Shown here one piece after another: positions 1 through 64,000 of a stretch of DNA of 64,000 nucleotides; within the stretch, counting starts at the first letter, position 1; each line of letters opens with the position of its first letter. Below the pieces are notes generated by a model, which was not told where the DNA came from, did not search any database, and saw only the letters and a list, made by a program, of their open reading frames with translations. Origin of the DNA: Rufibacter roseus (GTDB taxonomy: Bacteria; Bacteroidota; Bacteroidia; Cytophagales; Hymenobacteraceae); contig NZ_LRML01000005.1 of assembly GCF_001647285.1 (NCBI RefSeq), positions 310,001 to 374,000 on the forward strand. The letters run 5' to 3'. The position numbers and the translations under genes are program-made.

Positions 1-650
1 TCAATGGCAGTTCCTTCGCAAGCTCTAACAATAATAACCTCTTTTGTTAAAACGACTCTCTCCTGCCCAGGCATGAGGACACAAAATTCTCCAATGTTCT
101 TAGAAGCACGCTCAGGAGAAATTAAATCATATGGTTTTAACTTTGACTCTCCTCCTCTCCAAAAGACCTTAGCCAATGCTTCAGGAATCATATTTGTTGG
201 ATTGATATTTACCAGACCAGCCCTCAAATCTGAAACTTTAATATAGGGTATTGTACCTACTCTCTGGTCTGAACTTGGACTCCCATGGCCTCCAAACACA
301 TATATTTTTCCCTCTTCTACAAGTTCCCCTAAAGTCTTTAGTGTGAACTCCCCGTTGTCCTCCACAAGACTGTTAATCCCCTTATAAACAGAAGCATCAT
401 AATACTTTGGAACGAAAACATCAAGCATAAAAATCTCACTTTGAGATCTAAAACTAACATCATCCCTACTAAAGCTACCTTTGCTTATTTCATCACAAGC
501 TTCAGCTAATTGATCATTGATAGTTTCATTTGAGCGAATCCCTGTCTCTGGATTTACTATGTATTGCTCATGACCATCCTTATTGATCCCACAAGTTTTA
601 GCATTAACAACTAATACTTGTCCATCCGAATACCAACTTGGCTTATGCAT
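1..650 (-). CDS. Partial DNA methylase C-terminus / specificity (TRD) part of an R-M protein
   Basis: An open frame runs from an ATG at 648-650 off the left edge, 216 codons without a stop. Its first ~60 residues (VNAKTCGINKDGHEQY, then NPETG and INDQL) look like the C-terminal end of an HsdM/N6-adenine methylase domain. The later part (IPYIKVSDL, followed by VLMPGQERVVLTKEVIIVRA) resembles a type I HsdS or type IIG target-recognition domain. The start lies 5 bases past the stop of the methylase gene and in the +1 frame relative to it. Removing one A from the A6 run at the junction would fuse the two into one R-M-S polypeptide. It may be the second half of a frameshifted gene, or a separately translated subunit. 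The 3' end is not in the window. Confidence 0.75.
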   Translation of the reverse strand, partial: MHKPSWYSDGQVLVVNAKTCGINKDGHEQYIVNPETGIRSNETINDQLAEACDEISKGSFSRDDVSFRSQSEIFMLDVFVPKYYDASVYKGINSLVEDNGEFTLKTLGELVEEGKIYVFGGHGSPSSDQRVGTIPYIKVSDLRAGLVNINPTNMIPEALAKVFWRGGESKLKPYDLISPERASKNIGEFCVLMPGQERVVLTKEVIIVRACEGTAI

Positions 651-654
651 ACCT

Positions 655-2238
655 TTATTTTTTCTCTAAAATGTAAAAGTTAGTTTTTGCACGACAAAAG
701 CCTTGAAAAGCCTCCATTGGAATATTCAGTATTGCACGCATATTAAAATGATCCTTAATCCACTGTCTGAGCCATGCATAAGAGGAAGAAAACATATAGG
801 TTTCTGGTAGTATAATACCTAATCTGCCGCCTTTTACAAGAAGCTCATGGCACCTTTCCAAAAACAGGATTCCCAACTCTCGCTCTTCAAATTTGTTCAC
901 TTCAAACTTGAAACCAGAAACTTCCTTTTTTGCTTTTTGTGCTATTACAATACCAGCAGCCTTTGCATCTACTTTGCTCATTTTTAAATCTTTCCCAAAA
1001 GGCGGATTTGTAACTATACATGTAAAAGAGGCTGGAATCAATGAAGATCTTAAATCTGGGTAATAAGCGTTCCAAAGGTGCTTTCGAAGTGAGTCACCTA
1101 AAAACGTGTGTGTTGAACCGTCACCTATTGTTAACATTATTGCTTTAGTGAGTTTAACATTTATTCGGTCTTTATCCACTCCAAATAAATGTCTCTGAGC
1201 CCATCCTTTTGCATCCCCATCACTCATTGCTGGATATCTCTCTCTTAGTTGCCTATAGCTTTCTAAAAGAAATCCTCCAGTTCCGCAAGCGGGATCTAAA
1301 ACCTTATCCTCAGGTGCTATCTCCATTAATTTTATTGCGCTTCTTATTACAGGATAAGGGGTATAATATTGACCTTCCTCTGATTTTAAGCTAGCCGTGC
1401 GGAATACTTGAAACGCTTCAGAGACAGCACTAATTGAGGCATCTCGGAGCCTAAATTTAGAAAGTTCATATGCACATAAAGTAATGGTATGGTCATCTAA
1501 ATTGATATCACTATCAGCATCCGTCATAAAAATATCACTATGAGCAATTCTCATACCTTGGAACAAATCCCTTATTCTCCTTGCCGTTTCCCCTTCTGTG
1601 TCCCAAACTTGAAATGGCACAGACTTAGAAGGAGAATATTTAGCGATCTTGTCTCCTTCTAATTTTGCCAGAATAACATTACATAAGTTATTTAGCCTTT
1701 CATCACTTCTAGTACTCCGTGTGTCTCCTGAAACAGCAACGCTCAAAAGACGGCTAAAAACTTTTTTTAATCTTGCAGTAGAAGGCTCTTCTAAATCACT
1801 CCATGTCAATTTATTTTCACCAGCTTTAATAATTGCATCGCCAAATTTTGGTAAACTGCCATTAAGAGCAACTTCAAATTTTCCTTCAGGAGTTTTATAA
1901 ACTAAAGTTATTTCATCTCCATTCGTCCAAATTCCTAATACTACATGAGGCTCTAGCCCCATATAGATTTTCAATTGGTTTACACCTTCACTTTTATTAG
2001 GAGCCTTTGTTTCAATAATTATTTGAATATGTTCATAATCTCCTAAGTGCGAAGGGCTATCAAAAATTGCTACATCTACTGGGTAACCTTTAAAGCTTTG
2101 GCCAGCCTCTCTTCTACTTGCCTCACTAGGACTTTGGGGCACCCTCCATTCAGGGGAATATTGAATTTGATTTTTATCCCACCCAAGTTTAATTAGTTCT
2201 TCTACTAAAGGTAGTCGTGTATGTGTATGCTCAGACAT
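655..2238 (-). CDS. N6-adenine DNA methylase with N-terminal HSDR_N-type nuclease-like domain
   Basis: 527 residues. Residues 1-140 resemble the type I restriction HSDR_N fold: D55 in VDVAIFD and E76-T-K78 form a PD-(D/E)XK-like D...ExK set. A helical linker follows, then the methylase: GQYYTP near 293, SAM-binding motif DPACGTGGF from D315, and catalytic NPPF at 411-414. The chain stops after NFYILEKK, which is early for HsdM or type IIG enzymes. The missing C-terminus is readable in the +1 frame in the next ORF. This arrangement suggests a type IIG-like single-chain restriction-modification enzyme split by a frameshift in a poly-A run, or a two-gene version. Lower G+C than the rest of the window and position next to a tRNA gene suggest acquired defence DNA. 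Confidence 0.85.
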   Translation of the reverse strand: MSEHTHTRLPLVEELIKLGWDKNQIQYSPEWRVPQSPSEASRREAGQSFKGYPVDVAIFDSPSHLGDYEHIQIIIETKAPNKSEGVNQLKIYMGLEPHVVLGIWTNGDEITLVYKTPEGKFEVALNGSLPKFGDAIIKAGENKLTWSDLEEPSTARLKKVFSRLLSVAVSGDTRSTRSDERLNNLCNVILAKLEGDKIAKYSPSKSVPFQVWDTEGETARRIRDLFQGMRIAHSDIFMTDADSDINLDDHTITLCAYELSKFRLRDASISAVSEAFQVFRTASLKSEEGQYYTPYPVIRSAIKLMEIAPEDKVLDPACGTGGFLLESYRQLRERYPAMSDGDAKGWAQRHLFGVDKDRINVKLTKAIMLTIGDGSTHTFLGDSLRKHLWNAYYPDLRSSLIPASFTCIVTNPPFGKDLKMSKVDAKAAGIVIAQKAKKEVSGFKFEVNKFEERELGILFLERCHELLVKGGRLGIILPETYMFSSSYAWLRQWIKDHFNMRAILNIPMEAFQGFCRAKTNFYILEKK

Positions 2239-2410
2239 TGGACTATTTAAAATTTCTTATTTATTAGGTAAACCTAAATTTATTGAATCTAGACAACAGT
2301 AATCATAAGGCATTTTTTTAATTGCTAAATTTTGCCTTATTTAATGGTACATATTTGTTAGATGAACAACGAAATGAGATTTTGGTCACCTTTTTGGACA
2401 CCTGTAAAAC

Positions 2411-2450
2411 GACAAAAGCCTTGTAAGTGGTTAACTTACAAGGCTTTGTC
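2411..2450 (-). terminator. Hairpin terminator after the tRNA gene
   Basis: Inverted repeat with arms of about 17 bp (GACAAAAGCCTTGTAAG and its complement, one bulge), about 12 bases past the 3' end of the tRNA on the minus strand. The T-rich stretch after the stem (TTTTGTCGTTTT in the transcript) fits intrinsic termination. Confidence 0.7.
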
Positions 2451-2461
2451 TTACTATTGGG

Positions 2462-2534
<73 letters not shown>

Positions 2535-2548
2535 CTGTTTTTGTGATA

Positions 2549-2580
2549 CAAAGGTAAGGCGTTTTGTTTTAACCTCCAAA
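2549..2580 (-). promoter_or_regulatory. Promoter of the initiator tRNA gene
   Basis: On the minus strand TTTG (2577-2580) and TACCTTTG (2549-2556) are separated by exactly 20 bp. This matches the Bacteroidota sigma-A consensus (-33 TTTG, -7 TAnnTTTG). The -7 box ends 14 bp before the mature tRNA 5' end. Confidence 0.8.
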
Positions 2581-2581
2581 C

Positions 2582-2617
2582 GTTTTTAATAAGTTTTTAG
2601 GAAAACAGGCTAAAAAC
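2582..2617. repeat. 36-bp palindromic element, copy 1 of 27
   Basis: GTTTTTAATAAG...GGCTAAAAAC. It overlaps the 3' end of the BamA/TamA-like gene: the TAG stop at 2610-2612 and the last codon lie inside the element. Confidence 0.85.
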
Positions 2618-4406
2618 GGCCAGTTATCCCGAAGTGAATTTTGCCCCGCTGCAGGCTAAAGCCCTCCTGTTCGTTCCGCCCCACGGAGTAAACTAACTGA
2701 AACACACCGGCTCCCGTTGAAAAGCTAATGCCGCCGCCCACACCGCTGGCCCACTGAATATTTTTTTCTTCCGGCAGGTCTCTTCTTAGATATCCTTGAT
2801 CATAGAGCAGGAAAAGGTAGGAGTCTTCGCCGGTGTATTGCCTGAACTCAAGGGTACTGATGGCGTAGGAGCTGGCATAGAAAGAATAATCATCGAACCC
2901 CCTGATACTGTTCAGCCCACCAAGCCGGAAAAGCTCGTTCAAGTAAAGCCGCTGGTTCAGGAGTGCCTCCGCCTTTAGCCGGGTCAGCACCACGCCGTTT
3001 TTAGTCACAGGCCAGTAGCGCTCCAAACGGCTTGCCACCGACAGCTGCGTGGTTTTCATTTGCAGGGTATCATAATAGCTGGCCTCTACGCGGGCGTTCC
3101 GCTGAATACGCTTGTTGCCCACCGCACCCTGAAAAAAGGCATGGGAGCCGCGGCGCGGGAAGTACAAATCATCCAGGTTGCCCCAGGCATAGGCCACGCC
3201 GTACGAGGTGAAGTTGGCGTCAATAGCCGAGGAGTCGGCGGTGCGCTGGCGCAGTGCCTCCGGCGACAGCAATTGGGAACTCAACACTTCGGCAAAGAAA
3301 GTGACGCGACTGGTGGTGGAAAGCGGATAGGCAATCTCCAGGCGCGGACGCAGGTTCAGGAAAGACGTGTCTTGCTTGTAGAGGTGAAACATGGCTGCTA
3401 CCTCAAACGGCGAGGAGAACAGGTGTGGGTGCCGGTACTCCACGTCCAGCAGCTGCGAATTTCGCTCTACCTTCCGCCAGTGCAGCCCAATTTGCTTGCC
3501 GCTGCCCCGAAGGTTGCGCACCTGCAGGTTCACTTCACCGGTAATCAATAATTTGGCCTCTCGGCTATTTGGGTCGGGCAAGAAACCGATGATGCCGTCA
3601 AACTGGTTCGCTTTTTTCTCTTCCAGAAAGAAATAAATACGGGCTTGGTTTTTGGCGAACAGCACCTGCGGAGCGCCTACCACCTTCAAAAACGGAAGCT
3701 GCCGAAGCGCTCGGTTTGCTTCTTCCATGCGCTGCTGCGAGAAAGGCTGCCCTTTCTCCAGGTGCGTGTATCTGGTAAGCGCTGTGGGTTGAATGCGGCC
3801 AGTGCCTACCACTACAATAGAGTCTATGGTCATAAGCGGTCCCCGAACCAGTCGCACCACGCCCTGCAGGGAATCTTGCCGGAGCTGCAAGGAATCTATG
3901 ACCACCTGCGCGTACGGATAGCCAGTATTCTCGGCCTCGCGCAGCAAGGCCTGCTGCAAACGGGCAAACTCTGACGGCCTGAAAGGAGTGCCTCTGTACA
4001 ACTTCTCCCGAAACCCCACCCGCTGCAGAAGCGCTTCGCCAATGTTGCCGTTCTGCAAAGAAGCCCACACAATGGGCCTGCCGGTGTACACATGCACCCT
4101 TAGCGAATCGTTTTGCCGCACCAGACTATCAATAGAAGCGGCCAGATACCCCTGTTCCCGCACATTCCCCAGCCATGCCTGCAGCCCTTGATGTAGATTG
4201 ACAGAATCAAGCGGAATATTTTTGGGCTGATTACGTTTCCAGACATCAGCGGCCTCAGCGCCTTCCGGAGTCACCACCTGTACCACGGTTTTGTTCTGCG
4301 CCTGCGCGAAACCACCGCAAAGCCACAACACCAGGAGCAAACCCAGAATTCTGTACCTTTGCAGGGAAAACATGTAACGCACAGCGGAACTTAGCCTCAG
4401 ATTCAT
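2610..4406 (-). CDS. BamA/TamA-family outer-membrane assembly protein
   Basis: 598 residues. A signal peptide (start at M1, or at M12 = position 4373) ends at GGFAQAQ. Three POTRA-like segments span about residues 40-270; the last reads GPLMTIDSIVVVGTG and LPFLKVVGAPQVLF. A 16-strand-type beta-barrel follows, ending in the aromatic beta-signal HFGITGRF. The family inserts or exports proteins or lipids at the outer membrane. This protein is shorter than BamA (usually five POTRAs) and closer to TamA-like proteins of Bacteroidota. It is transcribed divergently from hemW, 80 bp apart. The stop codon lies inside a 36-bp element. Substrate unknown. Confidence 0.85.
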   Translation of the reverse strand: MNLRLSSAVRYMFSLQRYRILGLLLVLWLCGGFAQAQNKTVVQVVTPEGAEAADVWKRNQPKNIPLDSVNLHQGLQAWLGNVREQGYLAASIDSLVRQNDSLRVHVYTGRPIVWASLQNGNIGEALLQRVGFREKLYRGTPFRPSEFARLQQALLREAENTGYPYAQVVIDSLQLRQDSLQGVVRLVRGPLMTIDSIVVVGTGRIQPTALTRYTHLEKGQPFSQQRMEEANRALRQLPFLKVVGAPQVLFAKNQARIYFFLEEKKANQFDGIIGFLPDPNSREAKLLITGEVNLQVRNLRGSGKQIGLHWRKVERNSQLLDVEYRHPHLFSSPFEVAAMFHLYKQDTSFLNLRPRLEIAYPLSTTSRVTFFAEVLSSQLLSPEALRQRTADSSAIDANFTSYGVAYAWGNLDDLYFPRRGSHAFFQGAVGNKRIQRNARVEASYYDTLQMKTTQLSVASRLERYWPVTKNGVVLTRLKAEALLNQRLYLNELFRLGGLNSIRGFDDYSFYASSYAISTLEFRQYTGEDSYLFLLYDQGYLRRDLPEEKNIQWASGVGGGISFSTGAGVFQLVYSVGRNEQEGFSLQRGKIHFGITGRF

Positions 4407-4486
4407 TGTTTGTAATTTACGGCTTGCCTCTCAATTTTGAGCAGCCGCACTTTTTCTTTTAACGCAATTCCTTTACTTAACGCATT

Positions 4487-5629
4487 TTGGCCGGAATTTA
4501 TCTTCATATCCCTTTTTGTAAACAAGCCTGCCATTACTGCGATTTCCATTTCAGTACGTCACTAGGCCTGAAAGAGCAGGTACTGAACGCTATGCAGCAG
4601 GAGCTGGCGCTGCAGCAAAGTTACCTCAACGGCGCCACCATTGATACCATTTATTTTGGCGGCGGCACTCCTTCTATTCTATCAGTGCAGGAGTTGCAGG
4701 GGCTGTTTGAGACGATTTACCGGTTGTTCCCCGTGAATCCTTCGGCGGAAATTTCGCTGGAGGCCAACCCCGACGACCTGACGCCGGAGAAGTTGTTGGC
4801 GCTGAGCCAGACACCGGTGAACCGCCTGAGCATTGGTGTGCAGTCTTTCCACAACCCGCACCTGCAGCTCATGAACCGTCCGCACTCAGCGGCTGAGGCC
4901 GAAGCCTGTATTAAACTGGCGCAGGATTTGGGCTTCGGCAATATCTCCTTGGATTTGATTTACGGCATTCCGGCCGAAAACCCGGCGCTGTGGGAAGAAG
5001 ATTTGGCCAAAGCTTTTGCGTTGAACGTGCAACACCTATCGTGCTACGCCCTTACCATTGAACCCAATACCGTTTTTGGCCACCGCGTGCGCAAGGGCAA
5101 GTTCTCTCCCGCCGACGAGGAACGCGTAGCCCAGCAATTTGAGCTGTTGATGAGTCAAGCTGCTGCCCATGGTTTCCTTCATTACGAGATTTCCAACTTC
5201 TGCCAGCCTAGGTTTGAGAGTAAGCACAACAGCAGCTATTGGAAACAAGTGCCATATTTAGGCATTGGCCCTAGCGCCCACTCCTTCAACGGCACCAGTC
5301 GTCAGTACAACTTGCCCAACAACCCAAAATACGTGCAGAGCCTGCAGCAGAACGAACTGCCGTGTACCGTAGAGGAACTGACCGTGGAAGACCGCGTGAA
5401 TGAGTATGTCATGACCACCCTCCGCACCAGCTGGGGCTGCGACACCAACTACATTCAGGAGAAGTGGGGCATCCAGCTACTAGACCTACACGCAGAATAC
5501 CTGCAGCAAATAAAAGACAAAGGTTTACTGCGTGAAGAAAACGGAGTTTTGATTCTAACTGAAGCCGGCAAACTATTGGCCGATGAAATAGCCTTGGACT
5601 TGTTTCTGCTGAACGAAGAATCTGTTTAG
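4487..5629 (+). CDS. hemW: HemW-like radical SAM heme chaperone
   Basis: 380 residues. The radical SAM cluster motif C11xxxC15xxC18 (PFCKQACHYCDF) is at the N-terminus; IYFGGGTPS and the HemN C-terminal domain follow. HemW is often misannotated as oxygen-independent coproporphyrinogen III oxidase; it lacks the extra N-terminal part of HemN and is thought to deliver heme to respiratory enzymes. The start is TTG at 4487, because the conserved AGIYLHIPFC begins immediately there and no ATG is in frame nearby. A 36-bp element begins 2 bp after the stop. Confidence 0.93.
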   Translation: MAGIYLHIPFCKQACHYCDFHFSTSLGLKEQVLNAMQQELALQQSYLNGATIDTIYFGGGTPSILSVQELQGLFETIYRLFPVNPSAEISLEANPDDLTPEKLLALSQTPVNRLSIGVQSFHNPHLQLMNRPHSAAEAEACIKLAQDLGFGNISLDLIYGIPAENPALWEEDLAKAFALNVQHLSCYALTIEPNTVFGHRVRKGKFSPADEERVAQQFELLMSQAAAHGFLHYEISNFCQPRFESKHNSSYWKQVPYLGIGPSAHSFNGTSRQYNLPNNPKYVQSLQQNELPCTVEELTVEDRVNEYVMTTLRTSWGCDTNYIQEKWGIQLLDLHAEYLQQIKDKGLLREENGVLILTEAGKLLADEIALDLFLLNEESV

Positions 5630-5631
5630 GC

Positions 5632-5667
5632 GTTTCAGGGCTGTTTTTGGAAAAAGAGGCCAAAAAC
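5632..5667. repeat. 36-bp palindromic element, copy 2 of 27
   Basis: GTTTCAGGGCTG...AGGCCAAAAAC, directly after the hemW stop codon and before the co-directional DUF4304 gene. Confidence 0.85.
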
Positions 5668-5694
5668 ACCTTATTGCATGGTAAGTAATTTTGT

Positions 5695-6156
5695 ATGAAA
5701 ACAATTGCAGAAACCAAGTTTAACAGAATTCTTAAAGAAGGATTTCAAGAAGTCCTAAAACCTTTAGGTTTTAAAAAGAAGGGAAACAACTTCTATCTTC
5801 AGCTGGAGGAGCTGGGGCAGGCTATTAATGCTCAGAAAAGCCGGTGGAATACCAAAGATGATATAAGTTTCACCATTAATGTGGGTGTTTTTCTGCCCGA
5901 TTACTGGCAAAGCATGGTTTACAATCAAGGAAAACCGCTTCCTACGTTCCCTTCTGTTTATGATTGTTATTCACATAAGAGGATTGGGCAACTTAGGAAC
6001 CAGCTCGATACCTGGTATGACGTTGATGCAAGCACAGATGAAGAAAAGTTGATTGTTGAGATGAAGGACAATCTTGTTAACTACGTCCTTCCATACCTTA
6101 ATCGCGTGAAAACAAAAGAAGATTTTTTCTATTTGTTCAAAAAAGAAAGAGAGTAA
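5695..6156 (+). CDS. DUF4304 domain protein
   Basis: 153 residues, no signal peptide or membrane segment. The N-terminus (FNRILKEGFQEVLKPLGFKKKGNNF) matches the DUF4304 pattern, a domain of unknown function in small soluble bacterial proteins, sometimes near toxin-immunity loci. The gene is more AT-rich than its neighbours. No toxin partner is visible here. ATG start. Confidence 0.8.
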   Translation: MKTIAETKFNRILKEGFQEVLKPLGFKKKGNNFYLQLEELGQAINAQKSRWNTKDDISFTINVGVFLPDYWQSMVYNQGKPLPTFPSVYDCYSHKRIGQLRNQLDTWYDVDASTDEEKLIVEMKDNLVNYVLPYLNRVKTKEDFFYLFKKERE

Positions 6157-6241
6157 ATATTTTGTACTTGAAACTCTTCTTGGTTATCAATTATCATTTC
6201 AAGCGCACACTTGAGCCATTCAATAATAACGGTTAGTTAAA

Positions 6242-6757
6242 TCAGCCCCGTTCTACGCCATTTGCCCCAAACCCAACCACTTCCTCAGAAACGTTGCTGA
6301 ATAGCCGCCAAAAAAGCTGGGCTTCGGGCAAAACGCCTTGCGTGGGCTGCACCTGCAGTACGCGATTTCCTTCTAAAGAAATGGTCAAATCGCCGTCTTC
6401 AGAAGCGGTTACCTGCCACACCTTCAGCCCCTCGGGCTGGGCACGCACCAGCTCCTGCAGTTTACGGTCTCTGAGGCTGTTACCAGGCACCTGTACATCA
6501 AACTCGGGGTTGGCGAAAGACTGGCTGTCGCGGGGAATTTCGGCTTCCTGGAAGCTGATTTTCACCTGACCCGCCTCTTCCAGCTGCCAAAAGCAAGATA
6601 CCTCCAGTGTCCAGGCACCTACATCCAGTATGAGTCCGTGGGCATTGGTGATACTGGCCTTGCCGAAATGGAAATACTGCACCTGCCCTATGCGGGTAGC
6701 TTTGGTGAGCGGCAGCCCCAACAGGTGCTTCAGCTCCGGAAAATTATTTTCAGCCAT
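6242..6757 (-). CDS. Conserved hypothetical protein
   Basis: 171 residues, soluble, acidic, no recognised domain. It has many alternating hydrophobic strands (QVQYFHFGKASI, GLILDVGAWTLEVSCFW) and reads as a small all-beta protein. A TACCTTTG box at 6778-6785 on the minus strand, 20 bp before the ATG, is a likely -7 promoter element. It converges with the DUF4304 gene. Function not recognised. Confidence 0.75.
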   Translation of the reverse strand: MAENNFPELKHLLGLPLTKATRIGQVQYFHFGKASITNAHGLILDVGAWTLEVSCFWQLEEAGQVKISFQEAEIPRDSQSFANPEFDVQVPGNSLRDRKLQELVRAQPEGLKVWQVTASEDGDLTISLEGNRVLQVQPTQGVLPEAQLFWRLFSNVSEEVVGFGANGVERG

Positions 6758-6813
6758 ACACTACAATAACAGAATGCCAAAGGTACGGATTAAGCCGGAA
6801 GGAGACAGGGCGC

Positions 6814-6849
6814 GTTTTAGGTCTATTTTTGGAAAATCAGGGTAAAAAC
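6814..6849. repeat. 36-bp palindromic element, copy 3 of 27
   Basis: GTTTTAGGTCTA...AGGGTAAAAAC. It lies between two divergently transcribed genes, so it is not a 3'-end feature of either. Confidence 0.85.
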
Positions 6850-6851
6850 AG

Positions 6852-7703
6852 GTGCCTTATGATTTGAAAGCTAAATGGAAACAGTATTTTAGAAGCATGG
6901 ATAAACTGACCCAATACAACCGCAAACTACTGGCAATTTTTGGCACAATGCTTCTAGCCGCTTTTGGGCTAGCCGTAATTATTGCATTAGGTCTTTTTAT
7001 TGACTCTCTTTTTGACAGCCCCAGACATGTTTATGACCAAGGCGTACAAATAAGGGAAACTACTGCCAACGGCACCGATACCACCATTTTCAGAACGCAA
7101 CAGGCATCGTTTCAGGAGCCCATACAGCTAGACACCGCCAAAGCGCAATTTGTGATCCCGGTAGGGCAGGTGGACCTGGAGGAAAAGGAAAGAGTAAATG
7201 CCTTGGCAAGTTCTGGCAGCTTTGAATACGAGCCCAGAAAGTCAAGATTTGACTCCTACTCTGGAATCTTCAACAACTTCATCTTTTATGATTATGCCAG
7301 CGGAACTAAGACTAAAATATTCTCAAAAAAAGTAGCCGTTACCAACTGGTCAAATGCGCTGGTAAACGGCACCGAGCTGCTTCTGTTCATGGGCACCGAC
7401 ACTGACTCAAACCAAGACAAGAAGCTTGATTCTGATGATTACCAAAGCCTCTTCGCCTTTTACCTTAAAGACAGAAAACTAGTAGAGTATAAATTAGACC
7501 GCCGCTCCGTATTAAGCTACGAGCCTATGGAAAAGACTTCCTTGGTGTCTGTGCAGGTGGGCATAGACAAAAACAAGGACTTCAAATTTGACAGATACAG
7601 AGAGCCGGTAGAAGTGGTGGTGCTAGATGTGGCGTCAAGGAAATTAAGCGACTTGGTTTCGCCAGCCATGAAGGCCGAAATCCAGAGCATCATTGACAAA
7701 TAG
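6852..7703 (+). CDS. Single-pass membrane protein with EF-hand-like loops
   Basis: 283 residues from GTG 6852; ATG 6897 (MDKLTQYNRK) is an equally good in-frame start. One transmembrane helix (LLAIFGTMLLAAFGLAVII) is near the N-terminus, followed by a periplasmic domain. Two Asp/Asn-rich loops, DTDSNQDKKLDSDD and DKNKDFKFDRYR, resemble calcium-binding EF-hand loops. Similar proteins of Cytophagales are annotated only as hypothetical. Calcium binding is inference from the loop pattern. Confidence 0.75.
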   Translation: MPYDLKAKWKQYFRSMDKLTQYNRKLLAIFGTMLLAAFGLAVIIALGLFIDSLFDSPRHVYDQGVQIRETTANGTDTTIFRTQQASFQEPIQLDTAKAQFVIPVGQVDLEEKERVNALASSGSFEYEPRKSRFDSYSGIFNNFIFYDYASGTKTKIFSKKVAVTNWSNALVNGTELLLFMGTDTDSNQDKKLDSDDYQSLFAFYLKDRKLVEYKLDRRSVLSYEPMEKTSLVSVQVGIDKNKDFKFDRYREPVEVVVLDVASRKLSDLVSPAMKAEIQSIIDK

Positions 7704-7748
7704 CCTTTACCTACTTTTTCAGCCACCTAAACTTGGGTGCAAAAAGAA

Positions 7749-7812
7749 GCCCCTTGGCGACTGTTTTAGCTGTATTTTCTGAAAAACAGCCTAAAAACAG
7801 ACAGCCAAGGGA
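7749..7812. terminator. Extended hairpin around a 36-bp element between convergent genes
   Basis: CCCTTGGC at 7751-7758 and GCCAAGGG at 7803-7810 bracket element copy 4, extending its palindrome. It lies between two convergent genes and probably ends transcription from both sides. Confidence 0.5.
7763..7798. repeat. 36-bp palindromic element, copy 4 of 27
   Basis: GTTTTAGCTGTA...CAGCCTAAAAAC, between convergent genes, inside a longer CCCTTGGC/GCCAAGGG stem. Confidence 0.85.
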
Positions 7813-7841
7813 CTTACAATAATGGAAAGCTGTACACGGTT

Positions 7842-9923
7842 TTATTTAGTTGTGGTACTGCTCTTGTTGTTGATAATGAAATTGGCACCGTCTTTCTTCA
7901 ATATCAGTTCCACGTCATCACCGGTGGCTTTCTGCATGAGCTTCTTGTACTTCTCAAACAAGGCGTCTGGCTGCTTTTTATCGTTGATGTACAGCCCGGT
8001 TTTATCCATTTTGAAAAGATAGTCATCGTCAGCAGATTTGATAAAGCCGTCGGCTAGCAGTTCCGCTTTCAAGGCCTTCATCATGGCTTCGTGTTTCTTC
8101 ATGCGCTCCTCATGCTCTTTCAAACGCACCTTGTGCTCTGCCATGCGCTTTTCATGGTCTTTCATGCGTTCACCGTGTTCGGCCACTCTAACCTTATGCT
8201 CCTCCATGCGGCGGCTGTGGTCTTCCATGCGTCCTGCGTGGTTGGCTTCTAAACGAGCATTAAACTCCTGCTGGCGCGCCTCAAACTCTCTTACTCTGGC
8301 TTCATAGGCTTTCATGCGGGCTTCGTAATCTTTCATGGCACGCTTGTAGCGTGCTAGGCCTTCCTCATCATCGGGCAGTGGGGCCACAGGCGGAACCGGG
8401 GGCACTGGCGGAACAGGCGCCACGCCTAGTGCACCTGGGGCTCGAGGAGCAAGAGGCGCTCTTGGGCTGCTGGGTGCCGGTGGGGCTGGAGGTGCTGGTG
8501 CATAGAATTCGTCTTCTTCCTCTAACCTCTCCAGAGCAGCCTCTGCCTTTTCCATGGCTCTTTCTACATCTTCCTCGTTACGCAGAACGGTGGCTTCTTT
8601 GGCCGCGGCCAACTGGCGCTGAATACGCTCCTGGTACTTGCCCAGCTCGCTCTTGGGCACGCGCTGGCCATTCACATACACTTCTATTACTTTGCCTTTC
8701 TTGTTCTGCACAATGATAATTCCATCCTCCAGCTGTTGCAGAGAATAGCCGTCTTCGGTATGGTCTAGCACCGCTTTTAATTCTTCTGCGGCCGTACTGG
8801 TTCTGGCAGATGGCTCCTTCTCAGTAGCTACGTTCTTTTCTGCCATTGTTTCTTCAGAACTGTTTGCCCAGGCACTGACTGAAAGTACCAGTACCGCTGC
8901 CATTACTGTGCAACTGGCTAAAAAACCCTCAGAGAAAGAAGGGCGAAGGGTAGATTTATGCACCAGGCGACTGATGCGGCCCAGCAAGGTCCGGCGGCGG
9001 CCCGAGAAGGCCATGGCCAGACGGGGAGAGGTTTCATTCTTTTTCATGTTCATTTCTTCTAAAGAGGTTAAAGCATAGGCATAGGTGAGGGAATCTCCGC
9101 AGAGGGCAAGCGCCAGGTCATCGCAGGCATGTTCGCGCTCGGTGCGGATGCAGTCTGAGATCCACCACACGCCCGGGTGGAAAAAGAACAGCGTCTCCAC
9201 CACACTCTGCAACAGGTTCATCAGGTAATCGCGGCGATAGACGTGCGCCAGCTCATGCGCCAGAATAGCTTCTACCTGCGCCGTGGAAAGCCCGGACAGC
9301 GCGCCAAGCGGCAGCAATACCAGCGGCTTGAAATGCCCCACCACCATAGGCACCTGCACCAACGCCGACTCAGCCACTTTCACGGCCTGCTTCAGCCCCA
9401 GCCTCTGGCCTAACTGTACGGCCTTCTGCTGCCAAGCCTCTGCCACTAGTTGAGTACGGTAAGATTTTAGGCGCTGCACATACACCCAACCGCCTAACAA
9501 TCGTAGCGTCATGAGCAACATGCCCAGCAGCCAGAGAGTGACTACCGCCGGTAAATGCTGATTGAAATAGGCCTGCCCTTGGCTTGTGACTTTCTGCCAT
9601 AGGCTAGGAGCTGGTTCTTCCGCCAAACCTTGGGCAGTGGTCACATTATGTTGTGTAGCTACGGTAGTGATTTCAGTACCACCAGTAGCGGCTGGTTCAT
9701 ATACCTGATAGAAAGTGACAGCCGCCAGCAGCAGCATGGCCAAAAGTCCGGCGCCTGCTACTTTGTAGCGGATAGCGGCAGAGTGGCGGTGCATGAGGCC
9801 CAGCAATGCTGCCAGCAATAGCGCCACAAGCGCCCCTTGCCAGAGCGAGTGCAAAAGCGTCCAGCCCAGCGCGTGCATGACGGCCTCGGGCAAGAAATCA
9901 TGGAGTAGGTTTTGAGGAGTCAT
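7842..9923 (-). CDS. BlaR1/MecR1-like M56 antirepressor peptidase with His-lined coiled coil
   Basis: 693 residues. Membrane helices lie at about 20-45, 55-72, 125-148 and 336-353. The zinc protease motif H223-E-L-A-H227 and E264 (TEREHACDD) fit peptidase family M56, whose members cleave a BlaI-type repressor after a signal. In place of a penicillin-binding sensor the C-terminus has a beta-like segment (390-425), a Pro/Ala linker (475-517), and a long coiled coil (520-620). In the coil, aromatic residues sit at 526, 533, 540, 547, 554, then histidines at 562, 569, 576, 583, 590, 597, 604, 611, all 7 residues apart. The start overlaps the blaI-like gene by 26 bp, so the two are one operon. Signal unknown; beta-lactam sensing is not supported. 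Confidence 0.9.
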   Translation of the reverse strand: MTPQNLLHDFLPEAVMHALGWTLLHSLWQGALVALLLAALLGLMHRHSAAIRYKVAGAGLLAMLLLAAVTFYQVYEPAATGGTEITTVATQHNVTTAQGLAEEPAPSLWQKVTSQGQAYFNQHLPAVVTLWLLGMLLMTLRLLGGWVYVQRLKSYRTQLVAEAWQQKAVQLGQRLGLKQAVKVAESALVQVPMVVGHFKPLVLLPLGALSGLSTAQVEAILAHELAHVYRRDYLMNLLQSVVETLFFFHPGVWWISDCIRTEREHACDDLALALCGDSLTYAYALTSLEEMNMKKNETSPRLAMAFSGRRRTLLGRISRLVHKSTLRPSFSEGFLASCTVMAAVLVLSVSAWANSSEETMAEKNVATEKEPSARTSTAAEELKAVLDHTEDGYSLQQLEDGIIIVQNKKGKVIEVYVNGQRVPKSELGKYQERIQRQLAAAKEATVLRNEEDVERAMEKAEAALERLEEEDEFYAPAPPAPPAPSSPRAPLAPRAPGALGVAPVPPVPPVPPVAPLPDDEEGLARYKRAMKDYEARMKAYEARVREFEARQQEFNARLEANHAGRMEDHSRRMEEHKVRVAEHGERMKDHEKRMAEHKVRLKEHEERMKKHEAMMKALKAELLADGFIKSADDDYLFKMDKTGLYINDKKQPDALFEKYKKLMQKATGDDVELILKKDGANFIINNKSSTTTK

Positions 9924-10305
9924 CTTCCAGTTTCTTTAAAAGTTGCTTAATCTGATCTAGTTCATCTTGAGAGGTGCGGCGGTTGCCTAATGCCTGCATC
10001 ACCAGCTTCATGGCCGAACCCCGGAAGGTGGTATCCAAGAACCGGTCTAGCAGGCGTTTCTGGGTGTCTTCTTCGGTAACGGCGGCCTGGTACAGGTGCG
10101 AGCGACTTTCTTCAGAGCGGGTCACCAAACCTTTTTCATGCATAATCTGCAGCAGCTTGAGGGTGGTGGTGTAGCCGGTTTCCTTTACTTTGTTCTGTTC
10201 GTCGTTTACCACGCGCACGGTGCAGGGCCCGTGCTGCCAGAGAATCTGCAATATCTCCAGTTCGGTGTCCGTTGGTTTCTGAGGAGGTGTAGGGGCGTCT
10301 GTCAT
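9898..10305 (-). CDS. BlaI/MecI-family transcriptional repressor
   Basis: 135 residues: winged-helix domain (TELEILQILW, GYTTTLKLLQIM) and a C-terminal dimerisation region, typical length for BlaI/MecI. These repressors bind short dyads and are cleaved after activation of the M56 partner, encoded just downstream. Three TACGAA/TTCGTA dyads at 10323-10395, immediately upstream, are the likely autoregulatory operators. ATG start. Confidence 0.92.
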   Translation of the reverse strand: MTDAPTPPQKPTDTELEILQILWQHGPCTVRVVNDEQNKVKETGYTTTLKLLQIMHEKGLVTRSEESRSHLYQAAVTEEDTQKRLLDRFLDTTFRGSAMKLVMQALGNRRTSQDELDQIKQLLKKLEDDSSKPTP

Positions 10306-10322
10306 TCGAGCTGATTTCTATC

Positions 10323-10338
10323 TACGACTTGTTTCGTA
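10323..10338. promoter_or_regulatory. Operator dyad 1 of the blaI-like promoter
   Basis: TACGACTTGTTTCGTA, an imperfect 16-bp palindrome, 18 bp upstream of the repressor start codon. Confidence 0.7.
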
Positions 10339-10347
10339 TGACAATTA

Positions 10348-10363
10348 TACGAACAGTTTCGTA
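10348..10363. promoter_or_regulatory. Operator dyad 2 of the blaI-like promoter
   Basis: TACGAACAGTTTCGTA, with perfect 6-bp arms TACGAA/TTCGTA. It begins 25 bp from the start of dyad 1. Confidence 0.75.
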
Positions 10364-10379
10364 AAAGGAAAATATTTTA

Positions 10380-10395
10380 CACGAAATTTTTCGTA
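10380..10395. promoter_or_regulatory. Operator dyad 3 of the blaI-like promoter
   Basis: CACGAAATTTTTCGTA, arms ACGAAA/TTTCGT. It begins 32 bp (about three helical turns) from dyad 2. Confidence 0.7.
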
Positions 10396-10591
10396 GATGC
10401 AAAAATAATTTCTCACCTCCGTTATGAATGCGGTAAGAGATTCTTAAGTAGATGTTGAAAACATCTGTTCCTTTGCTGTTTTCTCCCTTTCAAAAGGAAT
10501 GGCACCAGGGTCACTAATTCGTAAGTATACTTAGGCGTTATGGTAATTGGTATTCTAGTAACTTAGACTTAAGGAAAACAGTCCAGCCAGC

Positions 10592-10616
10592 CCTTGTTGG
10601 TATTATCACCAATAAG
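10592..10616 (-). repeat. GTTGGTG palindrome, copy A
   Basis: CTTGTTGGTATTATCACCAATAAG. It is the reverse complement of copy B with two substitutions, placed at symmetrical stem positions; one keeps a G-T wobble. Confidence 0.6.
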
Positions 10617-10712
10617 AAAAACTACGGGTCAAACTGTAATCTTAGCTTCCCCTTCAACAGCATAAATGATACATATAAAGTAGCGCTGTCCACCGTTTGA
10701 GAAGCCATCGTG

Positions 10713-10737
10713 CTTGTTGGTGATAACACCAACAAGG
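10713..10737 (+). repeat. GTTGGTG palindrome, copy B
   Basis: CTTGTTGGTG-ATAA-CACCAACAAG, a perfect 10-bp stem with a 4-base loop, 120 bp from copy A and in opposite orientation. Confidence 0.7.
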
Positions 10738-11012
10738 GCGGCAGGTGAAGCTTGGAGTTAATACAATGAACTTGTTTACTAGAGTCTGAGCCACAACTGT
10801 AGATTTTTGCTGTGCGTTTTCAGCAGTAAGCAGAAAGGCTCCTGAGGTGGCTGATTAGCAAGAACACCAAGAAGGCAGCGGCTATTTTTTAAATTTAAGG
10901 GCTATGCCTTACTTCCTCAATTCTCAGTTCAATTTTAAGCAGGTTTGGTAACCAATAAAGCCTTTGCCAACTTTGGGGTAGCTGTTTCGCTTTTGCCTTC
11001 GTACCACTTTCT

Positions 11013-11510
11013 ATGATGAACAAGACAGTACTCACTTTTTTGCTAGGCTTCATGAGCCTGCTGCCAGCAGCGGCTCAACGATACAAAACGGCAGCCGGAA
11101 TTAGAATAGGCACAGAGGAATTTGGGCTCACCCTGCAGCAGAAAGTATATGAGAAAACAACCGTGGAAGGTATGGTGGTTTTTGCCCCGCGTGAAGTCAC
11201 TGTCACTGTATTAGGACAGCGGCACTTTCCGTTGTTAGGGCAGCGCTTTAATTATTATTTGGGCGGCGGTGTACACGGTGGCCACCTCAAAGATTTCGGA
11301 GCCATTTACGGCTTAGATGCCATTGCCGGCATTGAGTACAAAATTAACGGCTTGCCCTTTTTACTCTCTACAGACATAAAACCAGCTTTTCACTTAAGGC
11401 ATGAGAGTTGGTTTAACTTTGGTGGCGCCTTCTCCATCAGGTACGTGCTTATAAAAGAAAAGCCACCAACTCCGGGCGAGATCATTAGGGGCATTTTCAA
11501 GAAGAAGTAA
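11013..11510 (+). CDS. Secreted hypothetical protein, probable small outer-membrane barrel
   Basis: 165 residues with a signal peptide (MMNKTVLTFLLGFMSLLPAAAQ). The rest alternates hydrophobic and polar residues and is glycine-rich (YYLGGGVHGGHL, DAIAGIEYKI), as in small 8-strand outer-membrane barrels of Bacteroidota. No family assigned. Tandem ATG codons; the first is used here. Confidence 0.7.
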   Translation: MMNKTVLTFLLGFMSLLPAAAQRYKTAAGIRIGTEEFGLTLQQKVYEKTTVEGMVVFAPREVTVTVLGQRHFPLLGQRFNYYLGGGVHGGHLKDFGAIYGLDAIAGIEYKINGLPFLLSTDIKPAFHLRHESWFNFGGAFSIRYVLIKEKPPTPGEIIRGIFKKK

Positions 11511-11538
11511 ATCATAGGCGGCATCTCATCTGGCAGCT

Positions 11539-11574
11539 GTTTTGGAGCTGTTTTTCAGAAAAGAGGCCTAAAAG
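11539..11574. repeat. 36-bp palindromic element, copy 5 of 27
   Basis: GTTTTGGAGCTG...AGGCCTAAAAG (last base G instead of C), between convergent genes. Confidence 0.75.
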
Positions 11575-11633
11575 AGCTTCGTCTTAGTATTACCAACTCC
11601 TTTATATCTCAGGAATTTGGCAAAACGGGTTCT

Positions 11634-11825
11634 TTATGCTTTTACTTTAGCTTGAGGAGCACGTTTGGCTGCAGTCTCTGCCGCTAGGGCGTACGGTGCC
11701 GGTAGGCGCTCACCATACTGGTTTACATAAATTACTTCTTGCGGATAACGCACATGGCTCAAAGAATCTGCTAAGGCAAACATGAATCCGGCAAACATCA
11801 GGCAGATAAGTACAATCATTTTCAT
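11634..11825 (-). CDS. Small secreted protein
   Basis: 63 residues: an N-terminal hydrophobic segment (MIVLICLMFAGFMFALA) followed by 45 polar, Ala/Lys-rich residues ending AAKRAPQAKVKA. It reads as a short exported or membrane-anchored protein. Convergent with the preceding gene. Family not recognised; short length limits certainty. Confidence 0.5.
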   Translation of the reverse strand: MKMIVLICLMFAGFMFALADSLSHVRYPQEVIYVNQYGERLPAPYALAAETAAKRAPQAKVKA

Positions 11826-12204
11826 GGCAATAGTTTTTTAAGTTTTAGATTAAAGTCTTTTAAAAATTGAAAAGGCTGCACCAGCGTTTTTGATTATTTG
11901 AACAGTTGCATCTCCCAGCTTTCAATTACAAGATGCAGCCCTTGTGTTCAGCGTTGCTTCAATTCTGAACTTTCTTTTCCAATTGGTGTGCCAAAACTAT
12001 TACATACTGATTATCAACATTTTGAAAGATTAAAAAGACTTACCAACCTGTTCGGCTTTGGACGGAACCTGTTCAGAAGCGCACAGCAGTGCGCACTGCC
12101 ATAAAGTGTGGATTTACTTCTCGTCTTACCTAGAAGAGATAAAAGGCCAAGCCAAATTGTTTAGAAAGAGCACTTGCTTTGGGCGGCATCCGTACATTAG
12201 TACC
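11826..12204. other. Gene-free region upstream of arfB
   Basis: 379 bp without a convincing ORF. It contains a short perfect hairpin at 12079-12094 (GCGCAC-AGCA-GTGCGC) and the divergent promoters of the 63-residue gene and arfB. Nothing else recognised. Confidence 0.5.
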
Positions 12205-12615
12205 ATGTTACCAGATTTAACCCCTGAACTTACTTTTCAGACATCGCGCAGCAGCGGGCCGGGCGGGCAGAACGTGAACAAAGTGGCCAGCCGGGTAGAG
12301 GTGTGGTTTTCTATTGAAAACTCAGCATTGCTCACAGATGAGCAGAAGGCTTTGTTACTGGAAAAGCTGGCGCCGCGGCTGAACAAAGATGGCTACCTCC
12401 ACCTGGCCAGCCAGGAAGACCGCAGCCAGTTAGTGAACAAAGAGCTGGTGGTGCAGAAACTATGTGAGGTGCTGGAACAGGCTATGCACCGCCCCAAGCC
12501 CCGAAAAAAAACCAGACCCTCCAAAGCCGCTGTTCAGAAACGAATTGAAGCCAAAAAGAAGACAGGCCAGAAAAAGGCGAACCGACGCGGCGCAGGGCAT
12601 AGCCCTGAGTTCTGA
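12205..12615 (+). CDS. arfB: ArfB-like peptidyl-tRNA hydrolase (ribosome rescue)
   Basis: 136 residues from ATG 12205; an upstream in-frame extension lacks family similarity. The catalytic GGQ motif (SSGPGGQNVNKV) is at about 14-25 and a Lys/Arg-rich tail (PKPRKKTRPSKAAVQKR) at the C-terminus, as in ArfB/YaeJ. ArfB enters stalled ribosomes without a stop codon and hydrolyses peptidyl-tRNA; the basic tail fills the empty mRNA channel. The last residues HSPEF and the TGA stop lie inside a 7-bp-period array. Confidence 0.93.
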   Translation: MLPDLTPELTFQTSRSSGPGGQNVNKVASRVEVWFSIENSALLTDEQKALLLEKLAPRLNKDGYLHLASQEDRSQLVNKELVVQKLCEVLEQAMHRPKPRKKTRPSKAAVQKRIEAKKKTGQKKANRRGAGHSPEF

Positions 12616-12630
12616 GTCTTGAGTCGTGAG
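12603..12630 (+). repeat. 7-bp-period array 1 (nnnTGAG)
   Basis: Four consecutive 7-bp units ending TGAG: CCCTGAG, TTCTGAG, TCTTGAG, TCGTGAG. The first two contain the end of the arfB coding sequence and its stop codon. Its inverted partner is at 12714-12748. Confidence 0.7.
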
Positions 12631-12656
12631 CCAAAAACAAGGAGAAACAGCACTGC

Positions 12657-12692
12657 GTTTTGGGGCTACTTTTTAAAAATTGAGCCGAAAAC
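12657..12692. repeat. 36-bp palindromic element, copy 6 of 27
   Basis: GTTTTGGGGCTA...GAGCCGAAAAC, between convergent genes and between two inverted 7-bp-period arrays. Confidence 0.85.
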
Positions 12693-12713
12693 AACAAAAA
12701 AAATTAAATTTCA

Positions 12714-12748
12714 CTTTTGACTCGAGACTCAGGACCCGCGACTCAAAA
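12714..12748 (-). repeat. 7-bp-period array 2, inverted partner of array 1
   Basis: Five units CTTTTGA, CTCGAGA, CTCAGGA, CCCGCGA, CTCAAAA. Read on the minus strand these are TCnnGAG-type units, the same motif as array 1. It ends 5 bp before the stop codon of the DUF481 gene. Confidence 0.65.
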
Positions 12749-12753
12749 CTAAT

Positions 12754-13560
12754 TTAAAAGCTCACCTGAATGCCGTTGGTCAAATTGTACAAGTACCTGG
12801 GAATAGGAACAATGGGACGGGTTTCATAGGTGTGATTGAAGCTGGTGATGAGCTGAAACCGGTTATTTATTTTCATGGTAAATGAGAAATCGCCGCTGAA
12901 ACGGTGCCGCCACATCTCACTGGGCTGATCATAGCCAAACTGGTAGTAGTGAATGGAACTGAGCTCCAGGTATGGGTTCAGGGGCAGCCGAATGCTCACG
13001 TAATTTGACATCTTTGGGATGTGCTTTTCAATATATCTTGCTTCCTGAAAATTGCGCCAGCGCTCGTGCTCGTACATGATACCGGTACCCAGGTTCAAAC
13101 GCACATCATCGCTATGCACAAGCCTGAACCTAACACCGGCTCCCACCAATGACCTCAGCTCCAGACCTCGGTTATAGTCATACTGCAGCTGCCCGTAGGT
13201 TTCATAAGATAGGCGCTGCTTTCTTTTAAACGTTACTCTGCCATGCACATAGCCGGTTTCTATCTGTGTTTCTCCCCTAAGGCGCACATAATTGTAAGAC
13301 CCCATCAGCAGGTAAGTAGTGTTCTCAGAAACGTAGCCAATGTTACCGTTTCCTGTTATGCCCACAAAGTGATCTGTTCTACCCTCGGTGCCCACAGGCC
13401 GGTTAAACAGATTAAGATTCACTCCCAGTTTGCCGGTAAAGTAGTTAGAGGAATCGCGCTCTACTCTGGTCTTTTCCACATTCAATATCTGTGAGAATGC
13501 CGGCAAATGACCAATTACAAAAAAGAAAAAAACAAGGAGAGCACGTGGAGAAAAAGGCAT
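12754..13560 (-). CDS. DUF481-family outer-membrane protein
   Basis: 268 residues from ATG 13560. A signal peptide (LLVFFFFVIGHLPAFSQ) precedes a predicted barrel with DUF481 features (GKLGVNLNLFNRPVG, YETYGQLQYDYNRG, RFRLVHSDDVRLNLGTG). DUF481 proteins are outer-membrane proteins sometimes called salt-induced; their function is unclear. The C-terminus ends NLTNGIQVSF, an aromatic-terminated beta-signal. Confidence 0.85.
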   Translation of the reverse strand: MPFSPRALLVFFFFVIGHLPAFSQILNVEKTRVERDSSNYFTGKLGVNLNLFNRPVGTEGRTDHFVGITGNGNIGYVSENTTYLLMGSYNYVRLRGETQIETGYVHGRVTFKRKQRLSYETYGQLQYDYNRGLELRSLVGAGVRFRLVHSDDVRLNLGTGIMYEHERWRNFQEARYIEKHIPKMSNYVSIRLPLNPYLELSSIHYYQFGYDQPSEMWRHRFSGDFSFTMKINNRFQLITSFNHTYETRPIVPIPRYLYNLTNGIQVSF

Positions 13561-13728
13561 AAACAATAAGCGACCAGTTTTTTTGCAAAGCCGGTGTCAG
13601 TTGATGAAAGGCAGAAAAGACGATCTGCCTGATCAGGTTACAGAAGCTTAAAATTACGGCATTTTGGGTAAGCGGACAAAAGCATGACCCAACAGGGGGA
13701 GTTCTCCCATGCCAGCTTGCCACATGAA

Positions 13729-13778
13729 AAGAGCCGTTTTTGCCCTGATTTCCTGAAAACAAGGCAAAAACGGCTCTT
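13729..13778. terminator. Extended hairpin around a 36-bp element
   Basis: AAGAGCC before and GGCTCTT after element copy 7 extend its palindrome to about 50 bp. It follows the stop of the minus-strand MBL-rhodanese gene and probably terminates its transcript. Confidence 0.6.
13736..13771. repeat. 36-bp palindromic element, copy 7 of 27
   Basis: GTTTTTGCCCTG...AAGGCAAAAAC. Arms carry TGCC/GGCA, a compensated variant, between two co-directional minus-strand genes. Confidence 0.88.
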
Positions 13779-13803
13779 GGCACAAATTTTTATTCCTCCA
13801 GGT

Positions 13804-15141
13804 TTAGCCAAAGGTTTTGACGGCTTCGCTTAAATCATACACTGGCACCTCTTGCACCGTTACGGAGATGATGCTGGCTCCGGCCGCTGAGCGGTAGCCG
13901 CTGGCGCAGTGTACTACAATGGGTTTGTCTAACGGAATTTCCGGCACCCGCTCCCGCAGCTCGGGCAGGGGAATATTGATAGCGTGGGCAAAAATCTGCT
14001 TATCCCGCACCTCGTTGGCATTCCGAATGTCTACAATGGTAAAATCATCTGGGTTAGCTCTGAAACTGGCCAGATCTAACGTAGGTTCTTGTTTGGTAGG
14101 GGTAGGCAGCTCTGAGAAAGCACCCACTATGTTTTGGTCATAACCAATGCTAGCCGATCTGGCTATCAATGTGTCTATGGTTTCTTCGCCTTCGGCCAGT
14201 AAGTAAAATTTCTCTTCAGGCTCTAAAATAGTGCCCAGCCAGGTTTCAAACTTGGCTCCTTCCTGTATGTTGAAAGATCCTTCCAGGTGCCCCTGCTTAA
14301 ACTGCTCTTGCGGACGTGCGTCTATGACAACGTACTTGTCTTCCAAAGGATGGTCAGGAGCTAGCTTAGGCACTTTTTTCACCAATGAGTCGAACTTTTC
14401 AGGACTTCCTTCTCTATTCAACTGAACGGTTCTGGCAAAATATTTCGGCACAAATGGTTGGTCTTTGGTGAGCCAGGCCACAAAGTCATCTTCAGTCATG
14501 GGCTGAAGTGAAGGATTGCTCCTCTTTTCATCACCAATTGTACTGCTTTTGGCATCTGAAGAGCTTTTTGAGCAAAGGCTGCCGGCGCCATGGGCGGGGT
14601 ACACCACTACATGATCGGGCAATTTCATTAACACTTCCCGGGTGGTATGGTACATCTGGCGGGCCAAGGCTTCTCTGGAGGTATTCACATCATCCGGGTC
14701 TTCTCGCAAATCGGGCCTCCCAACATCACCAATCAACAGAGAATCACCGGTAAAGACAGCATTTTCTTTTCCGTCTTCGTCTAACAAAAGTACAGATATA
14801 CTGTCTGGCGAGTGACCTGGAGTGTTTAAGGCACGCAAGGTTACTTTGCCCACTTTTATTTCGTCTCCTTGATCAAAAGGAGTGTGTTTATATTTGGCCT
14901 CAACCTGTGCACTCACATAAATGGGCGTCTGCTTTGCCTGCGACAGCTCCAGGTGGCCGCTCACAAAATCGGCGTGTGGGTGCGTTTCTATAATGGCTAC
15001 AATTTTAGCGTCGTGCATCATGGCAAACTCCTCGTACTGCCTGGGGTCGCGGGCAGGATCTATGACCACTATCTCCGCATCACTCATGATGGTGTAAGAG
15101 AAATGGGCTAGTCCTTTATCTTCAAACTGATGGATTTTCAT
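13804..15141 (-). CDS. MBL-fold persulfide dioxygenase-like / rhodanese fusion
   Basis: 445 residues from ATG 15141 (an upstream TTG is less likely). The N-terminal metallo-beta-lactamase domain has H54-P-H56-A-D58-F...H63, GHSPDSIS, FTGDSL and VYPAHGAGS, the ETHE1/BlrB-like pattern. Two rhodanese domains follow: the first (DARPQEQFKQGHLEGS) lacks the catalytic cysteine, the second has an active loop HCASGYRS. The family oxidises glutathione or related persulfides and transfers sulfur, detoxifying sulfide in the cytoplasm. No other sulfur gene is adjacent. Confidence 0.9.
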   Translation of the reverse strand: MKIHQFEDKGLAHFSYTIMSDAEIVVIDPARDPRQYEEFAMMHDAKIVAIIETHPHADFVSGHLELSQAKQTPIYVSAQVEAKYKHTPFDQGDEIKVGKVTLRALNTPGHSPDSISVLLLDEDGKENAVFTGDSLLIGDVGRPDLREDPDDVNTSREALARQMYHTTREVLMKLPDHVVVYPAHGAGSLCSKSSSDAKSSTIGDEKRSNPSLQPMTEDDFVAWLTKDQPFVPKYFARTVQLNREGSPEKFDSLVKKVPKLAPDHPLEDKYVVIDARPQEQFKQGHLEGSFNIQEGAKFETWLGTILEPEEKFYLLAEGEETIDTLIARSASIGYDQNIVGAFSELPTPTKQEPTLDLASFRANPDDFTIVDIRNANEVRDKQIFAHAINIPLPELRERVPEIPLDKPIVVHCASGYRSAAGASIISVTVQEVPVYDLSEAVKTFG

Positions 15142-15440
15142 ACCAGATCGGTTAAGTAGCAATTCACACTTTTTCTAACGCGGTAAATTTACAGCGCCAG
15201 ATAAGCTTTTGCCTCTTTTAACGTGAACGGGCCAAAGTAGATACTTCCCACATCAAGCTTTAGCACCACACCTACCGAGCATACTCCTCTTCTAAAAAAG
15301 CAAAAGAATTAGGGTAGATAAGCCATTGGCTCTGTGTACTCATTCCGTCAAAACCTGTAGCTTTGAGAAGCAAGCCTTTAACCTTACCGTGCCTTTGCCA
15401 CGTAGTTGGTCTGTTTGCTTCTCAACTTATTGCTCTACTT
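15142..15440. other. Divergent promoter region
   Basis: About 300 bp between the MBL-rhodanese and cyanophycinase start codons. Contains no ORF, hairpin or repeat that I recognise; a TGCCTTTG box at about 15389-15396 could be a -7 element for cyanophycinase. Confidence 0.4.
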
Positions 15441-16274
15441 ATGCAGGAACCTAAAGGAACTCTGATAGCCCTTGGCGGCGGCGACGATGATGGTCTTATC
15501 TCTCTTATTCGGTCTGAAATCTGCAGCACCGACTCCCATATAGAGGTGATTACCACTGCTACGTTAGAACCAATGGAGTCTGGCCAGGCATACAAAGAGG
15601 CCTTTGAGGAACTGGGTTGCAACAGCGTTAGGTTTATGCACATTGATGAAGAAAACGAGCCAGACAAGCCTCAAAACCTGGAGCGAATTAAACAGGCGGA
15701 AGTCATTTTCTTTACCGGTGGCAACCAACTTCGCCTGAAAGAATTTTTGGCCGGCAGCAAGTTGCACCATCTCATGCAGCAGCGGTTCCAGCACGAGGAG
15801 ATTACCATTGCCGGCACCAGTGCCGGTGCCGCAGCCATGTCTAATCGCATGATCTATGAAGGCTACGGCTCTTATTCGCTCATGAAAGGCGAAGTAAAAA
15901 CCACCGACGGCCTCTCGTTTATCAACAATCTGTTTATTGACACGCATTTCACCGAGCGCGGCCGATTTGGCAGACTTGCCCACGCCGTCACGAAACGTCC
16001 TGAATTTGTTGGTATTGGTTTGGGCGAAGAGACGGGCATCATCATAAAAAGTGCGAACCACGTAGAGGTGTTTGGCACCGGAGTAGTTACCATCATGGAT
16101 GGCTCAAAGGTACGCTATACCAACATTCCAGATGTGAAAGAGGGCGACCCGATTGCCATAGAAAACCTGACCATGCACCTGTTGGTAGAAGGCCACGAAT
16201 ACTGCCTCACAGACCGTACGTTCCGGCCACTGTCGCAGCAGAAACGCAGCGCAGACGCGGCAACTGCCAAATAA
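15441..16274 (+). CDS. cphB: Cyanophycinase-like serine peptidase
   Basis: 277 residues from ATG 15441. The GGGDDD loop near the N-terminus, FFTGGNQ, and the nucleophile S127 in GTSAGA fit peptidase family S51, cyanophycinase branch; the GEETG segment matches as well. CphB releases beta-Asp-Arg dipeptides from cyanophycin. No cyanophycin synthetase or isoaspartyl dipeptidase lies in the window, so the protein may use imported polymer, or the partner genes are elsewhere. Two 36-bp elements lie downstream. Confidence 0.9.
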   Translation: MQEPKGTLIALGGGDDDGLISLIRSEICSTDSHIEVITTATLEPMESGQAYKEAFEELGCNSVRFMHIDEENEPDKPQNLERIKQAEVIFFTGGNQLRLKEFLAGSKLHHLMQQRFQHEEITIAGTSAGAAAMSNRMIYEGYGSYSLMKGEVKTTDGLSFINNLFIDTHFTERGRFGRLAHAVTKRPEFVGIGLGEETGIIIKSANHVEVFGTGVVTIMDGSKVRYTNIPDVKEGDPIAIENLTMHLLVEGHEYCLTDRTFRPLSQQKRSADAATAK

Positions 16275-16281
16275 GGTGTTT

Positions 16282-16317
16282 GTTTTTAGCTCTCTTTTGT
16301 AAAAGCAGCCTAAAAAC
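16282..16317. repeat. 36-bp palindromic element, copy 8 of 27
   Basis: GTTTTTAGCTCT...CAGCCTAAAAAC, starting 7 bp after the cyanophycinase stop. Confidence 0.85.
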
Positions 16318-16447
16318 ATGTTGCCCTTGTAAAGAAGGCACCGCCTTGCCTCTCATGCGATGCAAATAGTGCGTTAGCAGCGGCTTTTGGCACAGACACT
16401 CGCAGGCTTTGGAGACACAGTGAGGTTTTAGGAACAACCAGTTTAGT

Positions 16448-16483
16448 GTTTTTGGCCTACTTTTTAGTAAACAAGACTAAAAC
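16448..16483. repeat. 36-bp palindromic element, copy 9 of 27
   Basis: GTTTTTGGCCTA...AAGACTAAAAC, second copy in the same convergent gap, 166 bp from copy 8. Confidence 0.82.
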
Positions 16484-16526
16484 ACGACTTGTGTCACTCC
16501 TGAATTCAGATTTTCGTTCGGCTCCA

Positions 16527-17420
16527 CTATTTCCTGAATTCCTTTTGCAGCTCAATGTTGATGGCTACGGCCGCCTTGGTACCCTCTGCGGCGGCAACTA
16601 TGACCAACTGCATATCGCGGGCGGCATCTCCGGCTACGTATAACCCAGAAAGATTGGTCTGCTGGTGTTTATAGGTTTTCACCACGCCCCGGCTGGTAAA
16701 ATCGCAGTTCAGTTGGCGGGGCAGGTCTGACCGCTGATCAGAACCGGTTGAGAAAAAAAGCGCTTCCCGCTGCTCTACTTTGCCGCCTTTCAAGACTATA
16801 CGCTGTAGTTGTCCGCCTTCTCCTTCCAGCATTTCAATGGCCTCGGTAGACACTTTTACTCCATTTCTTTCCAGCAGCTCCCGGTCTTCGCGCTTAAGTT
16901 TATTGGTGCCGTCGGTAAAGAGCATGACATCACTGCTCCAGGTTTTCAATGAGAGCGAAAGACCAATGCCGTCGCGGTTTTTGCCGTAAGCTGCCAACGG
17001 CTTGTTTTTAGACTCATAGCCATCGCAGTATGGGCAGTGGTGTATGCTGGAGCCATAAAAAGGTTCGGCGCCCGGTAGTTTCGGCCACCGGTCCACCAGC
17101 CCCGTGGCTAGCAGCACTTTTCTGGAAAGGTACACCTGATCGTCTTCATCGGTGGCCTGAAAAATTCCGTCTTCTTTTATGATCTTGACTATTCGTTTGT
17201 CTTTGAACGCCACCTCGTACTTTTCAAGGTCTTGGCGACCTAGCTGCAGAAATTCCCGCGGCGCGGTGCCATCGCGGGTAATAAAGCCGTTCATGGCGTT
17301 AGAGTAGGAATTACGGTATTCACCAGTATCAAATAAAGCCACTTTGCGCATACAGCGCCCCAGCAACATGGCAGCGCTCAAACCAGCCGGGCCGCCGCCC
17401 ACTATCAGTACATCATACAT
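16527..17420 (-). CDS. Thioredoxin-reductase-like FAD/NAD(P) oxidoreductase
   Basis: 297 residues. FAD-binding GGGPAGLSAA is at the N-terminus, a redox-like CPYC in HHCPYCDGYE in the middle, and the second FAD motif YVAGDAARD near the end. It is the TrxR fold with the CPYCDGYE signature found in non-canonical members (for example GliT-like proteins) rather than the CATC-type site of classical TrxB. No thioredoxin gene is adjacent. Substrate unknown. Confidence 0.88.
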   Translation of the reverse strand: MYDVLIVGGGPAGLSAAMLLGRCMRKVALFDTGEYRNSYSNAMNGFITRDGTAPREFLQLGRQDLEKYEVAFKDKRIVKIIKEDGIFQATDEDDQVYLSRKVLLATGLVDRWPKLPGAEPFYGSSIHHCPYCDGYESKNKPLAAYGKNRDGIGLSLSLKTWSSDVMLFTDGTNKLKREDRELLERNGVKVSTEAIEMLEGEGGQLQRIVLKGGKVEQREALFFSTGSDQRSDLPRQLNCDFTSRGVVKTYKHQQTNLSGLYVAGDAARDMQLVIVAAAEGTKAAVAINIELQKEFRK

Positions 17421-17641
17421 AGGTCAATCTCTTTATCCGAAATGGCTAAACGTAAGCCACAGAAAAGAGATGACTTCTGCCAACATAATCTTAAGCCGTC
17501 AGTAAGAAAAAACAATCAAAATGAACTGCCGCCGGTGCAACCAACCTTTAGGCAAATGGGTCGTTTGGGTAGAAGATTTATTTATTTAAAAAAAAGATAG
17601 TGCCTATGCATAACATTATGAAAATATCTCTTCTATTTTTC

Positions 17642-17649
17642 TATATTTG
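17642..17649 (+). promoter_or_regulatory. Candidate -7 box of the fadL-like gene
   Basis: TATATTTG matches TAnnTTTG, about 50 bp before the ATG. No good TTTG box is found at the expected distance, so support is partial. Confidence 0.4.
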
Positions 17650-17698
17650 ATTACAAAATCCACAACAAGCACATACTTTTATTTTAAACAGAAGACGC

Positions 17699-18946
17699 AT
17701 GAAGAGTAAATTTTTAGCCTTTCTGGGCGGAGCCGTGCTTTCGGCAGGGATAGCAAACGCAGGTGGCTTTCAGGCTAACCTTCAAGGGCAAAAGCAGATA
17801 GGCATGGGCCATGCGGGTACTGGCCTGGCGTTAGACCATAGCAGCATCTTTTTCAACCCTGGCGCATTGGCTCATTTACGCCAGAACGGCATACAGTTAG
17901 GAGTAAGTGCTCTGAATGCAAGAATAGTATACCGTGAGCCCGCTCCGGGAATTTCTGAATCTAGAACAAATAACCCGCTGAGCACGCCTTTTCAAGTGTA
18001 TGCTTCATACGGAAAAGAAGAAAGCCCTCTTCGCTTTGGTATTGGTGTGTACACCCCGTACGGCAGCTCCGTTAACTGGGGCAATACCTGGCAGGGCCGC
18101 TTTGGGTTAAATGAACTTAGTTTAACCGCTATTTTTATTCAGCCTACCGTCAGCTACCGCGTTTCTGAGAAATTTGGCATTGGCGCTGGCTTTGTATTTG
18201 CCACCGGTAGCGTGAACCTGCAACGCAGCATTCCGTTGGTATCTACCTTTGGCTATGAAAGCGGTTTAGAGTTAGACGGCGGAGCTACCGGTTTCGGGTA
18301 CAACGTAGGCCTGTACTTTGCTCCTACCGAGCAGCTTTCGTTTGGTTTAACCTACCGCTCGCGTGTAGACATGAAAGTAGATGAAGGCGATGTTACCTAT
18401 AGATTACCTGGCTCTCCGCTTATTGGGGCCAACTTCAGCGCCAATCGTTTTAATGCTGAATTGCCTCTGCCGGCCAACATTACGCTGGGTATAGGCTTCA
18501 AACCTACTGAAAAACTGACCCTTGCCGCTGACCTTCAACGCATACAGTGGAGCGCCTACGAATCTTTAAAATTTGACTTTAACGGCAACGTTGGTGGCCC
18601 TGGCATGACAACGAGTGAGAGCCCCCGCAATTATAAAGATGTGTTTATCTATCGCTTAGGTGCTCAGTATGAAGTAAGTGAAAGCTTCACCATCCGCGCC
18701 GGTGCGTATTATGATGAGTCTCCGGTACAAAATGGTTACCTGACTCCTGAGACCCCTGATGCCGATTCAAGAGGAATTTCTGCTGGCCTTACCATTGCTC
18801 TGAGCGAGAAAGTAGACCTGGATGCATCCTTCCTGTACCTGAACAAAAAACAACGCACCGATGATGCCAGCAAATCTGGCGGCGTACCAGGCACATTTAA
18901 ATCTGTGGCCTATGTACCAGGAATAGGCATCAACTACAAATTCTAA
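17699..18946 (+). CDS. OmpP1/FadL/TodX-family outer-membrane transporter
   Basis: 415 residues. A signal peptide (LAFLGGAVLSAGIANA) is followed by the FadL N-terminal signature GGFQANLQGQKQIGMGHAGTGLALDHSS, with FNPGAL shortly after, and a 14-strand-type barrel ending in IGINYKF. FadL proteins pass long-chain fatty acids or other hydrophobic compounds across the outer membrane. The next gene, a lipoprotein SGNH hydrolase 22 bp downstream, is its usual partner in Bacteroidota, suggesting ester hydrolysis coupled to uptake. Confidence 0.93.
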   Translation: MKSKFLAFLGGAVLSAGIANAGGFQANLQGQKQIGMGHAGTGLALDHSSIFFNPGALAHLRQNGIQLGVSALNARIVYREPAPGISESRTNNPLSTPFQVYASYGKEESPLRFGIGVYTPYGSSVNWGNTWQGRFGLNELSLTAIFIQPTVSYRVSEKFGIGAGFVFATGSVNLQRSIPLVSTFGYESGLELDGGATGFGYNVGLYFAPTEQLSFGLTYRSRVDMKVDEGDVTYRLPGSPLIGANFSANRFNAELPLPANITLGIGFKPTEKLTLAADLQRIQWSAYESLKFDFNGNVGGPGMTTSESPRNYKDVFIYRLGAQYEVSESFTIRAGAYYDESPVQNGYLTPETPDADSRGISAGLTIALSEKVDLDASFLYLNKKQRTDDASKSGGVPGTFKSVAYVPGIGINYKF

Positions 18947-18968
18947 TTTTTCTTTGAGACATATTACC

Positions 18969-20408
18969 ATGAAGAATATAGTACACAAACTTGGTCTGGC
19001 GGCTTTCTTTTCTGCCTCTTTCCTTTTTGCCGGCTGTGACCCAGAAATAGAAGACGACACGGTTTTTACCCGCGCCGATCTTGACTTAAGTAAATATGTG
19101 GCCGTTGGAAATTCGCTAACAGCCGGATTTCAAGACGGTGGCCTTTACCTGGAAGGCCAAATCAGTTCTTACCCTAACATTCTGGCTTACCAGTTCTCTC
19201 AAGTAGGCGGAGGCGGTTTCAACCAGCCTTTGTTCCCCTATGAGCAAAGAAATGGCTCTGGCTATCTGAAGCTTAGCGGCTTTACCTCATCTGGCTCACC
19301 GATCATCCAGAGTGAACAGAATGCTTTGGCCGTTAGAACAAACGTAGCGCCTCTACCTGGAGGGCCTATGCTAACCAAATACACCGGCGACTTCCAAAAC
19401 TGGGGAGTGCCTGGCATGTCTGTGCTTTCCAGCGCAGTGACGCAATATGGTGGCATCAACCCGTATTTTGAACGGTTGCTACCAGATGGTGAAGTGGGTC
19501 AGCGGAGCTACATCCAGAAAGTAGTGGCAACGCAGCCAACCTTTTTCTCCTTATGGCTAGGGAACAACGATGTATTGAGCTACGCCACCAACGGCGGTGT
19601 GGTAGAGCAGACAAATCCGTTTGGTGGAATCACGCCTGTACCGCAGTTTGAAGCAATTTATTCTCAACTGGTGGCTGGCTTATCTAGAAACCAAGCCGCC
19701 GAAGGTATTTTGGCTACCATTCCGGATGTACGTTCTATTCCTTACTTCACCACGGTTGGCCCTACCTTCAAAGCTAGTTTACCGGCTCAGGTCACCCAGT
19801 TGGTCGTATTGACCAAAAGCGGAGCGCAGCGTAAAGTTATTGCCCGTGATGATATCAAAGTAGGTGCTTCCGGTACCGCTTTGTTTACACTCACCTCAAG
19901 CGGATACTTAGGGCTAATAGGAACTCAAACTGGTAAATACTGGCGCGATCAGGCTAGAGCCAAATTCCCAACTGATGCCGCTGCCAGAGAGCAGCAGGTG
20001 AAAGACTATATTCAGAACCACGGATTAGATACCACCCAACTATTTGGTGTGAGCGGGGGCAATCCTATCCCTAGCCAATTGGTGTTAGATGCTGATGAGC
20101 AGAATGAAATTACTACCGCCACTAATGCTTACAATGCCTTTATCAAGGCTCAGGCCAATACACACAACCTGGCACTGTTTGACGCACATGAGTTCTTCAA
20201 CAGCGTACAAAATGGCTTGATGTTGAACGGCGTGAGATATTCTCCAGCTTTCATTACCGGTAATATCTTCTCATTAGACGGGGTGCACCCAACTCCTGCC
20301 GGCTATGCCATCATCGCCAACCAAATGATCAAAGAAATCAACAGAAAGTATGGTTCTTTGATCCCAACCATTGATGTAACTCAATTTCGGGCAGTATTGA
20401 TACCTTAA
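18969..20408 (+). CDS. SGNH/GDSL-hydrolase lipoprotein
   Basis: 479 residues from ATG 18969. The lipobox LFAGC puts the lipid anchor on C23. SGNH blocks are visible: AVGNSLTAG (S49), WLGNNDVL, and the C-terminal SLDGVHPTPAGYA with the Asp-His pair. Long inserts separate the blocks. It probably cleaves esters at the periplasmic or outer-membrane surface and is translated with the FadL-type gene. Substrate unknown. Confidence 0.92.
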   Translation: MKNIVHKLGLAAFFSASFLFAGCDPEIEDDTVFTRADLDLSKYVAVGNSLTAGFQDGGLYLEGQISSYPNILAYQFSQVGGGGFNQPLFPYEQRNGSGYLKLSGFTSSGSPIIQSEQNALAVRTNVAPLPGGPMLTKYTGDFQNWGVPGMSVLSSAVTQYGGINPYFERLLPDGEVGQRSYIQKVVATQPTFFSLWLGNNDVLSYATNGGVVEQTNPFGGITPVPQFEAIYSQLVAGLSRNQAAEGILATIPDVRSIPYFTTVGPTFKASLPAQVTQLVVLTKSGAQRKVIARDDIKVGASGTALFTLTSSGYLGLIGTQTGKYWRDQARAKFPTDAAAREQQVKDYIQNHGLDTTQLFGVSGGNPIPSQLVLDADEQNEITTATNAYNAFIKAQANTHNLALFDAHEFFNSVQNGLMLNGVRYSPAFITGNIFSLDGVHPTPAGYAIIANQMIKEINRKYGSLIPTIDVTQFRAVLIP

Positions 20409-20433
20409 TCAACCCCTGCCAGCACAAGCTAAT

Positions 20434-20465
20434 AAAGGCCCAGCCATTGCGCTGGGCCTTTTTAT
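20434..20465 (+). terminator. Intrinsic terminator of the fadL-SGNH operon
   Basis: AAAGGCCCAGC / GCTGGGCCTTT stem with a T run, 25 bp after the stop. Confidence 0.92.
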
Positions 20466-20533
20466 TTCAACTTTCGTATAGTTGTACCTATAGATTAAGT
20501 AGATTTACCGCCAAGGCCACAACTAATTATTTT

Positions 20534-20989
20534 ATGAAAAACCTTATCACATCTTTTTTTGCAGTGATGCTGCTTTGCTTGTCTGCCTGCAGCAACGACG
20601 ACGACAACCAATTAGACGCTCAGGCCAAATTACCCAACAAGCGCTGGGCAATCACTGAACTAAAAATTGAAACTTTCTTAGGCGAATCAGATGCTTATGC
20701 TGATTTTGAGGATTGTGAAAAAGATAATTACTTTGAATTTAGAGAGAACGGCGTATTGATTGTAGATGAAGGCGCCACTAAGTGCTCTTCAGATGATCCA
20801 CAGCAAACCCAAGGCACCTGGAGTGTGCAAGGCAACGTCATGACCATTTCCGGACTGAATTTAGGGTTACCCTCTAATACAGTAAAACTAAATATCACAG
20901 AATTAACCGACGCTTCTTTAAGAGGCACTTTCAAAGAAGATTATCAGGGCGTGCCAGTAAGCGGAAAATTAGCCATGCGTGCTCAGTAA
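20534..20989 (+). CDS. Lipocalin-like lipoprotein A
   Basis: 151 residues from ATG 20534. Lipobox LLCLSACSNDDDN. The body (KRWAITELKIE, YFEFRENGVLIVDEGATKCS, TWSVQGNVMTIS) has the layout of lipocalin-like domains common in Bacteroidota lipoproteins. The next gene is a paralogue with the same motif order. Ligand unknown. Confidence 0.82.
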   Translation: MKNLITSFFAVMLLCLSACSNDDDNQLDAQAKLPNKRWAITELKIETFLGESDAYADFEDCEKDNYFEFRENGVLIVDEGATKCSSDDPQQTQGTWSVQGNVMTISGLNLGLPSNTVKLNITELTDASLRGTFKEDYQGVPVSGKLAMRAQ

Positions 20990-21025
20990 AATAAATCAGC
21001 CATTGCCCTCCGTTTAGATTTCATT

Positions 21026-21520
21026 ATGTATAATACCTTAAAACATTTTTACACAAGCCATCAGAATTCTTTAGCACAGAAGATTTTCCGATTACTCTTT
21101 CTGCTATTGGCGACTCTAATTTTTTTCTCATGCCAAGATGATGAAGAAAGTGTTACAGATCTGAACAGCTTCATAGCTAACCGTGACTGGCAAATTTCCG
21201 GTTTGGTTGCCAATGCTGAAAACGGCCAATCTATGGATTACTATGGCAATTTAGACGAGTGCGACCAAGATGATGTGTGGCGCTTTGTAGGCAACGGCTA
21301 CTATGAAAAAACTGAAGGTGCTTTAAAGTGCGAGGAAAATGAACCTCAGGTATATGAAACCGGCTCCTGGAGCTTGACCGGTGATCAGTTAGTGATGCGT
21401 CAGCCTACTGAAACCAGAACTTATACAGTGCTTGAGGCCACTACCACTACACTGCGGCTGCAGCACATAAGACAAATAGACAACAGAAACTTATTTTTCG
21501 TCTATACTTTAACAAGATAA
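21026..21520 (+). CDS. Lipocalin-like lipoprotein B
   Basis: 164 residues. A longer N-terminus precedes a hydrophobic segment and lipobox LIFFSCQDDEE. The domain repeats the pattern of its upstream neighbour (RDWQISGLVANAE, DVWRFVGNGYYEKTEGALKCE, GSWSLTGDQLVM), so the two are probably tandem paralogues, diverged well below obvious nucleotide identity. An alternative start further in is possible. It converges with polA. Confidence 0.8.
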   Translation: MYNTLKHFYTSHQNSLAQKIFRLLFLLLATLIFFSCQDDEESVTDLNSFIANRDWQISGLVANAENGQSMDYYGNLDECDQDDVWRFVGNGYYEKTEGALKCEENEPQVYETGSWSLTGDQLVMRQPTETRTYTVLEATTTTLRLQHIRQIDNRNLFFVYTLTR

Positions 21521-21553
21521 AGCCTCAGCCTTACGGGGCAAAATCTTTCAAAA

Positions 21554-21587
21554 ACAGAAGCGGGAGCCCAAGGGCTCCCGCTTCTGT
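21554..21587. terminator. Bidirectional terminator between the lipocalin-like gene and polA
   Basis: Perfect 16-bp stem (ACAGAAGCGGGAGCCC and its complement, 2-base loop), followed by a T run; it merges into 36-bp element copy 10. Confidence 0.9.
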
Positions 21588-21621
21588 TTTTGGTCCCTTT
21601 TAGCCAAAACAGGTTAAAAAC
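21586..21621. repeat. 36-bp palindromic element, copy 10 of 27
   Basis: GTTTTTGGTCCC...CAGGTTAAAAAC, ends 2 bp before the polA stop codon and abuts the terminator stem. Confidence 0.82.
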
Positions 21622-21622
21622 A

Positions 21623-24490
21623 TTAATGCGCCTCCAGCCAGTTTTCGCCGGTGCCCAAGCCAATTTCCATAGGCACGCTGAGCGGTAGAGCCGTTTTCAT
21701 GAGCTCTTCAATTTTGGGCTGCACCACGGCCAGTTCTTCACGGGGCACGTCAAATACCAATTCGTCATGCACCTGCAGAATCATACGGGTGGCTAATTTC
21801 TCCTCGCGTAGCCATTGGTCAATGTTGATCATGGCAATCTTAATAATGTCTGCCGCCGTGCCCTGAATTGGTGCGTTGATGGCGTTGCGTTCAGCGTAGC
21901 CGCGTATGTTCTGGTTACGTGAGTTTATGTCTCTGAGGTAGCGTCTCCTGCCCAACAGCGTTTCTACGTATTCCTGCTCCCGGGCTACGTTAATGGCGCT
22001 GTCCATGTACTGCTTCACCGCCGGGAACTCCTGAAAATAGGCTTCAATAATCTCTGCGGCTTCTCTACGCGGAATAGCCAGTCTTTCGGCTAGGCCGAAG
22101 GCGGAGATTCCGTAGATGATCCCGAAGTTGATGGTTTTGGCCTTCCGGCGCATGTCTGACGTCACCTCTTCCACGGGCACGTGGAACACTTTGGCAGCGG
22201 TAGAAGCGTGAATATCCTGCCCCTTCTGGAAGGCCTCTTTCATGGTGGCATCATTGCTGAAATGCGCCATGATTCTGAGCTCAATTTGTGAATAATCCGC
22301 GGAGAGCAGCACATGGTTCGCATCACGCGGCACGAATGCCTTCCGGATTTCACGGCCTTTCTCCGTACGGATGGGTATGTTCTGCAGGTTGGGGTTAGTA
22401 GAGCTCAAACGTCCGGTGGCTGCTACGGCTTGGTTGTAAGACGTGTGCAGGCGGTTGTCTTCCGCGCAAACCAGCTGCGGAAGCGCGTCTACATAGGTGC
22501 TCTTGAGTTTTGTCAGCTGTCGGTGGTCCAGTATGAGCTGCACTATCTCGTGCTCAAAGGCTAGTTTAGAAAGAATCTCTTCGCCCGTGGCGTACTGGCC
22601 GGTTTTGGTTTTCTTGATTTTGCTGCCGCCCAGCTGCATTTTGTCAAACAACACCTCGCCCAGTTGCTTAGGCGAGCCTATGTTAAACTCCATGCCCGCG
22701 TGCTCAAATATCTTCTGCTCTATCTCCTGAATATTCTGCTGCAGGTCAATGGAAGACTCGGCCAGGGCTTCGGCATCAATGCTCACGCCTTCGCGCTCCA
22801 TATGCCCTAACACAGCCAGTAACGGATTCTCTACCTCATTGAACAGGCGTTTTAGGCCTTGTTTTTCCAAAAGAGGGTCAAAATAGTTTTTAAGCTGCAG
22901 CGTGATGTCAGCGTCTTCACAGGCATACTCATACACTTGCAGCGGCGGCAATTTGTCCATGGTGAGCTGGTGCTTGCCTTTGCCCAGCAGCGTTTCTATG
23001 GAAATAGGCGAGTAGTTCAGGTATGTTTCGGCCAGCAGGTCCATGTTATGGCGCATATCAGGCTCCAGCAGGTAGTGCGCTAGCATGGTGTCATATAATG
23101 GCCCCTGCACATCAACACCGTAGCGCTGCAGCACCACCAAATCATATTTAATGTTCTGACCTATTTTGACAATGCTGGGGCTTTCCAGCACCTCTTTGAA
23201 CTCCTGCACTAGATCATAGGCGGCTTCCTCGTCTTGCGGCGGAACCGGTATATAATAAGCCTCGCCGGGCAGATAACAGAACGAGATGCCTACCAAACGT
23301 GCGGTGATAGGGTCAATGCTGGTGGTCTCGGTGTCGAAGGAGATTTCTTTCTGCAGCTTAAGGTATTTCAAAAGCTGTTGCCGTTGCTCGGACGTATTCA
23401 GCAAATGGTATTCGTGCAGCGTGGTGTCAATGGTCTTTCTTACCCGTGGGGTGAGCTCATCAAAAGCTGTTTCAGAGGCCTCCCCAACTTCAGGCGCCAC
23501 CGTATCTTCAGCTCCTCCAAACAACGAGGTTTGCCCCGTGGGCACACTTGATTTTACCCCCTTGCCCACGGTTGGTTTGTTGCTCACAGGTTTGGGAACG
23601 GCCGGTGAGGCGGTACCCAGCACACGCGTGGCCAATTGCCGGAATTCCAGCTCGTCAAACAGCGCCGCCAGTTTCTCCGTGTCTGGTCCGTCATAACGCA
23701 GCCCCTCCTCGTCAAAGTCAATGGGCACGTCCAGGTGAATGGTGGCCAATTCTTTTGACATGAGGCCCTGCTCCGCGAATTTCTCCACGTTCTCCTTCTG
23801 CTTGCCTTTCAGCTCGTGCACGTTGGCAATGAGGTTCTCCACGCTCCCGAACCGTTGAATCAGCGTCTTCGCGGTTTTCTCACCAATGCCCGGAATACCT
23901 GGTATGTTATCCACGGCATCGCCCATGAGGCCCAGAATGTCAATGACCTGCTTCACGTTCTCAATCTCCCAGCGCTCCAGCACCTTGGGCGTATCAATTA
24001 CTTCTATGGCGTTGCCCAAGAATGCGGGCTTGTAGACAAACACATGGTCGGTCACCAGTTGGTAGTAATCTTTGTCGGGCGTCATCATGAACACGTCATA
24101 CCCTGCTTTTTCGGCTTTGCAGGAGAGGGTGCCAATAATGTCATCGGCCTCGTAGCCGTCCAGCATCATGCCGGGTATGCCAAAGGCCTCCACAATTTTC
24201 TTCACGTAAGGTATGGCAATGGCAATGTCTTCAGGCATGGCCTGACGGTTGGCCTTGTATTCTACAAATGACTCGTGCCGGAAGGTTTTGGAAGGCGCAT
24301 CATAGCACACGCCAATGTGCGTAGGCTTTTCGCGGTTGAGCAGGTCTACCAAGGTGTTGGTGAAACCCAACGCGGCACCGGTATTCATGCCTTTGGAGTT
24401 GATTCTGGGGTTCTTGCTGAACGCGAAGTGGGCGCGGTAAATGAGCGCCATGGCGTCTAGGAGAAACAGGCGTTTATCTGGTGTACTCAT
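21623..24490 (-). CDS. polA: DNA polymerase I
   Basis: 955 residues from ATG 24490 (MSTPDKRLFLLDAMALIYR); the longer upstream frame is not conserved and would cross the promoter. The 5'-3' exonuclease domain (about 1-290) has the H3TH segment GIPGIGEKTAKTLI. The 3'-5' exonuclease retains its metal site (SFDTETTS). The polymerase domain has DYSQIELR, RRKAKTINFGIIYG and QVHDELVFD, so all three activities look intact. It acts in Okazaki fragment maturation and repair. A promoter fits just upstream with an almost absent leader. Confidence 0.96.
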   Translation of the reverse strand: MSTPDKRLFLLDAMALIYRAHFAFSKNPRINSKGMNTGAALGFTNTLVDLLNREKPTHIGVCYDAPSKTFRHESFVEYKANRQAMPEDIAIAIPYVKKIVEAFGIPGMMLDGYEADDIIGTLSCKAEKAGYDVFMMTPDKDYYQLVTDHVFVYKPAFLGNAIEVIDTPKVLERWEIENVKQVIDILGLMGDAVDNIPGIPGIGEKTAKTLIQRFGSVENLIANVHELKGKQKENVEKFAEQGLMSKELATIHLDVPIDFDEEGLRYDGPDTEKLAALFDELEFRQLATRVLGTASPAVPKPVSNKPTVGKGVKSSVPTGQTSLFGGAEDTVAPEVGEASETAFDELTPRVRKTIDTTLHEYHLLNTSEQRQQLLKYLKLQKEISFDTETTSIDPITARLVGISFCYLPGEAYYIPVPPQDEEAAYDLVQEFKEVLESPSIVKIGQNIKYDLVVLQRYGVDVQGPLYDTMLAHYLLEPDMRHNMDLLAETYLNYSPISIETLLGKGKHQLTMDKLPPLQVYEYACEDADITLQLKNYFDPLLEKQGLKRLFNEVENPLLAVLGHMEREGVSIDAEALAESSIDLQQNIQEIEQKIFEHAGMEFNIGSPKQLGEVLFDKMQLGGSKIKKTKTGQYATGEEILSKLAFEHEIVQLILDHRQLTKLKSTYVDALPQLVCAEDNRLHTSYNQAVAATGRLSSTNPNLQNIPIRTEKGREIRKAFVPRDANHVLLSADYSQIELRIMAHFSNDATMKEAFQKGQDIHASTAAKVFHVPVEEVTSDMRRKAKTINFGIIYGISAFGLAERLAIPRREAAEIIEAYFQEFPAVKQYMDSAINVAREQEYVETLLGRRRYLRDINSRNQNIRGYAERNAINAPIQGTAADIIKIAMINIDQWLREEKLATRMILQVHDELVFDVPREELAVVQPKIEELMKTALPLSVPMEIGLGTGENWLEAH

Positions 24491-24497
24491 AGTATAG

Positions 24498-24528
24498 CGA
24501 AGGTACGGGCAATGCTGCGGTGTTGCAA
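24498..24528 (-). promoter_or_regulatory. Promoter of polA
   Basis: TTG (24526-24528) and TACCTTCG (24498-24505) are 20 bp apart on the minus strand, close to the TTTG-N20-TAnnTTTG pattern. The start codon is only 7 bp beyond the -7 box, suggesting a very short or absent leader. Confidence 0.55.
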
Positions 24529-24575
24529 CGGTTCTTTTATCTTTAACTGCCGCGGAAGTGGAAAGTTTTGTTTCT

Positions 24576-24611
24576 GTTTTAGAACTCTTTTTTTTAAAAA
24601 TAGGCTGAAAC
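24576..24611. repeat. 36-bp palindromic element, copy 11 of 27
   Basis: GTTTTAGAACTC...TAGGCTGAAAC, in the divergent region upstream of polA. Confidence 0.78.
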
Positions 24612-24647
24612 CGCAACACATATTTTAAACATACGCATTTTTGACAC

Positions 24648-24674
24648 TCCCCCTTTGAAGGGGGCGAAGGGGGA
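24648..24674 (+). repeat. CCCCCTTTGAAGGGGG repeat, copy A
   Basis: Palindromic core CCCCCTTTGAAGGGGG followed by CGAAGGGGGAT. A second copy in opposite orientation is at 30670. Confidence 0.75.
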
Positions 24675-24722
24675 TGTTTACACCAGCCGGTCCACGCATT
24701 CCAAATCCTTCTCTTTTTGCCG

Positions 24723-24750
24723 GTCATCCTGAGCGCTAGCCGAAGGATCT
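24723..24750 (+). repeat. GTCATCCTGA...AGGATCT repeat, copy A
   Basis: GTCATCCTGAGCG then GCCGAAGGATCT; the arms TCCT/AGGA are inverted. A compact copy is at 39802. Confidence 0.55.
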
Positions 24751-25304
24751 AACGAAGACGCATTTCTTCTACCAGCACTTTTACTCCCGCTGTACCCTCC
24801 GCCGTTGTTGTGTGTTCTCATCAACAACTTAATGAGCATTTGCTCCCATTGCCTCTCTTGCTAAATTTCTAGCTGCTTCTCTCCCTGCTGGGGTTTGTCA
24901 CTTTTCTCCTTGATGAGAAAAGTAACCAAAAGAATCAAGAAGCCCTTAAACTCGCTGCCGCTCAAACAGTAAGGGCTTCAGTTAATTTACCACCTGGCCC
25001 ATGTGCGCTGTTCCATAGCTGCAGTGGCTACTGCTAAATTGAACCTGCGTCTCGTGCTCCCGCTAAGCGCCTGCGTGCCCTTGGCACTGCGTTGCCCGCT
25101 CCCGCAGGAGGCGCTAAGGAGGAAAGTTGGTACAGATTAGGCAATACCGATGGTATTGCATGCCCACTCAAAAGAAAAATTTGTTGCGCCTAAAGGTTCT
25201 GCCACAGTCTAAACCAACGGCACAACCTATTGATTTTCCCTTTCTTGAGCACGTTTAACAAATTTTTTATATATTTAATATTAACTATATAATACCTTTC
25301 AACT

Positions 25305-25586
25305 ATGGAAGCTGAAAAAGATAAAGCCTTATGGAAAATCGCCAAGAAGCGGGTAGCGTTCCGGCGGCATTTTTTCACTTACTTAATCGTCAATGGCTTT
25401 TTATGGACGCTATGGTATTATAACGGTACCGGCACCTCTATGTATGAGGGCTTACCTTGGCCTGCCTGGGTAAGCTTTGGCTGGGGCATTGGCGTGGCTT
25501 TCAATTACTATGATGCCTTCCATGGCAACCATGATTATGCCGCTGAGCGGGAATACGAGAAGTTAGCTAACAAGAAGAAACGCTAG
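25305..25586 (+). CDS. 2TM-domain protein
   Basis: 93 residues: a basic N-terminus (KKRVAFRRHFFTYLIVN), two hydrophobic helices (YLIVNGFLWTLWYY and WVSFGWGIGVAFNYY), and a charged tail, matching the 2TM domain. In other Bacteroidota this domain is sometimes fused to LytTR or histidine-kinase proteins; here it stands alone. Function unknown. Located 52 bp upstream of fbaA on the same strand. Confidence 0.88.
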   Translation: MEAEKDKALWKIAKKRVAFRRHFFTYLIVNGFLWTLWYYNGTGTSMYEGLPWPAWVSFGWGIGVAFNYYDAFHGNHDYAAEREYEKLANKKKR

Positions 25587-25604
25587 AACTAACCAATTAT
25601 TTAA

Positions 25605-25635
25605 TTAGTTTTGCTTGTAGACCAAACAAAACTAA
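25605..25635 (+). promoter_or_regulatory. Hairpin in the fbaA 5' leader
   Basis: TTAGTTTTG / CAAAACTAA, a perfect 9-bp stem with a 13-base loop, ending 3 bp before the fbaA ATG. It would enclose the ribosome-binding region. Confidence 0.5.
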
Positions 25636-25638
25636 CCC

Positions 25639-26703
25639 ATGGCTAAATTTAGATCTGGGGTTCTGTACGGAGATGAAGTACAGGACTTATATAAGTACGC
25701 TAACGAAAATAACTTCGCGTTGCCAGCCGTAAACGTTATTGGCACCAACTCTATCAATGCGGTACTAGAAACAGCCAAGGCTGTCAATTCACCAGTTATC
25801 ATTCAGTTCTCTAACAGTGGTGCTCAGTTTTATGCTGGCAAAAGCCTGAAAAACGAAGGCCAGGCCTCTGCCATTGCTGGTGCTATCTCTGGTGCACACC
25901 ACGTGCATTTAATGGCTGAAGCGTATGGCGTACCTGTGGTTCTGCACACTGACCACGCCGCCCGCAAACTTCTTCCTTGGATTGACGGCCTGTTAGATGC
26001 CGGCGAGAAATACCATGCACAGCACGGCAAGCCTTTGTTCAGCTCACACATGTTAGATCTTTCAGAAGAAGAACTGGAAGAAAACGTAAGAACCTGCTCT
26101 AGCTACCTGCAACGCATGGAGAAGCTGGGCATGATGATTGAAATTGAATTAGGCGTAACCGGTGGCGAGGAAGACGGCGTTGACAACTCTGACGTGGACA
26201 GCGAGCACCTGTACACCCAGCCTGAGCACGTGGCTCACGCCTACGAAGAACTGAAGAAAATCAGTGACCGCTTTACCATTGCTGCGGCCTTCGGAAACGT
26301 ACACGGCGTGTACAAGCCAGGTAACGTTGAGCTTCGTCCAGAGATCTTGAAAAACTCTCAGGAATACATCCAGCAGAAATACGGCACTGGTCCTAACCCA
26401 GTGAACTTTGTATTCCACGGTGGTTCTGGCTCTGAGAAAGAGAAAATTACTGAAGCTATTGAGTACGGCGCCATTAAAATGAACATTGACACTGACATGC
26501 AATGGGCGTTCTGGGACGGCATCAAAAACTTCTACGAAGACAAAAAAGATTATTTGCAAGGCCAGATCGGAAACCCTGAAGGCGAAGACAGCCCTAACAA
26601 AAAATACTATGACCCGCGCGTTTGGCTACGCAAAGGCGAAGAAACTTTCATTGCCCGTTTGAAAGAGGCTTTTGAAGATTTGAACGCATTAGACCGTAAC
26701 TAA
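25639..26703 (+). CDS. fbaA: Class II fructose-bisphosphate aldolase
   Basis: 354 residues, class II FBA (zinc-dependent) of the long E. coli FbaA-like type. Visible sites include LHTDHAA (zinc ligand and catalytic Asp), MIEIELGVTGGEEDGVD, GNVHGVYKPGNV and FVFHGGSGS. It interconverts fructose-1,6-bisphosphate with DHAP and glyceraldehyde-3-phosphate in the cytoplasm. ATG start; a leader hairpin and a strong terminator frame the gene. Confidence 0.97.
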   Translation: MAKFRSGVLYGDEVQDLYKYANENNFALPAVNVIGTNSINAVLETAKAVNSPVIIQFSNSGAQFYAGKSLKNEGQASAIAGAISGAHHVHLMAEAYGVPVVLHTDHAARKLLPWIDGLLDAGEKYHAQHGKPLFSSHMLDLSEEELEENVRTCSSYLQRMEKLGMMIEIELGVTGGEEDGVDNSDVDSEHLYTQPEHVAHAYEELKKISDRFTIAAAFGNVHGVYKPGNVELRPEILKNSQEYIQQKYGTGPNPVNFVFHGGSGSEKEKITEAIEYGAIKMNIDTDMQWAFWDGIKNFYEDKKDYLQGQIGNPEGEDSPNKKYYDPRVWLRKGEETFIARLKEAFEDLNALDRN

Positions 26704-26737
26704 TCTATATTTTATAACGCTACACAGGCGTCTAAAC

Positions 26738-26775
26738 AAAAAGAGCTGGCTCATTAATTTGAGCCAGCTCTTTTT
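26738..26775 (+). terminator. Intrinsic terminator of fbaA
   Basis: AAAAAGAGCTGGCTCA / TGAGCCAGCTCTTTTT, perfect 16-bp stem; A- and T-tracts on both sides make it bidirectional. Confidence 0.95.
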
Positions 26776-26783
26776 ATTAGTGC

Positions 26784-26819
26784 GTTTTCGGCTTGTTTTT
26801 CAAAAAAAAGGCCGAAAAC
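26784..26819. repeat. 36-bp palindromic element, copy 12 of 27
   Basis: GTTTTCGGCTTG...GGCCGAAAAC. Arms carry CGGC/GCCG, a compensated variant, next to the fbaA terminator. Confidence 0.88.
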
Positions 26820-26835
26820 AGATCACAAGTGCACC

Positions 26836-27393
26836 TTAGTTTACTACCTGCGCCTCAAAGTTAACTTCAATATCAGTTGCTCCGGTGCTGGAAGTACTGG
26901 TGGTAGATTTAGTGCCCGGCTGGTGCTTCAGCGTAACGATAAACCGGCCATTACTAACAGAATTGGCAGTAATAATGGTTTCAAGCCCAATAGGCAGGTT
27001 GTTTCGGTCGTAATCTAGGTACTGCACGCTAACATCCAACCCATTCATGGGTAAAAAGAAGAACATGTGCTCATGGCCCTCGCTTTCAATCTCAGAAGTT
27101 AAGTCTTCTGCCGGAGTTTTAGATTCATTCAGTACTTCTATGGTGGTGTTGTAAGACACGCCCTGCTTCAGCACGATTTTGTCTTGTGTAGGAGCCTGTC
27201 CGCCGGGGCCATCAATATCACGGAAAGTGGCAACCACAGGGGTACCGCCGTCTGCCGGCACCATGTTCAGGCGCAGGGTAGTGATCAGTTCACCTTCGTG
27301 GTCGTGATCATGGTCGTCGTCATGACCGCAAGAAGTAAAAAGCAAGGCTACAGAAGCAAAAAGGGCAAGGGGAAATTTCAAATATGATTTCAT
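26836..27393 (-). CDS. His/Asp-rich lipoprotein of a metal-uptake cluster
   Basis: 185 residues. Lipobox LLFTSC, directly followed by HDDDHDHDHEGE, a probable metal-chelating tail. The body is a single beta-rich domain (TTLRLNMVPADGGTPVVATF) without a named family. The start is 12 bp after the stop of the upstream TonB receptor, so they are co-transcribed. The His-Asp tail suggests binding of zinc, nickel or copper before transport; this is inference. Confidence 0.8.
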   Translation of the reverse strand: MKSYLKFPLALFASVALLFTSCGHDDDHDHDHEGELITTLRLNMVPADGGTPVVATFRDIDGPGGQAPTQDKIVLKQGVSYNTTIEVLNESKTPAEDLTSEIESEGHEHMFFFLPMNGLDVSVQYLDYDRNNLPIGLETIITANSVSNGRFIVTLKHQPGTKSTTSTSSTGATDIEVNFEAQVVN

Positions 27394-27405
27394 TTCTTTC
27401 GAAGT

Positions 27406-29823
27406 TTAAAGGTTAAAAGGAATACTGACTCTTAAAGTAATGTTCCGGCCTACCTCATCGGCGTAGTACCGGAAACGGTTTAAATAATCTCGGTAAGAAG
27501 TGTTGAGGAGATTTCGGCCTATGAGCCCGATTTCTACCTGATGGTTACCCACCTGCAGCGTTGTTCCCGCCTCAGCGTGCAGCAGGAAGTAACCTGCCGG
27601 TGGCATGGCATAATCGCGGAGCAGGTAATTGTCTGGCACAAAGCGCTGCCTGGCCACGTAGGTGCCGCCTACGGCGAAGAAGTTCTGGCTGAATTGCCCC
27701 CGCTGCCCCAGCTTATCCAACTCATAGCGCAGGCTGTTGGTGAAGCGGTCAGCAGGAATCCAGATCAGGTACTCATTAGCCGTACGGTTAAAGCCCCGCA
27801 CCAAAGAGGTCTTGCTTTCCAGCATTAACCGATCAGTGAACTGATATGTCGCATTTAAGTCAAGGCCCGTCATGGTGGCGTTTGTTTGCCGCTGCCGGGC
27901 TGTCAAAAATGCACCTCTAATGGTAAGCGTAGGCTCTGGGTCAGGCTCCAGGTAAATGTAGTTGTCTATGTAGTTGCGGTACACACTTACCTCGCCGTTC
28001 AGGCGCTTGTTTTGCACATAGCCCACCGTAGCCATAAAGTTGTAGCCCCGTTCTACACCCAAGGCGGCATTTCCATACTCATACGTTCCGGTGCCGTGGT
28101 GAATACCGTTGCTGTATAACTCACTAGCTGTTGGTGATCGCCAGGCTGAGCCTGCATTCAGGCGTATGTGAAAATGGGGACCAAAATCATAAATAGCGCC
28201 TAGGGTTCCGGTCAGGTTCTGGAAGGTGTGCCGTGGGGTAAGCAATTCATTATCCAGGTCATAGTCTCCGGTGCGTTGCGGGGTGTTGCGGCGCAGCATA
28301 CTGGCCTCCAGCACCCGGTAGTCGTACCGTAGCCCCGCTTCTAACTGTAAGCGGTTTTTCTGCCAGCGCTCAATCAGAAACAAGCCACCGGTGTAGGTGT
28401 CATATTCCGGAATAAAGAAACGCCCGCTAAACTGGTTGAACTGGTACAAATAGCTAGCCCCAATGCTCCCGGTTAAATTCAGGAACGGGGCATGCTCCCA
28501 TAGCACCTCGCCGGTGTGCGTCTGAATGCTGAACCGAAGCTCAGGGCGGTTAGCGTCTGAGTGATTATCATATTCTTCACGGCGGTTTAACTGCCCCGAA
28601 TACATAAAGCTCAGCTTGCCCATTGTACCAGTGCGCCTGAACCCGTTTAGCTTTAACAGATTATGCGTCACCAGCTGGTAAGGCCGCTCTATGGCATAGG
28701 TGAAGTCACCGGGGTTTTCAGGCTCACCGCGTTCAATAGCGTTCTTGATATCCGTGAGGTTACCCACGTGCGAGGCCGAGAACACCCCCAGCTTAGTATG
28801 AAACTGACTGAAGAATACCTCAGTACCGTACCGCTCTTTTCGCCAACCAGCTGCCGCCGAGAAGTTACGCTCGGTGTAGCCGGTGTTGTCCAGGAAATAA
28901 TCTGGGGCTTTGCTGTTGCCGGCTTTCTTGAGTGAGCCTTGCAGTCGCCAGCTGAAAGGTGGCAAAGCAGCGGTATTGCCTTCTACCATGGCACTCATTA
29001 CGCCCTGCCGGTTGTTGCTTACGCCTACCAGGTTAAGCTCACCGCCTATGCCCGCTGAGTCACGGAGTGGTTTAGGCTGCACCAGAATAACTCCGCCAAT
29101 GGCATCGGCGCCGTAGCGCACGCCAGCGGCACCCTTTACCACGGTAAGCTGGTTGGCCACAAATGGGTCAATTTCGGGAGCATGCTCAGAACCCCATTGC
29201 TGGGCCTCGTGACGCACGCCATTGTTCATGACCAATATGCGGTTGCTGTGCAAACCGTGAATAACGGGTTTGGCAATGCTTGGCCCAGTCTGCAGGCTGG
29301 AAAGCCCCGTGAGCCGCTCCAGGCTCTGCGCCAGCGACTGGCCATGGGTCTGGGCTAGTTCACGGCCACTCAGTTCATTGCTGGCCTGGGTTGTTTCTTC
29401 GGGCAGCTTGGCGCCACGCACCTCCACGCTCCGTAACAGCAAAATGTCTGGGTGCAGCCGGAAATTAACTACCTCCGGTCCCCGGAAGTTTTTCTCCAGC
29501 CGCTCCGTGTTATATCCCACGTACCGCACCTCTAGCCGGTACGGACCCGGGCACAGGTCATGGAAATGATAATGCCCGTTGGCATCAGAAACGCTGATGT
29601 GCTGCACGTTCTCACGCCCTTCTAGCACCACGGTAGCGCCTACAATGGAACTTCGGTTCTCATGGTCGGTGATGGTGCCGGAAAGTGTAATGCCGCAGTC
29701 AGCGTCTGACAGCACCTCCGTTAAAGCCGGAGGAACGGGTCCACTCTGAGCCCAGCTGTTTCCTGTAGGCCAAAAGCCAACGCACAGCAGTAGCAGCACA
29801 ATATATTTAAAGTTTTTGCGCAA
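27406..29823 (-). CDS. TonB-dependent receptor, probable metal (zinc-type) uptake
   Basis: 805 residues with a signal peptide ending GNSWAQ. It has a carboxypeptidase-regulatory-like domain (about 48-125, SGTITDHENRSSIVGATVVL), a plug (KPVIHGLHSNRILVMNNGVRHEAQQWG) and a 22-strand-type barrel. The plug with QQWGSEHAPEID resembles ZnuD-like zinc receptors. The flanking genes encode His-rich exported proteins, which supports metal uptake. The start is TTG at 29823; no in-frame ATG precedes it before a stop. Confidence 0.9.
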   Translation of the reverse strand: MRKNFKYIVLLLLCVGFWPTGNSWAQSGPVPPALTEVLSDADCGITLSGTITDHENRSSIVGATVVLEGRENVQHISVSDANGHYHFHDLCPGPYRLEVRYVGYNTERLEKNFRGPEVVNFRLHPDILLLRSVEVRGAKLPEETTQASNELSGRELAQTHGQSLAQSLERLTGLSSLQTGPSIAKPVIHGLHSNRILVMNNGVRHEAQQWGSEHAPEIDPFVANQLTVVKGAAGVRYGADAIGGVILVQPKPLRDSAGIGGELNLVGVSNNRQGVMSAMVEGNTAALPPFSWRLQGSLKKAGNSKAPDYFLDNTGYTERNFSAAAGWRKERYGTEVFFSQFHTKLGVFSASHVGNLTDIKNAIERGEPENPGDFTYAIERPYQLVTHNLLKLNGFRRTGTMGKLSFMYSGQLNRREEYDNHSDANRPELRFSIQTHTGEVLWEHAPFLNLTGSIGASYLYQFNQFSGRFFIPEYDTYTGGLFLIERWQKNRLQLEAGLRYDYRVLEASMLRRNTPQRTGDYDLDNELLTPRHTFQNLTGTLGAIYDFGPHFHIRLNAGSAWRSPTASELYSNGIHHGTGTYEYGNAALGVERGYNFMATVGYVQNKRLNGEVSVYRNYIDNYIYLEPDPEPTLTIRGAFLTARQRQTNATMTGLDLNATYQFTDRLMLESKTSLVRGFNRTANEYLIWIPADRFTNSLRYELDKLGQRGQFSQNFFAVGGTYVARQRFVPDNYLLRDYAMPPAGYFLLHAEAGTTLQVGNHQVEIGLIGRNLLNTSYRDYLNRFRYYADEVGRNITLRVSIPFNL

Positions 29824-29893
29824 CTCAGTAAGAAAATAGGAAATGGAAAAACAGGAGGAAATCCTCCAAACAGTTCCTCAGGTACAGACTTCC

Positions 29894-29928
29894 GTTTCAG
29901 CCTGTTTTTCAGAAAACAGCCCTAAAAC
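29894..29928. repeat. 36-bp-type palindromic element (35 bp), copy 13 of 27
   Basis: GTTTCAGCCTG...CAGCCCTAAAAC, between the small His-rich gene and the TonB receptor, which are co-directional. Confidence 0.83.
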
Positions 29929-29972
29929 AGGAGTTTACAGAACGGCAGAGCCATTCGTTCCTGAGGAAAAAA

Positions 29973-30302
29973 CTAGGAAAGTTGCGCTGCGGGCGGACCG
30001 CGAAGGTGCTGCTGAGAAGTAGAAGTAATATATCCGGATTGGGGCGCAGCGGCACCAAAAGGAGTTTCAAAGGTTAACGGAGCAGGAAGGCTTACCGCTT
30101 CAGCTGGCTGGAACGGCGCATGAAAAAGGTTATCGGTTTCGCAGTGCGTGTGCTTTACCCCAACGTGCGTCTGCGACTCATCAAGGGCAATTTCCTCGGT
30201 ATGTTCGTGCGCGTGCAATTGCAGCAGCAGTTCGTTCGGGGTCATGACCCGCGCAAACAGCAGCAGCAGAAAAAGGGCGCTATACCTAGTGAAATTTCGC
30301 AC
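29973..30302 (-). CDS. Small His-rich exported protein upstream of the TonB receptor
   Basis: 109 residues from GTG 30302. An N-terminal hydrophobic segment (YSALFLLLLFARVM) is followed by histidine-containing stretches (LHAHEHTEE, VGVKHTHCETDNLFHAPF). Such short His-rich proteins often precede ZnuD-like receptors in Bacteroidota. A TATATTTG -7 box lies at 30323-30330 on the minus strand, overlapped by a near-palindrome. Probably the first gene of the metal-uptake operon; role not established. Confidence 0.65.
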   Translation of the reverse strand: MRNFTRYSALFLLLLFARVMTPNELLLQLHAHEHTEEIALDESQTHVGVKHTHCETDNLFHAPFQPAEAVSLPAPLTFETPFGAAAPQSGYITSTSQQHLRGPPAAQLS

Positions 30303-30328
30303 GTCTTATCCAAAGATTCAGGCAAATA

Positions 30329-30343
30329 TACGAAACGTTTGTA
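30329..30343. promoter_or_regulatory. Candidate operator of the metal-uptake operon
   Basis: TACGAAACGTTTGTA, an imperfect dyad overlapping the -7 box. It resembles the BlaI-type dyads at 10323-10395 but is one base shorter. Confidence 0.3.
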
Positions 30344-30435
30344 GCTACAGCTAAAATCCTGCCGCTTTTGCTTTATCAGAAGCTGACATCCTGTCATTTT
30401 AATGACTGATGGAACAGCTTTTGCCTACTGGAGAA

Positions 30436-30488
30436 TTGTTAGTTGCTGATTGTTTTAAAATTGTTGATTGTTCATTGTTGTTTGTTTT
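30436..30488 (+). repeat. 7-bp-period array 3 (TTGnnnn)
   Basis: TTG recurs at 30436, 30443, 30450, then, after a break, at 30461, 30468, 30475 and 30482: two runs with exact 7-bp spacing. Confidence 0.6.
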
Positions 30489-30669
30489 CAGCAATGGCGT
30501 GGAAATTACTTCCGTGACATAGAAAGAAAAACTAGCCATTCCTGATATGTCTCCCTTTGAAGGCCCGGGATGATGAAGACTGGAGAAGAACCATCAGCAA
30601 CAGCAATGAAACGGGAGGGAATGAATTTCTGGAATGAAGATTCTGCTTGAGTAATTCAGCACGAGTAAT

Positions 30670-30696
30670 CATCCCCCTACCCCCTTCAAAGGGGGA
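30670..30696 (-). repeat. CCCCCTTTGAAGGGGG repeat, copy B
   Basis: ATCCCCCTACCCCCTTCAAA and GGGGG; the reverse complement of copy A at 24648 with small changes. Confidence 0.75.
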
Positions 30697-30717
30697 CGAA
30701 GAAGTAGCTAATTTTCT

Positions 30718-30753
30718 GTTTCTGGCCTGTTTTCTGAAAAATAAGCTAAAAAC
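30718..30753. repeat. 36-bp palindromic element, copy 14 of 27
   Basis: GTTTCTGGCCTG...TAAGCTAAAAAC, about 70 bp upstream of htpG in a divergent region. Confidence 0.82.
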
Positions 30754-30821
30754 AGAGCATCGGCGCAGCCGAAAAAGAGAGAGAAAACAAAGTTTTTAAC
30801 ACACATCGATATAAAGTAGAA

Positions 30822-32648
30822 ATGGAAGAAAAAGGCACGATTTCGATTCACACCGAGAACATTTTCCCCATCATCAAGAAGTTCTTGTACTCAGACCACG
30901 AGATTTTCTTGCGTGAGTTGGTTTCTAACGCGGTTGACGCGAGCCAGAAAGCCAAAAGCCTCAGCAGCATTGGAGAGCTGAAAGGCGACTTGGGCGAGCT
31001 GAAGGTGACCGTGAAGGTAGACAAGGAGAAGAAGCAGATCATCATCTCGGACAACGGGATAGGAATGACCGCTGAGGAGATCAAGAAATATATCAACCAG
31101 ATTGCCTTCTCTGGCGCTACCGAGTTTGTAGAGCGCTACAAAGATTCCAACGCCGACAAGAGCCAAATCATCGGTCAGTTCGGCCTTGGTTTCTACTCGG
31201 CGTTTATGGTGGCCAGCACAGTGGAGATTGACACTTTGTCGCACCAAGACGGAGCGGAGCCTGCGCACTGGACCTGTGACGGTTCTACCGAATTCACCAT
31301 CACTTCTGGCTCTAGGACTGAGCGTGGAACGGATGTTATTCTGAACATTGCTGAAGATTCTGAAGAATTCTTGGAAGAGGCGCGTCTGCAGACCATCCTG
31401 AACAAATACTGCAAGTTCTTGCCTATTCCGGTGGAGTTCAATGGTGAGACCATCAATAACCCGAACCCGATCTGGACCAAATCTCCGTCTGACCTGACTG
31501 ACGAGGATTACAAGAACTTCTACAAAGAACTGTATCCGTTCTCAGAGGACCCGCTGTTCTGGATTCACCTAAATGTGGACTATCCGTTTAACCTCACGGG
31601 TATTCTTTACTTCCCGAAGGTGAAGAATGAGTTTGATTTCCAGAAAAACAAAATCCAGCTCTACAGCCGCCAGGTGTTCATCACCGACGAGGTGAAAGAT
31701 GTGGTGCCGGAGTTCCTGATGCTGTTGCACGGCGTGATTGACTCACCGGACATTCCGCTGAACGTGAGCCGCTCGTTCTTGCAGGCCGATGCCAACGTGA
31801 AGAAAATCAACACCTACATCACCCGTAAGGTGGCTGACAAGCTGAACGAAATCTACAAAAAAGACCGCGCCGCCTATGAAGAGAAGTGGAACGACATTGC
31901 GGTGTTTGTGAAGTACGGCATGCTCTCAGACGACAAGTTCTACGAGAAAGCCAAAGACTTCGCGCTGCTGCAAAGCACCGACGAGAAATTCTACACTTTA
32001 GAAGAGTACCGCAACTATGTACAGGCGAACCAAACCGACAAAAACGGCAACCTGGTAATTCTGTATACCAATGACGCTGAGAAGCAGCACGCTTTCATTG
32101 AAACCGCCAAGAACCGCAACTATGACGTGGTGAAGCTGGATCACATGATTGACCCGCACTTCATAGGTCAGCTGGAGCAGAAGCTGGAGAAAACCACTCT
32201 AAAACGTGTGGACGCTGATACCATTGACAAGCTTATTGAGACCGATGCCAAGCCAGAGAGCGTGCTGTCTGAAGACGAAAGCAAACGCCTGAAAGAGCTC
32301 TTCGAAAAGGCTATCTCTAACCAGAACATGACTGTGGCAGTAGATGCTTTGAGTCCAGATGACCAGCCAGTGATCATTACGCTGCCTGAGTTCATGCGCC
32401 GCATGAAAGACATGAACCGCATGGGCGGCGGCGGCATGATGATGATGGGCGACCTGCCAGACATGTACACCGTCACCGTAAACGCCAACCACCCCATCAA
32501 CCACCGCATCCTGAAAAACTCTGATGAGCGCGGCGAGAAAATTGCCAAGCAGGCTTATGACCTAGCCCTGCTATCGCAGAACATGCTGACGGGTGCTGCC
32601 TTAACGGCCTTCGTGAAACGCAGCGTGGAACTGATTGACAAAGAATAG
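30822..32648 (+). CDS. htpG: HSP90-family molecular chaperone HtpG
   Basis: 608 residues. The GHKL ATPase N-domain shows FLRELVSNAVDA, SDNGIGMT and GQFGLGFYSAFMVA; the middle domain has the catalytic-loop-like SRQVFITDEVKDVVPEFLMLLHGVIDSPDIPLNVSRS. A methionine-rich stretch GGGGMMMMG lies in the C-terminal domain near 540. It acts as an ATP-dependent cytoplasmic chaperone. No HrcA-type CIRCE operator was seen upstream. Confidence 0.96.
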   Translation: MEEKGTISIHTENIFPIIKKFLYSDHEIFLRELVSNAVDASQKAKSLSSIGELKGDLGELKVTVKVDKEKKQIIISDNGIGMTAEEIKKYINQIAFSGATEFVERYKDSNADKSQIIGQFGLGFYSAFMVASTVEIDTLSHQDGAEPAHWTCDGSTEFTITSGSRTERGTDVILNIAEDSEEFLEEARLQTILNKYCKFLPIPVEFNGETINNPNPIWTKSPSDLTDEDYKNFYKELYPFSEDPLFWIHLNVDYPFNLTGILYFPKVKNEFDFQKNKIQLYSRQVFITDEVKDVVPEFLMLLHGVIDSPDIPLNVSRSFLQADANVKKINTYITRKVADKLNEIYKKDRAAYEEKWNDIAVFVKYGMLSDDKFYEKAKDFALLQSTDEKFYTLEEYRNYVQANQTDKNGNLVILYTNDAEKQHAFIETAKNRNYDVVKLDHMIDPHFIGQLEQKLEKTTLKRVDADTIDKLIETDAKPESVLSEDESKRLKELFEKAISNQNMTVAVDALSPDDQPVIITLPEFMRRMKDMNRMGGGGMMMMGDLPDMYTVTVNANHPINHRILKNSDERGEKIAKQAYDLALLSQNMLTGAALTAFVKRSVELIDKE

Positions 32649-32654
32649 AAGTTG

Positions 32655-32690
32655 TTTTAGCGTTGTTTTTATGAAAAGAGGCCGGAAACG
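32655..32690. repeat. 36-bp palindromic element, copy 15 of 27
   Basis: GTTTTAGCGTTG...GGCCGGAAAC, 7 bp after the htpG stop. Its right arm also serves as the left arm of the terminator at 32675. Confidence 0.83.
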
Positions 32691-32712
32691 TAAGTTTACC
32701 GGCCTCTTTTGG
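32675..32712 (+). terminator. htpG terminator sharing an arm with the 36-bp element
   Basis: AAAAGAGGCCGG / CCGGCCTCTTTT, perfect 12-bp stem plus an inner AAAC/GTTT pair, followed by a T run. Its left arm is the right arm of element copy 15, so the two hairpins exclude one another. Confidence 0.88.
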
Positions 32713-32781
32713 TTACTGAAACTATGATCTTTCTTGCCTTAACTTGTGACCTTTAGCTCATTTCCAGTTCTGGAAAGAGAA

Positions 32782-33210
32782 TTAGACAGTAGCTACACTT
32801 TGTCTTTTTCTTCTCATTCTGTTTATGCCATATCCAATTAATGCAGTTATTAGTCCCATAGCTGCCATGATAAGATACTCAGTAGATGTTTCAAGCCCAC
32901 TTTCTACTCTTGGCAAACCTTGTGAGTCTGCTATTTTTATGGTTAAATTTTCAGAAATAAGAGTATCAACCAATAAAAGCAGTAGCATTAACAGAATGGT
33001 AACGCCTAGGTTTACATGGTTTGCCAGGAAATAAGCAACTCCCACATAAACGGCTAAACTTAGTACTAAGAAAACAAGGCCGACAATATCATTTTTTGTA
33101 AAATCACTACCATTAGCTGGAAGGGAAGGATCTGTTAAAAAATACTCTAATACCTCTACGACCTGACTCAAAAGAAGGCCAATCAGTAAGATGGGTAAGA
33201 CTTTTTTCAT
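32782..33210 (-). CDS. Four-helix hypothetical membrane protein
   Basis: 142 residues with four hydrophobic segments (VLPILLIGLLLSQVVEVL; DIVGLVFLVLSLAVYVGVAYFL; VTILLMLLLLLVDTLI; YLIMAAMGLITALIGYGI) and a basic C-terminus. AT-rich. No family recognised. Confidence 0.75.
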   Translation of the reverse strand: MKKVLPILLIGLLLSQVVEVLEYFLTDPSLPANGSDFTKNDIVGLVFLVLSLAVYVGVAYFLANHVNLGVTILLMLLLLLVDTLISENLTIKIADSQGLPRVESGLETSTEYLIMAAMGLITALIGYGINRMRRKRQSVATV

Positions 33211-33386
33211 AAAATTAGTTTAGGTTAACTCCAAATAAATAGAATAATTTAAATATAAACAATACCTATAAATGTGTAGAATCGAATAATTTTAGCTGAA
33301 GTTTAGGCGTATTTATGCTTTGCACAACGCGAGGAAAGTGCTTAACTGGCAACTCTTAGAATATGTGTGGCTAAGATGGGAGAATT

Positions 33387-33422
33387 GTTTTGGCGCTGTT
33401 TTTATAAAAAGAGGCCGGAAAC
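33387..33422. repeat. 36-bp palindromic element, copy 16 of 27
   Basis: GTTTTGGCGCTG...GGCCGGAAAC, almost the same composite as copy 15, 732 bp away. Confidence 0.83.
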
Positions 33423-33443
33423 GCAAGTTTACCGGCCTCTTTT
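33407..33443. terminator. Composite terminator sharing an arm with the 36-bp element
   Basis: AAAAGAGGCCGG / CCGGCCTCTTTT with T run, as at 32675. Here it follows a minus-strand gene, so its T run points away from that gene; the stem may still work on the minus strand. Confidence 0.7.
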
Positions 33444-33448
33444 GGTTT

Positions 33449-33497
33449 ATTACTAATTAGCCATTAACTAATCAATGATTCCTAATTCCTGATACTG
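33449..33497. repeat. 7-bp-period array 4
   Basis: ATTACTA, ATTAGCC, ATTAACT, then AATCAAT, GATTCCT, AATTCCT, GATACTG. The array runs into the 3' end of the minus-strand gene at 33468 and encodes its last residues (QELGIID). Confidence 0.6.
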
Positions 33498-34382
33498 CTT
33501 CAATAAAACATTCGCCCTAAGTGTATCAGCGTTCTGGAGCGCCTGGAAGTAAGGCTTGACAGCTTTGGCTGCTTTTGAATTTGGCCTTTCCTTTAGTAGA
33601 TAATGATAGGCTTCTGCGTAATATGAATTCAACCTATTATCTCCATGCTCAAGCACAGGGGTATTATCCATTCCTACTAAAAGCGTGGTTAAGTAATCCT
33701 GTACATTTTCCTTGGCTTCTTCCACAAGAATAAATTCAGGATTTGCTTTTACAAAATCTTCCCACCAAATAACACGATCTGCTAACTGCCTTGGCGCTAT
33801 GGTTAAACTGGCATCATCGGCAAAACCTTCTATGTTTTCTTTATTTAATTTGGAAAGGTAGACCTTTAAAACAGGACTTAGAAAGGTGTAAAAATGCTTC
33901 TTTACAAAATTCCTGTCCTGCTTTAAATAAGTAATCCCTTCAGTCATAGCGAGCTTAAAACCGTTCTTATTCAAATGTCTATCATAGGTTCTCAACTCCT
34001 TTGACTTTTGAAGTGATTTAGACAGACCTTGATGTATTACCAGAGAATCATATTTCTCCTCGTTATAATTTTCATTAATAGTATTGTCCACACGGTTATA
34101 AAACTTTTCAAACAGCACGTAGCCAGAATCAGCTAAAGAGGTATTTTGCCCCTTAAACAGCTCCTTATATTTCTCAGCGGCAACAGACATGTTCTCTACT
34201 TTGCCACTGTCTAATCTAGTTAAAAACTGCCCATATTCGGCCAGTAATGGATGTAGAATACTTTGCTCCTCTTGACGCACTTGGGCAGGAGCTTGGGTAC
34301 CTTGTTCGGTATTTTTTGACTTCTGCTGACAGCTTCCAAAAATTAGAAGTGCGGTTAATAGTATATAAAAGGAATCTTTCAT
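33468..34382 (-). CDS. Hypothetical lipoprotein
   Basis: 304 residues. Lipobox LLIFGSCQQKSKN. The mature part is helical and charged, with no named domain (RQEEQSILHPLLAEYGQFLTRLD). Similar long helical lipoproteins in Bacteroidota are uncharacterised. The final codons and stop lie within a 7-bp-period array. Confidence 0.8.
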   Translation of the reverse strand: MKDSFYILLTALLIFGSCQQKSKNTEQGTQAPAQVRQEEQSILHPLLAEYGQFLTRLDSGKVENMSVAAEKYKELFKGQNTSLADSGYVLFEKFYNRVDNTINENYNEEKYDSLVIHQGLSKSLQKSKELRTYDRHLNKNGFKLAMTEGITYLKQDRNFVKKHFYTFLSPVLKVYLSKLNKENIEGFADDASLTIAPRQLADRVIWWEDFVKANPEFILVEEAKENVQDYLTTLLVGMDNTPVLEHGDNRLNSYYAEAYHYLLKERPNSKAAKAVKPYFQALQNADTLRANVLLKQYQELGIID

Positions 34383-34422
34383 CTGATAGTTAAGCTAGCT
34401 GAAAACTGCCTGAAATTTGACT

Positions 34423-34458
34423 GTTTTACTCCCGTTTTTCTTAAAACAAGCCTAAAAC
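34423..34458. repeat. 36-bp palindromic element, copy 17 of 27
   Basis: GTTTTACTCCCG...AAGCCTAAAAC, 4 bp beyond the stop of the minus-strand serine hydrolase. Confidence 0.83.
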
Positions 34459-34462
34459 ATAC

Positions 34463-35566
34463 CTACTTCTTCATCACCACATTCAAGCGCTTCCAAATCT
34501 CATTCAGAAATACCACCGGCACTTCTTCGTCACCAGGAGCCTCGCCCATGCGCACCAAAACCAATCCTTGGCTGGGCACCACGTTCAGGAACTGGCCGTT
34601 TTTGCCCATGGCGGCATACATTTCGGCGGGAGCATCAGGTACCGAGCTACCAGGGAAAACAGTAGGCACGGAGGGCAGCATGAACGAAGGCTTGCCGTTG
34701 AGCCACCAGAGGTAGCCGTAAGACAGATTCAGGCTCTGCGAGGTGTTCACCATGGCATTTATATAAGCGGCATCATTCAGAACAGCGGTATTTTCCCATT
34801 TGCCTTTGTTGAGCATGAGCAACCCGAAACGGGCCATAGAGCGGGCAGTGCTGAAGTACACATGGTTGTCTCCAACATGTTGCCAAAGGCCATTCATCCC
34901 AATTTTATCAGCTAGCCGACTCTTGAAGTAAGCGTTATAGTTTTGGTTGGTGCTGCTCTCAATTACTTTGCTCAATAAGGTGTAAGGGGCATTGTGGTAG
35001 GCCCAGCGGGTGCCAGGAGCAGCGCGGTAAGTAAGGCAGGCAGGAGTGGTGCAGTCGCGGTTGGGCACCCGTTCATCCAGGCCAGTCGTCATGGTGAGTT
35101 GGTGCCGTATGGTAATCTGATCTTCCTGCGCAGCTGAAAGGCTCGTCCAGTTGGCACCTAGGTATTTGCTGGTTTTGTCATTAATGGAGAGAAGCCCTTC
35201 TTCCTGCGCTTTGCCTACCATAAACGCAGTCAATGTTTTCCCCGCCGAAGCCCAATACCAGTTACTACCTACGTTAAATGCACCACCGTTGGCAGCGGTG
35301 CCGCTGTAATGCTCCAGCACTATCTTCCCATCTTTTAATAACAAGAAGGCTCTGGTGTTATTCTGCTCCAGATACGAAACCAGCTCCGGCAGTGCATCGG
35401 TATTCCACCCTAAACTTTGAGGTGAGGTCGTTTCCCACATGGAAGAACCTATGGCCGGAAAGTACAAGGCTGCCCCTGATGGGGCCGGCACCTCTTTTTT
35501 GCTGCAGCCAATAAACATGAGTGCAGAAAAGACAGACATAACAAGGCTAAAAAAACTTCTTAACAT
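34463..35566 (-). CDS. Beta-lactamase-family (class C fold) serine hydrolase lipoprotein
   Basis: 367 residues. Lipobox MFIGCSKKE. The SxxK motif is SAGK in WYWASAGKTL, followed by YHN (WAYHNAPY) as the YxN motif and a class C-type C-terminal segment (FSTARSMARFGLLML, SYGYLWWLNG). Family members are penicillin-recognising esterases, D-aminopeptidases or peptidases; beta-lactamase activity should not be assumed. It acts in the periplasm or at the outer membrane. Confidence 0.88.
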   Translation of the reverse strand: MLRSFFSLVMSVFSALMFIGCSKKEVPAPSGAALYFPAIGSSMWETTSPQSLGWNTDALPELVSYLEQNNTRAFLLLKDGKIVLEHYSGTAANGGAFNVGSNWYWASAGKTLTAFMVGKAQEEGLLSINDKTSKYLGANWTSLSAAQEDQITIRHQLTMTTGLDERVPNRDCTTPACLTYRAAPGTRWAYHNAPYTLLSKVIESSTNQNYNAYFKSRLADKIGMNGLWQHVGDNHVYFSTARSMARFGLLMLNKGKWENTAVLNDAAYINAMVNTSQSLNLSYGYLWWLNGKPSFMLPSVPTVFPGSSVPDAPAEMYAAMGKNGQFLNVVPSQGLVLVRMGEAPGDEEVPVVFLNEIWKRLNVVMKK

Positions 35567-35775
35567 GAAATCTGAATTCTTCCTTTTGATGATACTGATA
35601 ATGAAAGGTTTAATATATTACAAATAAACAATATTCAGCGAAAGACACTGGCAAACAATCCACTGAGCTTACCTGAACAAACCGCCTTTTTAATTTTTAT
35701 TAAAAACGATTCATCCCCACCAGAATCCTTCTTACATTAGCCTTTCATTGCCTGTCACATTAAATTTCCCCTTCT

Positions 35776-37062
35776 ATGCTCAAACGGTTCATATCTTATT
35801 TATCTTGTGGTCTGCTCATACTGGCGGTAAGTTGTTCCTCGTGTTCTAAAACCAGCTCCCCGTCAACAGCTACCACCACACAAAGTGCTCCTCCGTCATC
35901 GGCGAAGCAGAACGCCAATGCTAAACCCGGCCTGATCACCGGTGCCGACCAAACCGAAAAATACGTGCCTTACCTGAAAGGCAAGCGGGTGGGCATGGTG
36001 GTGAACCCGTCTTCTACTATCGGCAACAAATTAAGTGTAGACAGCCTGCTTTCGTTGGGCATAAAGGTGGTGAAGGTATTTGGCCCAGAGCATGGCTTCA
36101 GGGGCAACGCCAGCAACGGCGCGAAGGTAGACGATGAGGTAGACGCAGAAACGGGCATTCCTATCATTTCCCTGTACGGCAAAAAGAAGAAGCCCAGCAA
36201 AGAAGACATGGCTGATCTGGATATCCTCATCTATGACATTCAGGATGTGGGCGTGCGTTTCTACACTAACATTAACACGCTGCGCGATGTGATGGAGTCT
36301 TGCGCCGAGCACAACGTGGAGTTTATGGTGCTGGACCGCCCTAACCCACATGGTTACATGGTAGACGGCCCTATTCTGGACAAGAAATATTATTCGGGCA
36401 TTGGGCAGTTTCCTATTCCTATTGCGCACGGCATGACAGTAGGCGAGTTTGCGCAGATGATCAACGGCGAAGGCTGGATGACAAACGGTCTTAAGCTGGA
36501 CAAAGAAAAACTCAAGATCATCAAGCTGGCTAATTATAACCACGACATGCCGTACGTGCTGCCAGTGAATCCATCGCCAAACCTGAATACCCCGCAGAGC
36601 GTGATGCTGTACCCAAGTTTGTGTCTGTTCGAAGGCACCATCATCAGTCAGGGCCGCGGCACCTACATGCCGTTCACGGTACTGGGCGCACCCGCTCTCA
36701 AAGGCAAATATGAGTTCAACTTTACCCCCGTAGGCATAAAAGGCATGAGCGAGACACCGCTGCACATGAACGAGGTTTGCTACGGCCTTGACTTACGGAA
36801 TTATGATGTAGAACAGCTCCGCAAAAAAAGGCAGATAAACTTGGGCTGGATGATTGAAATGTACAAGGCTTACCCAGAGAAGGCACGGTTCTTTGATTCA
36901 TCTTACAGCAAACAAATGGGCGTGATTGAGCGTCTGGCCGGCGTAGCCGATTTCCGGAAGCAAATTGAAGAGGGCTGGACGGAAGAGCAGATCAGAGAAA
37001 CTTGGCAGCCGGGGCTGAAGGCATTCAGAGAGCAACGCAAGCCGTACATGCTGTACCCGTAA
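35776..37062 (+). CDS. namZ: NamZ-like exo-beta-N-acetylmuramidase (DUF1343)
   Basis: 428 residues. Lipoprotein-like start (LLILAVSCSSCSK) and a Ser/Thr linker to about 50. The DUF1343 domain shows GKRVGMVVNPSS, VFGPEHGFRGNA, GIPIISLYG, IYDIQDVGVRFYT and VLDRPNPHG. NamZ enzymes remove N-acetylmuramic acid from the non-reducing end of peptidoglycan fragments, supporting cell-wall recycling. No other MurNAc genes are adjacent. Confidence 0.92.
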   Translation: MLKRFISYLSCGLLILAVSCSSCSKTSSPSTATTTQSAPPSSAKQNANAKPGLITGADQTEKYVPYLKGKRVGMVVNPSSTIGNKLSVDSLLSLGIKVVKVFGPEHGFRGNASNGAKVDDEVDAETGIPIISLYGKKKKPSKEDMADLDILIYDIQDVGVRFYTNINTLRDVMESCAEHNVEFMVLDRPNPHGYMVDGPILDKKYYSGIGQFPIPIAHGMTVGEFAQMINGEGWMTNGLKLDKEKLKIIKLANYNHDMPYVLPVNPSPNLNTPQSVMLYPSLCLFEGTIISQGRGTYMPFTVLGAPALKGKYEFNFTPVGIKGMSETPLHMNEVCYGLDLRNYDVEQLRKKRQINLGWMIEMYKAYPEKARFFDSSYSKQMGVIERLAGVADFRKQIEEGWTEEQIRETWQPGLKAFREQRKPYMLYP

Positions 37063-37079
37063 TTTCAAGAAGGCAGGCT

Positions 37080-37115
37080 GTTTTAGCCCCGATTTCATAA
37101 AAAGAGGCCGAAAAC
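37080..37115. repeat. 36-bp palindromic element, copy 18 of 27
   Basis: GTTTTAGCCCCG...AGGCCGAAAAC, 18 bp after namZ; its right arm forms the left arm of the terminator at 37101. Confidence 0.85.
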
Positions 37116-37136
37116 ATAATGTTTCCGGCCTCTTTC
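37101..37136. terminator. Composite terminator between namZ and the convergent gene
   Basis: AAAGAGGCCG / CGGCCTCTTT with inner AAAC/GTTT, third case of an element arm reused in a T-tailed terminator. Confidence 0.85.
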
Positions 37137-37155
37137 ATTTTGCATTTACGAATGA

Positions 37156-37785
37156 TTATTGCGCTGTTAAGCCATTTATCACGTTATACTTTTTCAGCTC
37201 CTTTATACGTGGATCATACAATTCCATTTCCTGATAAGTGATGGATACCTGCTTGTTCAGAATTTTGCGGTAATTGTCGGTGAGCGTTGGGGTAGACTGA
37301 AAATAGGTGAGCCAAAGAAAGTTATTGGTTTTACCATTGCTATCTTTCACGGTAAACACCACAAACTGCTGGTCTTGTATAGAGACAACCTCGCCCTCAA
37401 AGGTCTTGATTGGTTCCGCCTCTTCATCTCCTCCATTGAATTCAGAAACGGCCACCAACACATCTGGGCAGAAGCTGAGCATTTTCATACCCACTATCCT
37501 ACCTAGTTTTTCACCTTCAGAATTCATGTCTTTTCCGCCCAGCAAGTCTATACCATGGTCTTTCTTAAGCTGGGCATTGTACGGTTGTGCAGCCTTCATC
37601 ATGCAAAGCCCTATCTGCATAGTAACAGCCTCTTTATTACCGTCCTTTTCTTTCAAAGCCTTGCTGAAGCAATCACATGATTTTTGCGCAATGGCATCCA
37701 AGTAATCTTTATTCTGGCTAAAGGCTGCTGTATTAGCGGCAAGTATGACAAGTGAAAGAAAAAAGAATTTGTAAAAAGCCTTCAT
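37156..37785 (-). CDS. Secreted hypothetical protein
   Basis: 209 residues from ATG 37785. Signal peptide (FFLSLVILAANTAAFSQ). The first mature part has a pair of cysteines (KSCDCFSKAL) and later GLCMMKA, typical of an uncharacterised Bacteroidota family. The second half is beta-rich (EGEVVSIQDQQFVVFTVKDSNGKTNNFLWLTYF), perhaps an OB-like fold. No function assigned. Confidence 0.78.
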   Translation of the reverse strand: MKAFYKFFFLSLVILAANTAAFSQNKDYLDAIAQKSCDCFSKALKEKDGNKEAVTMQIGLCMMKAAQPYNAQLKKDHGIDLLGGKDMNSEGEKLGRIVGMKMLSFCPDVLVAVSEFNGGDEEAEPIKTFEGEVVSIQDQQFVVFTVKDSNGKTNNFLWLTYFQSTPTLTDNYRKILNKQVSITYQEMELYDPRIKELKKYNVINGLTAQ

Positions 37786-38003
37786 TTCAGATAATTGTAG
37801 CGACAAATAATTTACGAAGGGAAATTACAACATTCCTTCCTCAGGAACCAAAAAGGCAGCATAAAATACTATTGCCCCAGCTTTATAGCAGCCTTTTCTC
37901 GATCATAAGTTTTCCAGATGATCTTATATGAAAAGAGCTGCTTCTCAGGCGGAAGTTGCGGTGGTGCCAAACTTTTACCGTTGATTGGCTAGCCTGCGGG
38001 AGC

Positions 38004-38039
38004 GTTTTAATCCTGATTTGCAGAAAAAAGGCCTAAAAC
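38004..38039. repeat. 36-bp palindromic element, copy 19 of 27
   Basis: GTTTTAATCCTG...AGGCCTAAAAC, flanked by AGC/GCT, between co-directional minus-strand genes. Confidence 0.83.
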
Positions 38040-38072
38040 GCTCTATAAACTTTCAAGTCAGAAGAAGAGGAA

Positions 38073-38957
38073 TCACGCCCCAATCTTAACAGAGGTCATG
38101 GTCAATGAACCGCCTACCATCTTATCATTGAAGAACGAGGCTTCTTCATTTTTACTTTGCAAGCCCAGGGTGTACAAGAGCGGCAGATAATGCTCTACGG
38201 TAGGTATGGCTAGCAGGGCTTCTTTGCCCAGGGTTTGGTAGTTGATGAGCGGCTGGTGGTCATGGTTCAGAATTAGTTCTTTGAACTTCTCGTTGATGGT
38301 GTGGGCCCAGTCATAACCGCCACCGTTGATCATAGACCAATTCAGCATTCTTAAATTGTGCACCATGTTGCCGCTGCCCACAATCAATACCCCTTTCTTG
38401 CGCAAGGCAGTTAACTCCTTCGCCAGCTCATAATGGTACTGCGGGCCTTTGGTATAATCTATACTCAACTGCAACACCGGCACATTGGCTTCGGGGTACA
38501 TATGCCGAATGATGGTCCAGGTGCCGTGGTCCAAGCCCCAGTCATGGTCTAGCTCTACCTGAGTGGCTTTGATTAGAGCGGCTGTTTCCTGCGCCAAATC
38601 GGCATTACCGGGTGCAGGATATTGCACCGCAAACAGTTCCTTCGGGAAACCTCCGAAGTCATGGATGGTCTGCGGAAAATCCATGGCTGTGATCTTGGTG
38701 CCCTTGGTAAACCAATGCGCCGACACCACCAAAACCGCCTTCGGCACCGGAATTTCCTGTGCTAGCTTTTTCCAGCGCTGGCTGAATTCATTGTCTTCAA
38801 TGCCGTTCATAGGCGAGCCGTGCCCAATAAAAAGAACCGGCATGGTATATTCTTGAGGGGTCAAATCCTCAGTAAATTTTCTGAAAGCACTTAATGTTGT
38901 CATTCCTATAGCTCCTGCTGCTACTGATTGTATGAACGTGCGCCGTTTCATGGCCAT
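38073..38957 (-). CDS. Extradiol aromatic ring-opening dioxygenase (DODA/LigB type)
   Basis: 294 residues from ATG 38957 (or 38951). The N-terminus MKRRTFIQSVAAGAIG looks like a Tat-type signal. The LigB-like domain keeps the usual histidine sites: FIGHGSPMN, VVSAHWFTKG and LDHGTWTIIRHMYPE. The family cleaves catechol-type rings such as DOPA with Fe or Zn. A Tat-exported member is somewhat unusual. The Crp-like gene upstream is on the same strand and may regulate it. Confidence 0.88.
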   Translation of the reverse strand: MAMKRRTFIQSVAAGAIGMTTLSAFRKFTEDLTPQEYTMPVLFIGHGSPMNGIEDNEFSQRWKKLAQEIPVPKAVLVVSAHWFTKGTKITAMDFPQTIHDFGGFPKELFAVQYPAPGNADLAQETAALIKATQVELDHDWGLDHGTWTIIRHMYPEANVPVLQLSIDYTKGPQYHYELAKELTALRKKGVLIVGSGNMVHNLRMLNWSMINGGGYDWAHTINEKFKELILNHDHQPLINYQTLGKEALLAIPTVEHYLPLLYTLGLQSKNEEASFFNDKMVGGSLTMTSVKIGA

Positions 38958-39079
38958 CAGTTGAGATTTAAAAACAATTTTGATTGTGGTAGAGGCAGCA
39001 CTTTCTAAACAAAGCCAATGCCATCTCAGGTTCACTCTGTAAAGGTCACCAACCGGAGCGCGGAAAAGAATAAGGTAGA

Positions 39080-39700
39080 TTAAGAAATTGCTTTGTGGTA
39101 CAGGTCTAATCCTTCAGATTTAATGGTGCTGAAGAATTCTGGGGTAACACTCAGGTAAGAGGCAATGTGGTACTGCGGAATGCGCTGCGGCAGGTCCGGA
39201 AATTTGAGAAGGAAGTCACGGTAATTTTCGGCCGCGGTTTGGGTCATCAAAGACAGCATGCGCTTTTTAAAGGCGAAGTAGCCGTTTTGGATCAGTCTTC
39301 GGAAAAACAGGTTGAAAACAGGATGATCTTGCGTGAGTTGCTCAAAAACACTGACCTGTACCTGCACGTACTGCGTGGGCTCCAGCGCCTGAATAGATAA
39401 TAGGGCAGGTTTGTGAAAGGCCACATCACTGATCCAGTAACGTTCTACGGCAAATTCTAAGTTCACTTCTTTGCCAGCCGTGTCTACAATAAAAGACCGC
39501 AAGCACCCGCTCTGCACGAAATACATGATGTGGTTTAACTCACCGGTTCGCAGCAAATACTCTTTCTTTTTTGCCTCCTTCAGCTCACAAATAGCCAGAA
39601 ATGCCGCTTCCTCAGTTGGGGAAAGCGTTACGTACTGTGTAATGGCAGCGGTGAGGAAGTCTAAAGGCAAAGTAAAAGTCAGGTTTCTGTTCTGAGGCAA
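39080..39700 (-). CDS. Crp/Fnr-family transcriptional regulator
   Basis: 206 residues from TTG 39700; no in-frame ATG is available upstream. The cyclic-nucleotide-binding-like domain (KKEYLLRTGELNHIMYFVQSGCLRSF) is followed by a C-terminal helix-turn-helix (PQRIPQYHIASYLSVTPEFFSTIKSE). It lacks Fnr cysteine clusters. Members of this Bacteroidota group often control adjacent oxidoreductase genes. Confidence 0.85.
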   Translation of the reverse strand: MPQNRNLTFTLPLDFLTAAITQYVTLSPTEEAAFLAICELKEAKKKEYLLRTGELNHIMYFVQSGCLRSFIVDTAGKEVNLEFAVERYWISDVAFHKPALLSIQALEPTQYVQVQVSVFEQLTQDHPVFNLFFRRLIQNGYFAFKKRMLSLMTQTAAENYRDFLLKFPDLPQRIPQYHIASYLSVTPEFFSTIKSEGLDLYHKAIS

Positions 39701-39801
39701 TACAATATAACGACTACTCTCTCATGTACTATTGTTATTTAGAAAGAGCTTGTAAGCTTACTGGTTCTACATTGATTCTACCCTATTACAGCTTGCAACC
39801 A

Positions 39802-39819
39802 AGATCCTTTCAGGATGAC
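39802..39819 (-). repeat. GTCATCCTGA...AGGATCT repeat, copy B
   Basis: AGATCCTTTCAGGATGAC, the compact inverted copy of the repeat at 24723; bracketed by CCCTATT (39781) and AATAGGG (39821). Confidence 0.55.
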
Positions 39820-39848
39820 AAATAGGGAATGTTACTAACGCAATTTGC

Positions 39849-40790
39849 TTACCACTGGCTACAAAACTTCGTCTTCGCCTCTTGAAACTCCTGCCACATT
39901 TCGCGCAAGATATCTCCGGCAGGCTTAATGTCTTTAACGAGGGCGGCAATCTGACCAATTTCCAGCTCACCTTCGTCCATATCGCCCTCGTACATGCCCC
40001 GTTTTGCCCGGCGGGAGCCTAACAGCTCAGCTAGTTCTAAGGTAGTGGCACCTCGTAACTCAGCAGCTTTTACGTCTTGGTAAAACTTGTTCTTGAGCAG
40101 ACGCACGGGCGTGAGTTGCTTTATCGAAAGTTCTGTATCTCCTTCTTGGGCAGCCACTACACGGTCTTTAAAGCTCTGGTGTGCGCTGGATTCAACACTG
40201 GCCACAAACCGGCTGCCTACTTGCACTCCTTCAGCGCCTAAGGCCATAGCACCAAAAATACCGGCTCCGTTTCCAATTCCGCCCGCAGCAATGAGAGGCA
40301 AACTCACCGCCTGCCTTACCAGAGGTATAAGGCAAAACGTAGTAGTTTCCTCACGGCCATTGTGCCCGCCTGCTTCAAAACCTTCGGCCACAATGGCGTC
40401 TACCCCGGCCTCTTCACACTTGCGGGCAAATTTCACATTACTCACCACATGCACCACCTTAGCTCCGTTCTCCTGAAGAACCTTGGTCCAGGTTTTCGGG
40501 TTGCCAGCCGATGTCACCACCACGGGCACTTTCTCTTCCATGATGATCTTGAAATGCTCCTCCAGGTCTGGGTACAGCAAAGGCACGTTCACCCCAAAAG
40601 GCTTATCCGTAGCAGCTTTGCACTTCTGAATATGCTCACGCAGCACATCGGGGTACATAGAACCAGCGCCAATAAGTCCCAGTCCGCCAGCGTTACTTAC
40701 TGCCGATGCCAGTTTCCAGCCGCTACACCAGATCATGCCGGCTTGTATGATAGGGTATTGTATGTTGAAGAGTTGGGTAATTCGGTTCAT
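39849..40790 (-). CDS. Nitronate monooxygenase family protein (NMO/2-nitropropane dioxygenase)
   Basis: 313 residues from ATG 40790. The TIM-barrel FMN protein shows YPIIQAGMIW, VNVPLLYPD, EGFEAGGHNGREETTTF, LIAAGGIGNG and GVQVGSRFVAS. Family members oxidise alkyl nitronates, or act as enoyl-ACP reductases (FabK); this one fits NMO better from the GGHNG motif, but FabK cannot be excluded. Confidence 0.88.
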   Translation of the reverse strand: MNRITQLFNIQYPIIQAGMIWCSGWKLASAVSNAGGLGLIGAGSMYPDVLREHIQKCKAATDKPFGVNVPLLYPDLEEHFKIIMEEKVPVVVTSAGNPKTWTKVLQENGAKVVHVVSNVKFARKCEEAGVDAIVAEGFEAGGHNGREETTTFCLIPLVRQAVSLPLIAAGGIGNGAGIFGAMALGAEGVQVGSRFVASVESSAHQSFKDRVVAAQEGDTELSIKQLTPVRLLKNKFYQDVKAAELRGATTLELAELLGSRRAKRGMYEGDMDEGELEIGQIAALVKDIKPAGDILREMWQEFQEAKTKFCSQW

Positions 40791-40800
40791 TGTAAAAGGG

Positions 40801-40830
40801 ACGCTAGACATTAGACGTTAGATACTAGAC
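40801..40830 (+). repeat. 7-bp-period array 5 (nnnnTAG)
   Basis: ACGCTAG, ACATTAG, ACGTTAG, ATACTAG, four exact 7-bp units, 10 bp upstream of the nitronate monooxygenase start codon. Its inverted partner is 18 bp away. Confidence 0.75.
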
Positions 40831-40847
40831 CTTTTTCACTCATTGAA

Positions 40848-40882
40848 AATCTAGCATCTAACATCTAACTACTAAAATCTAT
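40848..40882 (-). repeat. 7-bp-period array 6, inverted partner of array 5
   Basis: AATCTAG, CATCTAA, CATCTAA, CTACTAA, AATCTAT: five units, reverse complement of the array 5 motif. It ends at the stop codon of the nucleotidyltransferase gene. Confidence 0.75.
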
Positions 40883-41881
40883 TTAATTGCTAAAATCAAT
40901 CTCGGTGCTGTCACCAATGTTAAGGCGTTGGCTGAGGCCTTTCAGGGCGGAGTCTGAACCTACGAGAGATTCTTCCAGCACGGCGTAGGCCAGTTCAGAG
41001 TAGCCGCCAATAATGGAATCACGCACAATGGTGTAGTTTAAAATGGCGCATTCGCCAATAGCTACGTTGGGACCGATGATGGAATTGGAGATTTGCACGT
41101 CTTTGCCTATGCTGACCGGCGGAATAATGATGGTGTTCTTAAACTGCGGATAGTCTGAGTGCCGGAATTCAGCACGGTTGAGCAGTGTGGCATTGGCTTG
41201 CAGCAAGGTGTCTTTGCGACCACAGTCAAACCAATTATCCACGGGACATGACACCATTTTCTCCCCGTTCTGAATCATGTGCATAAGCGCGTCGGTGAGG
41301 TGGTGCTCGTTCTGCGTCCGTATATTTTGAGTCACAATGTACTCCAGCGCCTCGGCCAGCTTTGCAGGCGACGATATTTTGTAAAGCCCCACCAACGCAA
41401 AGTTTGACTTCGGAATTTTAGGTTTCTCCACCACCTTGGTTATAAATCCATCAGGCCCAACCTCAGTTATACCAAACATGGTGGGGTTCTTCACCTTGTT
41501 CACAGCCAGCATGGTATATTCTGAATTAAGCAGCTGCGCCATGTCTACATCTACAATGGTATCACCTAACTGAATCAGCACATTCTCCTCGTGCCGGAAC
41601 GTTTCCCGCGCCGACCATAACGCATGACCTAATCCCTCGCGGGGCTGCTGCACTATAAACTCCACGTTTAGGCTTGGGTACTTGCGCTGCACATAATGCA
41701 TGATTTTCTCGCCCAAATAACCCACTACAAATACAAACTGCGTAATGCCCGTAGCCTGTAGCCGCTCAATAATATGCCCTAAAATAGCCTTACCCGCAAT
41801 AGGCACCAACGCCTTAGGTTGCGTGTGCGTGTGAGGTCTAAGGCGGGCCCCCATACCGGCCACTGGAATAACTGCTTTCAT
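40883..41881 (-). CDS. Sugar-1-phosphate nucleotidyltransferase with hexapeptide repeats
   Basis: 332 residues from ATG 41881. The signature MKAVIPVAGMGARLRPHT followed by PKALVPIAGK is typical of glucose-1-phosphate thymidylyl/uridylyl transferases; the C-terminus has left-handed beta-helix hexads (IGKDVQISNSIIGPNVAIGE). It makes NDP-sugars for surface polysaccharides. The sugar and nucleotide cannot be told from sequence alone. Confidence 0.9.
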   Translation of the reverse strand: MKAVIPVAGMGARLRPHTHTQPKALVPIAGKAILGHIIERLQATGITQFVFVVGYLGEKIMHYVQRKYPSLNVEFIVQQPREGLGHALWSARETFRHEENVLIQLGDTIVDVDMAQLLNSEYTMLAVNKVKNPTMFGITEVGPDGFITKVVEKPKIPKSNFALVGLYKISSPAKLAEALEYIVTQNIRTQNEHHLTDALMHMIQNGEKMVSCPVDNWFDCGRKDTLLQANATLLNRAEFRHSDYPQFKNTIIIPPVSIGKDVQISNSIIGPNVAIGECAILNYTIVRDSIIGGYSELAYAVLEESLVGSDSALKGLSQRLNIGDSTEIDFSN

Positions 41882-42237
41882 GTTTCTATGCGTGAAGGTG
41901 TGAGCCAAAAGCGATCAATTAGCCTGGCTCACCATTACTTTAATAACGCTTTAAGCCCTAATCTACGTAATAATGAATTTAATTCTGAATTTTGAGGGAA
42001 AGTTTGCCATTGACCCCGCGCTTCGGTAAATACTTATTGCTATTCTTGAATATTTGCCTGTTCCTTCGTTATCTTTAAAAAATCAACTTTACCTGAGGCT
42101 AATTATAGCGAAGCGAGGGCTGCGTTTTAGGCTCCTTTTCAGGAAAACAGCCCAAAACCATACTTTTGACCCACACTTACGTATGAGGGTTAGCCTCTAA
42201 AAAAGGACGAATACCACTTACAAACGAACCCTGAACT
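41882..42237. other. Divergent region upstream of lemA
   Basis: 356 bp without an ORF. It contains a 36-bp-type element (42124) and AT-rich sequence. No regulatory motif is clear. Confidence 0.45.
42124..42158. repeat. 36-bp-type palindromic element (35 bp), copy 20 of 27
   Basis: GTTTTAGGCTCC...CAGCCCAAAAC, in a divergent intergenic region. Confidence 0.82.
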
Positions 42238-42816
42238 ATGAAAAAACTATTGCTTTACTTTTTTGGCTTACTTGTGCTAGTGTCGCAGAGCTCTTGCGGT
42301 TATAACACCATGGTAGAACTTGACGAACAGGTATCGGGTCAGTGGGGTCAGGTGCAAACAGTATATCAACGCCGTGCCGATCTAGTTGGAAATTTAGTAG
42401 CTACTGTGAAGGGAGCAGCTAATTTTGAAAAAAGCACACTTGAATCTGTTGTACAAGCACGCGCCCAAGCCACTAGTATCAATTTTAATGCTGATGAACT
42501 TACTCCAGAGAACATTCAGAAATTCCAAGCGGCACAGTCACAGTTAAATGGCTCTCTTTCAAGATTAATAGCTTCCGTAGAGGCTTATCCAGATTTAAAA
42601 GCTAACCAAAATTTTGTTGAGCTACAGGCCCAATTGGAGGGAATGGAAAATAGAATTGCTGTTGAGCGGCAAAAATTCAACCAAGCCGTGCAACAGTACA
42701 ACACTTACATCCGCTCTTTCCCTAGAAATATGTACGCTGGCTGGTTTGACTTTGAGAAGAAGGGATATTTTGAGGCCGAGGCCGGTTCCCAAAACGCGCC
42801 GAAGGTAGAGTTTTAA
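42238..42816 (+). CDS. lemA: LemA-family lipoprotein
   Basis: 192 residues. Lipobox VSQSSCGYN, then the LemA signature GYNTMVELDEQVSGQWGQVQTVYQRRADLVGNLV and a helical bundle. LemA proteins are cell-envelope proteins of unclear function, nearly always paired with TPM-domain genes, as here with two downstream. A 7-bp-period array starts at the stop codon. Confidence 0.93.
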   Translation: MKKLLLYFFGLLVLVSQSSCGYNTMVELDEQVSGQWGQVQTVYQRRADLVGNLVATVKGAANFEKSTLESVVQARAQATSINFNADELTPENIQKFQAAQSQLNGSLSRLIASVEAYPDLKANQNFVELQAQLEGMENRIAVERQKFNQAVQQYNTYIRSFPRNMYAGWFDFEKKGYFEAEAGSQNAPKVEF

Positions 42817-42857
42817 CGACACAAGACGCTAGACACAAGACATTAGATTTAAGATTC
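42816..42857 (+). repeat. 7-bp-period array 7 (wAGAnnn)
   Basis: ACGACAC, AAGACGC, TAGACAC, AAGACAT, TAGATTT, AAGATTC: six exact 7-bp units starting on the last base of the lemA stop codon. Confidence 0.75.
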
Positions 42858-42915
42858 TGAAGTTTTGCGCTACTCTCATTTGTAATGCAGGTCTTCCTGC
42901 TTTGCTCTAGTGTAT

Positions 42916-42951
42916 GTTTTAGGGCTATTTTCTTAAAAACAGCCCTAAAAC
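42916..42951. repeat. 36-bp palindromic element, copy 21 of 27
   Basis: GTTTTAGGGCTA...AGCCCTAAAAC, 15 of 16 arm positions paired, between lemA and the first TPM gene. Confidence 0.9.
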
Positions 42952-42957
42952 GCATCC

Positions 42958-42992
42958 ATTTCTAATTCCTAATTTTTAATTTCAAATTAAAC
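42958..42992 (+). repeat. 7-bp-period array 8 (ATTnnnA)
   Basis: ATTTCTA, ATTCCTA, ATTTTTA, ATTTCAA, ATTAAAC: five exact units, ending 4 bp before the ATG of the first TPM gene, thus covering its leader. Confidence 0.7.
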
Positions 42993-42996
42993 CAGG

Positions 42997-43452
42997 ATGC
43001 CCCGCGACGTAATCACTGAAACCGACGAAGCCCAAATTGTGGCAGCCATTCAGGAGGCTGAGGGCAACACCTCAGGTGAAATAAGGGTGCACATTGAAGA
43101 CACCTGCGAGGGAGAAGTGCTAGACCGAGCCGCACAGGTGTTTGCGTACCTGCACATGCACCAGACCAAGCTCCGCAACGGCGTTTTGTTTTACGTGGCC
43201 ATGAAGAGCCATAAGTTTGCCGTTCTAGGCGACGCTGGTATTAATGCCGTTGTCCCCAAAGACTTTTGGCAGGAAATAAACAAAGTGGTGATTGCTGAAT
43301 TCAAGCAGGGTAACTATGCCGATGGACTGAGCAAAGGAATAAAAATGGCCGGAGAGCAGCTCAAAAGCTATTTCCCGTACGCCGGCGACCACAAAGACAT
43401 CAACGAACTATCTGATGATATTTCCTTCGGAAGTTCAATGAACGATAAATAA
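42997..43452 (+). CDS. TPM-domain protein (short, soluble)
   Basis: 151 residues, a TPM-domain protein without signal peptide or membrane segment (AAIQEAEGNTSGEIRVHIEDTC, FYVAMKSHKFAVLGDAGINAVVP, FKQGNYADGLSKGIKMAGEQL). TPM domains are associated with photosystem repair in plants and with membrane or envelope maintenance in bacteria. Located between lemA and the larger TPM gene, with a 5-bp gap to the latter. Confidence 0.9.
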   Translation: MPRDVITETDEAQIVAAIQEAEGNTSGEIRVHIEDTCEGEVLDRAAQVFAYLHMHQTKLRNGVLFYVAMKSHKFAVLGDAGINAVVPKDFWQEINKVVIAEFKQGNYADGLSKGIKMAGEQLKSYFPYAGDHKDINELSDDISFGSSMNDK

Positions 43453-43457
43453 GCAGC

Positions 43458-44258
43458 ATGAGAGATAAGATTTGGCTTTTAGGTGTAGTGCTTTGGCTGT
43501 GGTCAGGGGTTGTTACTGCTCAAAACACAAACAAAGACTTTCCACCCAGGCCCAACCCACCTCGTCTGGTTAACGATCTGGCTGACATATTAAGCCCGCA
43601 GGAGGAACAGGCGCTGGAGCAGAAGCTGGTGAATTATAATGACAGCACCTCCACTCAAATAGCCATTGTCAATCTCACCTCCATTGGCCCCTATGATATT
43701 TCAGATTATGCTTTCAGGCTGGCAGAGCAATGGGGCATTGGCCAGCAAGGCAAAAACAACGGTATTCTAATCATCACGGCCGTAAATGAACGGAAAGTGT
43801 TCATTGCCACCGGCTACGGCATGGAAGGCGTAGTACCCGACGCTATTGCCAAACGCATTACCGAGTACACCATTAAACCCGAATATCAGCAAGGCAACTA
43901 CTACGCCGGCCTAGAAAAAGGCACCAGCTTTATCATAGACGTAGCCAGTGGCGAATATAAAGCGGACCCTCGTGCCCGCCAAGGCCAAGGCGAGGGCGGA
44001 TTCAACATGCTGTGGGTGGTCATTGGCGTCATGATTCTGATCTTCATCATTAGCCGTAGGGGCGGTGGTGGCCGGGGCGGCAGACGCGGCGGCATGCGCA
44101 CCTTAGGTGGGCCATTCTTCCCGCCGGTTATCTTCGGCGACTTCTCTGGTGGCCGGGGCGTCTTTGGCGGCGGTGGAGGTTTTGGTGGAGGCGGAGGCGG
44201 CTTCGGTGGGTTTGGCGGCGGAAGCTTTGGCGGTGGTGGCGCCGGCTCCAGCTGGTAA
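43458..44258 (+). CDS. TPM-domain membrane protein with Gly-rich tail (YgcG-like)
   Basis: 266 residues. Signal peptide (GVVLWLWSGVVTAQ), periplasmic TPM domain (LVNDLADILSPQEEQALEQKL, QIAIVNLTSI, GYGMEGVVPDAIAKRI), one membrane helix (MLWVVIGVMILIFII) and a cytoplasmic Arg/Gly-rich tail ending in FGGGGGG-type repeats. This is the usual third member of the LemA-TPM-TPM operon in Bacteroidota. Confidence 0.93.
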   Translation: MRDKIWLLGVVLWLWSGVVTAQNTNKDFPPRPNPPRLVNDLADILSPQEEQALEQKLVNYNDSTSTQIAIVNLTSIGPYDISDYAFRLAEQWGIGQQGKNNGILIITAVNERKVFIATGYGMEGVVPDAIAKRITEYTIKPEYQQGNYYAGLEKGTSFIIDVASGEYKADPRARQGQGEGGFNMLWVVIGVMILIFIISRRGGGGRGGRRGGMRTLGGPFFPPVIFGDFSGGRGVFGGGGGFGGGGGGFGGFGGGSFGGGGAGSSW

Positions 44259-44262
44259 GTCC

Positions 44263-44304
44263 AGTGAACAGTAAGTAGTGAGCAGTAACCAGTAAAGAGT
44301 GTTA
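44263..44304 (+). repeat. 7-bp-period array 9 (AGTnnnn)
   Basis: AGTGAAC, AGTAAGT, AGTGAGC, AGTAACC, AGTAAAG, AGTGTTA: six exact units, 4 bp after the stop of the Gly-rich TPM gene. Confidence 0.75.
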
Positions 44305-44390
44305 TTGAGCAGTGGTTAAATAGAAATAAACTCGAGGCAACGCTCCCACTGTTTACATGTTTACCCTTTGACACGGAGCATAAAAATAGT

Positions 44391-44426
44391 GTTTTGGCTA
44401 TGTTTTTCGGAAATAAAGGCTAAAAC
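44391..44426. repeat. 36-bp palindromic element, copy 22 of 27
   Basis: GTTTTGGCTATG...AAGGCTAAAAC, in a convergent gap. Confidence 0.85.
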
Positions 44427-44613
44427 GGCATTTCTATAAAGTTCCTATGCGCGAGACTACTGCATAGTCGGGTCATAAAAGGGAGCGCAAGAGTGAAGTT
44501 TTTCTCTTTCTGTTTTCCCTATAAGATTGAGTTCCGGAGGGGCGGAAGTAGTAGGCTCTCTTCCGCTGAGTAGTTCAAAAAATAGCTCAATTCCCTTAAG
44601 CACGCACTACCTA

Positions 44614-44658
44614 AAGCAGCGAGGCCGGAGTTACTGTGTAACACCGGCCTCGCTGCTT
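44614..44658. terminator. Hairpin after the TraB/GumN gene
   Basis: AAGCAGCGAGGCCGG and its perfect 15-bp complement, with an inner TTAC/GTAA pair. Only a weak T run follows on either strand. Confidence 0.6.
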
Positions 44659-44671
44659 GTAATAAGTACTC

Positions 44672-45580
44672 TTACAGCACTGGCTCCACCTTATAACCTT
44701 GTTGGCGCAGCAGCTCAATTAAACCGGTATCACCTGGCAGGTGCGCTGCCCCTACGGCCACAAAAGAGCGAGTCTCCTGCATCTGCCTCAACAAAGGAGT
44801 CAACCACTTCTTGTTTCGCTCATCTAGTAGCAATTCCTGTGAGTCTTCGGGTCCTCTCTGTGAAGCAATTAAGCTATACAACCCTTCCAGGTCTTCTTGC
44901 TGATAAAGGTCTAACATCTTACGCATAAGATGGCGCTGGCGGTCAAACTGCTTTACGTTGTTTAGCAACTGCGTAGCCTGCGTCTCTAACGTTGACTGAT
45001 CAAAAAGCGCTATCTGCTCTTGTGGCGTTTCTAGTACAGAAATATTTTTATGCCATTTCTTTGCCAGATTAAGCAACTCCAAATCATATGACTCAGGGGC
45101 GTACCCCAATAGCTTTGGATATAATAAGAGCTGCCCTAAAAAGCCCGGCTTAATAAACCGGAACTGATCCATATTTTTCTCTAGTGTATCATGCACAAAC
45201 TGGCTCAGAAGCGAATAATCTTGTGGAGTCATTAAAGACTCTATAGATTTGTTCATGCGCATAGCTTTAGAAAGACCACGAGTTAGCTCAGGACTATCTA
45301 AATCTACCTCAAAAACAACCGTTTCGGATTTCATCATCTTTTGTTTTACCTTACCAGGCATAACAAATTCCTCTTTGGGCACCAAGTGAAAGGTTCCGAA
45401 CAGGTAAGAAGTTTTGATACCTTTTCCGCTCACTTTCCAAAGTAACGACTGGGGCTTAGCAACTGGCTCACCGCAAACACCTTTGGCAGGAGACACCAAT
45501 CCTAGACAAAGGAAAAAGCAAAGAGCTGAGAAAAAGGCGCTGCTATACGAACTCATTGTTATAAGGTTACAATTCTTCAT
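44672..45580 (-). CDS. TraB/GumN-family protein
   Basis: 302 residues from ATG 45580; ATG 45556 also fits and gives a neater signal peptide (SSAFFSALCFFLCLGLVSPAKG). TraB/GumN features: KGIKTSYLFGTFHLVPKEEF near the start and AVGAAHLPGDTGLIELLRQQGYKVEPV at the end, including the conserved Gly-x-x-His. Related to Tiki-type proteins, possible metal-dependent proteases; the bacterial function is unproven. Confidence 0.88.
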   Translation of the reverse strand: MKNCNLITMSSYSSAFFSALCFFLCLGLVSPAKGVCGEPVAKPQSLLWKVSGKGIKTSYLFGTFHLVPKEEFVMPGKVKQKMMKSETVVFEVDLDSPELTRGLSKAMRMNKSIESLMTPQDYSLLSQFVHDTLEKNMDQFRFIKPGFLGQLLLYPKLLGYAPESYDLELLNLAKKWHKNISVLETPQEQIALFDQSTLETQATQLLNNVKQFDRQRHLMRKMLDLYQQEDLEGLYSLIASQRGPEDSQELLLDERNKKWLTPLLRQMQETRSFVAVGAAHLPGDTGLIELLRQQGYKVEPVL

Positions 45581-45760
45581 CAAAAATATGAGTTTTTTAC
45601 TTGCGTACCTCAACGTGGAATAGGCTTTTTTTAAATATATCGAAAAGTTATTTAAAAAGTCTAACTATTTGCAGACAAAGTATTTATATAGTTTCTTTAA
45701 TATTCTAAAGATCCTGAAGCTTTCTTTACAAAATACAAATACCTTATTTGACAAAAATTC

Positions 45761-47002
45761 ATGAACCGCACCCATACCTCCTCTGCTCCGTCGGCTAAAA
45801 TTCTAAATACAGCCGTTATTGTGGCTGCACTAGGCTATTTTGTAGACATATATGACTTGGTCTTGTTCAGTATAGTGCGCATAGCTAGTTTGCAAGACTT
45901 GGGTATAACCTCCCCTGAACGATTATTAGAAGACGGAGTCAGACTTATAAATATGCAAATGACCGGTATGCTGCTGGGCGGTATTTTATGGGGCATATTA
46001 GGCGACAAACGCGGACGTATTTCGGTATTGTTTGGCTCTATATTCTTGTACTCTTCCGCTAACATAGCCAATGGTTTTGTTTCTGATATTGATACTTATG
46101 CCTGGCTTAGATTTATTGCCGGCATTGGTCTGGCCGGAGAACTGGGAGCGGGCATTACCTTGGTAACGGAGGTGCTACCTAAAGAAAAAAGAGGCTACGG
46201 AACAACCATTGTGGCATCGGTGGGCATATCAGGGGCCATTCTGGCTGGCGTGATAGGCGAATACTTCCACTGGAGAACCGCCTATTTTGTGGGCGGCGGT
46301 TTGGGCATGTTGCTGCTCTTGCTCCGCATTGGCGTGTATGAGTCAGGCATGTTCTCTCGCACCAAAAGCCAAGATGTGTCTAGAGGCAATTTTCTGAGTC
46401 TTTTCACCAACCGTACCCGCTTCTTCAAGTACCTCAAGTGCATTCTCATTGGCTTGCCCATTTGGTTTGTGGTGGGTGTGCTTATTACTTTTTCGCCAGA
46501 AATTAGCCAGACTCTTAACACGGCCGCTCCTATTTCCGCAGCTAAGGGAATAGCTTTCTCATACTTCGGGCTTACCCTTGGAGATGTAGCCAGTGGCTTA
46601 TTAAGTCAGAAACTAAAAAGCCGTAAGCGGGTCGTAGTGCTGTTTCTGTTCTTGCTCAGTGGCATTATAGCGCTGTACCTTTTGGCACATGGCGCCAGTG
46701 AGACTTACTTCTACGCTTTGTGTGTGGCACTGGGCTTTGGCGGCGGTTACTGGGCAGTTTTTGTGACCATAGCGGCTGAGCAGTTCGGCACCAATATTAG
46801 GGCTACGGTTACCACCACCGTACCTAATTTTGTGCGGGGCGCGGTGGTCATCCTTACGCTCTCTTTCAAATGGCTGCGCGATGATCTGGGCTTATTAGAA
46901 ACGGCAGCGGTATTGGGAGCAGCTACTATTGTTATTGCGCTGGCGTCTATACTCACTTTGCCTGAGAGCTTCAGCAAAGACTTAGACTATCATGAGGAGT
47001 AG
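45761..47002 (+). CDS. MFS transporter
   Basis: 413 residues, 12 predicted helices in two halves with a central loop at about 200-220. The loop 2-3 motif GDKRGR and the FVDIYDLVLFSIVR start place it in the sugar/metabolite:H+ symporter group. A second-half counterpart is LSQKLKSRKR. Substrate not predictable; neighbours give no hint. ATG start, no clear Shine-Dalgarno. Confidence 0.88.
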   Translation: MNRTHTSSAPSAKILNTAVIVAALGYFVDIYDLVLFSIVRIASLQDLGITSPERLLEDGVRLINMQMTGMLLGGILWGILGDKRGRISVLFGSIFLYSSANIANGFVSDIDTYAWLRFIAGIGLAGELGAGITLVTEVLPKEKRGYGTTIVASVGISGAILAGVIGEYFHWRTAYFVGGGLGMLLLLLRIGVYESGMFSRTKSQDVSRGNFLSLFTNRTRFFKYLKCILIGLPIWFVVGVLITFSPEISQTLNTAAPISAAKGIAFSYFGLTLGDVASGLLSQKLKSRKRVVVLFLFLLSGIIALYLLAHGASETYFYALCVALGFGGGYWAVFVTIAAEQFGTNIRATVTTTVPNFVRGAVVILTLSFKWLRDDLGLLETAAVLGAATIVIALASILTLPESFSKDLDYHEE

Positions 47003-47004
47003 CT

Positions 47005-47040
47005 GTTTTTAGCCTATTTTTGGTAAACTAGGCCTATAAC
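47005..47040. repeat. 36-bp palindromic element, copy 23 of 27
   Basis: GTTTTTAGCCTA...TAGGCCTATAAC, filling most of the 40-bp gap between convergent genes. Confidence 0.83.
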
Positions 47041-47042
47041 GC

Positions 47043-47858
47043 TTATTTATTTTCTTTATTCATTTTAACCCTTACCGGTACAGTGTATTTCACAGATACC
47101 TTTTGCCCGCCTTGGCTGCCCGGGGTCCAGAGGGGCATAGAAAGGACCGCCTTCACACCTTTCTTGGCTAGGTTTTCGTCATTGGTGCGTACCACCTGCA
47201 CATGACCTACCTTCCCGTCTGGACCAACCACAAAGCTAATGATGACCTCACTGCCTTCTTTTAATTGTCTGAAGGTGAAGACAGGATTCAGCTTCCCGTT
47301 CAAAAATTTGAACATGGCTTCTTGGCCACCCGGAAACTGGGGCATTACCTCCAGAGGATAATAGGTTACTTCATCGCCGCTTTCATCAAAGCAGTGGCCT
47401 TCTACCAATTCATCCTCAGAATATACATCGTGCCGTTTTAGTTGAGCATTGGAGTGGTAAGATCTAGTATCGCCCTGCAACTTTCCGTTAGAATAGTTCC
47501 TAACCATTTGAAGCTGGCCGTTTTCATACCACAGTTCAGCTTTCCGAGTTAACTGGCCTTTGTAATAATAAGCTCTATATTTTATTTGTCCGTTCTGGTA
47601 CCATGTGGTGGTTAAGCCATCTCTGACAGAATCCAGCTTACTATAATTGATTTCCTGATAGGGCAACCCGTTGATATAATAATCTTTTATAATGCCTCTT
47701 CCGGTGGAGGGCTCAGTTACCTGCTTCATCCTATAGTATACCGCCTCCCTTTCCGGAACCTCTTCAAAATTTGAATTCAGAAAAAGAACGGAATCAGTTT
47801 GGCTAAGGCAGGTGACGGTGGCGCACAACCACAGACATAAGGTTAAAAGTATTTTCAA
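47043..47858 (-). CDS. MORN-repeat protein with TonB C-terminal-like domain
   Basis: 271 residues. Signal peptide (ILLTLCLWLCATVTCLSQ). The middle carries YwqK/MORN-2-type repeats (YQNGQIKYRAYYYKGQLTRKAELWYENGQLQ). The last ~95 residues are a TonB C-terminal-like domain (VISFVVGPDGKVGHVQVVRTND, LSMPLWTPGSQGGQKVSV). It lacks the N-terminal anchor and proline linker of a classical TonB and so is probably a periplasmic relative. Confidence 0.85.
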   Translation of the reverse strand: MKILLTLCLWLCATVTCLSQTDSVLFLNSNFEEVPEREAVYYRMKQVTEPSTGRGIIKDYYINGLPYQEINYSKLDSVRDGLTTTWYQNGQIKYRAYYYKGQLTRKAELWYENGQLQMVRNYSNGKLQGDTRSYHSNAQLKRHDVYSEDELVEGHCFDESGDEVTYYPLEVMPQFPGGQEAMFKFLNGKLNPVFTFRQLKEGSEVIISFVVGPDGKVGHVQVVRTNDENLAKKGVKAVLSMPLWTPGSQGGQKVSVKYTVPVRVKMNKENK

Positions 47859-47961
47859 GGCAATGTTTCTTCCTTCACAAATTCTTACGAAGCTTAGGCA
47901 ATGGCACCTTTTGCTTTATTTTATGTTGTAATGAATAGCAAGATAAAGATTAATTTTGAGG

Positions 47962-48267
47962 ATGATTCTTTTTAACGAGACAGTAAGTATAGAGAACGCC
48001 GTTGCCGCCGAGTGGTTAGAGTGGATGAAAGAAACCCATATACCAGAGGTAATGGCCACCACTTTTTTTGTAAAATACCAGATAGCCAAAGTAATGGAAG
48101 AGGAAGACACCGGCGGCACCACCTTTGCCGTGCAGTACTTCGCCCGCCATATGGACGACCTGCTAGAGTACCACCGCGACCATGATCAGAATATGCAGGC
48201 AAAAATGCAAGCTAAATACGCCGGCAAATACGCCGCTTTCAGAACCGTACTGGAAGTCATTGAATAA
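47962..48267 (+). CDS. DUF4286 family protein
   Basis: 101 residues from ATG 47962 (an upstream TTG is less likely). The start MILFNETVSIENAVAAEWLEWM and FAVQYFARHMDDLLEYHRDH match DUF4286, small ferredoxin-like-fold proteins of unknown function in Bacteroidota. The last codons lie in a 7-bp-period array. Confidence 0.88.
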   Translation: MILFNETVSIENAVAAEWLEWMKETHIPEVMATTFFVKYQIAKVMEEEDTGGTTFAVQYFARHMDDLLEYHRDHDQNMQAKMQAKYAGKYAAFRTVLEVIE

Positions 48268-48306
48268 TGATCAATGAGTAATGAAAAATGATTAATGAAT
48301 CATAAA
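48258..48306 (+). repeat. 7-bp-period array 10 (nAATGAn)
   Basis: CATTGAA, TAATGAT, CAATGAG, TAATGAA, AAATGAT, TAATGAA, TCATAAA: seven exact units. The first contains the last codons of the DUF4286 gene and the second its stop. Confidence 0.75.
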
Positions 48307-48307
48307 T

Positions 48308-48347
48308 AAAACAGCCCGAAATCGCTTTTGCGATTTCGGGCTGTTTT
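48308..48347. terminator. Terminator between DUF4286 and GNAT genes
   Basis: AAAACAGCCCGAAATCGC / perfect 18-bp complement with TTTT loop, A- and T-tracts outside: bidirectional. Its right arm overlaps element copy 24. Confidence 0.93.
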
Positions 48348-48368
48348 CGTAAAAAGAGGCTTAAAACA
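48333..48368. repeat. 36-bp palindromic element, copy 24 of 27
   Basis: ATTTCGGGCTG...AGGCTTAAAAC. Its left part is shared with the strong terminator; the element is degenerate at its first base. Confidence 0.65.
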
Positions 48369-48391
48369 CGTTTACTGTTCTACTACCTCAA

Positions 48392-48433
48392 TTCATTAAT
48401 CATTTGTTAATGTCATTACTCATCCATCATTCA
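48392..48433 (-). repeat. 7-bp-period array 11, inverted partner of array 10
   Basis: TTCATTA, ATCATTT, GTTAATG, TCATTAC, TCATCCA, TCATTCA. In reverse complement it closely resembles array 10. It includes the stop codon of the GNAT gene. Confidence 0.72.
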
Positions 48434-48906
48434 AAAGCCTGTAGTTGGGCTTTGCTAAGGTTACAGTTGGTCCATTCCTCATCTAAATTTGCGCCAATAG
48501 AGCGGTAGAAATTAATGGCGGGGCCATTCCATTCCAGCACCTGCCACTTCATGCGTTGGTAGTTTCCTTCTTTGGCGGCCTCTACCACTGCCCTGAACAA
48601 CAAACGGCCAATGCCTCTCCGGCGGTGCCGCTCTGTTACCACAATATCTTCTAAGAACAGCATTTTGCCTTTCCAGGTGGAGTAGGCGGTGTAGTACAGG
48701 GCAATGGCCACAATGCCTTCCTCGGCAGAATCAGCCACATAGAATTCAAAAATAGATTTATCGCCGAAACCATCGCGCCGCATGTCTTCAATGGTATTGG
48801 TCACTTCATCAGGGGCTTTTTCGTACACGGCCAGTTCTACAATTAGGGCGTGTACTTGGGGCAGGTCGGCCTCGGTGCCTTTTCTAATGGTAACGGTTAA
48901 GCTCAT
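48427..48906 (-). CDS. GNAT-family N-acetyltransferase
   Basis: 159 residues, a single GNAT domain. Motif A is visible (LEDIVVTERHRRRGIGRLLFRAVVEAAKEGNY), with the RRGIG acetyl-CoA loop; motif B region WNGPAINFYRSIGA. It resembles diamine/thialysine acetyltransferases (SSAT type) in length and in the region WQVLEWNGPAINFY. Substrate uncertain. Confidence 0.92.
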   Translation of the reverse strand: MSLTVTIRKGTEADLPQVHALIVELAVYEKAPDEVTNTIEDMRRDGFGDKSIFEFYVADSAEEGIVAIALYYTAYSTWKGKMLFLEDIVVTERHRRRGIGRLLFRAVVEAAKEGNYQRMKWQVLEWNGPAINFYRSIGANLDEEWTNCNLSKAQLQAFE

Positions 48907-48952
48907 ATGTTCTCTAAACTAAATCAACTACAGGTTTCAAGCTGGCTAGAAG

Positions 48953-49063
48953 TTAGTCGCGCTTTGAATCACGTTTCTGCTGTTTCTCGGCCCGCTTCTC
49001 TTTTAACGATTTGGTGGCTTCTTTTTTGCCACTTTCTTTTGAGGGTGATTTTCCTTTTGCCAT
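48953..49063 (-). CDS. Small, highly basic Lys-rich protein
   Basis: 36 residues from ATG 49061-49063: MAKGKSPSKESGKKEATKSL, then KEKRAEKQQKRDSKRD. Of 36 residues, 16 are Lys or Arg; no hydrophobic core, so probably disordered and nucleic-acid binding. Its open frame with ATG and stop fits a type of tiny Lys-rich protein seen in many Bacteroidota genomes. Because of its size and biased composition, it could also be chance. Confidence 0.55.
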   Translation of the reverse strand: MAKGKSPSKESGKKEATKSLKEKRAEKQQKRDSKRD

Positions 49064-49357
49064 AACGGTACCGGTTTAGTTGAATTTACTCAATATACAA
49101 AACTATTCATGCAGGGCAACAGGCCCCGCCCCTAAATTTACCAGAATCACCTACCGCACCTCATTCTTTTTACCCTCCCTTTTCCTACCACTCACCTTAA
49201 AAATCTGCTCTCTGGCTTTTCTGCTTCATTTTTACAATGCTCCGGCTGCTATCATTGCCTCTCAATTACCGAAGCTCACTTTGGGACTTGCCTCCACTGA
49301 ATCAAAACACCTACCTCTAATAGAGCTGACAATTTCACCATAAATTTTGTACAACCT

Positions 49358-50059
49358 ATGCTTGACACCAGCAAAAAATTCTCATTGCTCACGTACTTTC
49401 TCTTCCTGCTTCTTGCCCTGCTTACCTTCTTCTGGGGGCAGCACTTGCTCCCAACTTTAACCGGCATCCGTCTCTTTGGTCCTTGGTCTATGGGTTTGCT
49501 GTTGCTGGGGCTTCCTTTTCTCTTGATTCAGCACCAGGCCAGGCTGCCGCAGATTTGGGAGCCCACCGTTAAAAACAAAGACCGGATCTGGATTCCGGTA
49601 ACCATTGGTTTAGCTTTTGGCGCCTTTGATGTGTTGGTAGCAAAGTTGATCCTGCACCCTGAGCCATACACGGAGCTTCCGCCGTTTCTGCAGCCTTTCC
49701 CTTATTCTCTGGGGCTGTATTTCTCCGGTGCGTTGTACGTAGAGGTGTTTTACAGGCTGGTTCCTATCACGTTGGTGCTTTGGCTGGAGCAGAAGATATG
49801 GAAGGGGAAATACGCCGGTGTCGCTTTCTGGACCATTGCTCTGCTGACTTCTCTGCGCGAGCCACTAGAACAGCTTTCTACCGGGGCGGCCTGGTTTATG
49901 ACTTATTCCTGCCTTGCTGGTTTCGCCTTTAACTTTTTGCAGGCTATTTACTACAGAAAAGCGGGCTTTCTGGCCAATTTACTGATTAGGCTTTCGCACT
50001 ACCTGTTATGGCACATTTTGCTAGGTATTTATGTGGAATACGTAGAGCTGGCTCCATAA
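49358..50059 (+). CDS. CPBP-like intramembrane protein
   Basis: 233 residues, six to seven hydrophobic helices. ALYVEVFYRLVPI resembles a degenerate CPBP (Abi) motif 1, lacking the double Glu; FAFNFLQAIYYRKAGFLANLLIRLSHYLLWH resembles motifs 2-3 with the conserved Asn and His. CPBP proteins include intramembrane proteases such as Rce1; the missing EE makes activity doubtful. It converges with the LytTR gene. Confidence 0.75.
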   Translation: MLDTSKKFSLLTYFLFLLLALLTFFWGQHLLPTLTGIRLFGPWSMGLLLLGLPFLLIQHQARLPQIWEPTVKNKDRIWIPVTIGLAFGAFDVLVAKLILHPEPYTELPPFLQPFPYSLGLYFSGALYVEVFYRLVPITLVLWLEQKIWKGKYAGVAFWTIALLTSLREPLEQLSTGAAWFMTYSCLAGFAFNFLQAIYYRKAGFLANLLIRLSHYLLWHILLGIYVEYVELAP

Positions 50060-50066
50060 AAGGTAT

Positions 50067-50113
50067 CTTTCCGTTTTCGGGCTGTTTTTATAAAAGCAGC
50101 GAAAACGGAAAGA
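50067..50113. terminator. Extended hairpin around a 36-bp-type element
   Basis: TCTTTCC before and GGAAAGA after element copy 25 extend its stem, filling the gap between convergent genes up to the LytTR stop. Confidence 0.65.
50073..50106. repeat. 36-bp-type palindromic element (34 bp), copy 25 of 27
   Basis: GTTTTCGGGCTG...AGCAGCGAAAAC, in a convergent gap with extended stem. Confidence 0.85.
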
Positions 50114-50995
50114 TTAGACCGCCACCTCCCTCATCCATGCGTTGAATTCCGGCGTTCTGCGGCGGCTTACAAATACTTCTTCCTTGAATGGCGGCTCAAG
50201 AGTGAGAAGCAAGCGGCCCGTTCCGTCTGAGGAAAACTTTCTGACGGCGTTCATTTGTGCCAGCACCTGCCTATTTAAGCGGAAAAAAGCATTTGGGGGC
50301 AGCATGTTCTCGAAATACTCCAACGTTTCATCAACCAAAAAATCTTTACCAGAAAAGGTGCGCAGAAAGGTAAGCTCTTGGGCTTTATAGAAATACGCCA
50401 CCTCCGGCAGCGGAACCGGAACCAAGGCTTTGCCCTGCTGCGCCATAATATTGCGGACTGGGGCTTCTGCCTTCGCTTCGCTTATAGTTGACAGGTTTTG
50501 CGGGGTCTGTAGCTTAGCTTCATACTCTTCTTGCACCCGCAGCAGCGCATACACCAGGTGCAGGTTCAGGAAAATCAGAAACGACACCGGCACATCGGTC
50601 ACCAGCACTACCGTTACATTAAACACTGCCGCCCGGTGCGCGTTCATAATAAACTCGTTATAGACAAAGGAAAGCAGCGTTACAAACAACATGGTAACGC
50701 CAATACCTAACAAGGCCTGCTGCACTACACGCGGCACTGCCGAAGTAAGCCAGGAATAGGTTAGGTCCAGTTTTTTTATGATGGCATGGTTGTACTCCCA
50801 TAAAAGCCACACGGCCACCATGCAAACGGCCAGATCAGCGTAGTAGCCGGGCGACTTTAATAAATCTATCAATGGCGCGGGTTCGCCGATATGTCTGAAC
50901 AGCACCCCAATGAATGGCGAAATAACCAATCTGGTTTTAAAATCTGGATACCCTGACATGATAAGAGGCGACGTTCTGAATGATTTTATGGCCAT
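50114..50995 (-). CDS. Membrane-bound LytTR-family transcriptional regulator
   Basis: 293 residues. Four hydrophobic helices lie at about 20-160 (YYADLAVCMVAVWLLWEY, ALLGIGVTMLFVTLLSFVY, FNVTVVLVTDVPVSFLIFL). A C-terminal LytTR DNA-binding domain follows (PLPEVAYFYKAQELTFLRTFSGKDFLVDETL, FFRLNRQVLAQMNAVRKF). It lacks a receiver domain, so it is a one-component regulator of the membrane-LytTR type. Target genes unknown. Confidence 0.9.
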   Translation of the reverse strand: MAIKSFRTSPLIMSGYPDFKTRLVISPFIGVLFRHIGEPAPLIDLLKSPGYYADLAVCMVAVWLLWEYNHAIIKKLDLTYSWLTSAVPRVVQQALLGIGVTMLFVTLLSFVYNEFIMNAHRAAVFNVTVVLVTDVPVSFLIFLNLHLVYALLRVQEEYEAKLQTPQNLSTISEAKAEAPVRNIMAQQGKALVPVPLPEVAYFYKAQELTFLRTFSGKDFLVDETLEYFENMLPPNAFFRLNRQVLAQMNAVRKFSSDGTGRLLLTLEPPFKEEVFVSRRRTPEFNAWMREVAV

Positions 50996-51037
50996 GAAAG
51001 ATACAACTTGTTGCCAAGAGGTTGCAAGCCCGCACTT

Positions 51038-51074
51038 CCAAAAAAAATAGCCGATGCACTGGCACCGGCTATTT
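51038..51074 (-). terminator. Intrinsic terminator of the prolyl oligopeptidase gene
   Basis: On the minus strand AAATAGCCG / CGGCTATTT with an inner TGC/GCA pair, followed by a run of eight T, 24 bp after the stop. Confidence 0.88.
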
Positions 51075-51097
51075 ATTGAAACCAGTTTTTTTTACCG

Positions 51098-53284
51098 CTA
51101 CTTTTGAAACGGAGTAACGCCCATGTTGTAGAACGTGAAAGCCCAGACATCGGCAGCTTCGGCAATTTGCGCGGTGGTAGACTTTCCTGCGCCGTGGCCT
51201 GCTTTTACATCAACTCTAATCAAGTACGGGCCAGGGCCCGCGGCTTTCTCCTGCAACGTGGCAATGTACTTGAACGAGTGCGCCGGCACCACGCGGTCAT
51301 CATGGTCGGCAGTGGTGACCAGAGTGGCGGGGTAGCGCGTGCCTTCTTTAATATTGTGGATAGGTGAAAATACCATCAGGTTCTTGAACTGATCAGGATC
51401 ATCTGAAGAACCGTATTCCGGCACCCAGGCCCACCCAATGGTGAACTTATGGAACCGCAGCATGTCCATTACACCCACAGCGGGCAGGGCTACTTTAAAC
51501 ATCTCGGGCCGCTGGTTGGCTACCGCGCCAATGAGCAAGCCACCGTTAGAGCCCCCGGCAATGGCCAGCTTCTCAGACGACGTATATTTTTGGTTTATCA
51601 GGTACTCGGCGGCAGCTATGAAGTCATCAAACACGTTCTGCTTGTTGGGCGTCATGCCCGCTTTGTGCCAAGCCTCGCCATACTCGCCACCGCCCCTAAT
51701 ATTGGCTACTGCCAGCACGCCGCCGTTCTCCAGCCACACCATACGCGAGATGCTGAATCCTGGGGTCATAGAAGCATTAAATCCGCCGTAGGCGTAGAGG
51801 TACGTGGGGCTGGTGCCGTGTAGCTTCAATCCTTTTTTGTGGGTGATGAACATAGGCACTTTAGTACCGTCTTTGCTGGTGTAGAAGATCTGCTTCGTTT
51901 CATAAGCCTCCATGTCCACATCTACCTCGGCTTTGCGGAACAGCGTAGATTTGTTGCTGGCTATATCATATTGGTAGATGGCGCTAGGGTAGGTGTAGGA
52001 GGTAAAGGTGTAGAAAACCGTTTTGTCTTCCTTCTTGCCGCCAAACCCGCTGGCCGTGCCAATGGTAGGCAATTGCACATCGTGCAGCCATTTACCATTG
52101 GTATCGTGTACCCGCACCAGTGTGGCTGCATCTTTCATGTAGTTCAAAATGAGTTTCCCGCCTACCAGTGAGGCATAGTTGAGCACATTGTCTGTCTCGG
52201 GCACCAAAGTTTTCCAGTTGGCGGGCTTGGGGTTTTTCAGGTCTACCTGAACAAGCTTGTATTTAGGTGCGTCTTGGTTCGTGAGCACAATCAGTTTGTC
52301 CCCTATATTCTCCACCACCTGATATTCCTTGTCAAAGGTTTCTATAAGGGGCATAATTGGGCTGTTGGCTTTGGTGAGGTCTTTCACATACAGGCTGTTG
52401 TTGCTGGTACCCTCAGAGGCGGTGAGAATAAGGTAACGCTCATCTTCAGTGGTGCCTGCAAAGAGTAGGCGAAGCGGGTGCTCCTTTGCTTCCCAAATCA
52501 ATTTGTCCTGGCTCTGCGGTGTGCCTATTTTATGGTAGTACACTTTATGGTACTCATTTTTATTGGCCAGCTTTGAGCCTTGGGTGGGTTCTGCATAGCG
52601 GCTGTAGAAGAATCCGTCTTTGTGCCAGCTGGTACCTGAGAACTTAATCCAGTGCAACTCGTCTTGCAGCTTTTTACCGGTGGCTACGTCCAGCACATAG
52701 GCGTCGCGCCAGTCTGAGCCGCCGGTGGAGGTGGTGTACACGGCATACCTGGCATCTTTACTGAAAGCAAGGCTTCCCAAAGAAGTAGTACCGTCTTCTG
52801 ACAGTTTGTTAGGGTCAAGGAAGACTTCTGGCTCTCCGTTCAGGCCTTTCTGGCGGTAGAGCACCGCCTGGTTCTGCAAGCCGTTGTTCTTGTAGAAATA
52901 ATAATAGTCGCCTTCCTTGAAGGGTGCGCTGTATTTGGGGTAGTTCCAAAGTTGGGTCAGGCGCTGCTTCAGTTGGTCGCGGAACGGAATCTTATCCAGA
53001 TAATCAAAAGTGACTTCATTCTGGGCTTTTACCCACTGGGCTACGTTATCGGCAGTATCCGCTTCGAGCCAACGGTAAGGATCAGGCACTTGTGTGCCGT
53101 GGTAAGTATCAACGTGGTTTTCTTTAGGTGTTTTTGGGTACATGATAGAAGTGTTAGCAGATGCCGTGGGCGTCATAGCCTCGGCACCTTTTGTGTCTTG
53201 GGTAGCGACCGAGGACGTGCTGGTTTTACAGCCAGAGGCCACCGCAAAAGCTCCGGCAAAGAGTACAAATGAAAATTTTCTCAT
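51098..53284 (-). CDS. Prolyl oligopeptidase (family S9A)
   Basis: 728 residues. Lipoprotein-like signal (VLFAGAFAVASGCKTSTSS). A seven-bladed propeller domain (about 90-440) and a C-terminal alpha/beta hydrolase follow. The catalytic Ser is in GGSNGGLL, Asp in ADHDDRVVPAHS and His in KAGHGAGKS. It cleaves short proline-containing peptides in the periplasm. Full length for the family. Confidence 0.94.
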   Translation of the reverse strand: MRKFSFVLFAGAFAVASGCKTSTSSVATQDTKGAEAMTPTASANTSIMYPKTPKENHVDTYHGTQVPDPYRWLEADTADNVAQWVKAQNEVTFDYLDKIPFRDQLKQRLTQLWNYPKYSAPFKEGDYYYFYKNNGLQNQAVLYRQKGLNGEPEVFLDPNKLSEDGTTSLGSLAFSKDARYAVYTTSTGGSDWRDAYVLDVATGKKLQDELHWIKFSGTSWHKDGFFYSRYAEPTQGSKLANKNEYHKVYYHKIGTPQSQDKLIWEAKEHPLRLLFAGTTEDERYLILTASEGTSNNSLYVKDLTKANSPIMPLIETFDKEYQVVENIGDKLIVLTNQDAPKYKLVQVDLKNPKPANWKTLVPETDNVLNYASLVGGKLILNYMKDAATLVRVHDTNGKWLHDVQLPTIGTASGFGGKKEDKTVFYTFTSYTYPSAIYQYDIASNKSTLFRKAEVDVDMEAYETKQIFYTSKDGTKVPMFITHKKGLKLHGTSPTYLYAYGGFNASMTPGFSISRMVWLENGGVLAVANIRGGGEYGEAWHKAGMTPNKQNVFDDFIAAAEYLINQKYTSSEKLAIAGGSNGGLLIGAVANQRPEMFKVALPAVGVMDMLRFHKFTIGWAWVPEYGSSDDPDQFKNLMVFSPIHNIKEGTRYPATLVTTADHDDRVVPAHSFKYIATLQEKAAGPGPYLIRVDVKAGHGAGKSTTAQIAEAADVWAFTFYNMGVTPFQK

Positions 53285-53350
53285 TGTATATGTGCGTCTA
53301 GTTTACTTGAAAGAACAAAGAAAGATTCAACAATTAGCTTCCGCCTTGCA

Positions 53351-54472
53351 TTACGAAGTTCTGTTAACTTGGTGAACAATTTTGCTTTGCAGCCACCACC
53401 AGGCTTCCACCACCGTTCTGATGCCGGGCAAATACAAGATGCCAAACAGGTAGTAGTTCTTGTCTAGCAGACGCTGCCGGTACGCTTCAAACCCTACATA
53501 GCCATCTTGCTCACCGCTGGGGTACTGCCTTTTATATGATGCCTCACGCCGGCTTCCGCCCCAGGAAGTTTGCACGTGCTGTGCCTTTATAACCTTGTTG
53601 AGAAAGAGCGAATAAGGGAAAAACAAACAAAGCAGCACCAGACAAGCCACTACAAAGCTTACCAGAAAAGCAAACTGGTTGAGCAAGTGAAAACAGATGA
53701 GAAACGCGCCCACCCAAGGTCTTAAGGTAGGTCGCCAAGCAGCCCAGATGGAGGTTGCCTGCAGATAAGTTACCCCCACAAAACCTAATTGCCACACCCA
53801 CGCATAGTCGGTGAAAAGAGGAGCAAAGGTTAGGGGTAAATCATTATCTCTGAAGTTGACCAAGGCGTTGTAAAGGGCAGCCTCAGGCTTCAACCAATGC
53901 ACATCGGTTGAGCTGGTTAGCAACTTGTAAGCTAAAGCCGCCACTTTCCACGTTCCGGCCAATGAATAGGTGAACAACAGACCCAGATAAAACCAGTTGA
54001 TGCCGGTACTTACCTCTTGCTTCCCCGAAAACAGGCTGCTTTTATTAAAACAGGCGAAAACCAGAAACAAGTGCGCCAGTAAGAACAGGTGGTTTACGTT
54101 GGGCAGGTATCCGTAGCTCCAGATGATTAGGTTTATCCACAACAGGCAAAGTGCCAGCACAACCTGAGCTAGTAAAGAACTTCTCCAGATGAATTTCACC
54201 CCGTTCATGGCCGCCGCTATGGCAATCACACCTAAAAACACCTCTTTCCCTGGCAAAGCAGGAATTAAACATTCGCTTATCAGCCCCTCAGGGGTAAATA
54301 GTACGGCAGGCCGTTGCAGCAGGACTTCAAACTTTGCCCAAGCCCAATACAGCCACACAAATGTGAAGATTCGTAACGCTGTTTCTGCATAAAAGAAATC
54401 TACACCCGTGCGCAGGCGTTGCTGTACACCACTCAGGTCTAGCTCCTTCGTATTTATTTGGATATTGGGCAT
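53351..54472 (-). CDS. HTTM (vitamin K-dependent gamma-carboxylase-like) membrane protein
   Basis: 373 residues from ATG 54472, one base after the upstream stop, so probably translationally coupled. About eight hydrophobic helices with the HTTM pattern (LRIFTFVWLYWAWAKFE, IIWSYGYLPNVNHLFLLAHLFLVFACF, GINWFYLGLLFTYSLAGTWKVA). HTTM proteins resemble the membrane part of gamma-glutamyl carboxylase; bacterial functions are largely unknown. Confidence 0.85.
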   Translation of the reverse strand: MPNIQINTKELDLSGVQQRLRTGVDFFYAETALRIFTFVWLYWAWAKFEVLLQRPAVLFTPEGLISECLIPALPGKEVFLGVIAIAAAMNGVKFIWRSSLLAQVVLALCLLWINLIIWSYGYLPNVNHLFLLAHLFLVFACFNKSSLFSGKQEVSTGINWFYLGLLFTYSLAGTWKVAALAYKLLTSSTDVHWLKPEAALYNALVNFRDNDLPLTFAPLFTDYAWVWQLGFVGVTYLQATSIWAAWRPTLRPWVGAFLICFHLLNQFAFLVSFVVACLVLLCLFFPYSLFLNKVIKAQHVQTSWGGSRREASYKRQYPSGEQDGYVGFEAYRQRLLDKNYYLFGILYLPGIRTVVEAWWWLQSKIVHQVNRTS

Positions 54473-54473
54473 T

Positions 54474-54935
54474 TTACTTGAAACGGGCAACAGTGATGGT
54501 GTCATACTTCTCCGGGTGGTTCAGTAAATCTTTTACCTGCATGGTTTCCTGCACCACTCTGTATTCCTGCGCTTTTGGGTGCACATGCTTGACAAAAGCC
54601 TCCAGTTTCTCCCGGTTGTTGGTCGTTCCGCTGCTATCTGCGGCTACCCGGCTGGCCAACTCCCAAAGCATGTAGGTATAATCATCCCGGTTGAAAGTAG
54701 GGGTAGCCTGTACCTGCTGCCGCTTGAACTGGGTTTCTCCGGCCTGGCGTGTATACACTCTATAAACGCTGTAGACATGGGTATTCCCCCTAGGTTGAGT
54801 GTACAACTTCCAGTTAAAGAAAGGGTAAATCTCGCCCCAGCCCTGGCGTAGGGTAAAAGTAGACGCCAAGGCTCCTGCCATGCTCAGCAGCACTAAAGCT
54901 TTCAGAAAGAAGAGTCGCCGGTGGTAACGGGGCAT
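54474..54935 (-). CDS. Single-pass hypothetical protein paired with HTTM
   Basis: 153 residues, one N-terminal helix (FFLKALVLLSMAGALASTFTL) and a periplasmic domain (PFFNWKLYTQPRGNTHVYSVYRVYT). The domain is also found next to HTTM genes and is otherwise uncharacterised. Stop and HTTM start are separated by one base. Confidence 0.75.
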   Translation of the reverse strand: MPRYHRRLFFLKALVLLSMAGALASTFTLRQGWGEIYPFFNWKLYTQPRGNTHVYSVYRVYTRQAGETQFKRQQVQATPTFNRDDYTYMLWELASRVAADSSGTTNNREKLEAFVKHVHPKAQEYRVVQETMQVKDLLNHPEKYDTITVARFK

Positions 54936-55095
54936 ATACTATTTAAAACAGGCTCTATAATAAACATTCCTTCCGGATTCTCCTCACACTCTTCCCGATA
55001 AGGGATTAAAACACATCTAACCGCAGTGCTTAACTCTTATTTGAAGAATTTTAAAAATACTGTATCTATGCCATGTCAAATCATATACAATATCT

Positions 55096-56322
55096 ATGTT
55101 CAAAAATTTACTTTTAATTCTGTTCATGGGCTGTAGTTTGGCGGCCTTCGCTCAAAAAGATTTTCGGCCGGGCTACATTATTACCTTAGAAGGAGACACG
55201 CTACGCGGCCAGATACGCGACCGGTCTGATGCCCGAAATAGCCGTTCCGTCATTTTTAAACAAGGCCAGGAGGCGTTGGTAAAAGAATATGAACCCGCTG
55301 AAGTAATGGGGTTCGGCATTGAAGACCAAAAGCTTTTTCTTCCGGAAAGGGTACCTATTATAAAGGTGACACCTGTAGGCAGCGACACTACATGGCAGGT
55401 TGTATTTCTGCAGCAGTTAGTAACAGGGCCAATCTCGCTTTTCTATCTTAAAACTGCCGGTGAACCAGATCGTTTTTTCCTACGCCGGGCCAATGGCAGG
55501 TTCTCTGAGCTGGAAAGCAGAAAGCAAATAGTAGAAGTAAACGGTAAGCATTACCAAAAAACGTTAAACTTTTACCAAGACACCCTTAGAGCAATTTTTG
55601 CGGCATGCCCGCAAGTAGCCGAGCAAGCAGCCAAGGCAGAGTTTACCCTTGGGCAGCTATCCAAGGCTTTTGTTGCCTACAACCAATGCGCTGACCCAAA
55701 AGAACAGGTCACTGTCTCTGAAACAGCTACAAGAAAAACTGTGGTGCTAGGATCTGCTACACTTGGATATGCAATAGGTAGCACTCGCTCATCTGGGGAA
55801 CAAACTCTGCTTAATAGTCCTACAGGTAAGAAAGGACCTAGCGGCGGAGTAGCGATCAACATCTTAAACACAGGCTTTAGCAAGAATTTTTCTCTTCAAT
55901 TCGGCTTGGACTATACCAACAAAGGCGCGGTAGGCCACCATTACACTTACTCTAATTCTACCACCCCAACCACAACTACTATTGATATGCAGGTGGTTAA
56001 CTTTTCTACGATCATTAGATTTAATACTGCTATTGGCAAACTTAAGCACTACATAGGAGCTGGGCCAACGGCCGGTTACGTACTAAACTACAATGACGCT
56101 TATCAGTACGGGAATCATGTGGGAGTATTCCCCAATACAAAAGCTGAATACGGCCTTGCCTCTGAAGCCGCAATTTTGTTTCCTCTAAAAGCCAATCAAG
56201 GTGTTGCCCTTTCTTTACGATATGAGCGTACCCGCATCAGCTTTAACTTTACCAACCGTGGTGAGTATTACAATCACTATTTCAGACTGGGAGTAGGGTA
56301 CTGGTTTTCTTCTAGACAATAG
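55096..56322 (+). CDS. Secreted PorT-like outer-membrane beta-barrel protein
   Basis: 408 residues. Signal peptide (LLLILFMGCSLAAFAQ). The N-terminal half (GYIITLEGDTLRGQIRDRSDARNSRSVIFK) is a domain common before Bacteroidota barrels. The second half (LQFGLDYTNKGAVGHHY, YIGAGPTAGYVLNY, GVALSLRYERTRISF) is a small barrel ending in YWFSSRQ. Function unknown. Confidence 0.82.
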   Translation: MFKNLLLILFMGCSLAAFAQKDFRPGYIITLEGDTLRGQIRDRSDARNSRSVIFKQGQEALVKEYEPAEVMGFGIEDQKLFLPERVPIIKVTPVGSDTTWQVVFLQQLVTGPISLFYLKTAGEPDRFFLRRANGRFSELESRKQIVEVNGKHYQKTLNFYQDTLRAIFAACPQVAEQAAKAEFTLGQLSKAFVAYNQCADPKEQVTVSETATRKTVVLGSATLGYAIGSTRSSGEQTLLNSPTGKKGPSGGVAINILNTGFSKNFSLQFGLDYTNKGAVGHHYTYSNSTTPTTTTIDMQVVNFSTIIRFNTAIGKLKHYIGAGPTAGYVLNYNDAYQYGNHVGVFPNTKAEYGLASEAAILFPLKANQGVALSLRYERTRISFNFTNRGEYYNHYFRLGVGYWFSSRQ

Positions 56323-56728
56323 CTTCTTCTAGATTTAAAGCCGCTTCCAATACTTAAGAACAATAAAAGTTTAGTTTTACCGTTTTGGTAACTGAAGTAG
56401 TTCCTGTTTAGTTGTTTTAGGTATCTGTCTGTAAGGGGCAGGTACCTTTTTCATTTTCTACTGGCGGCAGAGGCTCTTTTTCTGAGGCCTATATTATTAC
56501 AAAACCCCTCATCCAAACCTAAGACTTTCACGTACATAGGGCAATTGGAAACCTGCTTGCAATCTAGTACCTTTCTCTAATTCGCAGGCTGCTTCAACCA
56601 TTGCACAGCTCACATGTTAACATACTGCCCTTGGCACCAAACCAGCTCTAAATTTTTGAGTCTGGTTTAGCTTAGACACTTTTACTTCACGCACAGATAT
56701 GCTTTAAGCACAAGCTTACCTCACGCAC
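56323..56728. other. Gene-free region between the PorT-like and protease genes
   Basis: 406 bp, no ORF of coding character. It contains a terminator (56419) and the upstream region of the T9SS protease. No repeats recognised. Confidence 0.5.
56419..56452 (+). terminator. Intrinsic terminator of the PorT-like gene
   Basis: AGGTATCTGTC / GGCAGGTACCT stem with two wobble pairs, followed by TTTTTC. Confidence 0.75.
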
Positions 56729-58867
56729 ATGAAACAAAGGTTTACCCTTCTCCGCCTCTTACCTGCTAGGCTTCGAGCTTTTTTTTGTATTACGCTTACC
56801 CTTGGGGTAATTGCTAGCTATACGGCTGTAGCCCAACATTCAACCTGCTCTATTTTACCTCTTTCTCTTGAAGAAAGGGTACAAGCCTCTCAGCTTATTG
56901 TAGAGGGAAAGGTCATAAGCCAGCAGTCTTTCTGGGACGAGCGGCATGAAAATATTTACACGTCTAATAAAGTAGAAGTGTACAAAGTGTTCAAGGGGAA
57001 TGCCACTCCGGAGGTAGTAGAGATAATTACAGAGGGAGGTCGGGTAGACCTTGATTTACACATATACTCAGCCACTCTCTCTTTAAAGAGCCAGCAGCAA
57101 GGTATTTTCTTTCTACAGCCCATGCCCAACCGTACCTATAAGGCGTTTGGTAGTTTGCAGGGCTTTATCGAATACCAACTTCCGCAAGGCACCGCTCGCG
57201 ACCCGTTTCGGCAGTACAGTTCCATTCAGCAAGAAGTTTACTCTTCCATAAGAAGGCTAACGGGCAGCACTTACCGCACCATCAACCACAATTTGGCGTT
57301 AGAGGCACTTGCCAAACCAAAAGAAAATACTCAAAACCTGCGCCGGCAATTTCCCTTGATTGCCAGTTTCTCGCCCTCGACCATACGAGCGGGGGTAGGA
57401 GATGTACTTACCATAGTGGGCACTAATTTTGGCAACACAAGAGGGAAAGGCTATGTTGAGTTCAAAAATGCAGATGATGGTGGAGACAGCTATATTCAAC
57501 CTCTCCCCACTGACTATGTGAGTTGGACTAATACTGAAATAAAGGTAAAGGTACCTACTAGCGGTATTGACCACGGCACCGCCGGTTCGGGCGTTTTCAG
57601 GGTAGTAAACAATGATCCAAACACTGCCACATCTGCCACGCCACTGACTATAATCTATGCAGTTTCTAATGTCACTTACAAAGATGATGACCGAGGACTT
57701 GCCGAACAAAGCTATATTCCGCGCCTCATCAACCAGAACGGACAAGGCGGCTACACCTTTAGGTTTGGTGCCAGTTTTGAAGCCAACAAGCCTGCTCTGT
57801 ACGCTTTTAAACGCTCTATGAATGAGTGGTCTTGCAACACTTTTATTAATTGGGTAACAGCTGACAACGCCACCGCCGTAGCGCGTACCGCCGATGACAA
57901 AATAAACGGGGTGCGGTTTGCAACCTCCGGTGAACTACCCGCCAATGTACTAGGCAGGTGTATTAGCCGGTACAGCGGTTGTATAGTAGACGGCACCAAC
58001 GTTAATTTTTGGGTAACCGAGATGGATCTGGAATTTGCCGCACGCACAGACTGGCAGTATGGGCCCGGCTCGGCTAGTGGCCAGCAGTTTGATTTTGAGT
58101 CAGTGGTACTGCATGAACTGGGGCACGGCCATCAGCTGAGTCACTTGATTTTACCCCGTGCTGTCATGCATTATGGCGTGGCACGCGCCCAGGTTAGCCG
58201 TGATCTAAGCCCCACCAGTGACATTCCCGGAGGCTTGTTTGTTATGTCTCGTAGCACAAACCAAACCATCTGCAGAATAGCTCCAATGGTGGCTAAGCCA
58301 GAAGACAATTGCGCCATCACGGTTCAGCCTTTAGCCCTGGAAGCAGAATACCACCCCGCCGATAATACCGTGCTATTGGAATGGGAAACTCAGAGCGAAG
58401 ACGGCGTAACAGAGTATGTGGTAGAACGCAGCCAAAACGGAGTTAACTTTACACCCATTGGCACTGTGCCTGCCACCGGCAGCGCCACTAGCGGGAGCTC
58501 TTATCAGTTTGTAGATACAAATCCACCCCCAGTACTGGCTTATTATAGACTTCGTAAGGTAAACAACAGAGGCCGCTCAGAATATTCAGAAGTGGAAGAA
58601 GTGAGAGGCCCTGAATTTGTAACCCAACTGGCTCCTAACCCTGGTGGAAACACCACCTTTCTGTACTACTCTACCACTGTTTCAGACCGACTTTATATGG
58701 ATGTGTATGACCCTACCGGCCGTATCCACTCTTCTTTTGTGGTGTTGGTGGAGCCCGGAACCAGCCGTTATGAGCTTACGCTTCCAAACGTAGGCCGGGG
58801 CCTGTACTTAATCAGGTGGCGAAGCTCAAGGGACAGCGGGGTTTTCCGGTACCTGAAGGTGGAATAG
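56729..58867 (+). CDS. T9SS-exported zinc metalloprotease with IPT domain
   Basis: 712 residues. The signal peptide ends about VAQHS. An N-terminal domain (about 40-150) is followed by an IPT/TIG domain (215-310, FSPSTIRAGVGDVLTIVGTNFG). A zincin domain holds H462-E-L-G-H466-G-H468-Q-L-S-H472, a matrixin-like HExxHxxxxxH site. A fibronectin-III-like segment (YVVERSQNGVNFTPIG) and a type A T9SS sorting domain (APNPGGNTTF ... GRGLYLIRWR) follow. It is predicted to be exported through type IX secretion and attached to the surface or released. Starts and ends are intact. Confidence 0.9.
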   Translation: MKQRFTLLRLLPARLRAFFCITLTLGVIASYTAVAQHSTCSILPLSLEERVQASQLIVEGKVISQQSFWDERHENIYTSNKVEVYKVFKGNATPEVVEIITEGGRVDLDLHIYSATLSLKSQQQGIFFLQPMPNRTYKAFGSLQGFIEYQLPQGTARDPFRQYSSIQQEVYSSIRRLTGSTYRTINHNLALEALAKPKENTQNLRRQFPLIASFSPSTIRAGVGDVLTIVGTNFGNTRGKGYVEFKNADDGGDSYIQPLPTDYVSWTNTEIKVKVPTSGIDHGTAGSGVFRVVNNDPNTATSATPLTIIYAVSNVTYKDDDRGLAEQSYIPRLINQNGQGGYTFRFGASFEANKPALYAFKRSMNEWSCNTFINWVTADNATAVARTADDKINGVRFATSGELPANVLGRCISRYSGCIVDGTNVNFWVTEMDLEFAARTDWQYGPGSASGQQFDFESVVLHELGHGHQLSHLILPRAVMHYGVARAQVSRDLSPTSDIPGGLFVMSRSTNQTICRIAPMVAKPEDNCAITVQPLALEAEYHPADNTVLLEWETQSEDGVTEYVVERSQNGVNFTPIGTVPATGSATSGSSYQFVDTNPPPVLAYYRLRKVNNRGRSEYSEVEEVRGPEFVTQLAPNPGGNTTFLYYSTTVSDRLYMDVYDPTGRIHSSFVVLVEPGTSRYELTLPNVGRGLYLIRWRSSRDSGVFRYLKVE

Positions 58868-58929
58868 CGCTTATTTTTAAAATAATTCTGTTTCTTAATC
58901 TTGAAAAGAGGCTACCGGAATTTATTTAT

Positions 58930-59037
58930 TGGCGCGAGCACCTGCGCTAGTCTGGCGTGTACTGTAACTACTTCCGACTTTAAGTCTGATTTCGCAAAAC
59001 TAGCCCCAAAAGGCGCTACAAGCGGGCTCTTGCGCCA
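58930..59037. repeat. Possible MITE-like or palindromic repeat
   Basis: Ends are inverted repeats: TGGCGCGAGC (58930) and GCTCTTGCGCCA (to 59037). The inside contains GACTTTAAGTC. Length 108 bp. It lies between the T9SS protease and the potassium-channel gene. Single copy in this window, so repeat status is inference. Confidence 0.4.
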
Positions 59038-59068
59038 GCTTTATTTTACTTCATACAGTTTCACTGTA

Positions 59069-60760
59069 TTATTCAGCACCGTACATGGTAAAAAATTTAT
59101 TTTCAGCCTCTACGGTGCCAATCAAAATGATTTCGGCCTCAGCAGGTAGCACCATGAATGGATCTGGGTTAATCAGCAGGTCTTCTCCGTTGCGGACGGC
59201 AATAATGGTACAGCCTGTTTCCTGACGGATAGACGACTGGGCAATAGAACGGCCAGCCAGTTGTACGGGCACCTTCACTTTTAGCAAATCCAAGCCTTCG
59301 GCTACCATCAGAATGCCACTCCGCTTTAGCAGGTTGAAAATAGTGTTGCCGCCCATAGAAGCATAAGACATGACAAAATCGGCCCCGGCCCGGTGCATGG
59401 TAGGCAAGTTGCGTTGTAACGTAGAGCGGGTAATAATCTGAATGTCCGGCCTTAGACGGCGGCAGTAAATAGTAAGGTACACATTTACGTCGTCATCATG
59501 GGTAGTGATGATAACACAAGGTGATTCTTCTATGCCTGCTTCTTTTAAAACCTCCAGCTCAGCGGCATCGCCTAAAATGTAACGCGGATCTTTTCTTATG
59601 CGCTCAGGGGCTTTTTCTACAATGCGGTAGTCAAGATTACGAGCAGCCAACGATTTTCCGGTGGCCCGGCCCACACGGCCGCCCCCTATGATTATCAGCG
59701 GAGCTTTCAGCACCTTGTTCACTTTGAACATCTTGTTGTAGTTTTCAATCTGGAGCTTTGACCCTGCCAGCACCAACACGGTGGTCGGTGAAATAAGGGT
59801 TTCAGGCTGGGCTGCCCTAAATTTTCCGCGTTCCCACACACCCACCACACTAACACCTACCCGCTCACGCAACCTGGTTTCTTTTATGGTGAGCCCCTCT
59901 AACGGAGAACCCGCAACAGAAGCTTCCGCAATCTGCAACTCCCTGAACTCCCCAATTACCTGTGCACTGGCATCGCCCCCGCTAGCCCGCCTTGACAAGA
60001 ACTCACCCATCATCTCGCCTAACTGCAACACGTGGTTACTTCCGGCCAACTGTAAAATATCTGCAGATGCCTCTAAGTTACAGGTAGAGATAATAGGCAC
60101 ATCAGCACTTACTTCGCGCACGGTAAAGGCAACGTTGGTATTAATAACATCGGTAGAAGTGGCAGCAACTAAAGCGGCTTGTTCTACTCTAACCTGGCTA
60201 TAGGTTTTGGGGTCATCTAGTTCACCTAGCATCACTTTTATTCCCATACCATGCAGACGCAGGCCTTCGGCCAGATCAGGCACCAGCACTACATAAGGGT
60301 AACCAAACTGGTCCAGCTTGTTTATAAGCGCTTCGGTTACCGGACCGTAGCGGGTAAGCACCACATGGCCTCTGGTGCCTTTGGGAAGCTCGCGAGGCAC
60401 CTGGGCATCTTCCTGGGCTTTCATCCAGGGGGAATAGAAAAAATTAATAAACGTGAACGGAAACAAGATCAGCAGAAATACCATGCCTGATAACAGCACC
60501 ACAATAGAGAAGAACCTACCAAGGTCACTGTGAAAGGTTATATCACCGAAACCCAAAGTAGACATAACCGTGAGGGTCCAGTAAAAACCGGTAATCCATG
60601 AGAACCGTTGCCCTTCACGGAGCATAAGCAGGTGAAAGATCACGGTAAATACCAACACCAAGAGCAACAGCACCAGCAAGAAGTTGAGCAACAACTTCAG
60701 GTTTCGGCGGTCTGGCTTGTTCTTCAGAAAAATAAGAAGCTGAGTAGGCAAAAATTTCAT
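59069..60760 (-). CDS. Potassium channel with two RCK/TrkA domains
   Basis: 563 residues. Two membrane helices (about 22-46 and 83-110) flank the pore loop T68-L-G-F-G-D73, a selectivity filter variant of TVGYGD. Two RCK (TrkA-N/TrkA-C) pairs follow. The first nucleotide-binding site is degenerate (GHVVLTRYGPVTEALI); the second is complete (LIIIGGGRVGRATGKSL). Likely a gated K+ or cation channel in the inner membrane controlled by a nucleotide. Confidence 0.92.
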   Translation of the reverse strand: MKFLPTQLLIFLKNKPDRRNLKLLLNFLLVLLLLVLVFTVIFHLLMLREGQRFSWITGFYWTLTVMSTLGFGDITFHSDLGRFFSIVVLLSGMVFLLILFPFTFINFFYSPWMKAQEDAQVPRELPKGTRGHVVLTRYGPVTEALINKLDQFGYPYVVLVPDLAEGLRLHGMGIKVMLGELDDPKTYSQVRVEQAALVAATSTDVINTNVAFTVREVSADVPIISTCNLEASADILQLAGSNHVLQLGEMMGEFLSRRASGGDASAQVIGEFRELQIAEASVAGSPLEGLTIKETRLRERVGVSVVGVWERGKFRAAQPETLISPTTVLVLAGSKLQIENYNKMFKVNKVLKAPLIIIGGGRVGRATGKSLAARNLDYRIVEKAPERIRKDPRYILGDAAELEVLKEAGIEESPCVIITTHDDDVNVYLTIYCRRLRPDIQIITRSTLQRNLPTMHRAGADFVMSYASMGGNTIFNLLKRSGILMVAEGLDLLKVKVPVQLAGRSIAQSSIRQETGCTIIAVRNGEDLLINPDPFMVLPAEAEIILIGTVEAENKFFTMYGAE

Positions 60761-60960
60761 ATACAGTGCCTTTTACGGAGAAGGAAAGATAGAGCAGATA
60801 TGGATTTAAAAAAAACTTCAGCCTTCAGGAGCGGTATTCTATTTCTGACCAGCCGTTCTACGTGTAAAGCCTGTGCAGGCATACGTTTAGCCGGTGCCGC
60901 TGCATAAAATACTTGCATGGCAAACCAGGCGAGCGTAGCTTAGTGCTTTACAGCTTTTCT

Positions 60961-62325
60961 ATGCCACACATGCAATGGGAGCGTCTTATTTCTAAGAAGC
61001 GCTTTGATGCCCAAACCCCACAACACGCCACTGACGAGACGGTGCGCGGCGAGTTTCAGCGAGATTACGACCGCCTAGTATTTTCTACACCATTCCGGCG
61101 GCTGCAGAACAAAACTCAGGTAATGCCCATGCCCGAGAGTGATTTTGTGCACAACCGGCTCACGCACAGTTTAGAAACATCTTGCGTTGGCCGTTCGCTG
61201 GGTCGTTTGGTTGGCAAAACAATTCTGGAGCGTCATCCTGCCATTCAGGAAGCCTACCATATTTTGGAATCTGATTTTGGTGACATGGTGGCGGCCGCCT
61301 GCCTGGCGCATGATATTGGCAACCCTCCTTTTGGCCACTCCGGCGAAGATGCGATCTCCGCTTTTTTCAAAGGCCCTGAGGCAGCTCCATTCCTGAAGAA
61401 TCTGAACCCGGCTCAAGTAGCAGATTTACAAAGCTTTGAGGGCAATGCCGCTGGTTTTAGAATATTAACGCACACGCACCCCGGGCAAAGCAATGGCAGC
61501 TGTGGTATGCGGTTGACCTACAGCACCCTGGCTACCTTCACCAAATATCCTCGGCCGTCAGATGCCGTGGTAAAAGGCAGCAAAAACGCCAGCGAGAAAA
61601 AGTATGGTTTCTTTCAGGCCGAGCAGGCGCATTTCAACAAAATTGCCCAAGAACTGGGCATGCTGCCAAAAGTGAACAACGCCTATCACCGCCACCCTTT
61701 AGCGTTTCTGGTAGAAGCCGCAGATGACATCTGCTACCGCATCATTGACTTTGAAGACGGTTGCCGCCTGGGCCTTATTCCATTTGAACAAGCCAAAGAA
61801 TTGCTGCGCCCGCTACTGAACGAAGAACCAGGCAAGGTGCATAGCACCGTTTTTCATGATTGGCGTGAGCAGTTAGGCTTGTGGCGGGCTGTCATCATTA
61901 ACAACTTAGTGTATGAATGTGCCCAAATATTTTTAGACAATGAGTCAGAAATCTTGTCTGGGCAATTTGACCAGTCGCTCATAAACCTGGTGCAGAACAA
62001 GGCGGCGCTAGACCAAATAAAGAAAGTCTCTATAGACAAGATTTACCGCAACCGCCCTGTATTGGAGATTGAGGCGGCCGGCTTTGAAGTGTTAGGTGGT
62101 TTGCTGGAGGCGTTTCTGAACGCAGCCTTTCATGATCAAGACAGCCGCCACCGCAAATATTTAGATTTGGTGCCAGACCAGTTCCTCGGGCCGCAGCGGC
62201 AACTTCCGCAAGATGATTACGAGCGTATTCTAAACATTACCGACTTCATTTCTGGCCTCACCGACAGCACCGCCATTAGCCTGTACCGCCGCATAAAAGG
62301 TATTGAGTTGCCCAAGATGTACTAG
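60961..62325 (+). CDS. dgt: Deoxyguanosinetriphosphate triphosphohydrolase (dGTPase)
   Basis: 454 residues from ATG 60961 (MPHMQWERLISKKRF). The HD-domain metal site is visible: H69 in RLTHSLET, H117-D118 in CLAHDIGNPP, and H126 in GHSGED. It hydrolyses dGTP to deoxyguanosine and triphosphate, adjusting dNTP pools. Dgt and related SAMHD1-like enzymes can restrict phages by nucleotide depletion, but this copy has no defence genes beside it, so a housekeeping role is likely. Confidence 0.94.
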   Translation: MPHMQWERLISKKRFDAQTPQHATDETVRGEFQRDYDRLVFSTPFRRLQNKTQVMPMPESDFVHNRLTHSLETSCVGRSLGRLVGKTILERHPAIQEAYHILESDFGDMVAAACLAHDIGNPPFGHSGEDAISAFFKGPEAAPFLKNLNPAQVADLQSFEGNAAGFRILTHTHPGQSNGSCGMRLTYSTLATFTKYPRPSDAVVKGSKNASEKKYGFFQAEQAHFNKIAQELGMLPKVNNAYHRHPLAFLVEAADDICYRIIDFEDGCRLGLIPFEQAKELLRPLLNEEPGKVHSTVFHDWREQLGLWRAVIINNLVYECAQIFLDNESEILSGQFDQSLINLVQNKAALDQIKKVSIDKIYRNRPVLEIEAAGFEVLGGLLEAFLNAAFHDQDSRHRKYLDLVPDQFLGPQRQLPQDDYERILNITDFISGLTDSTAISLYRRIKGIELPKMY

Positions 62326-62414
62326 GTAAATTGTTGACTGGGGATTTTTTAAACCGCTTGCTGTACTACCGTCTTAGGTGTTGGCTGGTAGTGTTTCCAA
62401 AAGGAATGTGAGCT

Positions 62415-62450
62415 GTTTTTAGCCTGTTTTTCTTAAAACAGGCTAAAAAC
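62415..62450. repeat. 36-bp palindromic element, copy 26 of 27 (best copy)
   Basis: GTTTTTAGCCTGTTTT-TCTT-AAAACAGG and CTAAAAAC: a perfect 16-bp stem with a 4-base loop, between convergent dgt and purU. Confidence 0.95.
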
Positions 62451-62470
62451 AGGCGCCACACAATAATTTA

Positions 62471-63301
62471 TCAAAAAATAATGGTTTTGTTGTCGCTCAC
62501 GAACACCTTTTCAGAAAAAACCAGTTTCAGCGCCTGGGCCAGTACAATTTTCTCCACATCCCGCCCCGATTGAGCCATGTCTCTGGCACTTTGCGCATGG
62601 TTTACCTGAATTACATTTTGGGCTATGATTGGCCCTTCGTCTAGCTCATTGTTCACAAAATGAGCGGTAGCCCCAATAACTTTCACTCCGCGCTCAAATG
62701 CCTGCTTATATGGGTTGGCTCCAATAAAAGCAGGCAAAAAAGAATGATGAATGTTGATGATGCGGTTAGGGTACTGCTCTACAAAGCCCGAACTAAGCAC
62801 CCGCATGTATTTGGCCAGCACAATGTATTCTGGCGCATATGCGTTTACTGTAGCGGCTATTTCCCGGTCGTGCTCTTCACGGGTTTTGTTTTCGTGCGAA
62901 ATATGGTGGAAAGGTATATTGAAACGGGTCACCAGCGTTTCCAGCTCCTGATAGTTCCCGATCACCGCTTTGATGTTGGCGTTCAAATCACCGTACTCGT
63001 ACCGCAACAGTAAATCACCTATGCAATGGTGCTCTTTGGTCACCAATATCACTATGTCTTTTTTGCGCTCAGGCACCAGCTTAATGTTCGCCTCCGGGGG
63101 CAAAGCTTCGTGCAGTTCCTGAACTAATGCCTGTGGGTTAACTTCTCCGGATAGTTCCGCCCGCAGAAAAAAGTAGTTGCGCAAACGGTCCACAAACTCA
63201 TCATTGCTGATAATATTCAGGTTATTTCTGAAAACTATTTGGGTGATGGTATAAATAAGCCCTTTCCGGTCTGAGCAATCAATGAGCAGAGTATGAAGCA
63301 T
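62471..63301 (-). CDS. purU: Formyltetrahydrofolate deformylase
   Basis: 276 residues. An N-terminal ACT domain (TLLIDCSDRKGLIYTITQIVFRNNLNI) and a formyltransferase-like domain (VTKEHHCIGDLLLRYEYGDL, IPFHHIS, NIHHSFLPAFIGANPYKQAFERGVKVIGATAHFV) with catalytic His-Ser (HHSFLP) and Asp-Glu (NELDEGPII). It releases formate from 10-formyl-THF for purine synthesis and folate balance. A TATATTTG -7 box is at 63321-63328 on the minus strand. Confidence 0.95.
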   Translation of the reverse strand: MLHTLLIDCSDRKGLIYTITQIVFRNNLNIISNDEFVDRLRNYFFLRAELSGEVNPQALVQELHEALPPEANIKLVPERKKDIVILVTKEHHCIGDLLLRYEYGDLNANIKAVIGNYQELETLVTRFNIPFHHISHENKTREEHDREIAATVNAYAPEYIVLAKYMRVLSSGFVEQYPNRIINIHHSFLPAFIGANPYKQAFERGVKVIGATAHFVNNELDEGPIIAQNVIQVNHAQSARDMAQSGRDVEKIVLAQALKLVFSEKVFVSDNKTIIF

Positions 63302-63343
63302 AGCTATATCTTGAGATGCTCAAATATAGACTACAATCCATTC

Positions 63344-63379
63344 GTTTTTAGACTGATTTCACAAAAAGAGGCGAAAAAC
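63344..63379. repeat. 36-bp palindromic element, copy 27 of 27
   Basis: GTTTTTAGACTG...AGGCGAAAAAC, between co-directional purU and GNAT genes, 9 bp past the GNAT stop. Confidence 0.85.
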
Positions 63380-63387
63380 AGAGCTGC

Positions 63388-63906
63388 CTATGCCGCCAGA
63401 TAGCTATCTCTCCGGATAGACATAACAATCTGATTATGAAACTGACCGCTGCTGCCACCTGACTGCAAATGGCAGCCATCAATGGTGAAACCTGCTCTTT
63501 CATAGGCAATGCGCCCACCTGGGTTTTGGTCAGAAACGGTGAGGATAATACTTTCCAGGTTCAACTCTTCAAATCCTTTTTCTACCACCATTTTGGTGAC
63601 CTCTGTGCCAATACCCTTGTTCCAGGAATCTTTGTCACCAATAAAAATGAAGTATTCCCCGGTTCCGTGTTCAAAGTTGAGGTCACTTAGACCGGCATAA
63701 CCCAGGCACTGTCCATTCTCTGTATCAATTATAGCTAAGTTTAGGCAATCAGGGTCAGCCATAGTTTCAGCAAACCACCGGGTAATTTCTTTTTCAGATG
63801 AGATATTATGGAAGGCAAAAATAGCGTGCGCAATGGCCTCTTCGTCATTGACCCACTCAAAGAAGTAAGGTAAGTGTGCATGGGTCAATGGCGTGAGTTC
63901 AATCAT
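63388..63906 (-). CDS. GNAT-family N-acetyltransferase (RimJ/RimL type)
   Basis: 172 residues. GNAT motif A (YFIFIGDKDSWNKGIGTEVTKMVVEKGFEELNLESIILTV) and the motif B segment (NPGGRIAYERAGFTIDG) give the RimJ/RimL-like pattern. Such enzymes acetylate ribosomal protein N-termini, spermidine or small amines. A further minus-strand gene ends 18 bp upstream, suggesting co-transcription. Confidence 0.9.
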   Translation of the reverse strand: MIELTPLTHAHLPYFFEWVNDEEAIAHAIFAFHNISSEKEITRWFAETMADPDCLNLAIIDTENGQCLGYAGLSDLNFEHGTGEYFIFIGDKDSWNKGIGTEVTKMVVEKGFEELNLESIILTVSDQNPGGRIAYERAGFTIDGCHLQSGGSSGQFHNQIVMSIRRDSYLAA

Positions 63907-63924
63907 AGTTTTAGTTTAAGCAAA

Positions 63925-64000
63925 TTACATACGCAGCTGCGGCATTGTCTGCGACTGACGCCATACATCTAGTACGCCTAATTTTTTAAGTACCTGCCCG
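63925..64000 (-). CDS. C-terminal fragment of an uncharacterised protein
   Basis: The window cuts the gene: 24 codons in frame ending in a TAA (63925-63927), reading GQVLKKLGVLDVWRQSQTM and ending PQLRM. It ends 18 bp before the GNAT start on the same strand. Too short to assign. Confidence 0.45.
   Translation of the reverse strand, partial: GQVLKKLGVLDVWRQSQTMPQLRM

Follow-up and report, generated by a model that had tools for sequence, protein, structure and literature searches.

The window, the whole 64-kb stretch of Rufibacter roseus DNA analyzed here, carries many copies of a dyad-symmetric 36-bp element with the pattern GTTTT-N7-TTTT-N4-AAAA-N7-AAAAC. The preliminary description had reported a palindromic family of 27 dispersed copies, and this is confirmed by three patterns that return 27 to 31 matches. 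A pattern allowing up to three mismatches has 29 matches at 28 distinct places (those at 24576 and 24577 being counted as one), whereas 100 dinucleotide shuffles give an expectation of 0.22; a relaxed 14-base pattern has 27, against 0 for its reversed control; and a symmetric PWM has 31. By independent gene calls, the 27 copies divide into 13 in convergent, 8 in co-directional, and 4 in divergent gaps and 2 inside called genes, and 11 of the 14 convergent gaps of at least 40 bp are occupied. The original tallies (14, 9, and 4, with 13 of 15 convergent gaps occupied) were close to this recount. The claim that every copy is intergenic or overlaps only a stop codon fails, as the copy at 39284 lies in an ORF with a cNMP-binding domain and that at 22849 in polA. 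The features are as follows (window positions; strand "." in every case).

2582..2617, element; 0 mismatches; overlapping the Omp85-like gene 2610-4406(-) at its stop
5632..5667, element; 1 mismatch; 2 nt past the stop of 4487-5629(+)
6814..6849, element; 1 mismatch; divergent gap
7763..7798, element; 0 mismatches; convergent gap; CCCTTGGC/GCCAAGGG as outer stem, a few bases being unpaired
11539..11574, element; 1 mismatch; 3' of 11013-11510(+)
12657..12692, element; 2 mismatches; convergent gap
13736..13771, element; 1 mismatch; outer stem AAGAGCC/GGCTCTT
16282..16317, element; 2 mismatches; convergent gap, first of its two copies
16448..16483, element; 2 mismatches; second copy in the same convergent gap as 16282..16317
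21549..21592, canonical bidirectional terminator-like hairpin; its T-tract is the first GTTTT of element 21586..21621
21586..21621, element; 0 mismatches; polA 3' end
22849..22884, weak copy in polA; 2 mismatches; probably chance
24576..24611, element; 1 mismatch; close to where the polA ORF begins; the true start may lie downstream of it
26784..26819, element; 0 mismatches; convergent gap, directly after the canonical terminator 26738-26775
29893..29928, element; 2 mismatches
30718..30753, element; 1 mismatch; divergent gap
32654..32689, element; 1 mismatch; A arm alternatively pairs with 32696-32710 in a terminator-like hairpin
33387..33422, element; 1 mismatch; A arm alternatively pairs with 33429-33443
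34423..34458, element; 0 mismatches; stop of 34463-35566(-) 4 nt away
37080..37115, element; 1 mismatch; A arm alternatively pairs with 37119-37135
38004..38039, element; 1 mismatch; outer stem GAGC/GCTC
39284..39319, copy inside the cNMP-binding-domain ORF; 1 mismatch
42124..42159, element; 1 mismatch; divergent gap
42916..42951, element; 0 mismatches
44391..44426, element; 1 mismatch; convergent gap
47005..47040, element; 2 mismatches; convergent, flanked by two stops
48332..48367, element; 1 mismatch; T arm alternatively pairs upstream (48308-48347)
50073..50108, weak copy, PWM only; convergent gap
54027..54062, weak copy in ORF 53351-54505(-), PWM only; probably chance
58977..59012, weak copy, PWM only; convergent gap
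62415..62450, element; 0 mismatches; perfect palindrome; convergent gap
63344..63379, element; 1 mismatch

Seven of 14 full-length polA homologues from congeners align only downstream of 24576, so this element may precede the real polA start. The gap orthologous to that of 42124 holds an element with at most two mismatches in six of eight other genus genomes and a three-mismatch version in the remaining two.

Architecture and taxonomic range

In pooled flanks, the conserved signal runs 2 bp beyond each end of the 36 bp, as CY...RG. The consensus half is CYGTTTT-n-GG-n-CTGTTTT-N4, followed by its mirror image, with four short T/A boxes 11 bp apart and a total of about 40 bp. The ends GTTT...AAAC recur in the consensus of all eight genus genomes compared, and each species has its own spelling of the element. 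The arms of about 16 bp in the initial description are fully paired only exceptionally: complete Watson-Crick pairing (16/16) is seen in 12 of 126 elements of the R. roseus genome, in which the mode is 11. The copy at 62415 is indeed perfect, with 18-bp arms and a 4-nt loop. Isolated half-sites number at most one per genome in five genomes. The scores of the two half-sites are clearly positively correlated in G300 alone (rho 0.56), with rho 0.19 (p=0.06) in G000 and about 0 in four others.

A genome-wide count, which the preliminary description had proposed, lies far beyond chance: the 5.12-Mb genome holds 1463 exact-architecture matches with at most two mismatches, against 7 for the reversed control. 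A relaxed form has 186 to 1561 copies per genome in all 16 genus (Rufibacter/Sabulibacter) genomes and 0 to 3 matches in each of 134 other sampled genomes of the family. Each of 295 other genomes drawn from the phylum has at most five matches. Chance origin is ruled out by the window shuffles, the reversed control, and this restriction to the genus. A potential relative with 15 matches in a genome from a different family of the same order (G330) was rejected as homologous; 14 of the 15 stretches fit the core sought, and because most share flanks, they are part of a longer near-identical repeat. No dyad family of similar strength was found in intergenic DNA of Pontibacter (45.8 kb, one locus in 17 species) or Hymenobacter (43.8 kb). 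The statement that no described family fits also stands, as Rfam at the gathering threshold returned only one tRNA and no description of the element was found in the openly licensed literature. Two acquired-looking blocks are without elements.

Placement relative to genes

By heuristic gene calls, PWM matches have densities per kb of 3.69 in convergent, 2.27 in co-directional, and 1.23 in divergent gaps and 0.05 in coding DNA; two genomes (G303 and G299) have more matches in coding DNA. Of the intergenic gaps spanning at least 40 bp, about half are occupied, usually by one copy, which mostly sits right behind a stop codon and away from start codons. Consecutive elements are less than 300 bp apart in 3-9% of cases versus 29-36% expected (four genomes), and chromosomal spacing shows no regularity beyond that given by the gap structure. 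In the spacing analysis, divergent gaps shorter than 100 bp have an occupancy of 0.

Inheritance, turnover, and tests of mobility

Among 1021 orthologous-gap comparisons, both genomes are occupied in 508 and one only in 119, with 315 shared expected; in divergent gaps alone, 71 are shared versus 30 expected. The comparison of orthologous sites, likewise suggested at the outset, yields conserved occupancy, which does not support a mobile repeat. Orthologous elements occupy corresponding positions when the gap is co-directional (rho 0.72, against at most 0.16 after shuffling) and do so weakly when it is convergent (rho 0.41, against at most 0.38); in divergent gaps, rho is 0.35, below the best of 1000 shuffles (0.39). 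The comparisons share genomes, with 184 distinct genome-gap combinations. Of 20 genome pairs, 11 have an orthologue identity in the N7 segments that exceeds random by less than 2 sd, and in the other nine the excess is at least 2 sd. The sites are inherited, with occupancy kept despite turnover of most of the free sequence. That 508 of 627 occupied gaps are shared despite this turnover points to selection, as such a pattern is not expected without it. In the sister pair, identity is 0.92 for the T/A blocks, 0.79 for N7, and 0.76 for the loop of PWM-chosen elements. The PWM gives 30 shared gaps with 0 and 2 unshared, and the stricter pattern 21 shared with 6 and 4 unshared; a decayed copy is visible in six of the seven displayed unshared cases by the latter.

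The initial likening to a REP or MITE family is supported as regards the genome-wide, intergenic distribution and unsupported as regards mobility, with no shared flanks, conserved occupancy, and no Y1 link. Copies have neither common flanks nor an adjoining 5-10-bp repeat, and 665 elements show no target-site duplication of 5-10 bp (at most one per length and offset). Matches of 2 and 4 bp in these flanks are modestly in excess (e.g., 50 versus 27.6 and 11 versus 4.4), which symmetric flanks could explain. A MITE with target-site duplication or insertion polymorphism is not supported, given the lack of a 5-10-bp duplication and the mostly shared sister gaps. The GTAG/CGTC tag of REPs is absent from the consensus ends, which are GTTT...AAAC with CY...RG flanks. 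The proposed search for a RAYT mover gave no link: 15 of the 16 genus genomes carry Y1 transposase genes, yet G302 has no Y1_Tnp and 798 elements (G307 has six Y1_Tnp). A gene was called in 7 of 20 Y1 stretches, not all seven necessarily being the Y1 gene, and the clear inverted repeats beside a called Y1 gene in four of the 20 are other palindromes. A RAYT-driven REP was rejected on these grounds. Type II CRISPR repeats show a similar 36-bp GTTTT...AAAAC look; a CRISPR-like repeat was rejected because most copies are far apart and differ in sequence.

Reading at the DNA or RNA level

Pairing in RNA is expected to tolerate GU over AC, and this preference is seen in an outer-stem subset but not overall. 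On the sense strand of 391 co-directional elements, GU and AC number 351 versus 326 at positions 5-13 (p=0.36) and 412 versus 389 at positions 1-16, and no position among 1-16 is asymmetric with respect to transcription. Canonical terminators from co-directional gaps of the same genomes (n=107), which served as the positive control, have GU 49 versus AC 11 (p=8e-7). Among the changes in 26 orthologue pairs of the sister genomes, 59 are single ones that create or abolish a pair and three are compensatory doubles; double changes number 13 against 9.0 expected, and 10 of the 13 go from unpaired to unpaired. Inner pairing is above composition in co-directional gaps (z 4.6) and not in divergent (z -1.5) or convergent ones (z 1.2). 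At 3' ends, the outer stems are strongly paired (z 8.1-8.5), whereas such pairing is absent in divergent gaps (z -0.5), so RNA-level selection acts on a subset. The 72 co-directional elements with outer stems of at least 4 bp have GU 57 versus AC 33 (p=0.015) and T-rich tails; the remaining 319 have weak inner pairing (0.58) with GU 355 versus AC 356, and the 154 best-paired have GU 154 versus AC 120. At least five T within 8 nt past the stem are found in 48 of the 391 (26 of 72 with outer stems and 22 of 319 without), the U-tract of intrinsic terminators being confined to a subset.

Roughly one in five sites at the 3' ends of genes is built into a longer terminator-like hairpin, and judging from these comparisons, the symmetry appears to be read mainly at the DNA level. 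A pure RNA hairpin was retained for the outer-stem subset and dropped for most elements, since few are fully paired, GU about equals AC, and the terminator control differs so clearly. The geometry first noted as unlike an intrinsic terminator (T-tract in the 5' arm, A-tract in the 3' arm) is borne out, and a hairpin reading fits about one in five sites at 3' ends. Canonical terminators are predicted in 38% of occupied versus 23% of empty co-directional gaps and in 25% versus 7% of divergent ones. In convergent gaps, the rates are 63% (n=156) and 58% (n=33), with 81% (n=26) in Pontibacter; this similarity indicates that the elements do not simply replace canonical terminators. Of the predicted canonical terminators, 145 overlap an element.

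A putative boundary mark and its alternatives

The element belongs neither to the tagged REPs nor to the RAYT-linked repeats, and it does not form a plain class of terminators. We give an even chance to the proposal that it is a genus-specific, chromosome-wide binding site for a putative symmetric DNA-binding protein at transcription-unit boundaries. The roughly 40-bp dyad would be a double-stranded DNA site, read by an abundant, sequence-specific, symmetric (dimeric or tetrameric) protein of the genus, with a role like that of a nucleoid-associated boundary protein. As about half of the gaps are occupied, usually once and mostly behind stops and away from starts, binding of the protein would mark the unit boundaries or insulate them, blocking read-through or holding supercoils; we infer the reader, its oligomeric state, and this function. 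The one in five 3'-end sites that have secondarily joined longer RNA hairpins, many of these with a T-rich tract behind them, are probably also terminators. As befits a chromosomal landmark, the dyad is strand-symmetric and its occupancy is conserved beyond chance, though, relative to transcription, the center and parts of the flanks show asymmetry at some positions (17, p=0.0014; -7, p=0.001). The fuller version, an undescribed genus-specific chromosome-marking system in which a four-box 40-bp dyad and a putative dedicated, co-evolving reader separate transcription units and some sites have turned into terminators, is more tentative, falling a little short of even.

Proteins such as MatP (at matS), Noc, and IHF are nucleoid or boundary proteins that read specific motifs at many places. 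The element resembles their sites in pairing a specific motif with a (here putative) chromosome protein at many places; it differs in its length of about 40 bp, four boxes, presence in about half of the intergenic gaps, and an only putative reader. REPs are, according to one account, high-copy intergenic palindromes of 20-40 bp, mostly between co-directional or convergent genes and near 3' ends (PMC3733652), and gyrase binds some BIME-2, as another states (PMC6379681). The element shares with REPs and BIMEs its shortness, high copy number, palindromy, and intergenic location near 3' ends. It differs in lacking the tag and the RAYT link, in having many different arms per genome, a strand-symmetric core, and no wobble bias in most copies, and in the conservation of orthologous sites across the genus.

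Among the alternatives, an RNA-level element, that is, a genus-specific bidirectional terminator or 3'-end stabilizing hairpin with inverted T/A-tract geometry, acting post-Rho or at the RNA 3' end, is unlikely, though the most probable of the three. It would account for the location after stops and in convergent gaps, usually with one copy per gap, for outer stems that covary at 3' ends and not in divergent gaps, for the 72 elements with long stems, T-rich tails, and GU excess, and for the somewhat higher frequency of predicted canonical terminators in occupied co-directional and divergent gaps, including those overlapping elements. Like intrinsic terminators, about a fifth of the 3'-end elements lie at the apex of longer stems, often with T-rich tracts following. 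However, the T- and A-tracts occupy opposite arms, most copies have neither a following U-tract nor a GU excess, the other 319 co-directional elements are weakly paired, convergent gaps have predicted canonical terminators at similar rates whether occupied or empty, and divergent gaps also carry elements whose occupancy is conserved.

An old REP/MITE-like family, amplified in the genus stem and now a vertically inherited, largely functionless relic, would explain the genus restriction, the dispersal of short palindromes, their REP-like intergenic and 3'-end location (PMC3733652), and the acquired-looking blocks without elements. We consider it improbable, as it sits poorly with the sharing of gaps amid largely turned-over N7, the lack of common flanks or 5-10-bp duplications, and the absence of a Y1 link. 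Least probable, and in our estimation very much so, is a signal for DNA uptake (self-recognition) that has species dialects and is secondarily used in terminators. The copy numbers are comparable to those of the uptake sequences of Neisseriaceae (DUS) and Pasteurellaceae (USS), and dialects, the two blocks without elements, and the use of some copies in terminator hairpins also fit. A DUS study describes such terminator use, together with common intragenic copies (PMC3630211). In DUS/USS, a single motif is the unit and also lies in genes, whereas the unit here is an inverted pair that almost never occurs as a lone half-site, is infrequent in coding DNA (0.05 per kb versus 1.2-3.7 in intergenic DNA) and is usually present once per gap; the wide spacing within gaps is also unexpected for an uptake signal.

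If the boundary-mark reading is true, about half of the intergenic gaps in the genus received a mark after its divergence from related lineages, and this mark has since been both maintained and re-spelled at hundreds to more than 1000 places. Such joint change of a trans-acting DNA reader and its sites throughout a genus would be a rare case in nature and would provide a handle on the insulation of bacterial transcription units. Under the RNA reading, the element would still represent an unusual terminator geometry. More generally, the GU versus AC strand test offers a cheap means of separating RNA hairpins from symmetric DNA sites in other palindrome families.

A search of plasmids with one 101-base query gave no match; 17 viral contigs have one matching place each.

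Distribution of the element

At up to three mismatches, 28 distinct places in the window match the 36-bp dyad GTTTT-N7-TTTT-N4-AAAA-N7-AAAAC (N7, free arm positions; N4, centre), against 0.22 expected, and the whole 5.12-Mb genome holds 1463 matches at up to two mismatches, against 7 with the reversed pattern. Chance, which the preliminary description had named as the way its repeat family could be refuted by a genome-wide count, thus does not account for these copies. Its remark that the accessory first 2.4 kb is devoid of them also stands: none lies in 1-2400, upstream of the tRNA-Met gene (2460-2534, reverse strand).

All 15 congeners (Rufibacter/Sabulibacter) carry 31-1407 copies at up to one mismatch, and none of the 295 further genomes sampled from the phylum exceeds five matches. 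Low counts in some genomes of the genus are partly a matter of spelling. One of them, G307, has 1442 matches to the relaxed pattern GTTT-N9-TTT-N4-AAA-N9-AAAC (no mismatches) versus 31 to the strict one, because its consensus is GTTTTCGGGCTCATTT. The relaxed pattern occurs 186-1561 times in all 16 genomes of the genus and 0-3 times in the 134 other family genomes of the sample (five other genera). The class II aldolase, a conserved protein of the window, has its nearest relatives in Rufibacter and Sabulibacter (85-88%), with Pontibacter next; among 80 named loci fetched with it, all eight from Rufibacter/Sabulibacter contain elements at up to two mismatches; none occurs in the remaining 72, of which 17 are from Pontibacter and one is from Adhaeribacter. 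In the Pontibacter loci (L035-L055), GCTAA-N5-TTAGC was counted 15 times (0.3 expected) in intergenic DNA totalling 45.8 kb, but these loci represent a single region in 17 species. Among the relatives, G330, from a different family of the same order, yielded 15 pattern matches, which were rejected as element copies, being part of a different repeat; its loci L248-L262 hold a longer, near-identical dispersed repeat containing GTTTTTAGCCTATTTTGTCAAAAAACTGGYAAAACC, which is probably unrelated to the element and is unexplained.

Anatomy and placement relative to genes

Weight-matrix searches of eight genomes (1.66 Mb) called 738 elements, 735 of them placeable relative to genes predicted by codon-usage heuristics; in G303 and G299, which have weak motifs, calls are more likely to be false. 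Fixed in the element are G-TTTT, GG (positions 7-8), CT (10-11) and another TTTT at a distance of 11 bp from the first, followed by the 4-bp centre and the mirror image of the half, with CY/RG directly outside. The commonest outer 7-mers are CCGTTTT (283/1330) and CTGTTTT (205/1330), and CTGTTTT also leads the inner ones (321/1330). When the cut-off is set so that the best-scoring 75% of true halves pass, five genomes have at most one isolated half-site each.

Element density per kb is 3.69 in convergent, 2.27 in co-directional and 1.23 in divergent gaps, versus 0.05 in coding DNA; the avoidance of genes claimed earlier is strong, though not complete. In eight genomes, 551 of 1032 gaps of at least 40 bp are occupied (by type and length, convergent 65-93%, co-directional 21-71%, divergent 0-51%). 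Co-directional elements lie at a median of 39 nt past the stop and 108 nt ahead of the next start, the stop being closer for 294 of 391. Gaps with a single element (85, 107, 69 and 59 in four genomes) outnumber those with two or three (14, 14, 14 and 10), and successive elements fall within 300 bp in 3-9% of cases, versus 29-36% for random placement within gaps; past this short-distance deficit, no spacing regularity was found beyond what the gaps allow.

Inheritance and turnover

The preliminary description had likened the copies to a mobile REP- or MITE-like family, for which presence or absence at orthologous sites and an accompanying REP-associated Y1 transposase (RAYT) might be expected. 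In 1021 comparisons of orthologous gaps, from 28 non-independent genome pairs with the gene pair adjacent in both, the element is present in both genomes in 508, in one in 119 and in neither in 394, whereas 315 shared would be expected; divergent gaps also exceed expectation (71 versus 30). The RAYT test was negative, no 5-10 bp duplication was found around the elements, and flanks are unrelated between copies (mean identity 0.25-0.26 in three genomes), with 2- and 4-bp flank matches modestly above expectation. Apart from that small excess, these observations speak against such a family.

Position within the gap agrees strongly between co-directional orthologues (rho 0.72) and weakly between convergent ones (0.41, shuffled maximum 0.38); in divergent gaps rho is 0.35, under the shuffled maximum of 0.39, yet the median difference is 5 nt versus 16. 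In the sister pair G308/G302, where 22 of 31 gaps were displayed, the element persists where much flank sequence is not convincingly alignable by eye, and a decayed copy is visible in six of the seven displayed one-sided gaps (strict pattern; 10 one-sided in all). Shared occupancy, persistence and decayed copies together indicate ancient sites that are inherited and under selection. Their spelling drifts within a species. Compared at N7, orthologous elements reach an identity of 2 sd or more above the level of random elements in nine of 20 genome pairs, particularly G308/G302 (0.79 versus 0.70) and also pairs among G299, G300 and G303; in the other 11 they stay below that threshold.

G308 has two blocks of 42 and 38 kb without elements (L152-L156, about 2,630,000-2,717,500 of contig C1). 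All eight of their convergent gaps are empty, and the first block encodes a phage-type integrase, along with a macro-domain protein; acquired islands thus probably lack the element, whose absence may mark acquired DNA in the genus. In G000, six blocks of 13-22 kb are element-free and together contain one convergent gap.

DNA site or RNA hairpin

An RNA hairpin should tolerate sense-strand G-U over A-C mismatches, to which a duplex-DNA site should be indifferent. In 107 ordinary co-directional terminators of the same genomes, located with strand-neutral scoring, GU exceeds AC by 49 to 11 (p=8e-7), versus 351 to 326 in the elements (p=0.36). Asymmetry relative to transcription is absent from positions 1-16 but present at the centre (17) and at some flank positions. 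Covariation of N7 pairs within genomes is mostly absent, at times negative, the clearest exception being pair 6/31 in the R. roseus genome itself (z 6.5). Across 26 sister orthologue pairs, 59 single changes make or break a pair versus three compensatory doubles (doubles of all kinds, 13 versus 9.0 expected). A purely DNA reading is, however, spoken against by covariation of the outer stem, the pairing of flanks beyond the core (z 8.5 convergent, 8.1 co-directional, -0.5 divergent), by inner-pair covariation in co-directional gaps (z 4.6) and by the 154 best-paired co-directional elements (GU 154, AC 120). Elements whose outer stem spans 4 bp or more number 72 among the 391 co-directional and 37 among the 187 convergent, and their inner pairing is better as well (0.79-0.83). 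In the co-directional subset GU stands at 57 versus AC 33 and tails are T-richer (3.74 of 8 versus 2.01 in the rest), and co-directional elements without long outer stems are balanced (355 versus 356). Given this balance in most elements and the outer-stem subset, we read the element as two layers, a putative DNA site everywhere and, for about a fifth of the sites at 3' ends, a putative secondary role as terminator stems.

Predicted canonical terminators adjoin or overlap elements. Canonical terminator-like hairpins abut an element or share an arm with it, two alternative pairings being possible in the latter case, at the following window positions:
21549-21592
26735-26778
32674-32710
33407-33443
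37101-37135
48308-48347

The simplest model would be an abundant symmetric DNA-binding protein occupying the dyad, the T-box repeat at 11 bp within each half suggesting two contacts per half on one helix face. Sites lie after stop codons and in convergent gaps rather than close to start codons, a placement that points to a boundary function; this is a proposal because the reader protein is putative. The nearest precedent among the sources covered is gyrase at Escherichia coli BIME-2 elements (PMC6379681).

Relation to known families

That no established family matches, as first surmised, is borne out within the sources covered. From the available portions of the respective papers, the element has size, copy number and location in common with REPs (PMC3733652), but the REP-tag test, like that for RAYT, was negative; it shares dialects and terminator use with DUS (PMC3630211), but the obligate pair and rarity in genes are not DUS features. 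Among the open-licence papers listed for Rufibacter and for related palindrome families, judged by their entries and the openings of their abstracts, none describes it, and the available text of a paper on spaced motifs (PMC5217627) does not mention the Rufibacter group. At L238 (G301), L243 (G307), L246 (G296) and L247 (G305), called Y1_Tnp genes, which are RAYT-like, have palindromes of their own on their flanks that differ from the element, AAGTTTAGCG..AACTTGTGGG and GGCGCGGAAGTTACTTCCGTGCC; the genus may thus possess true REP/RAYT families.
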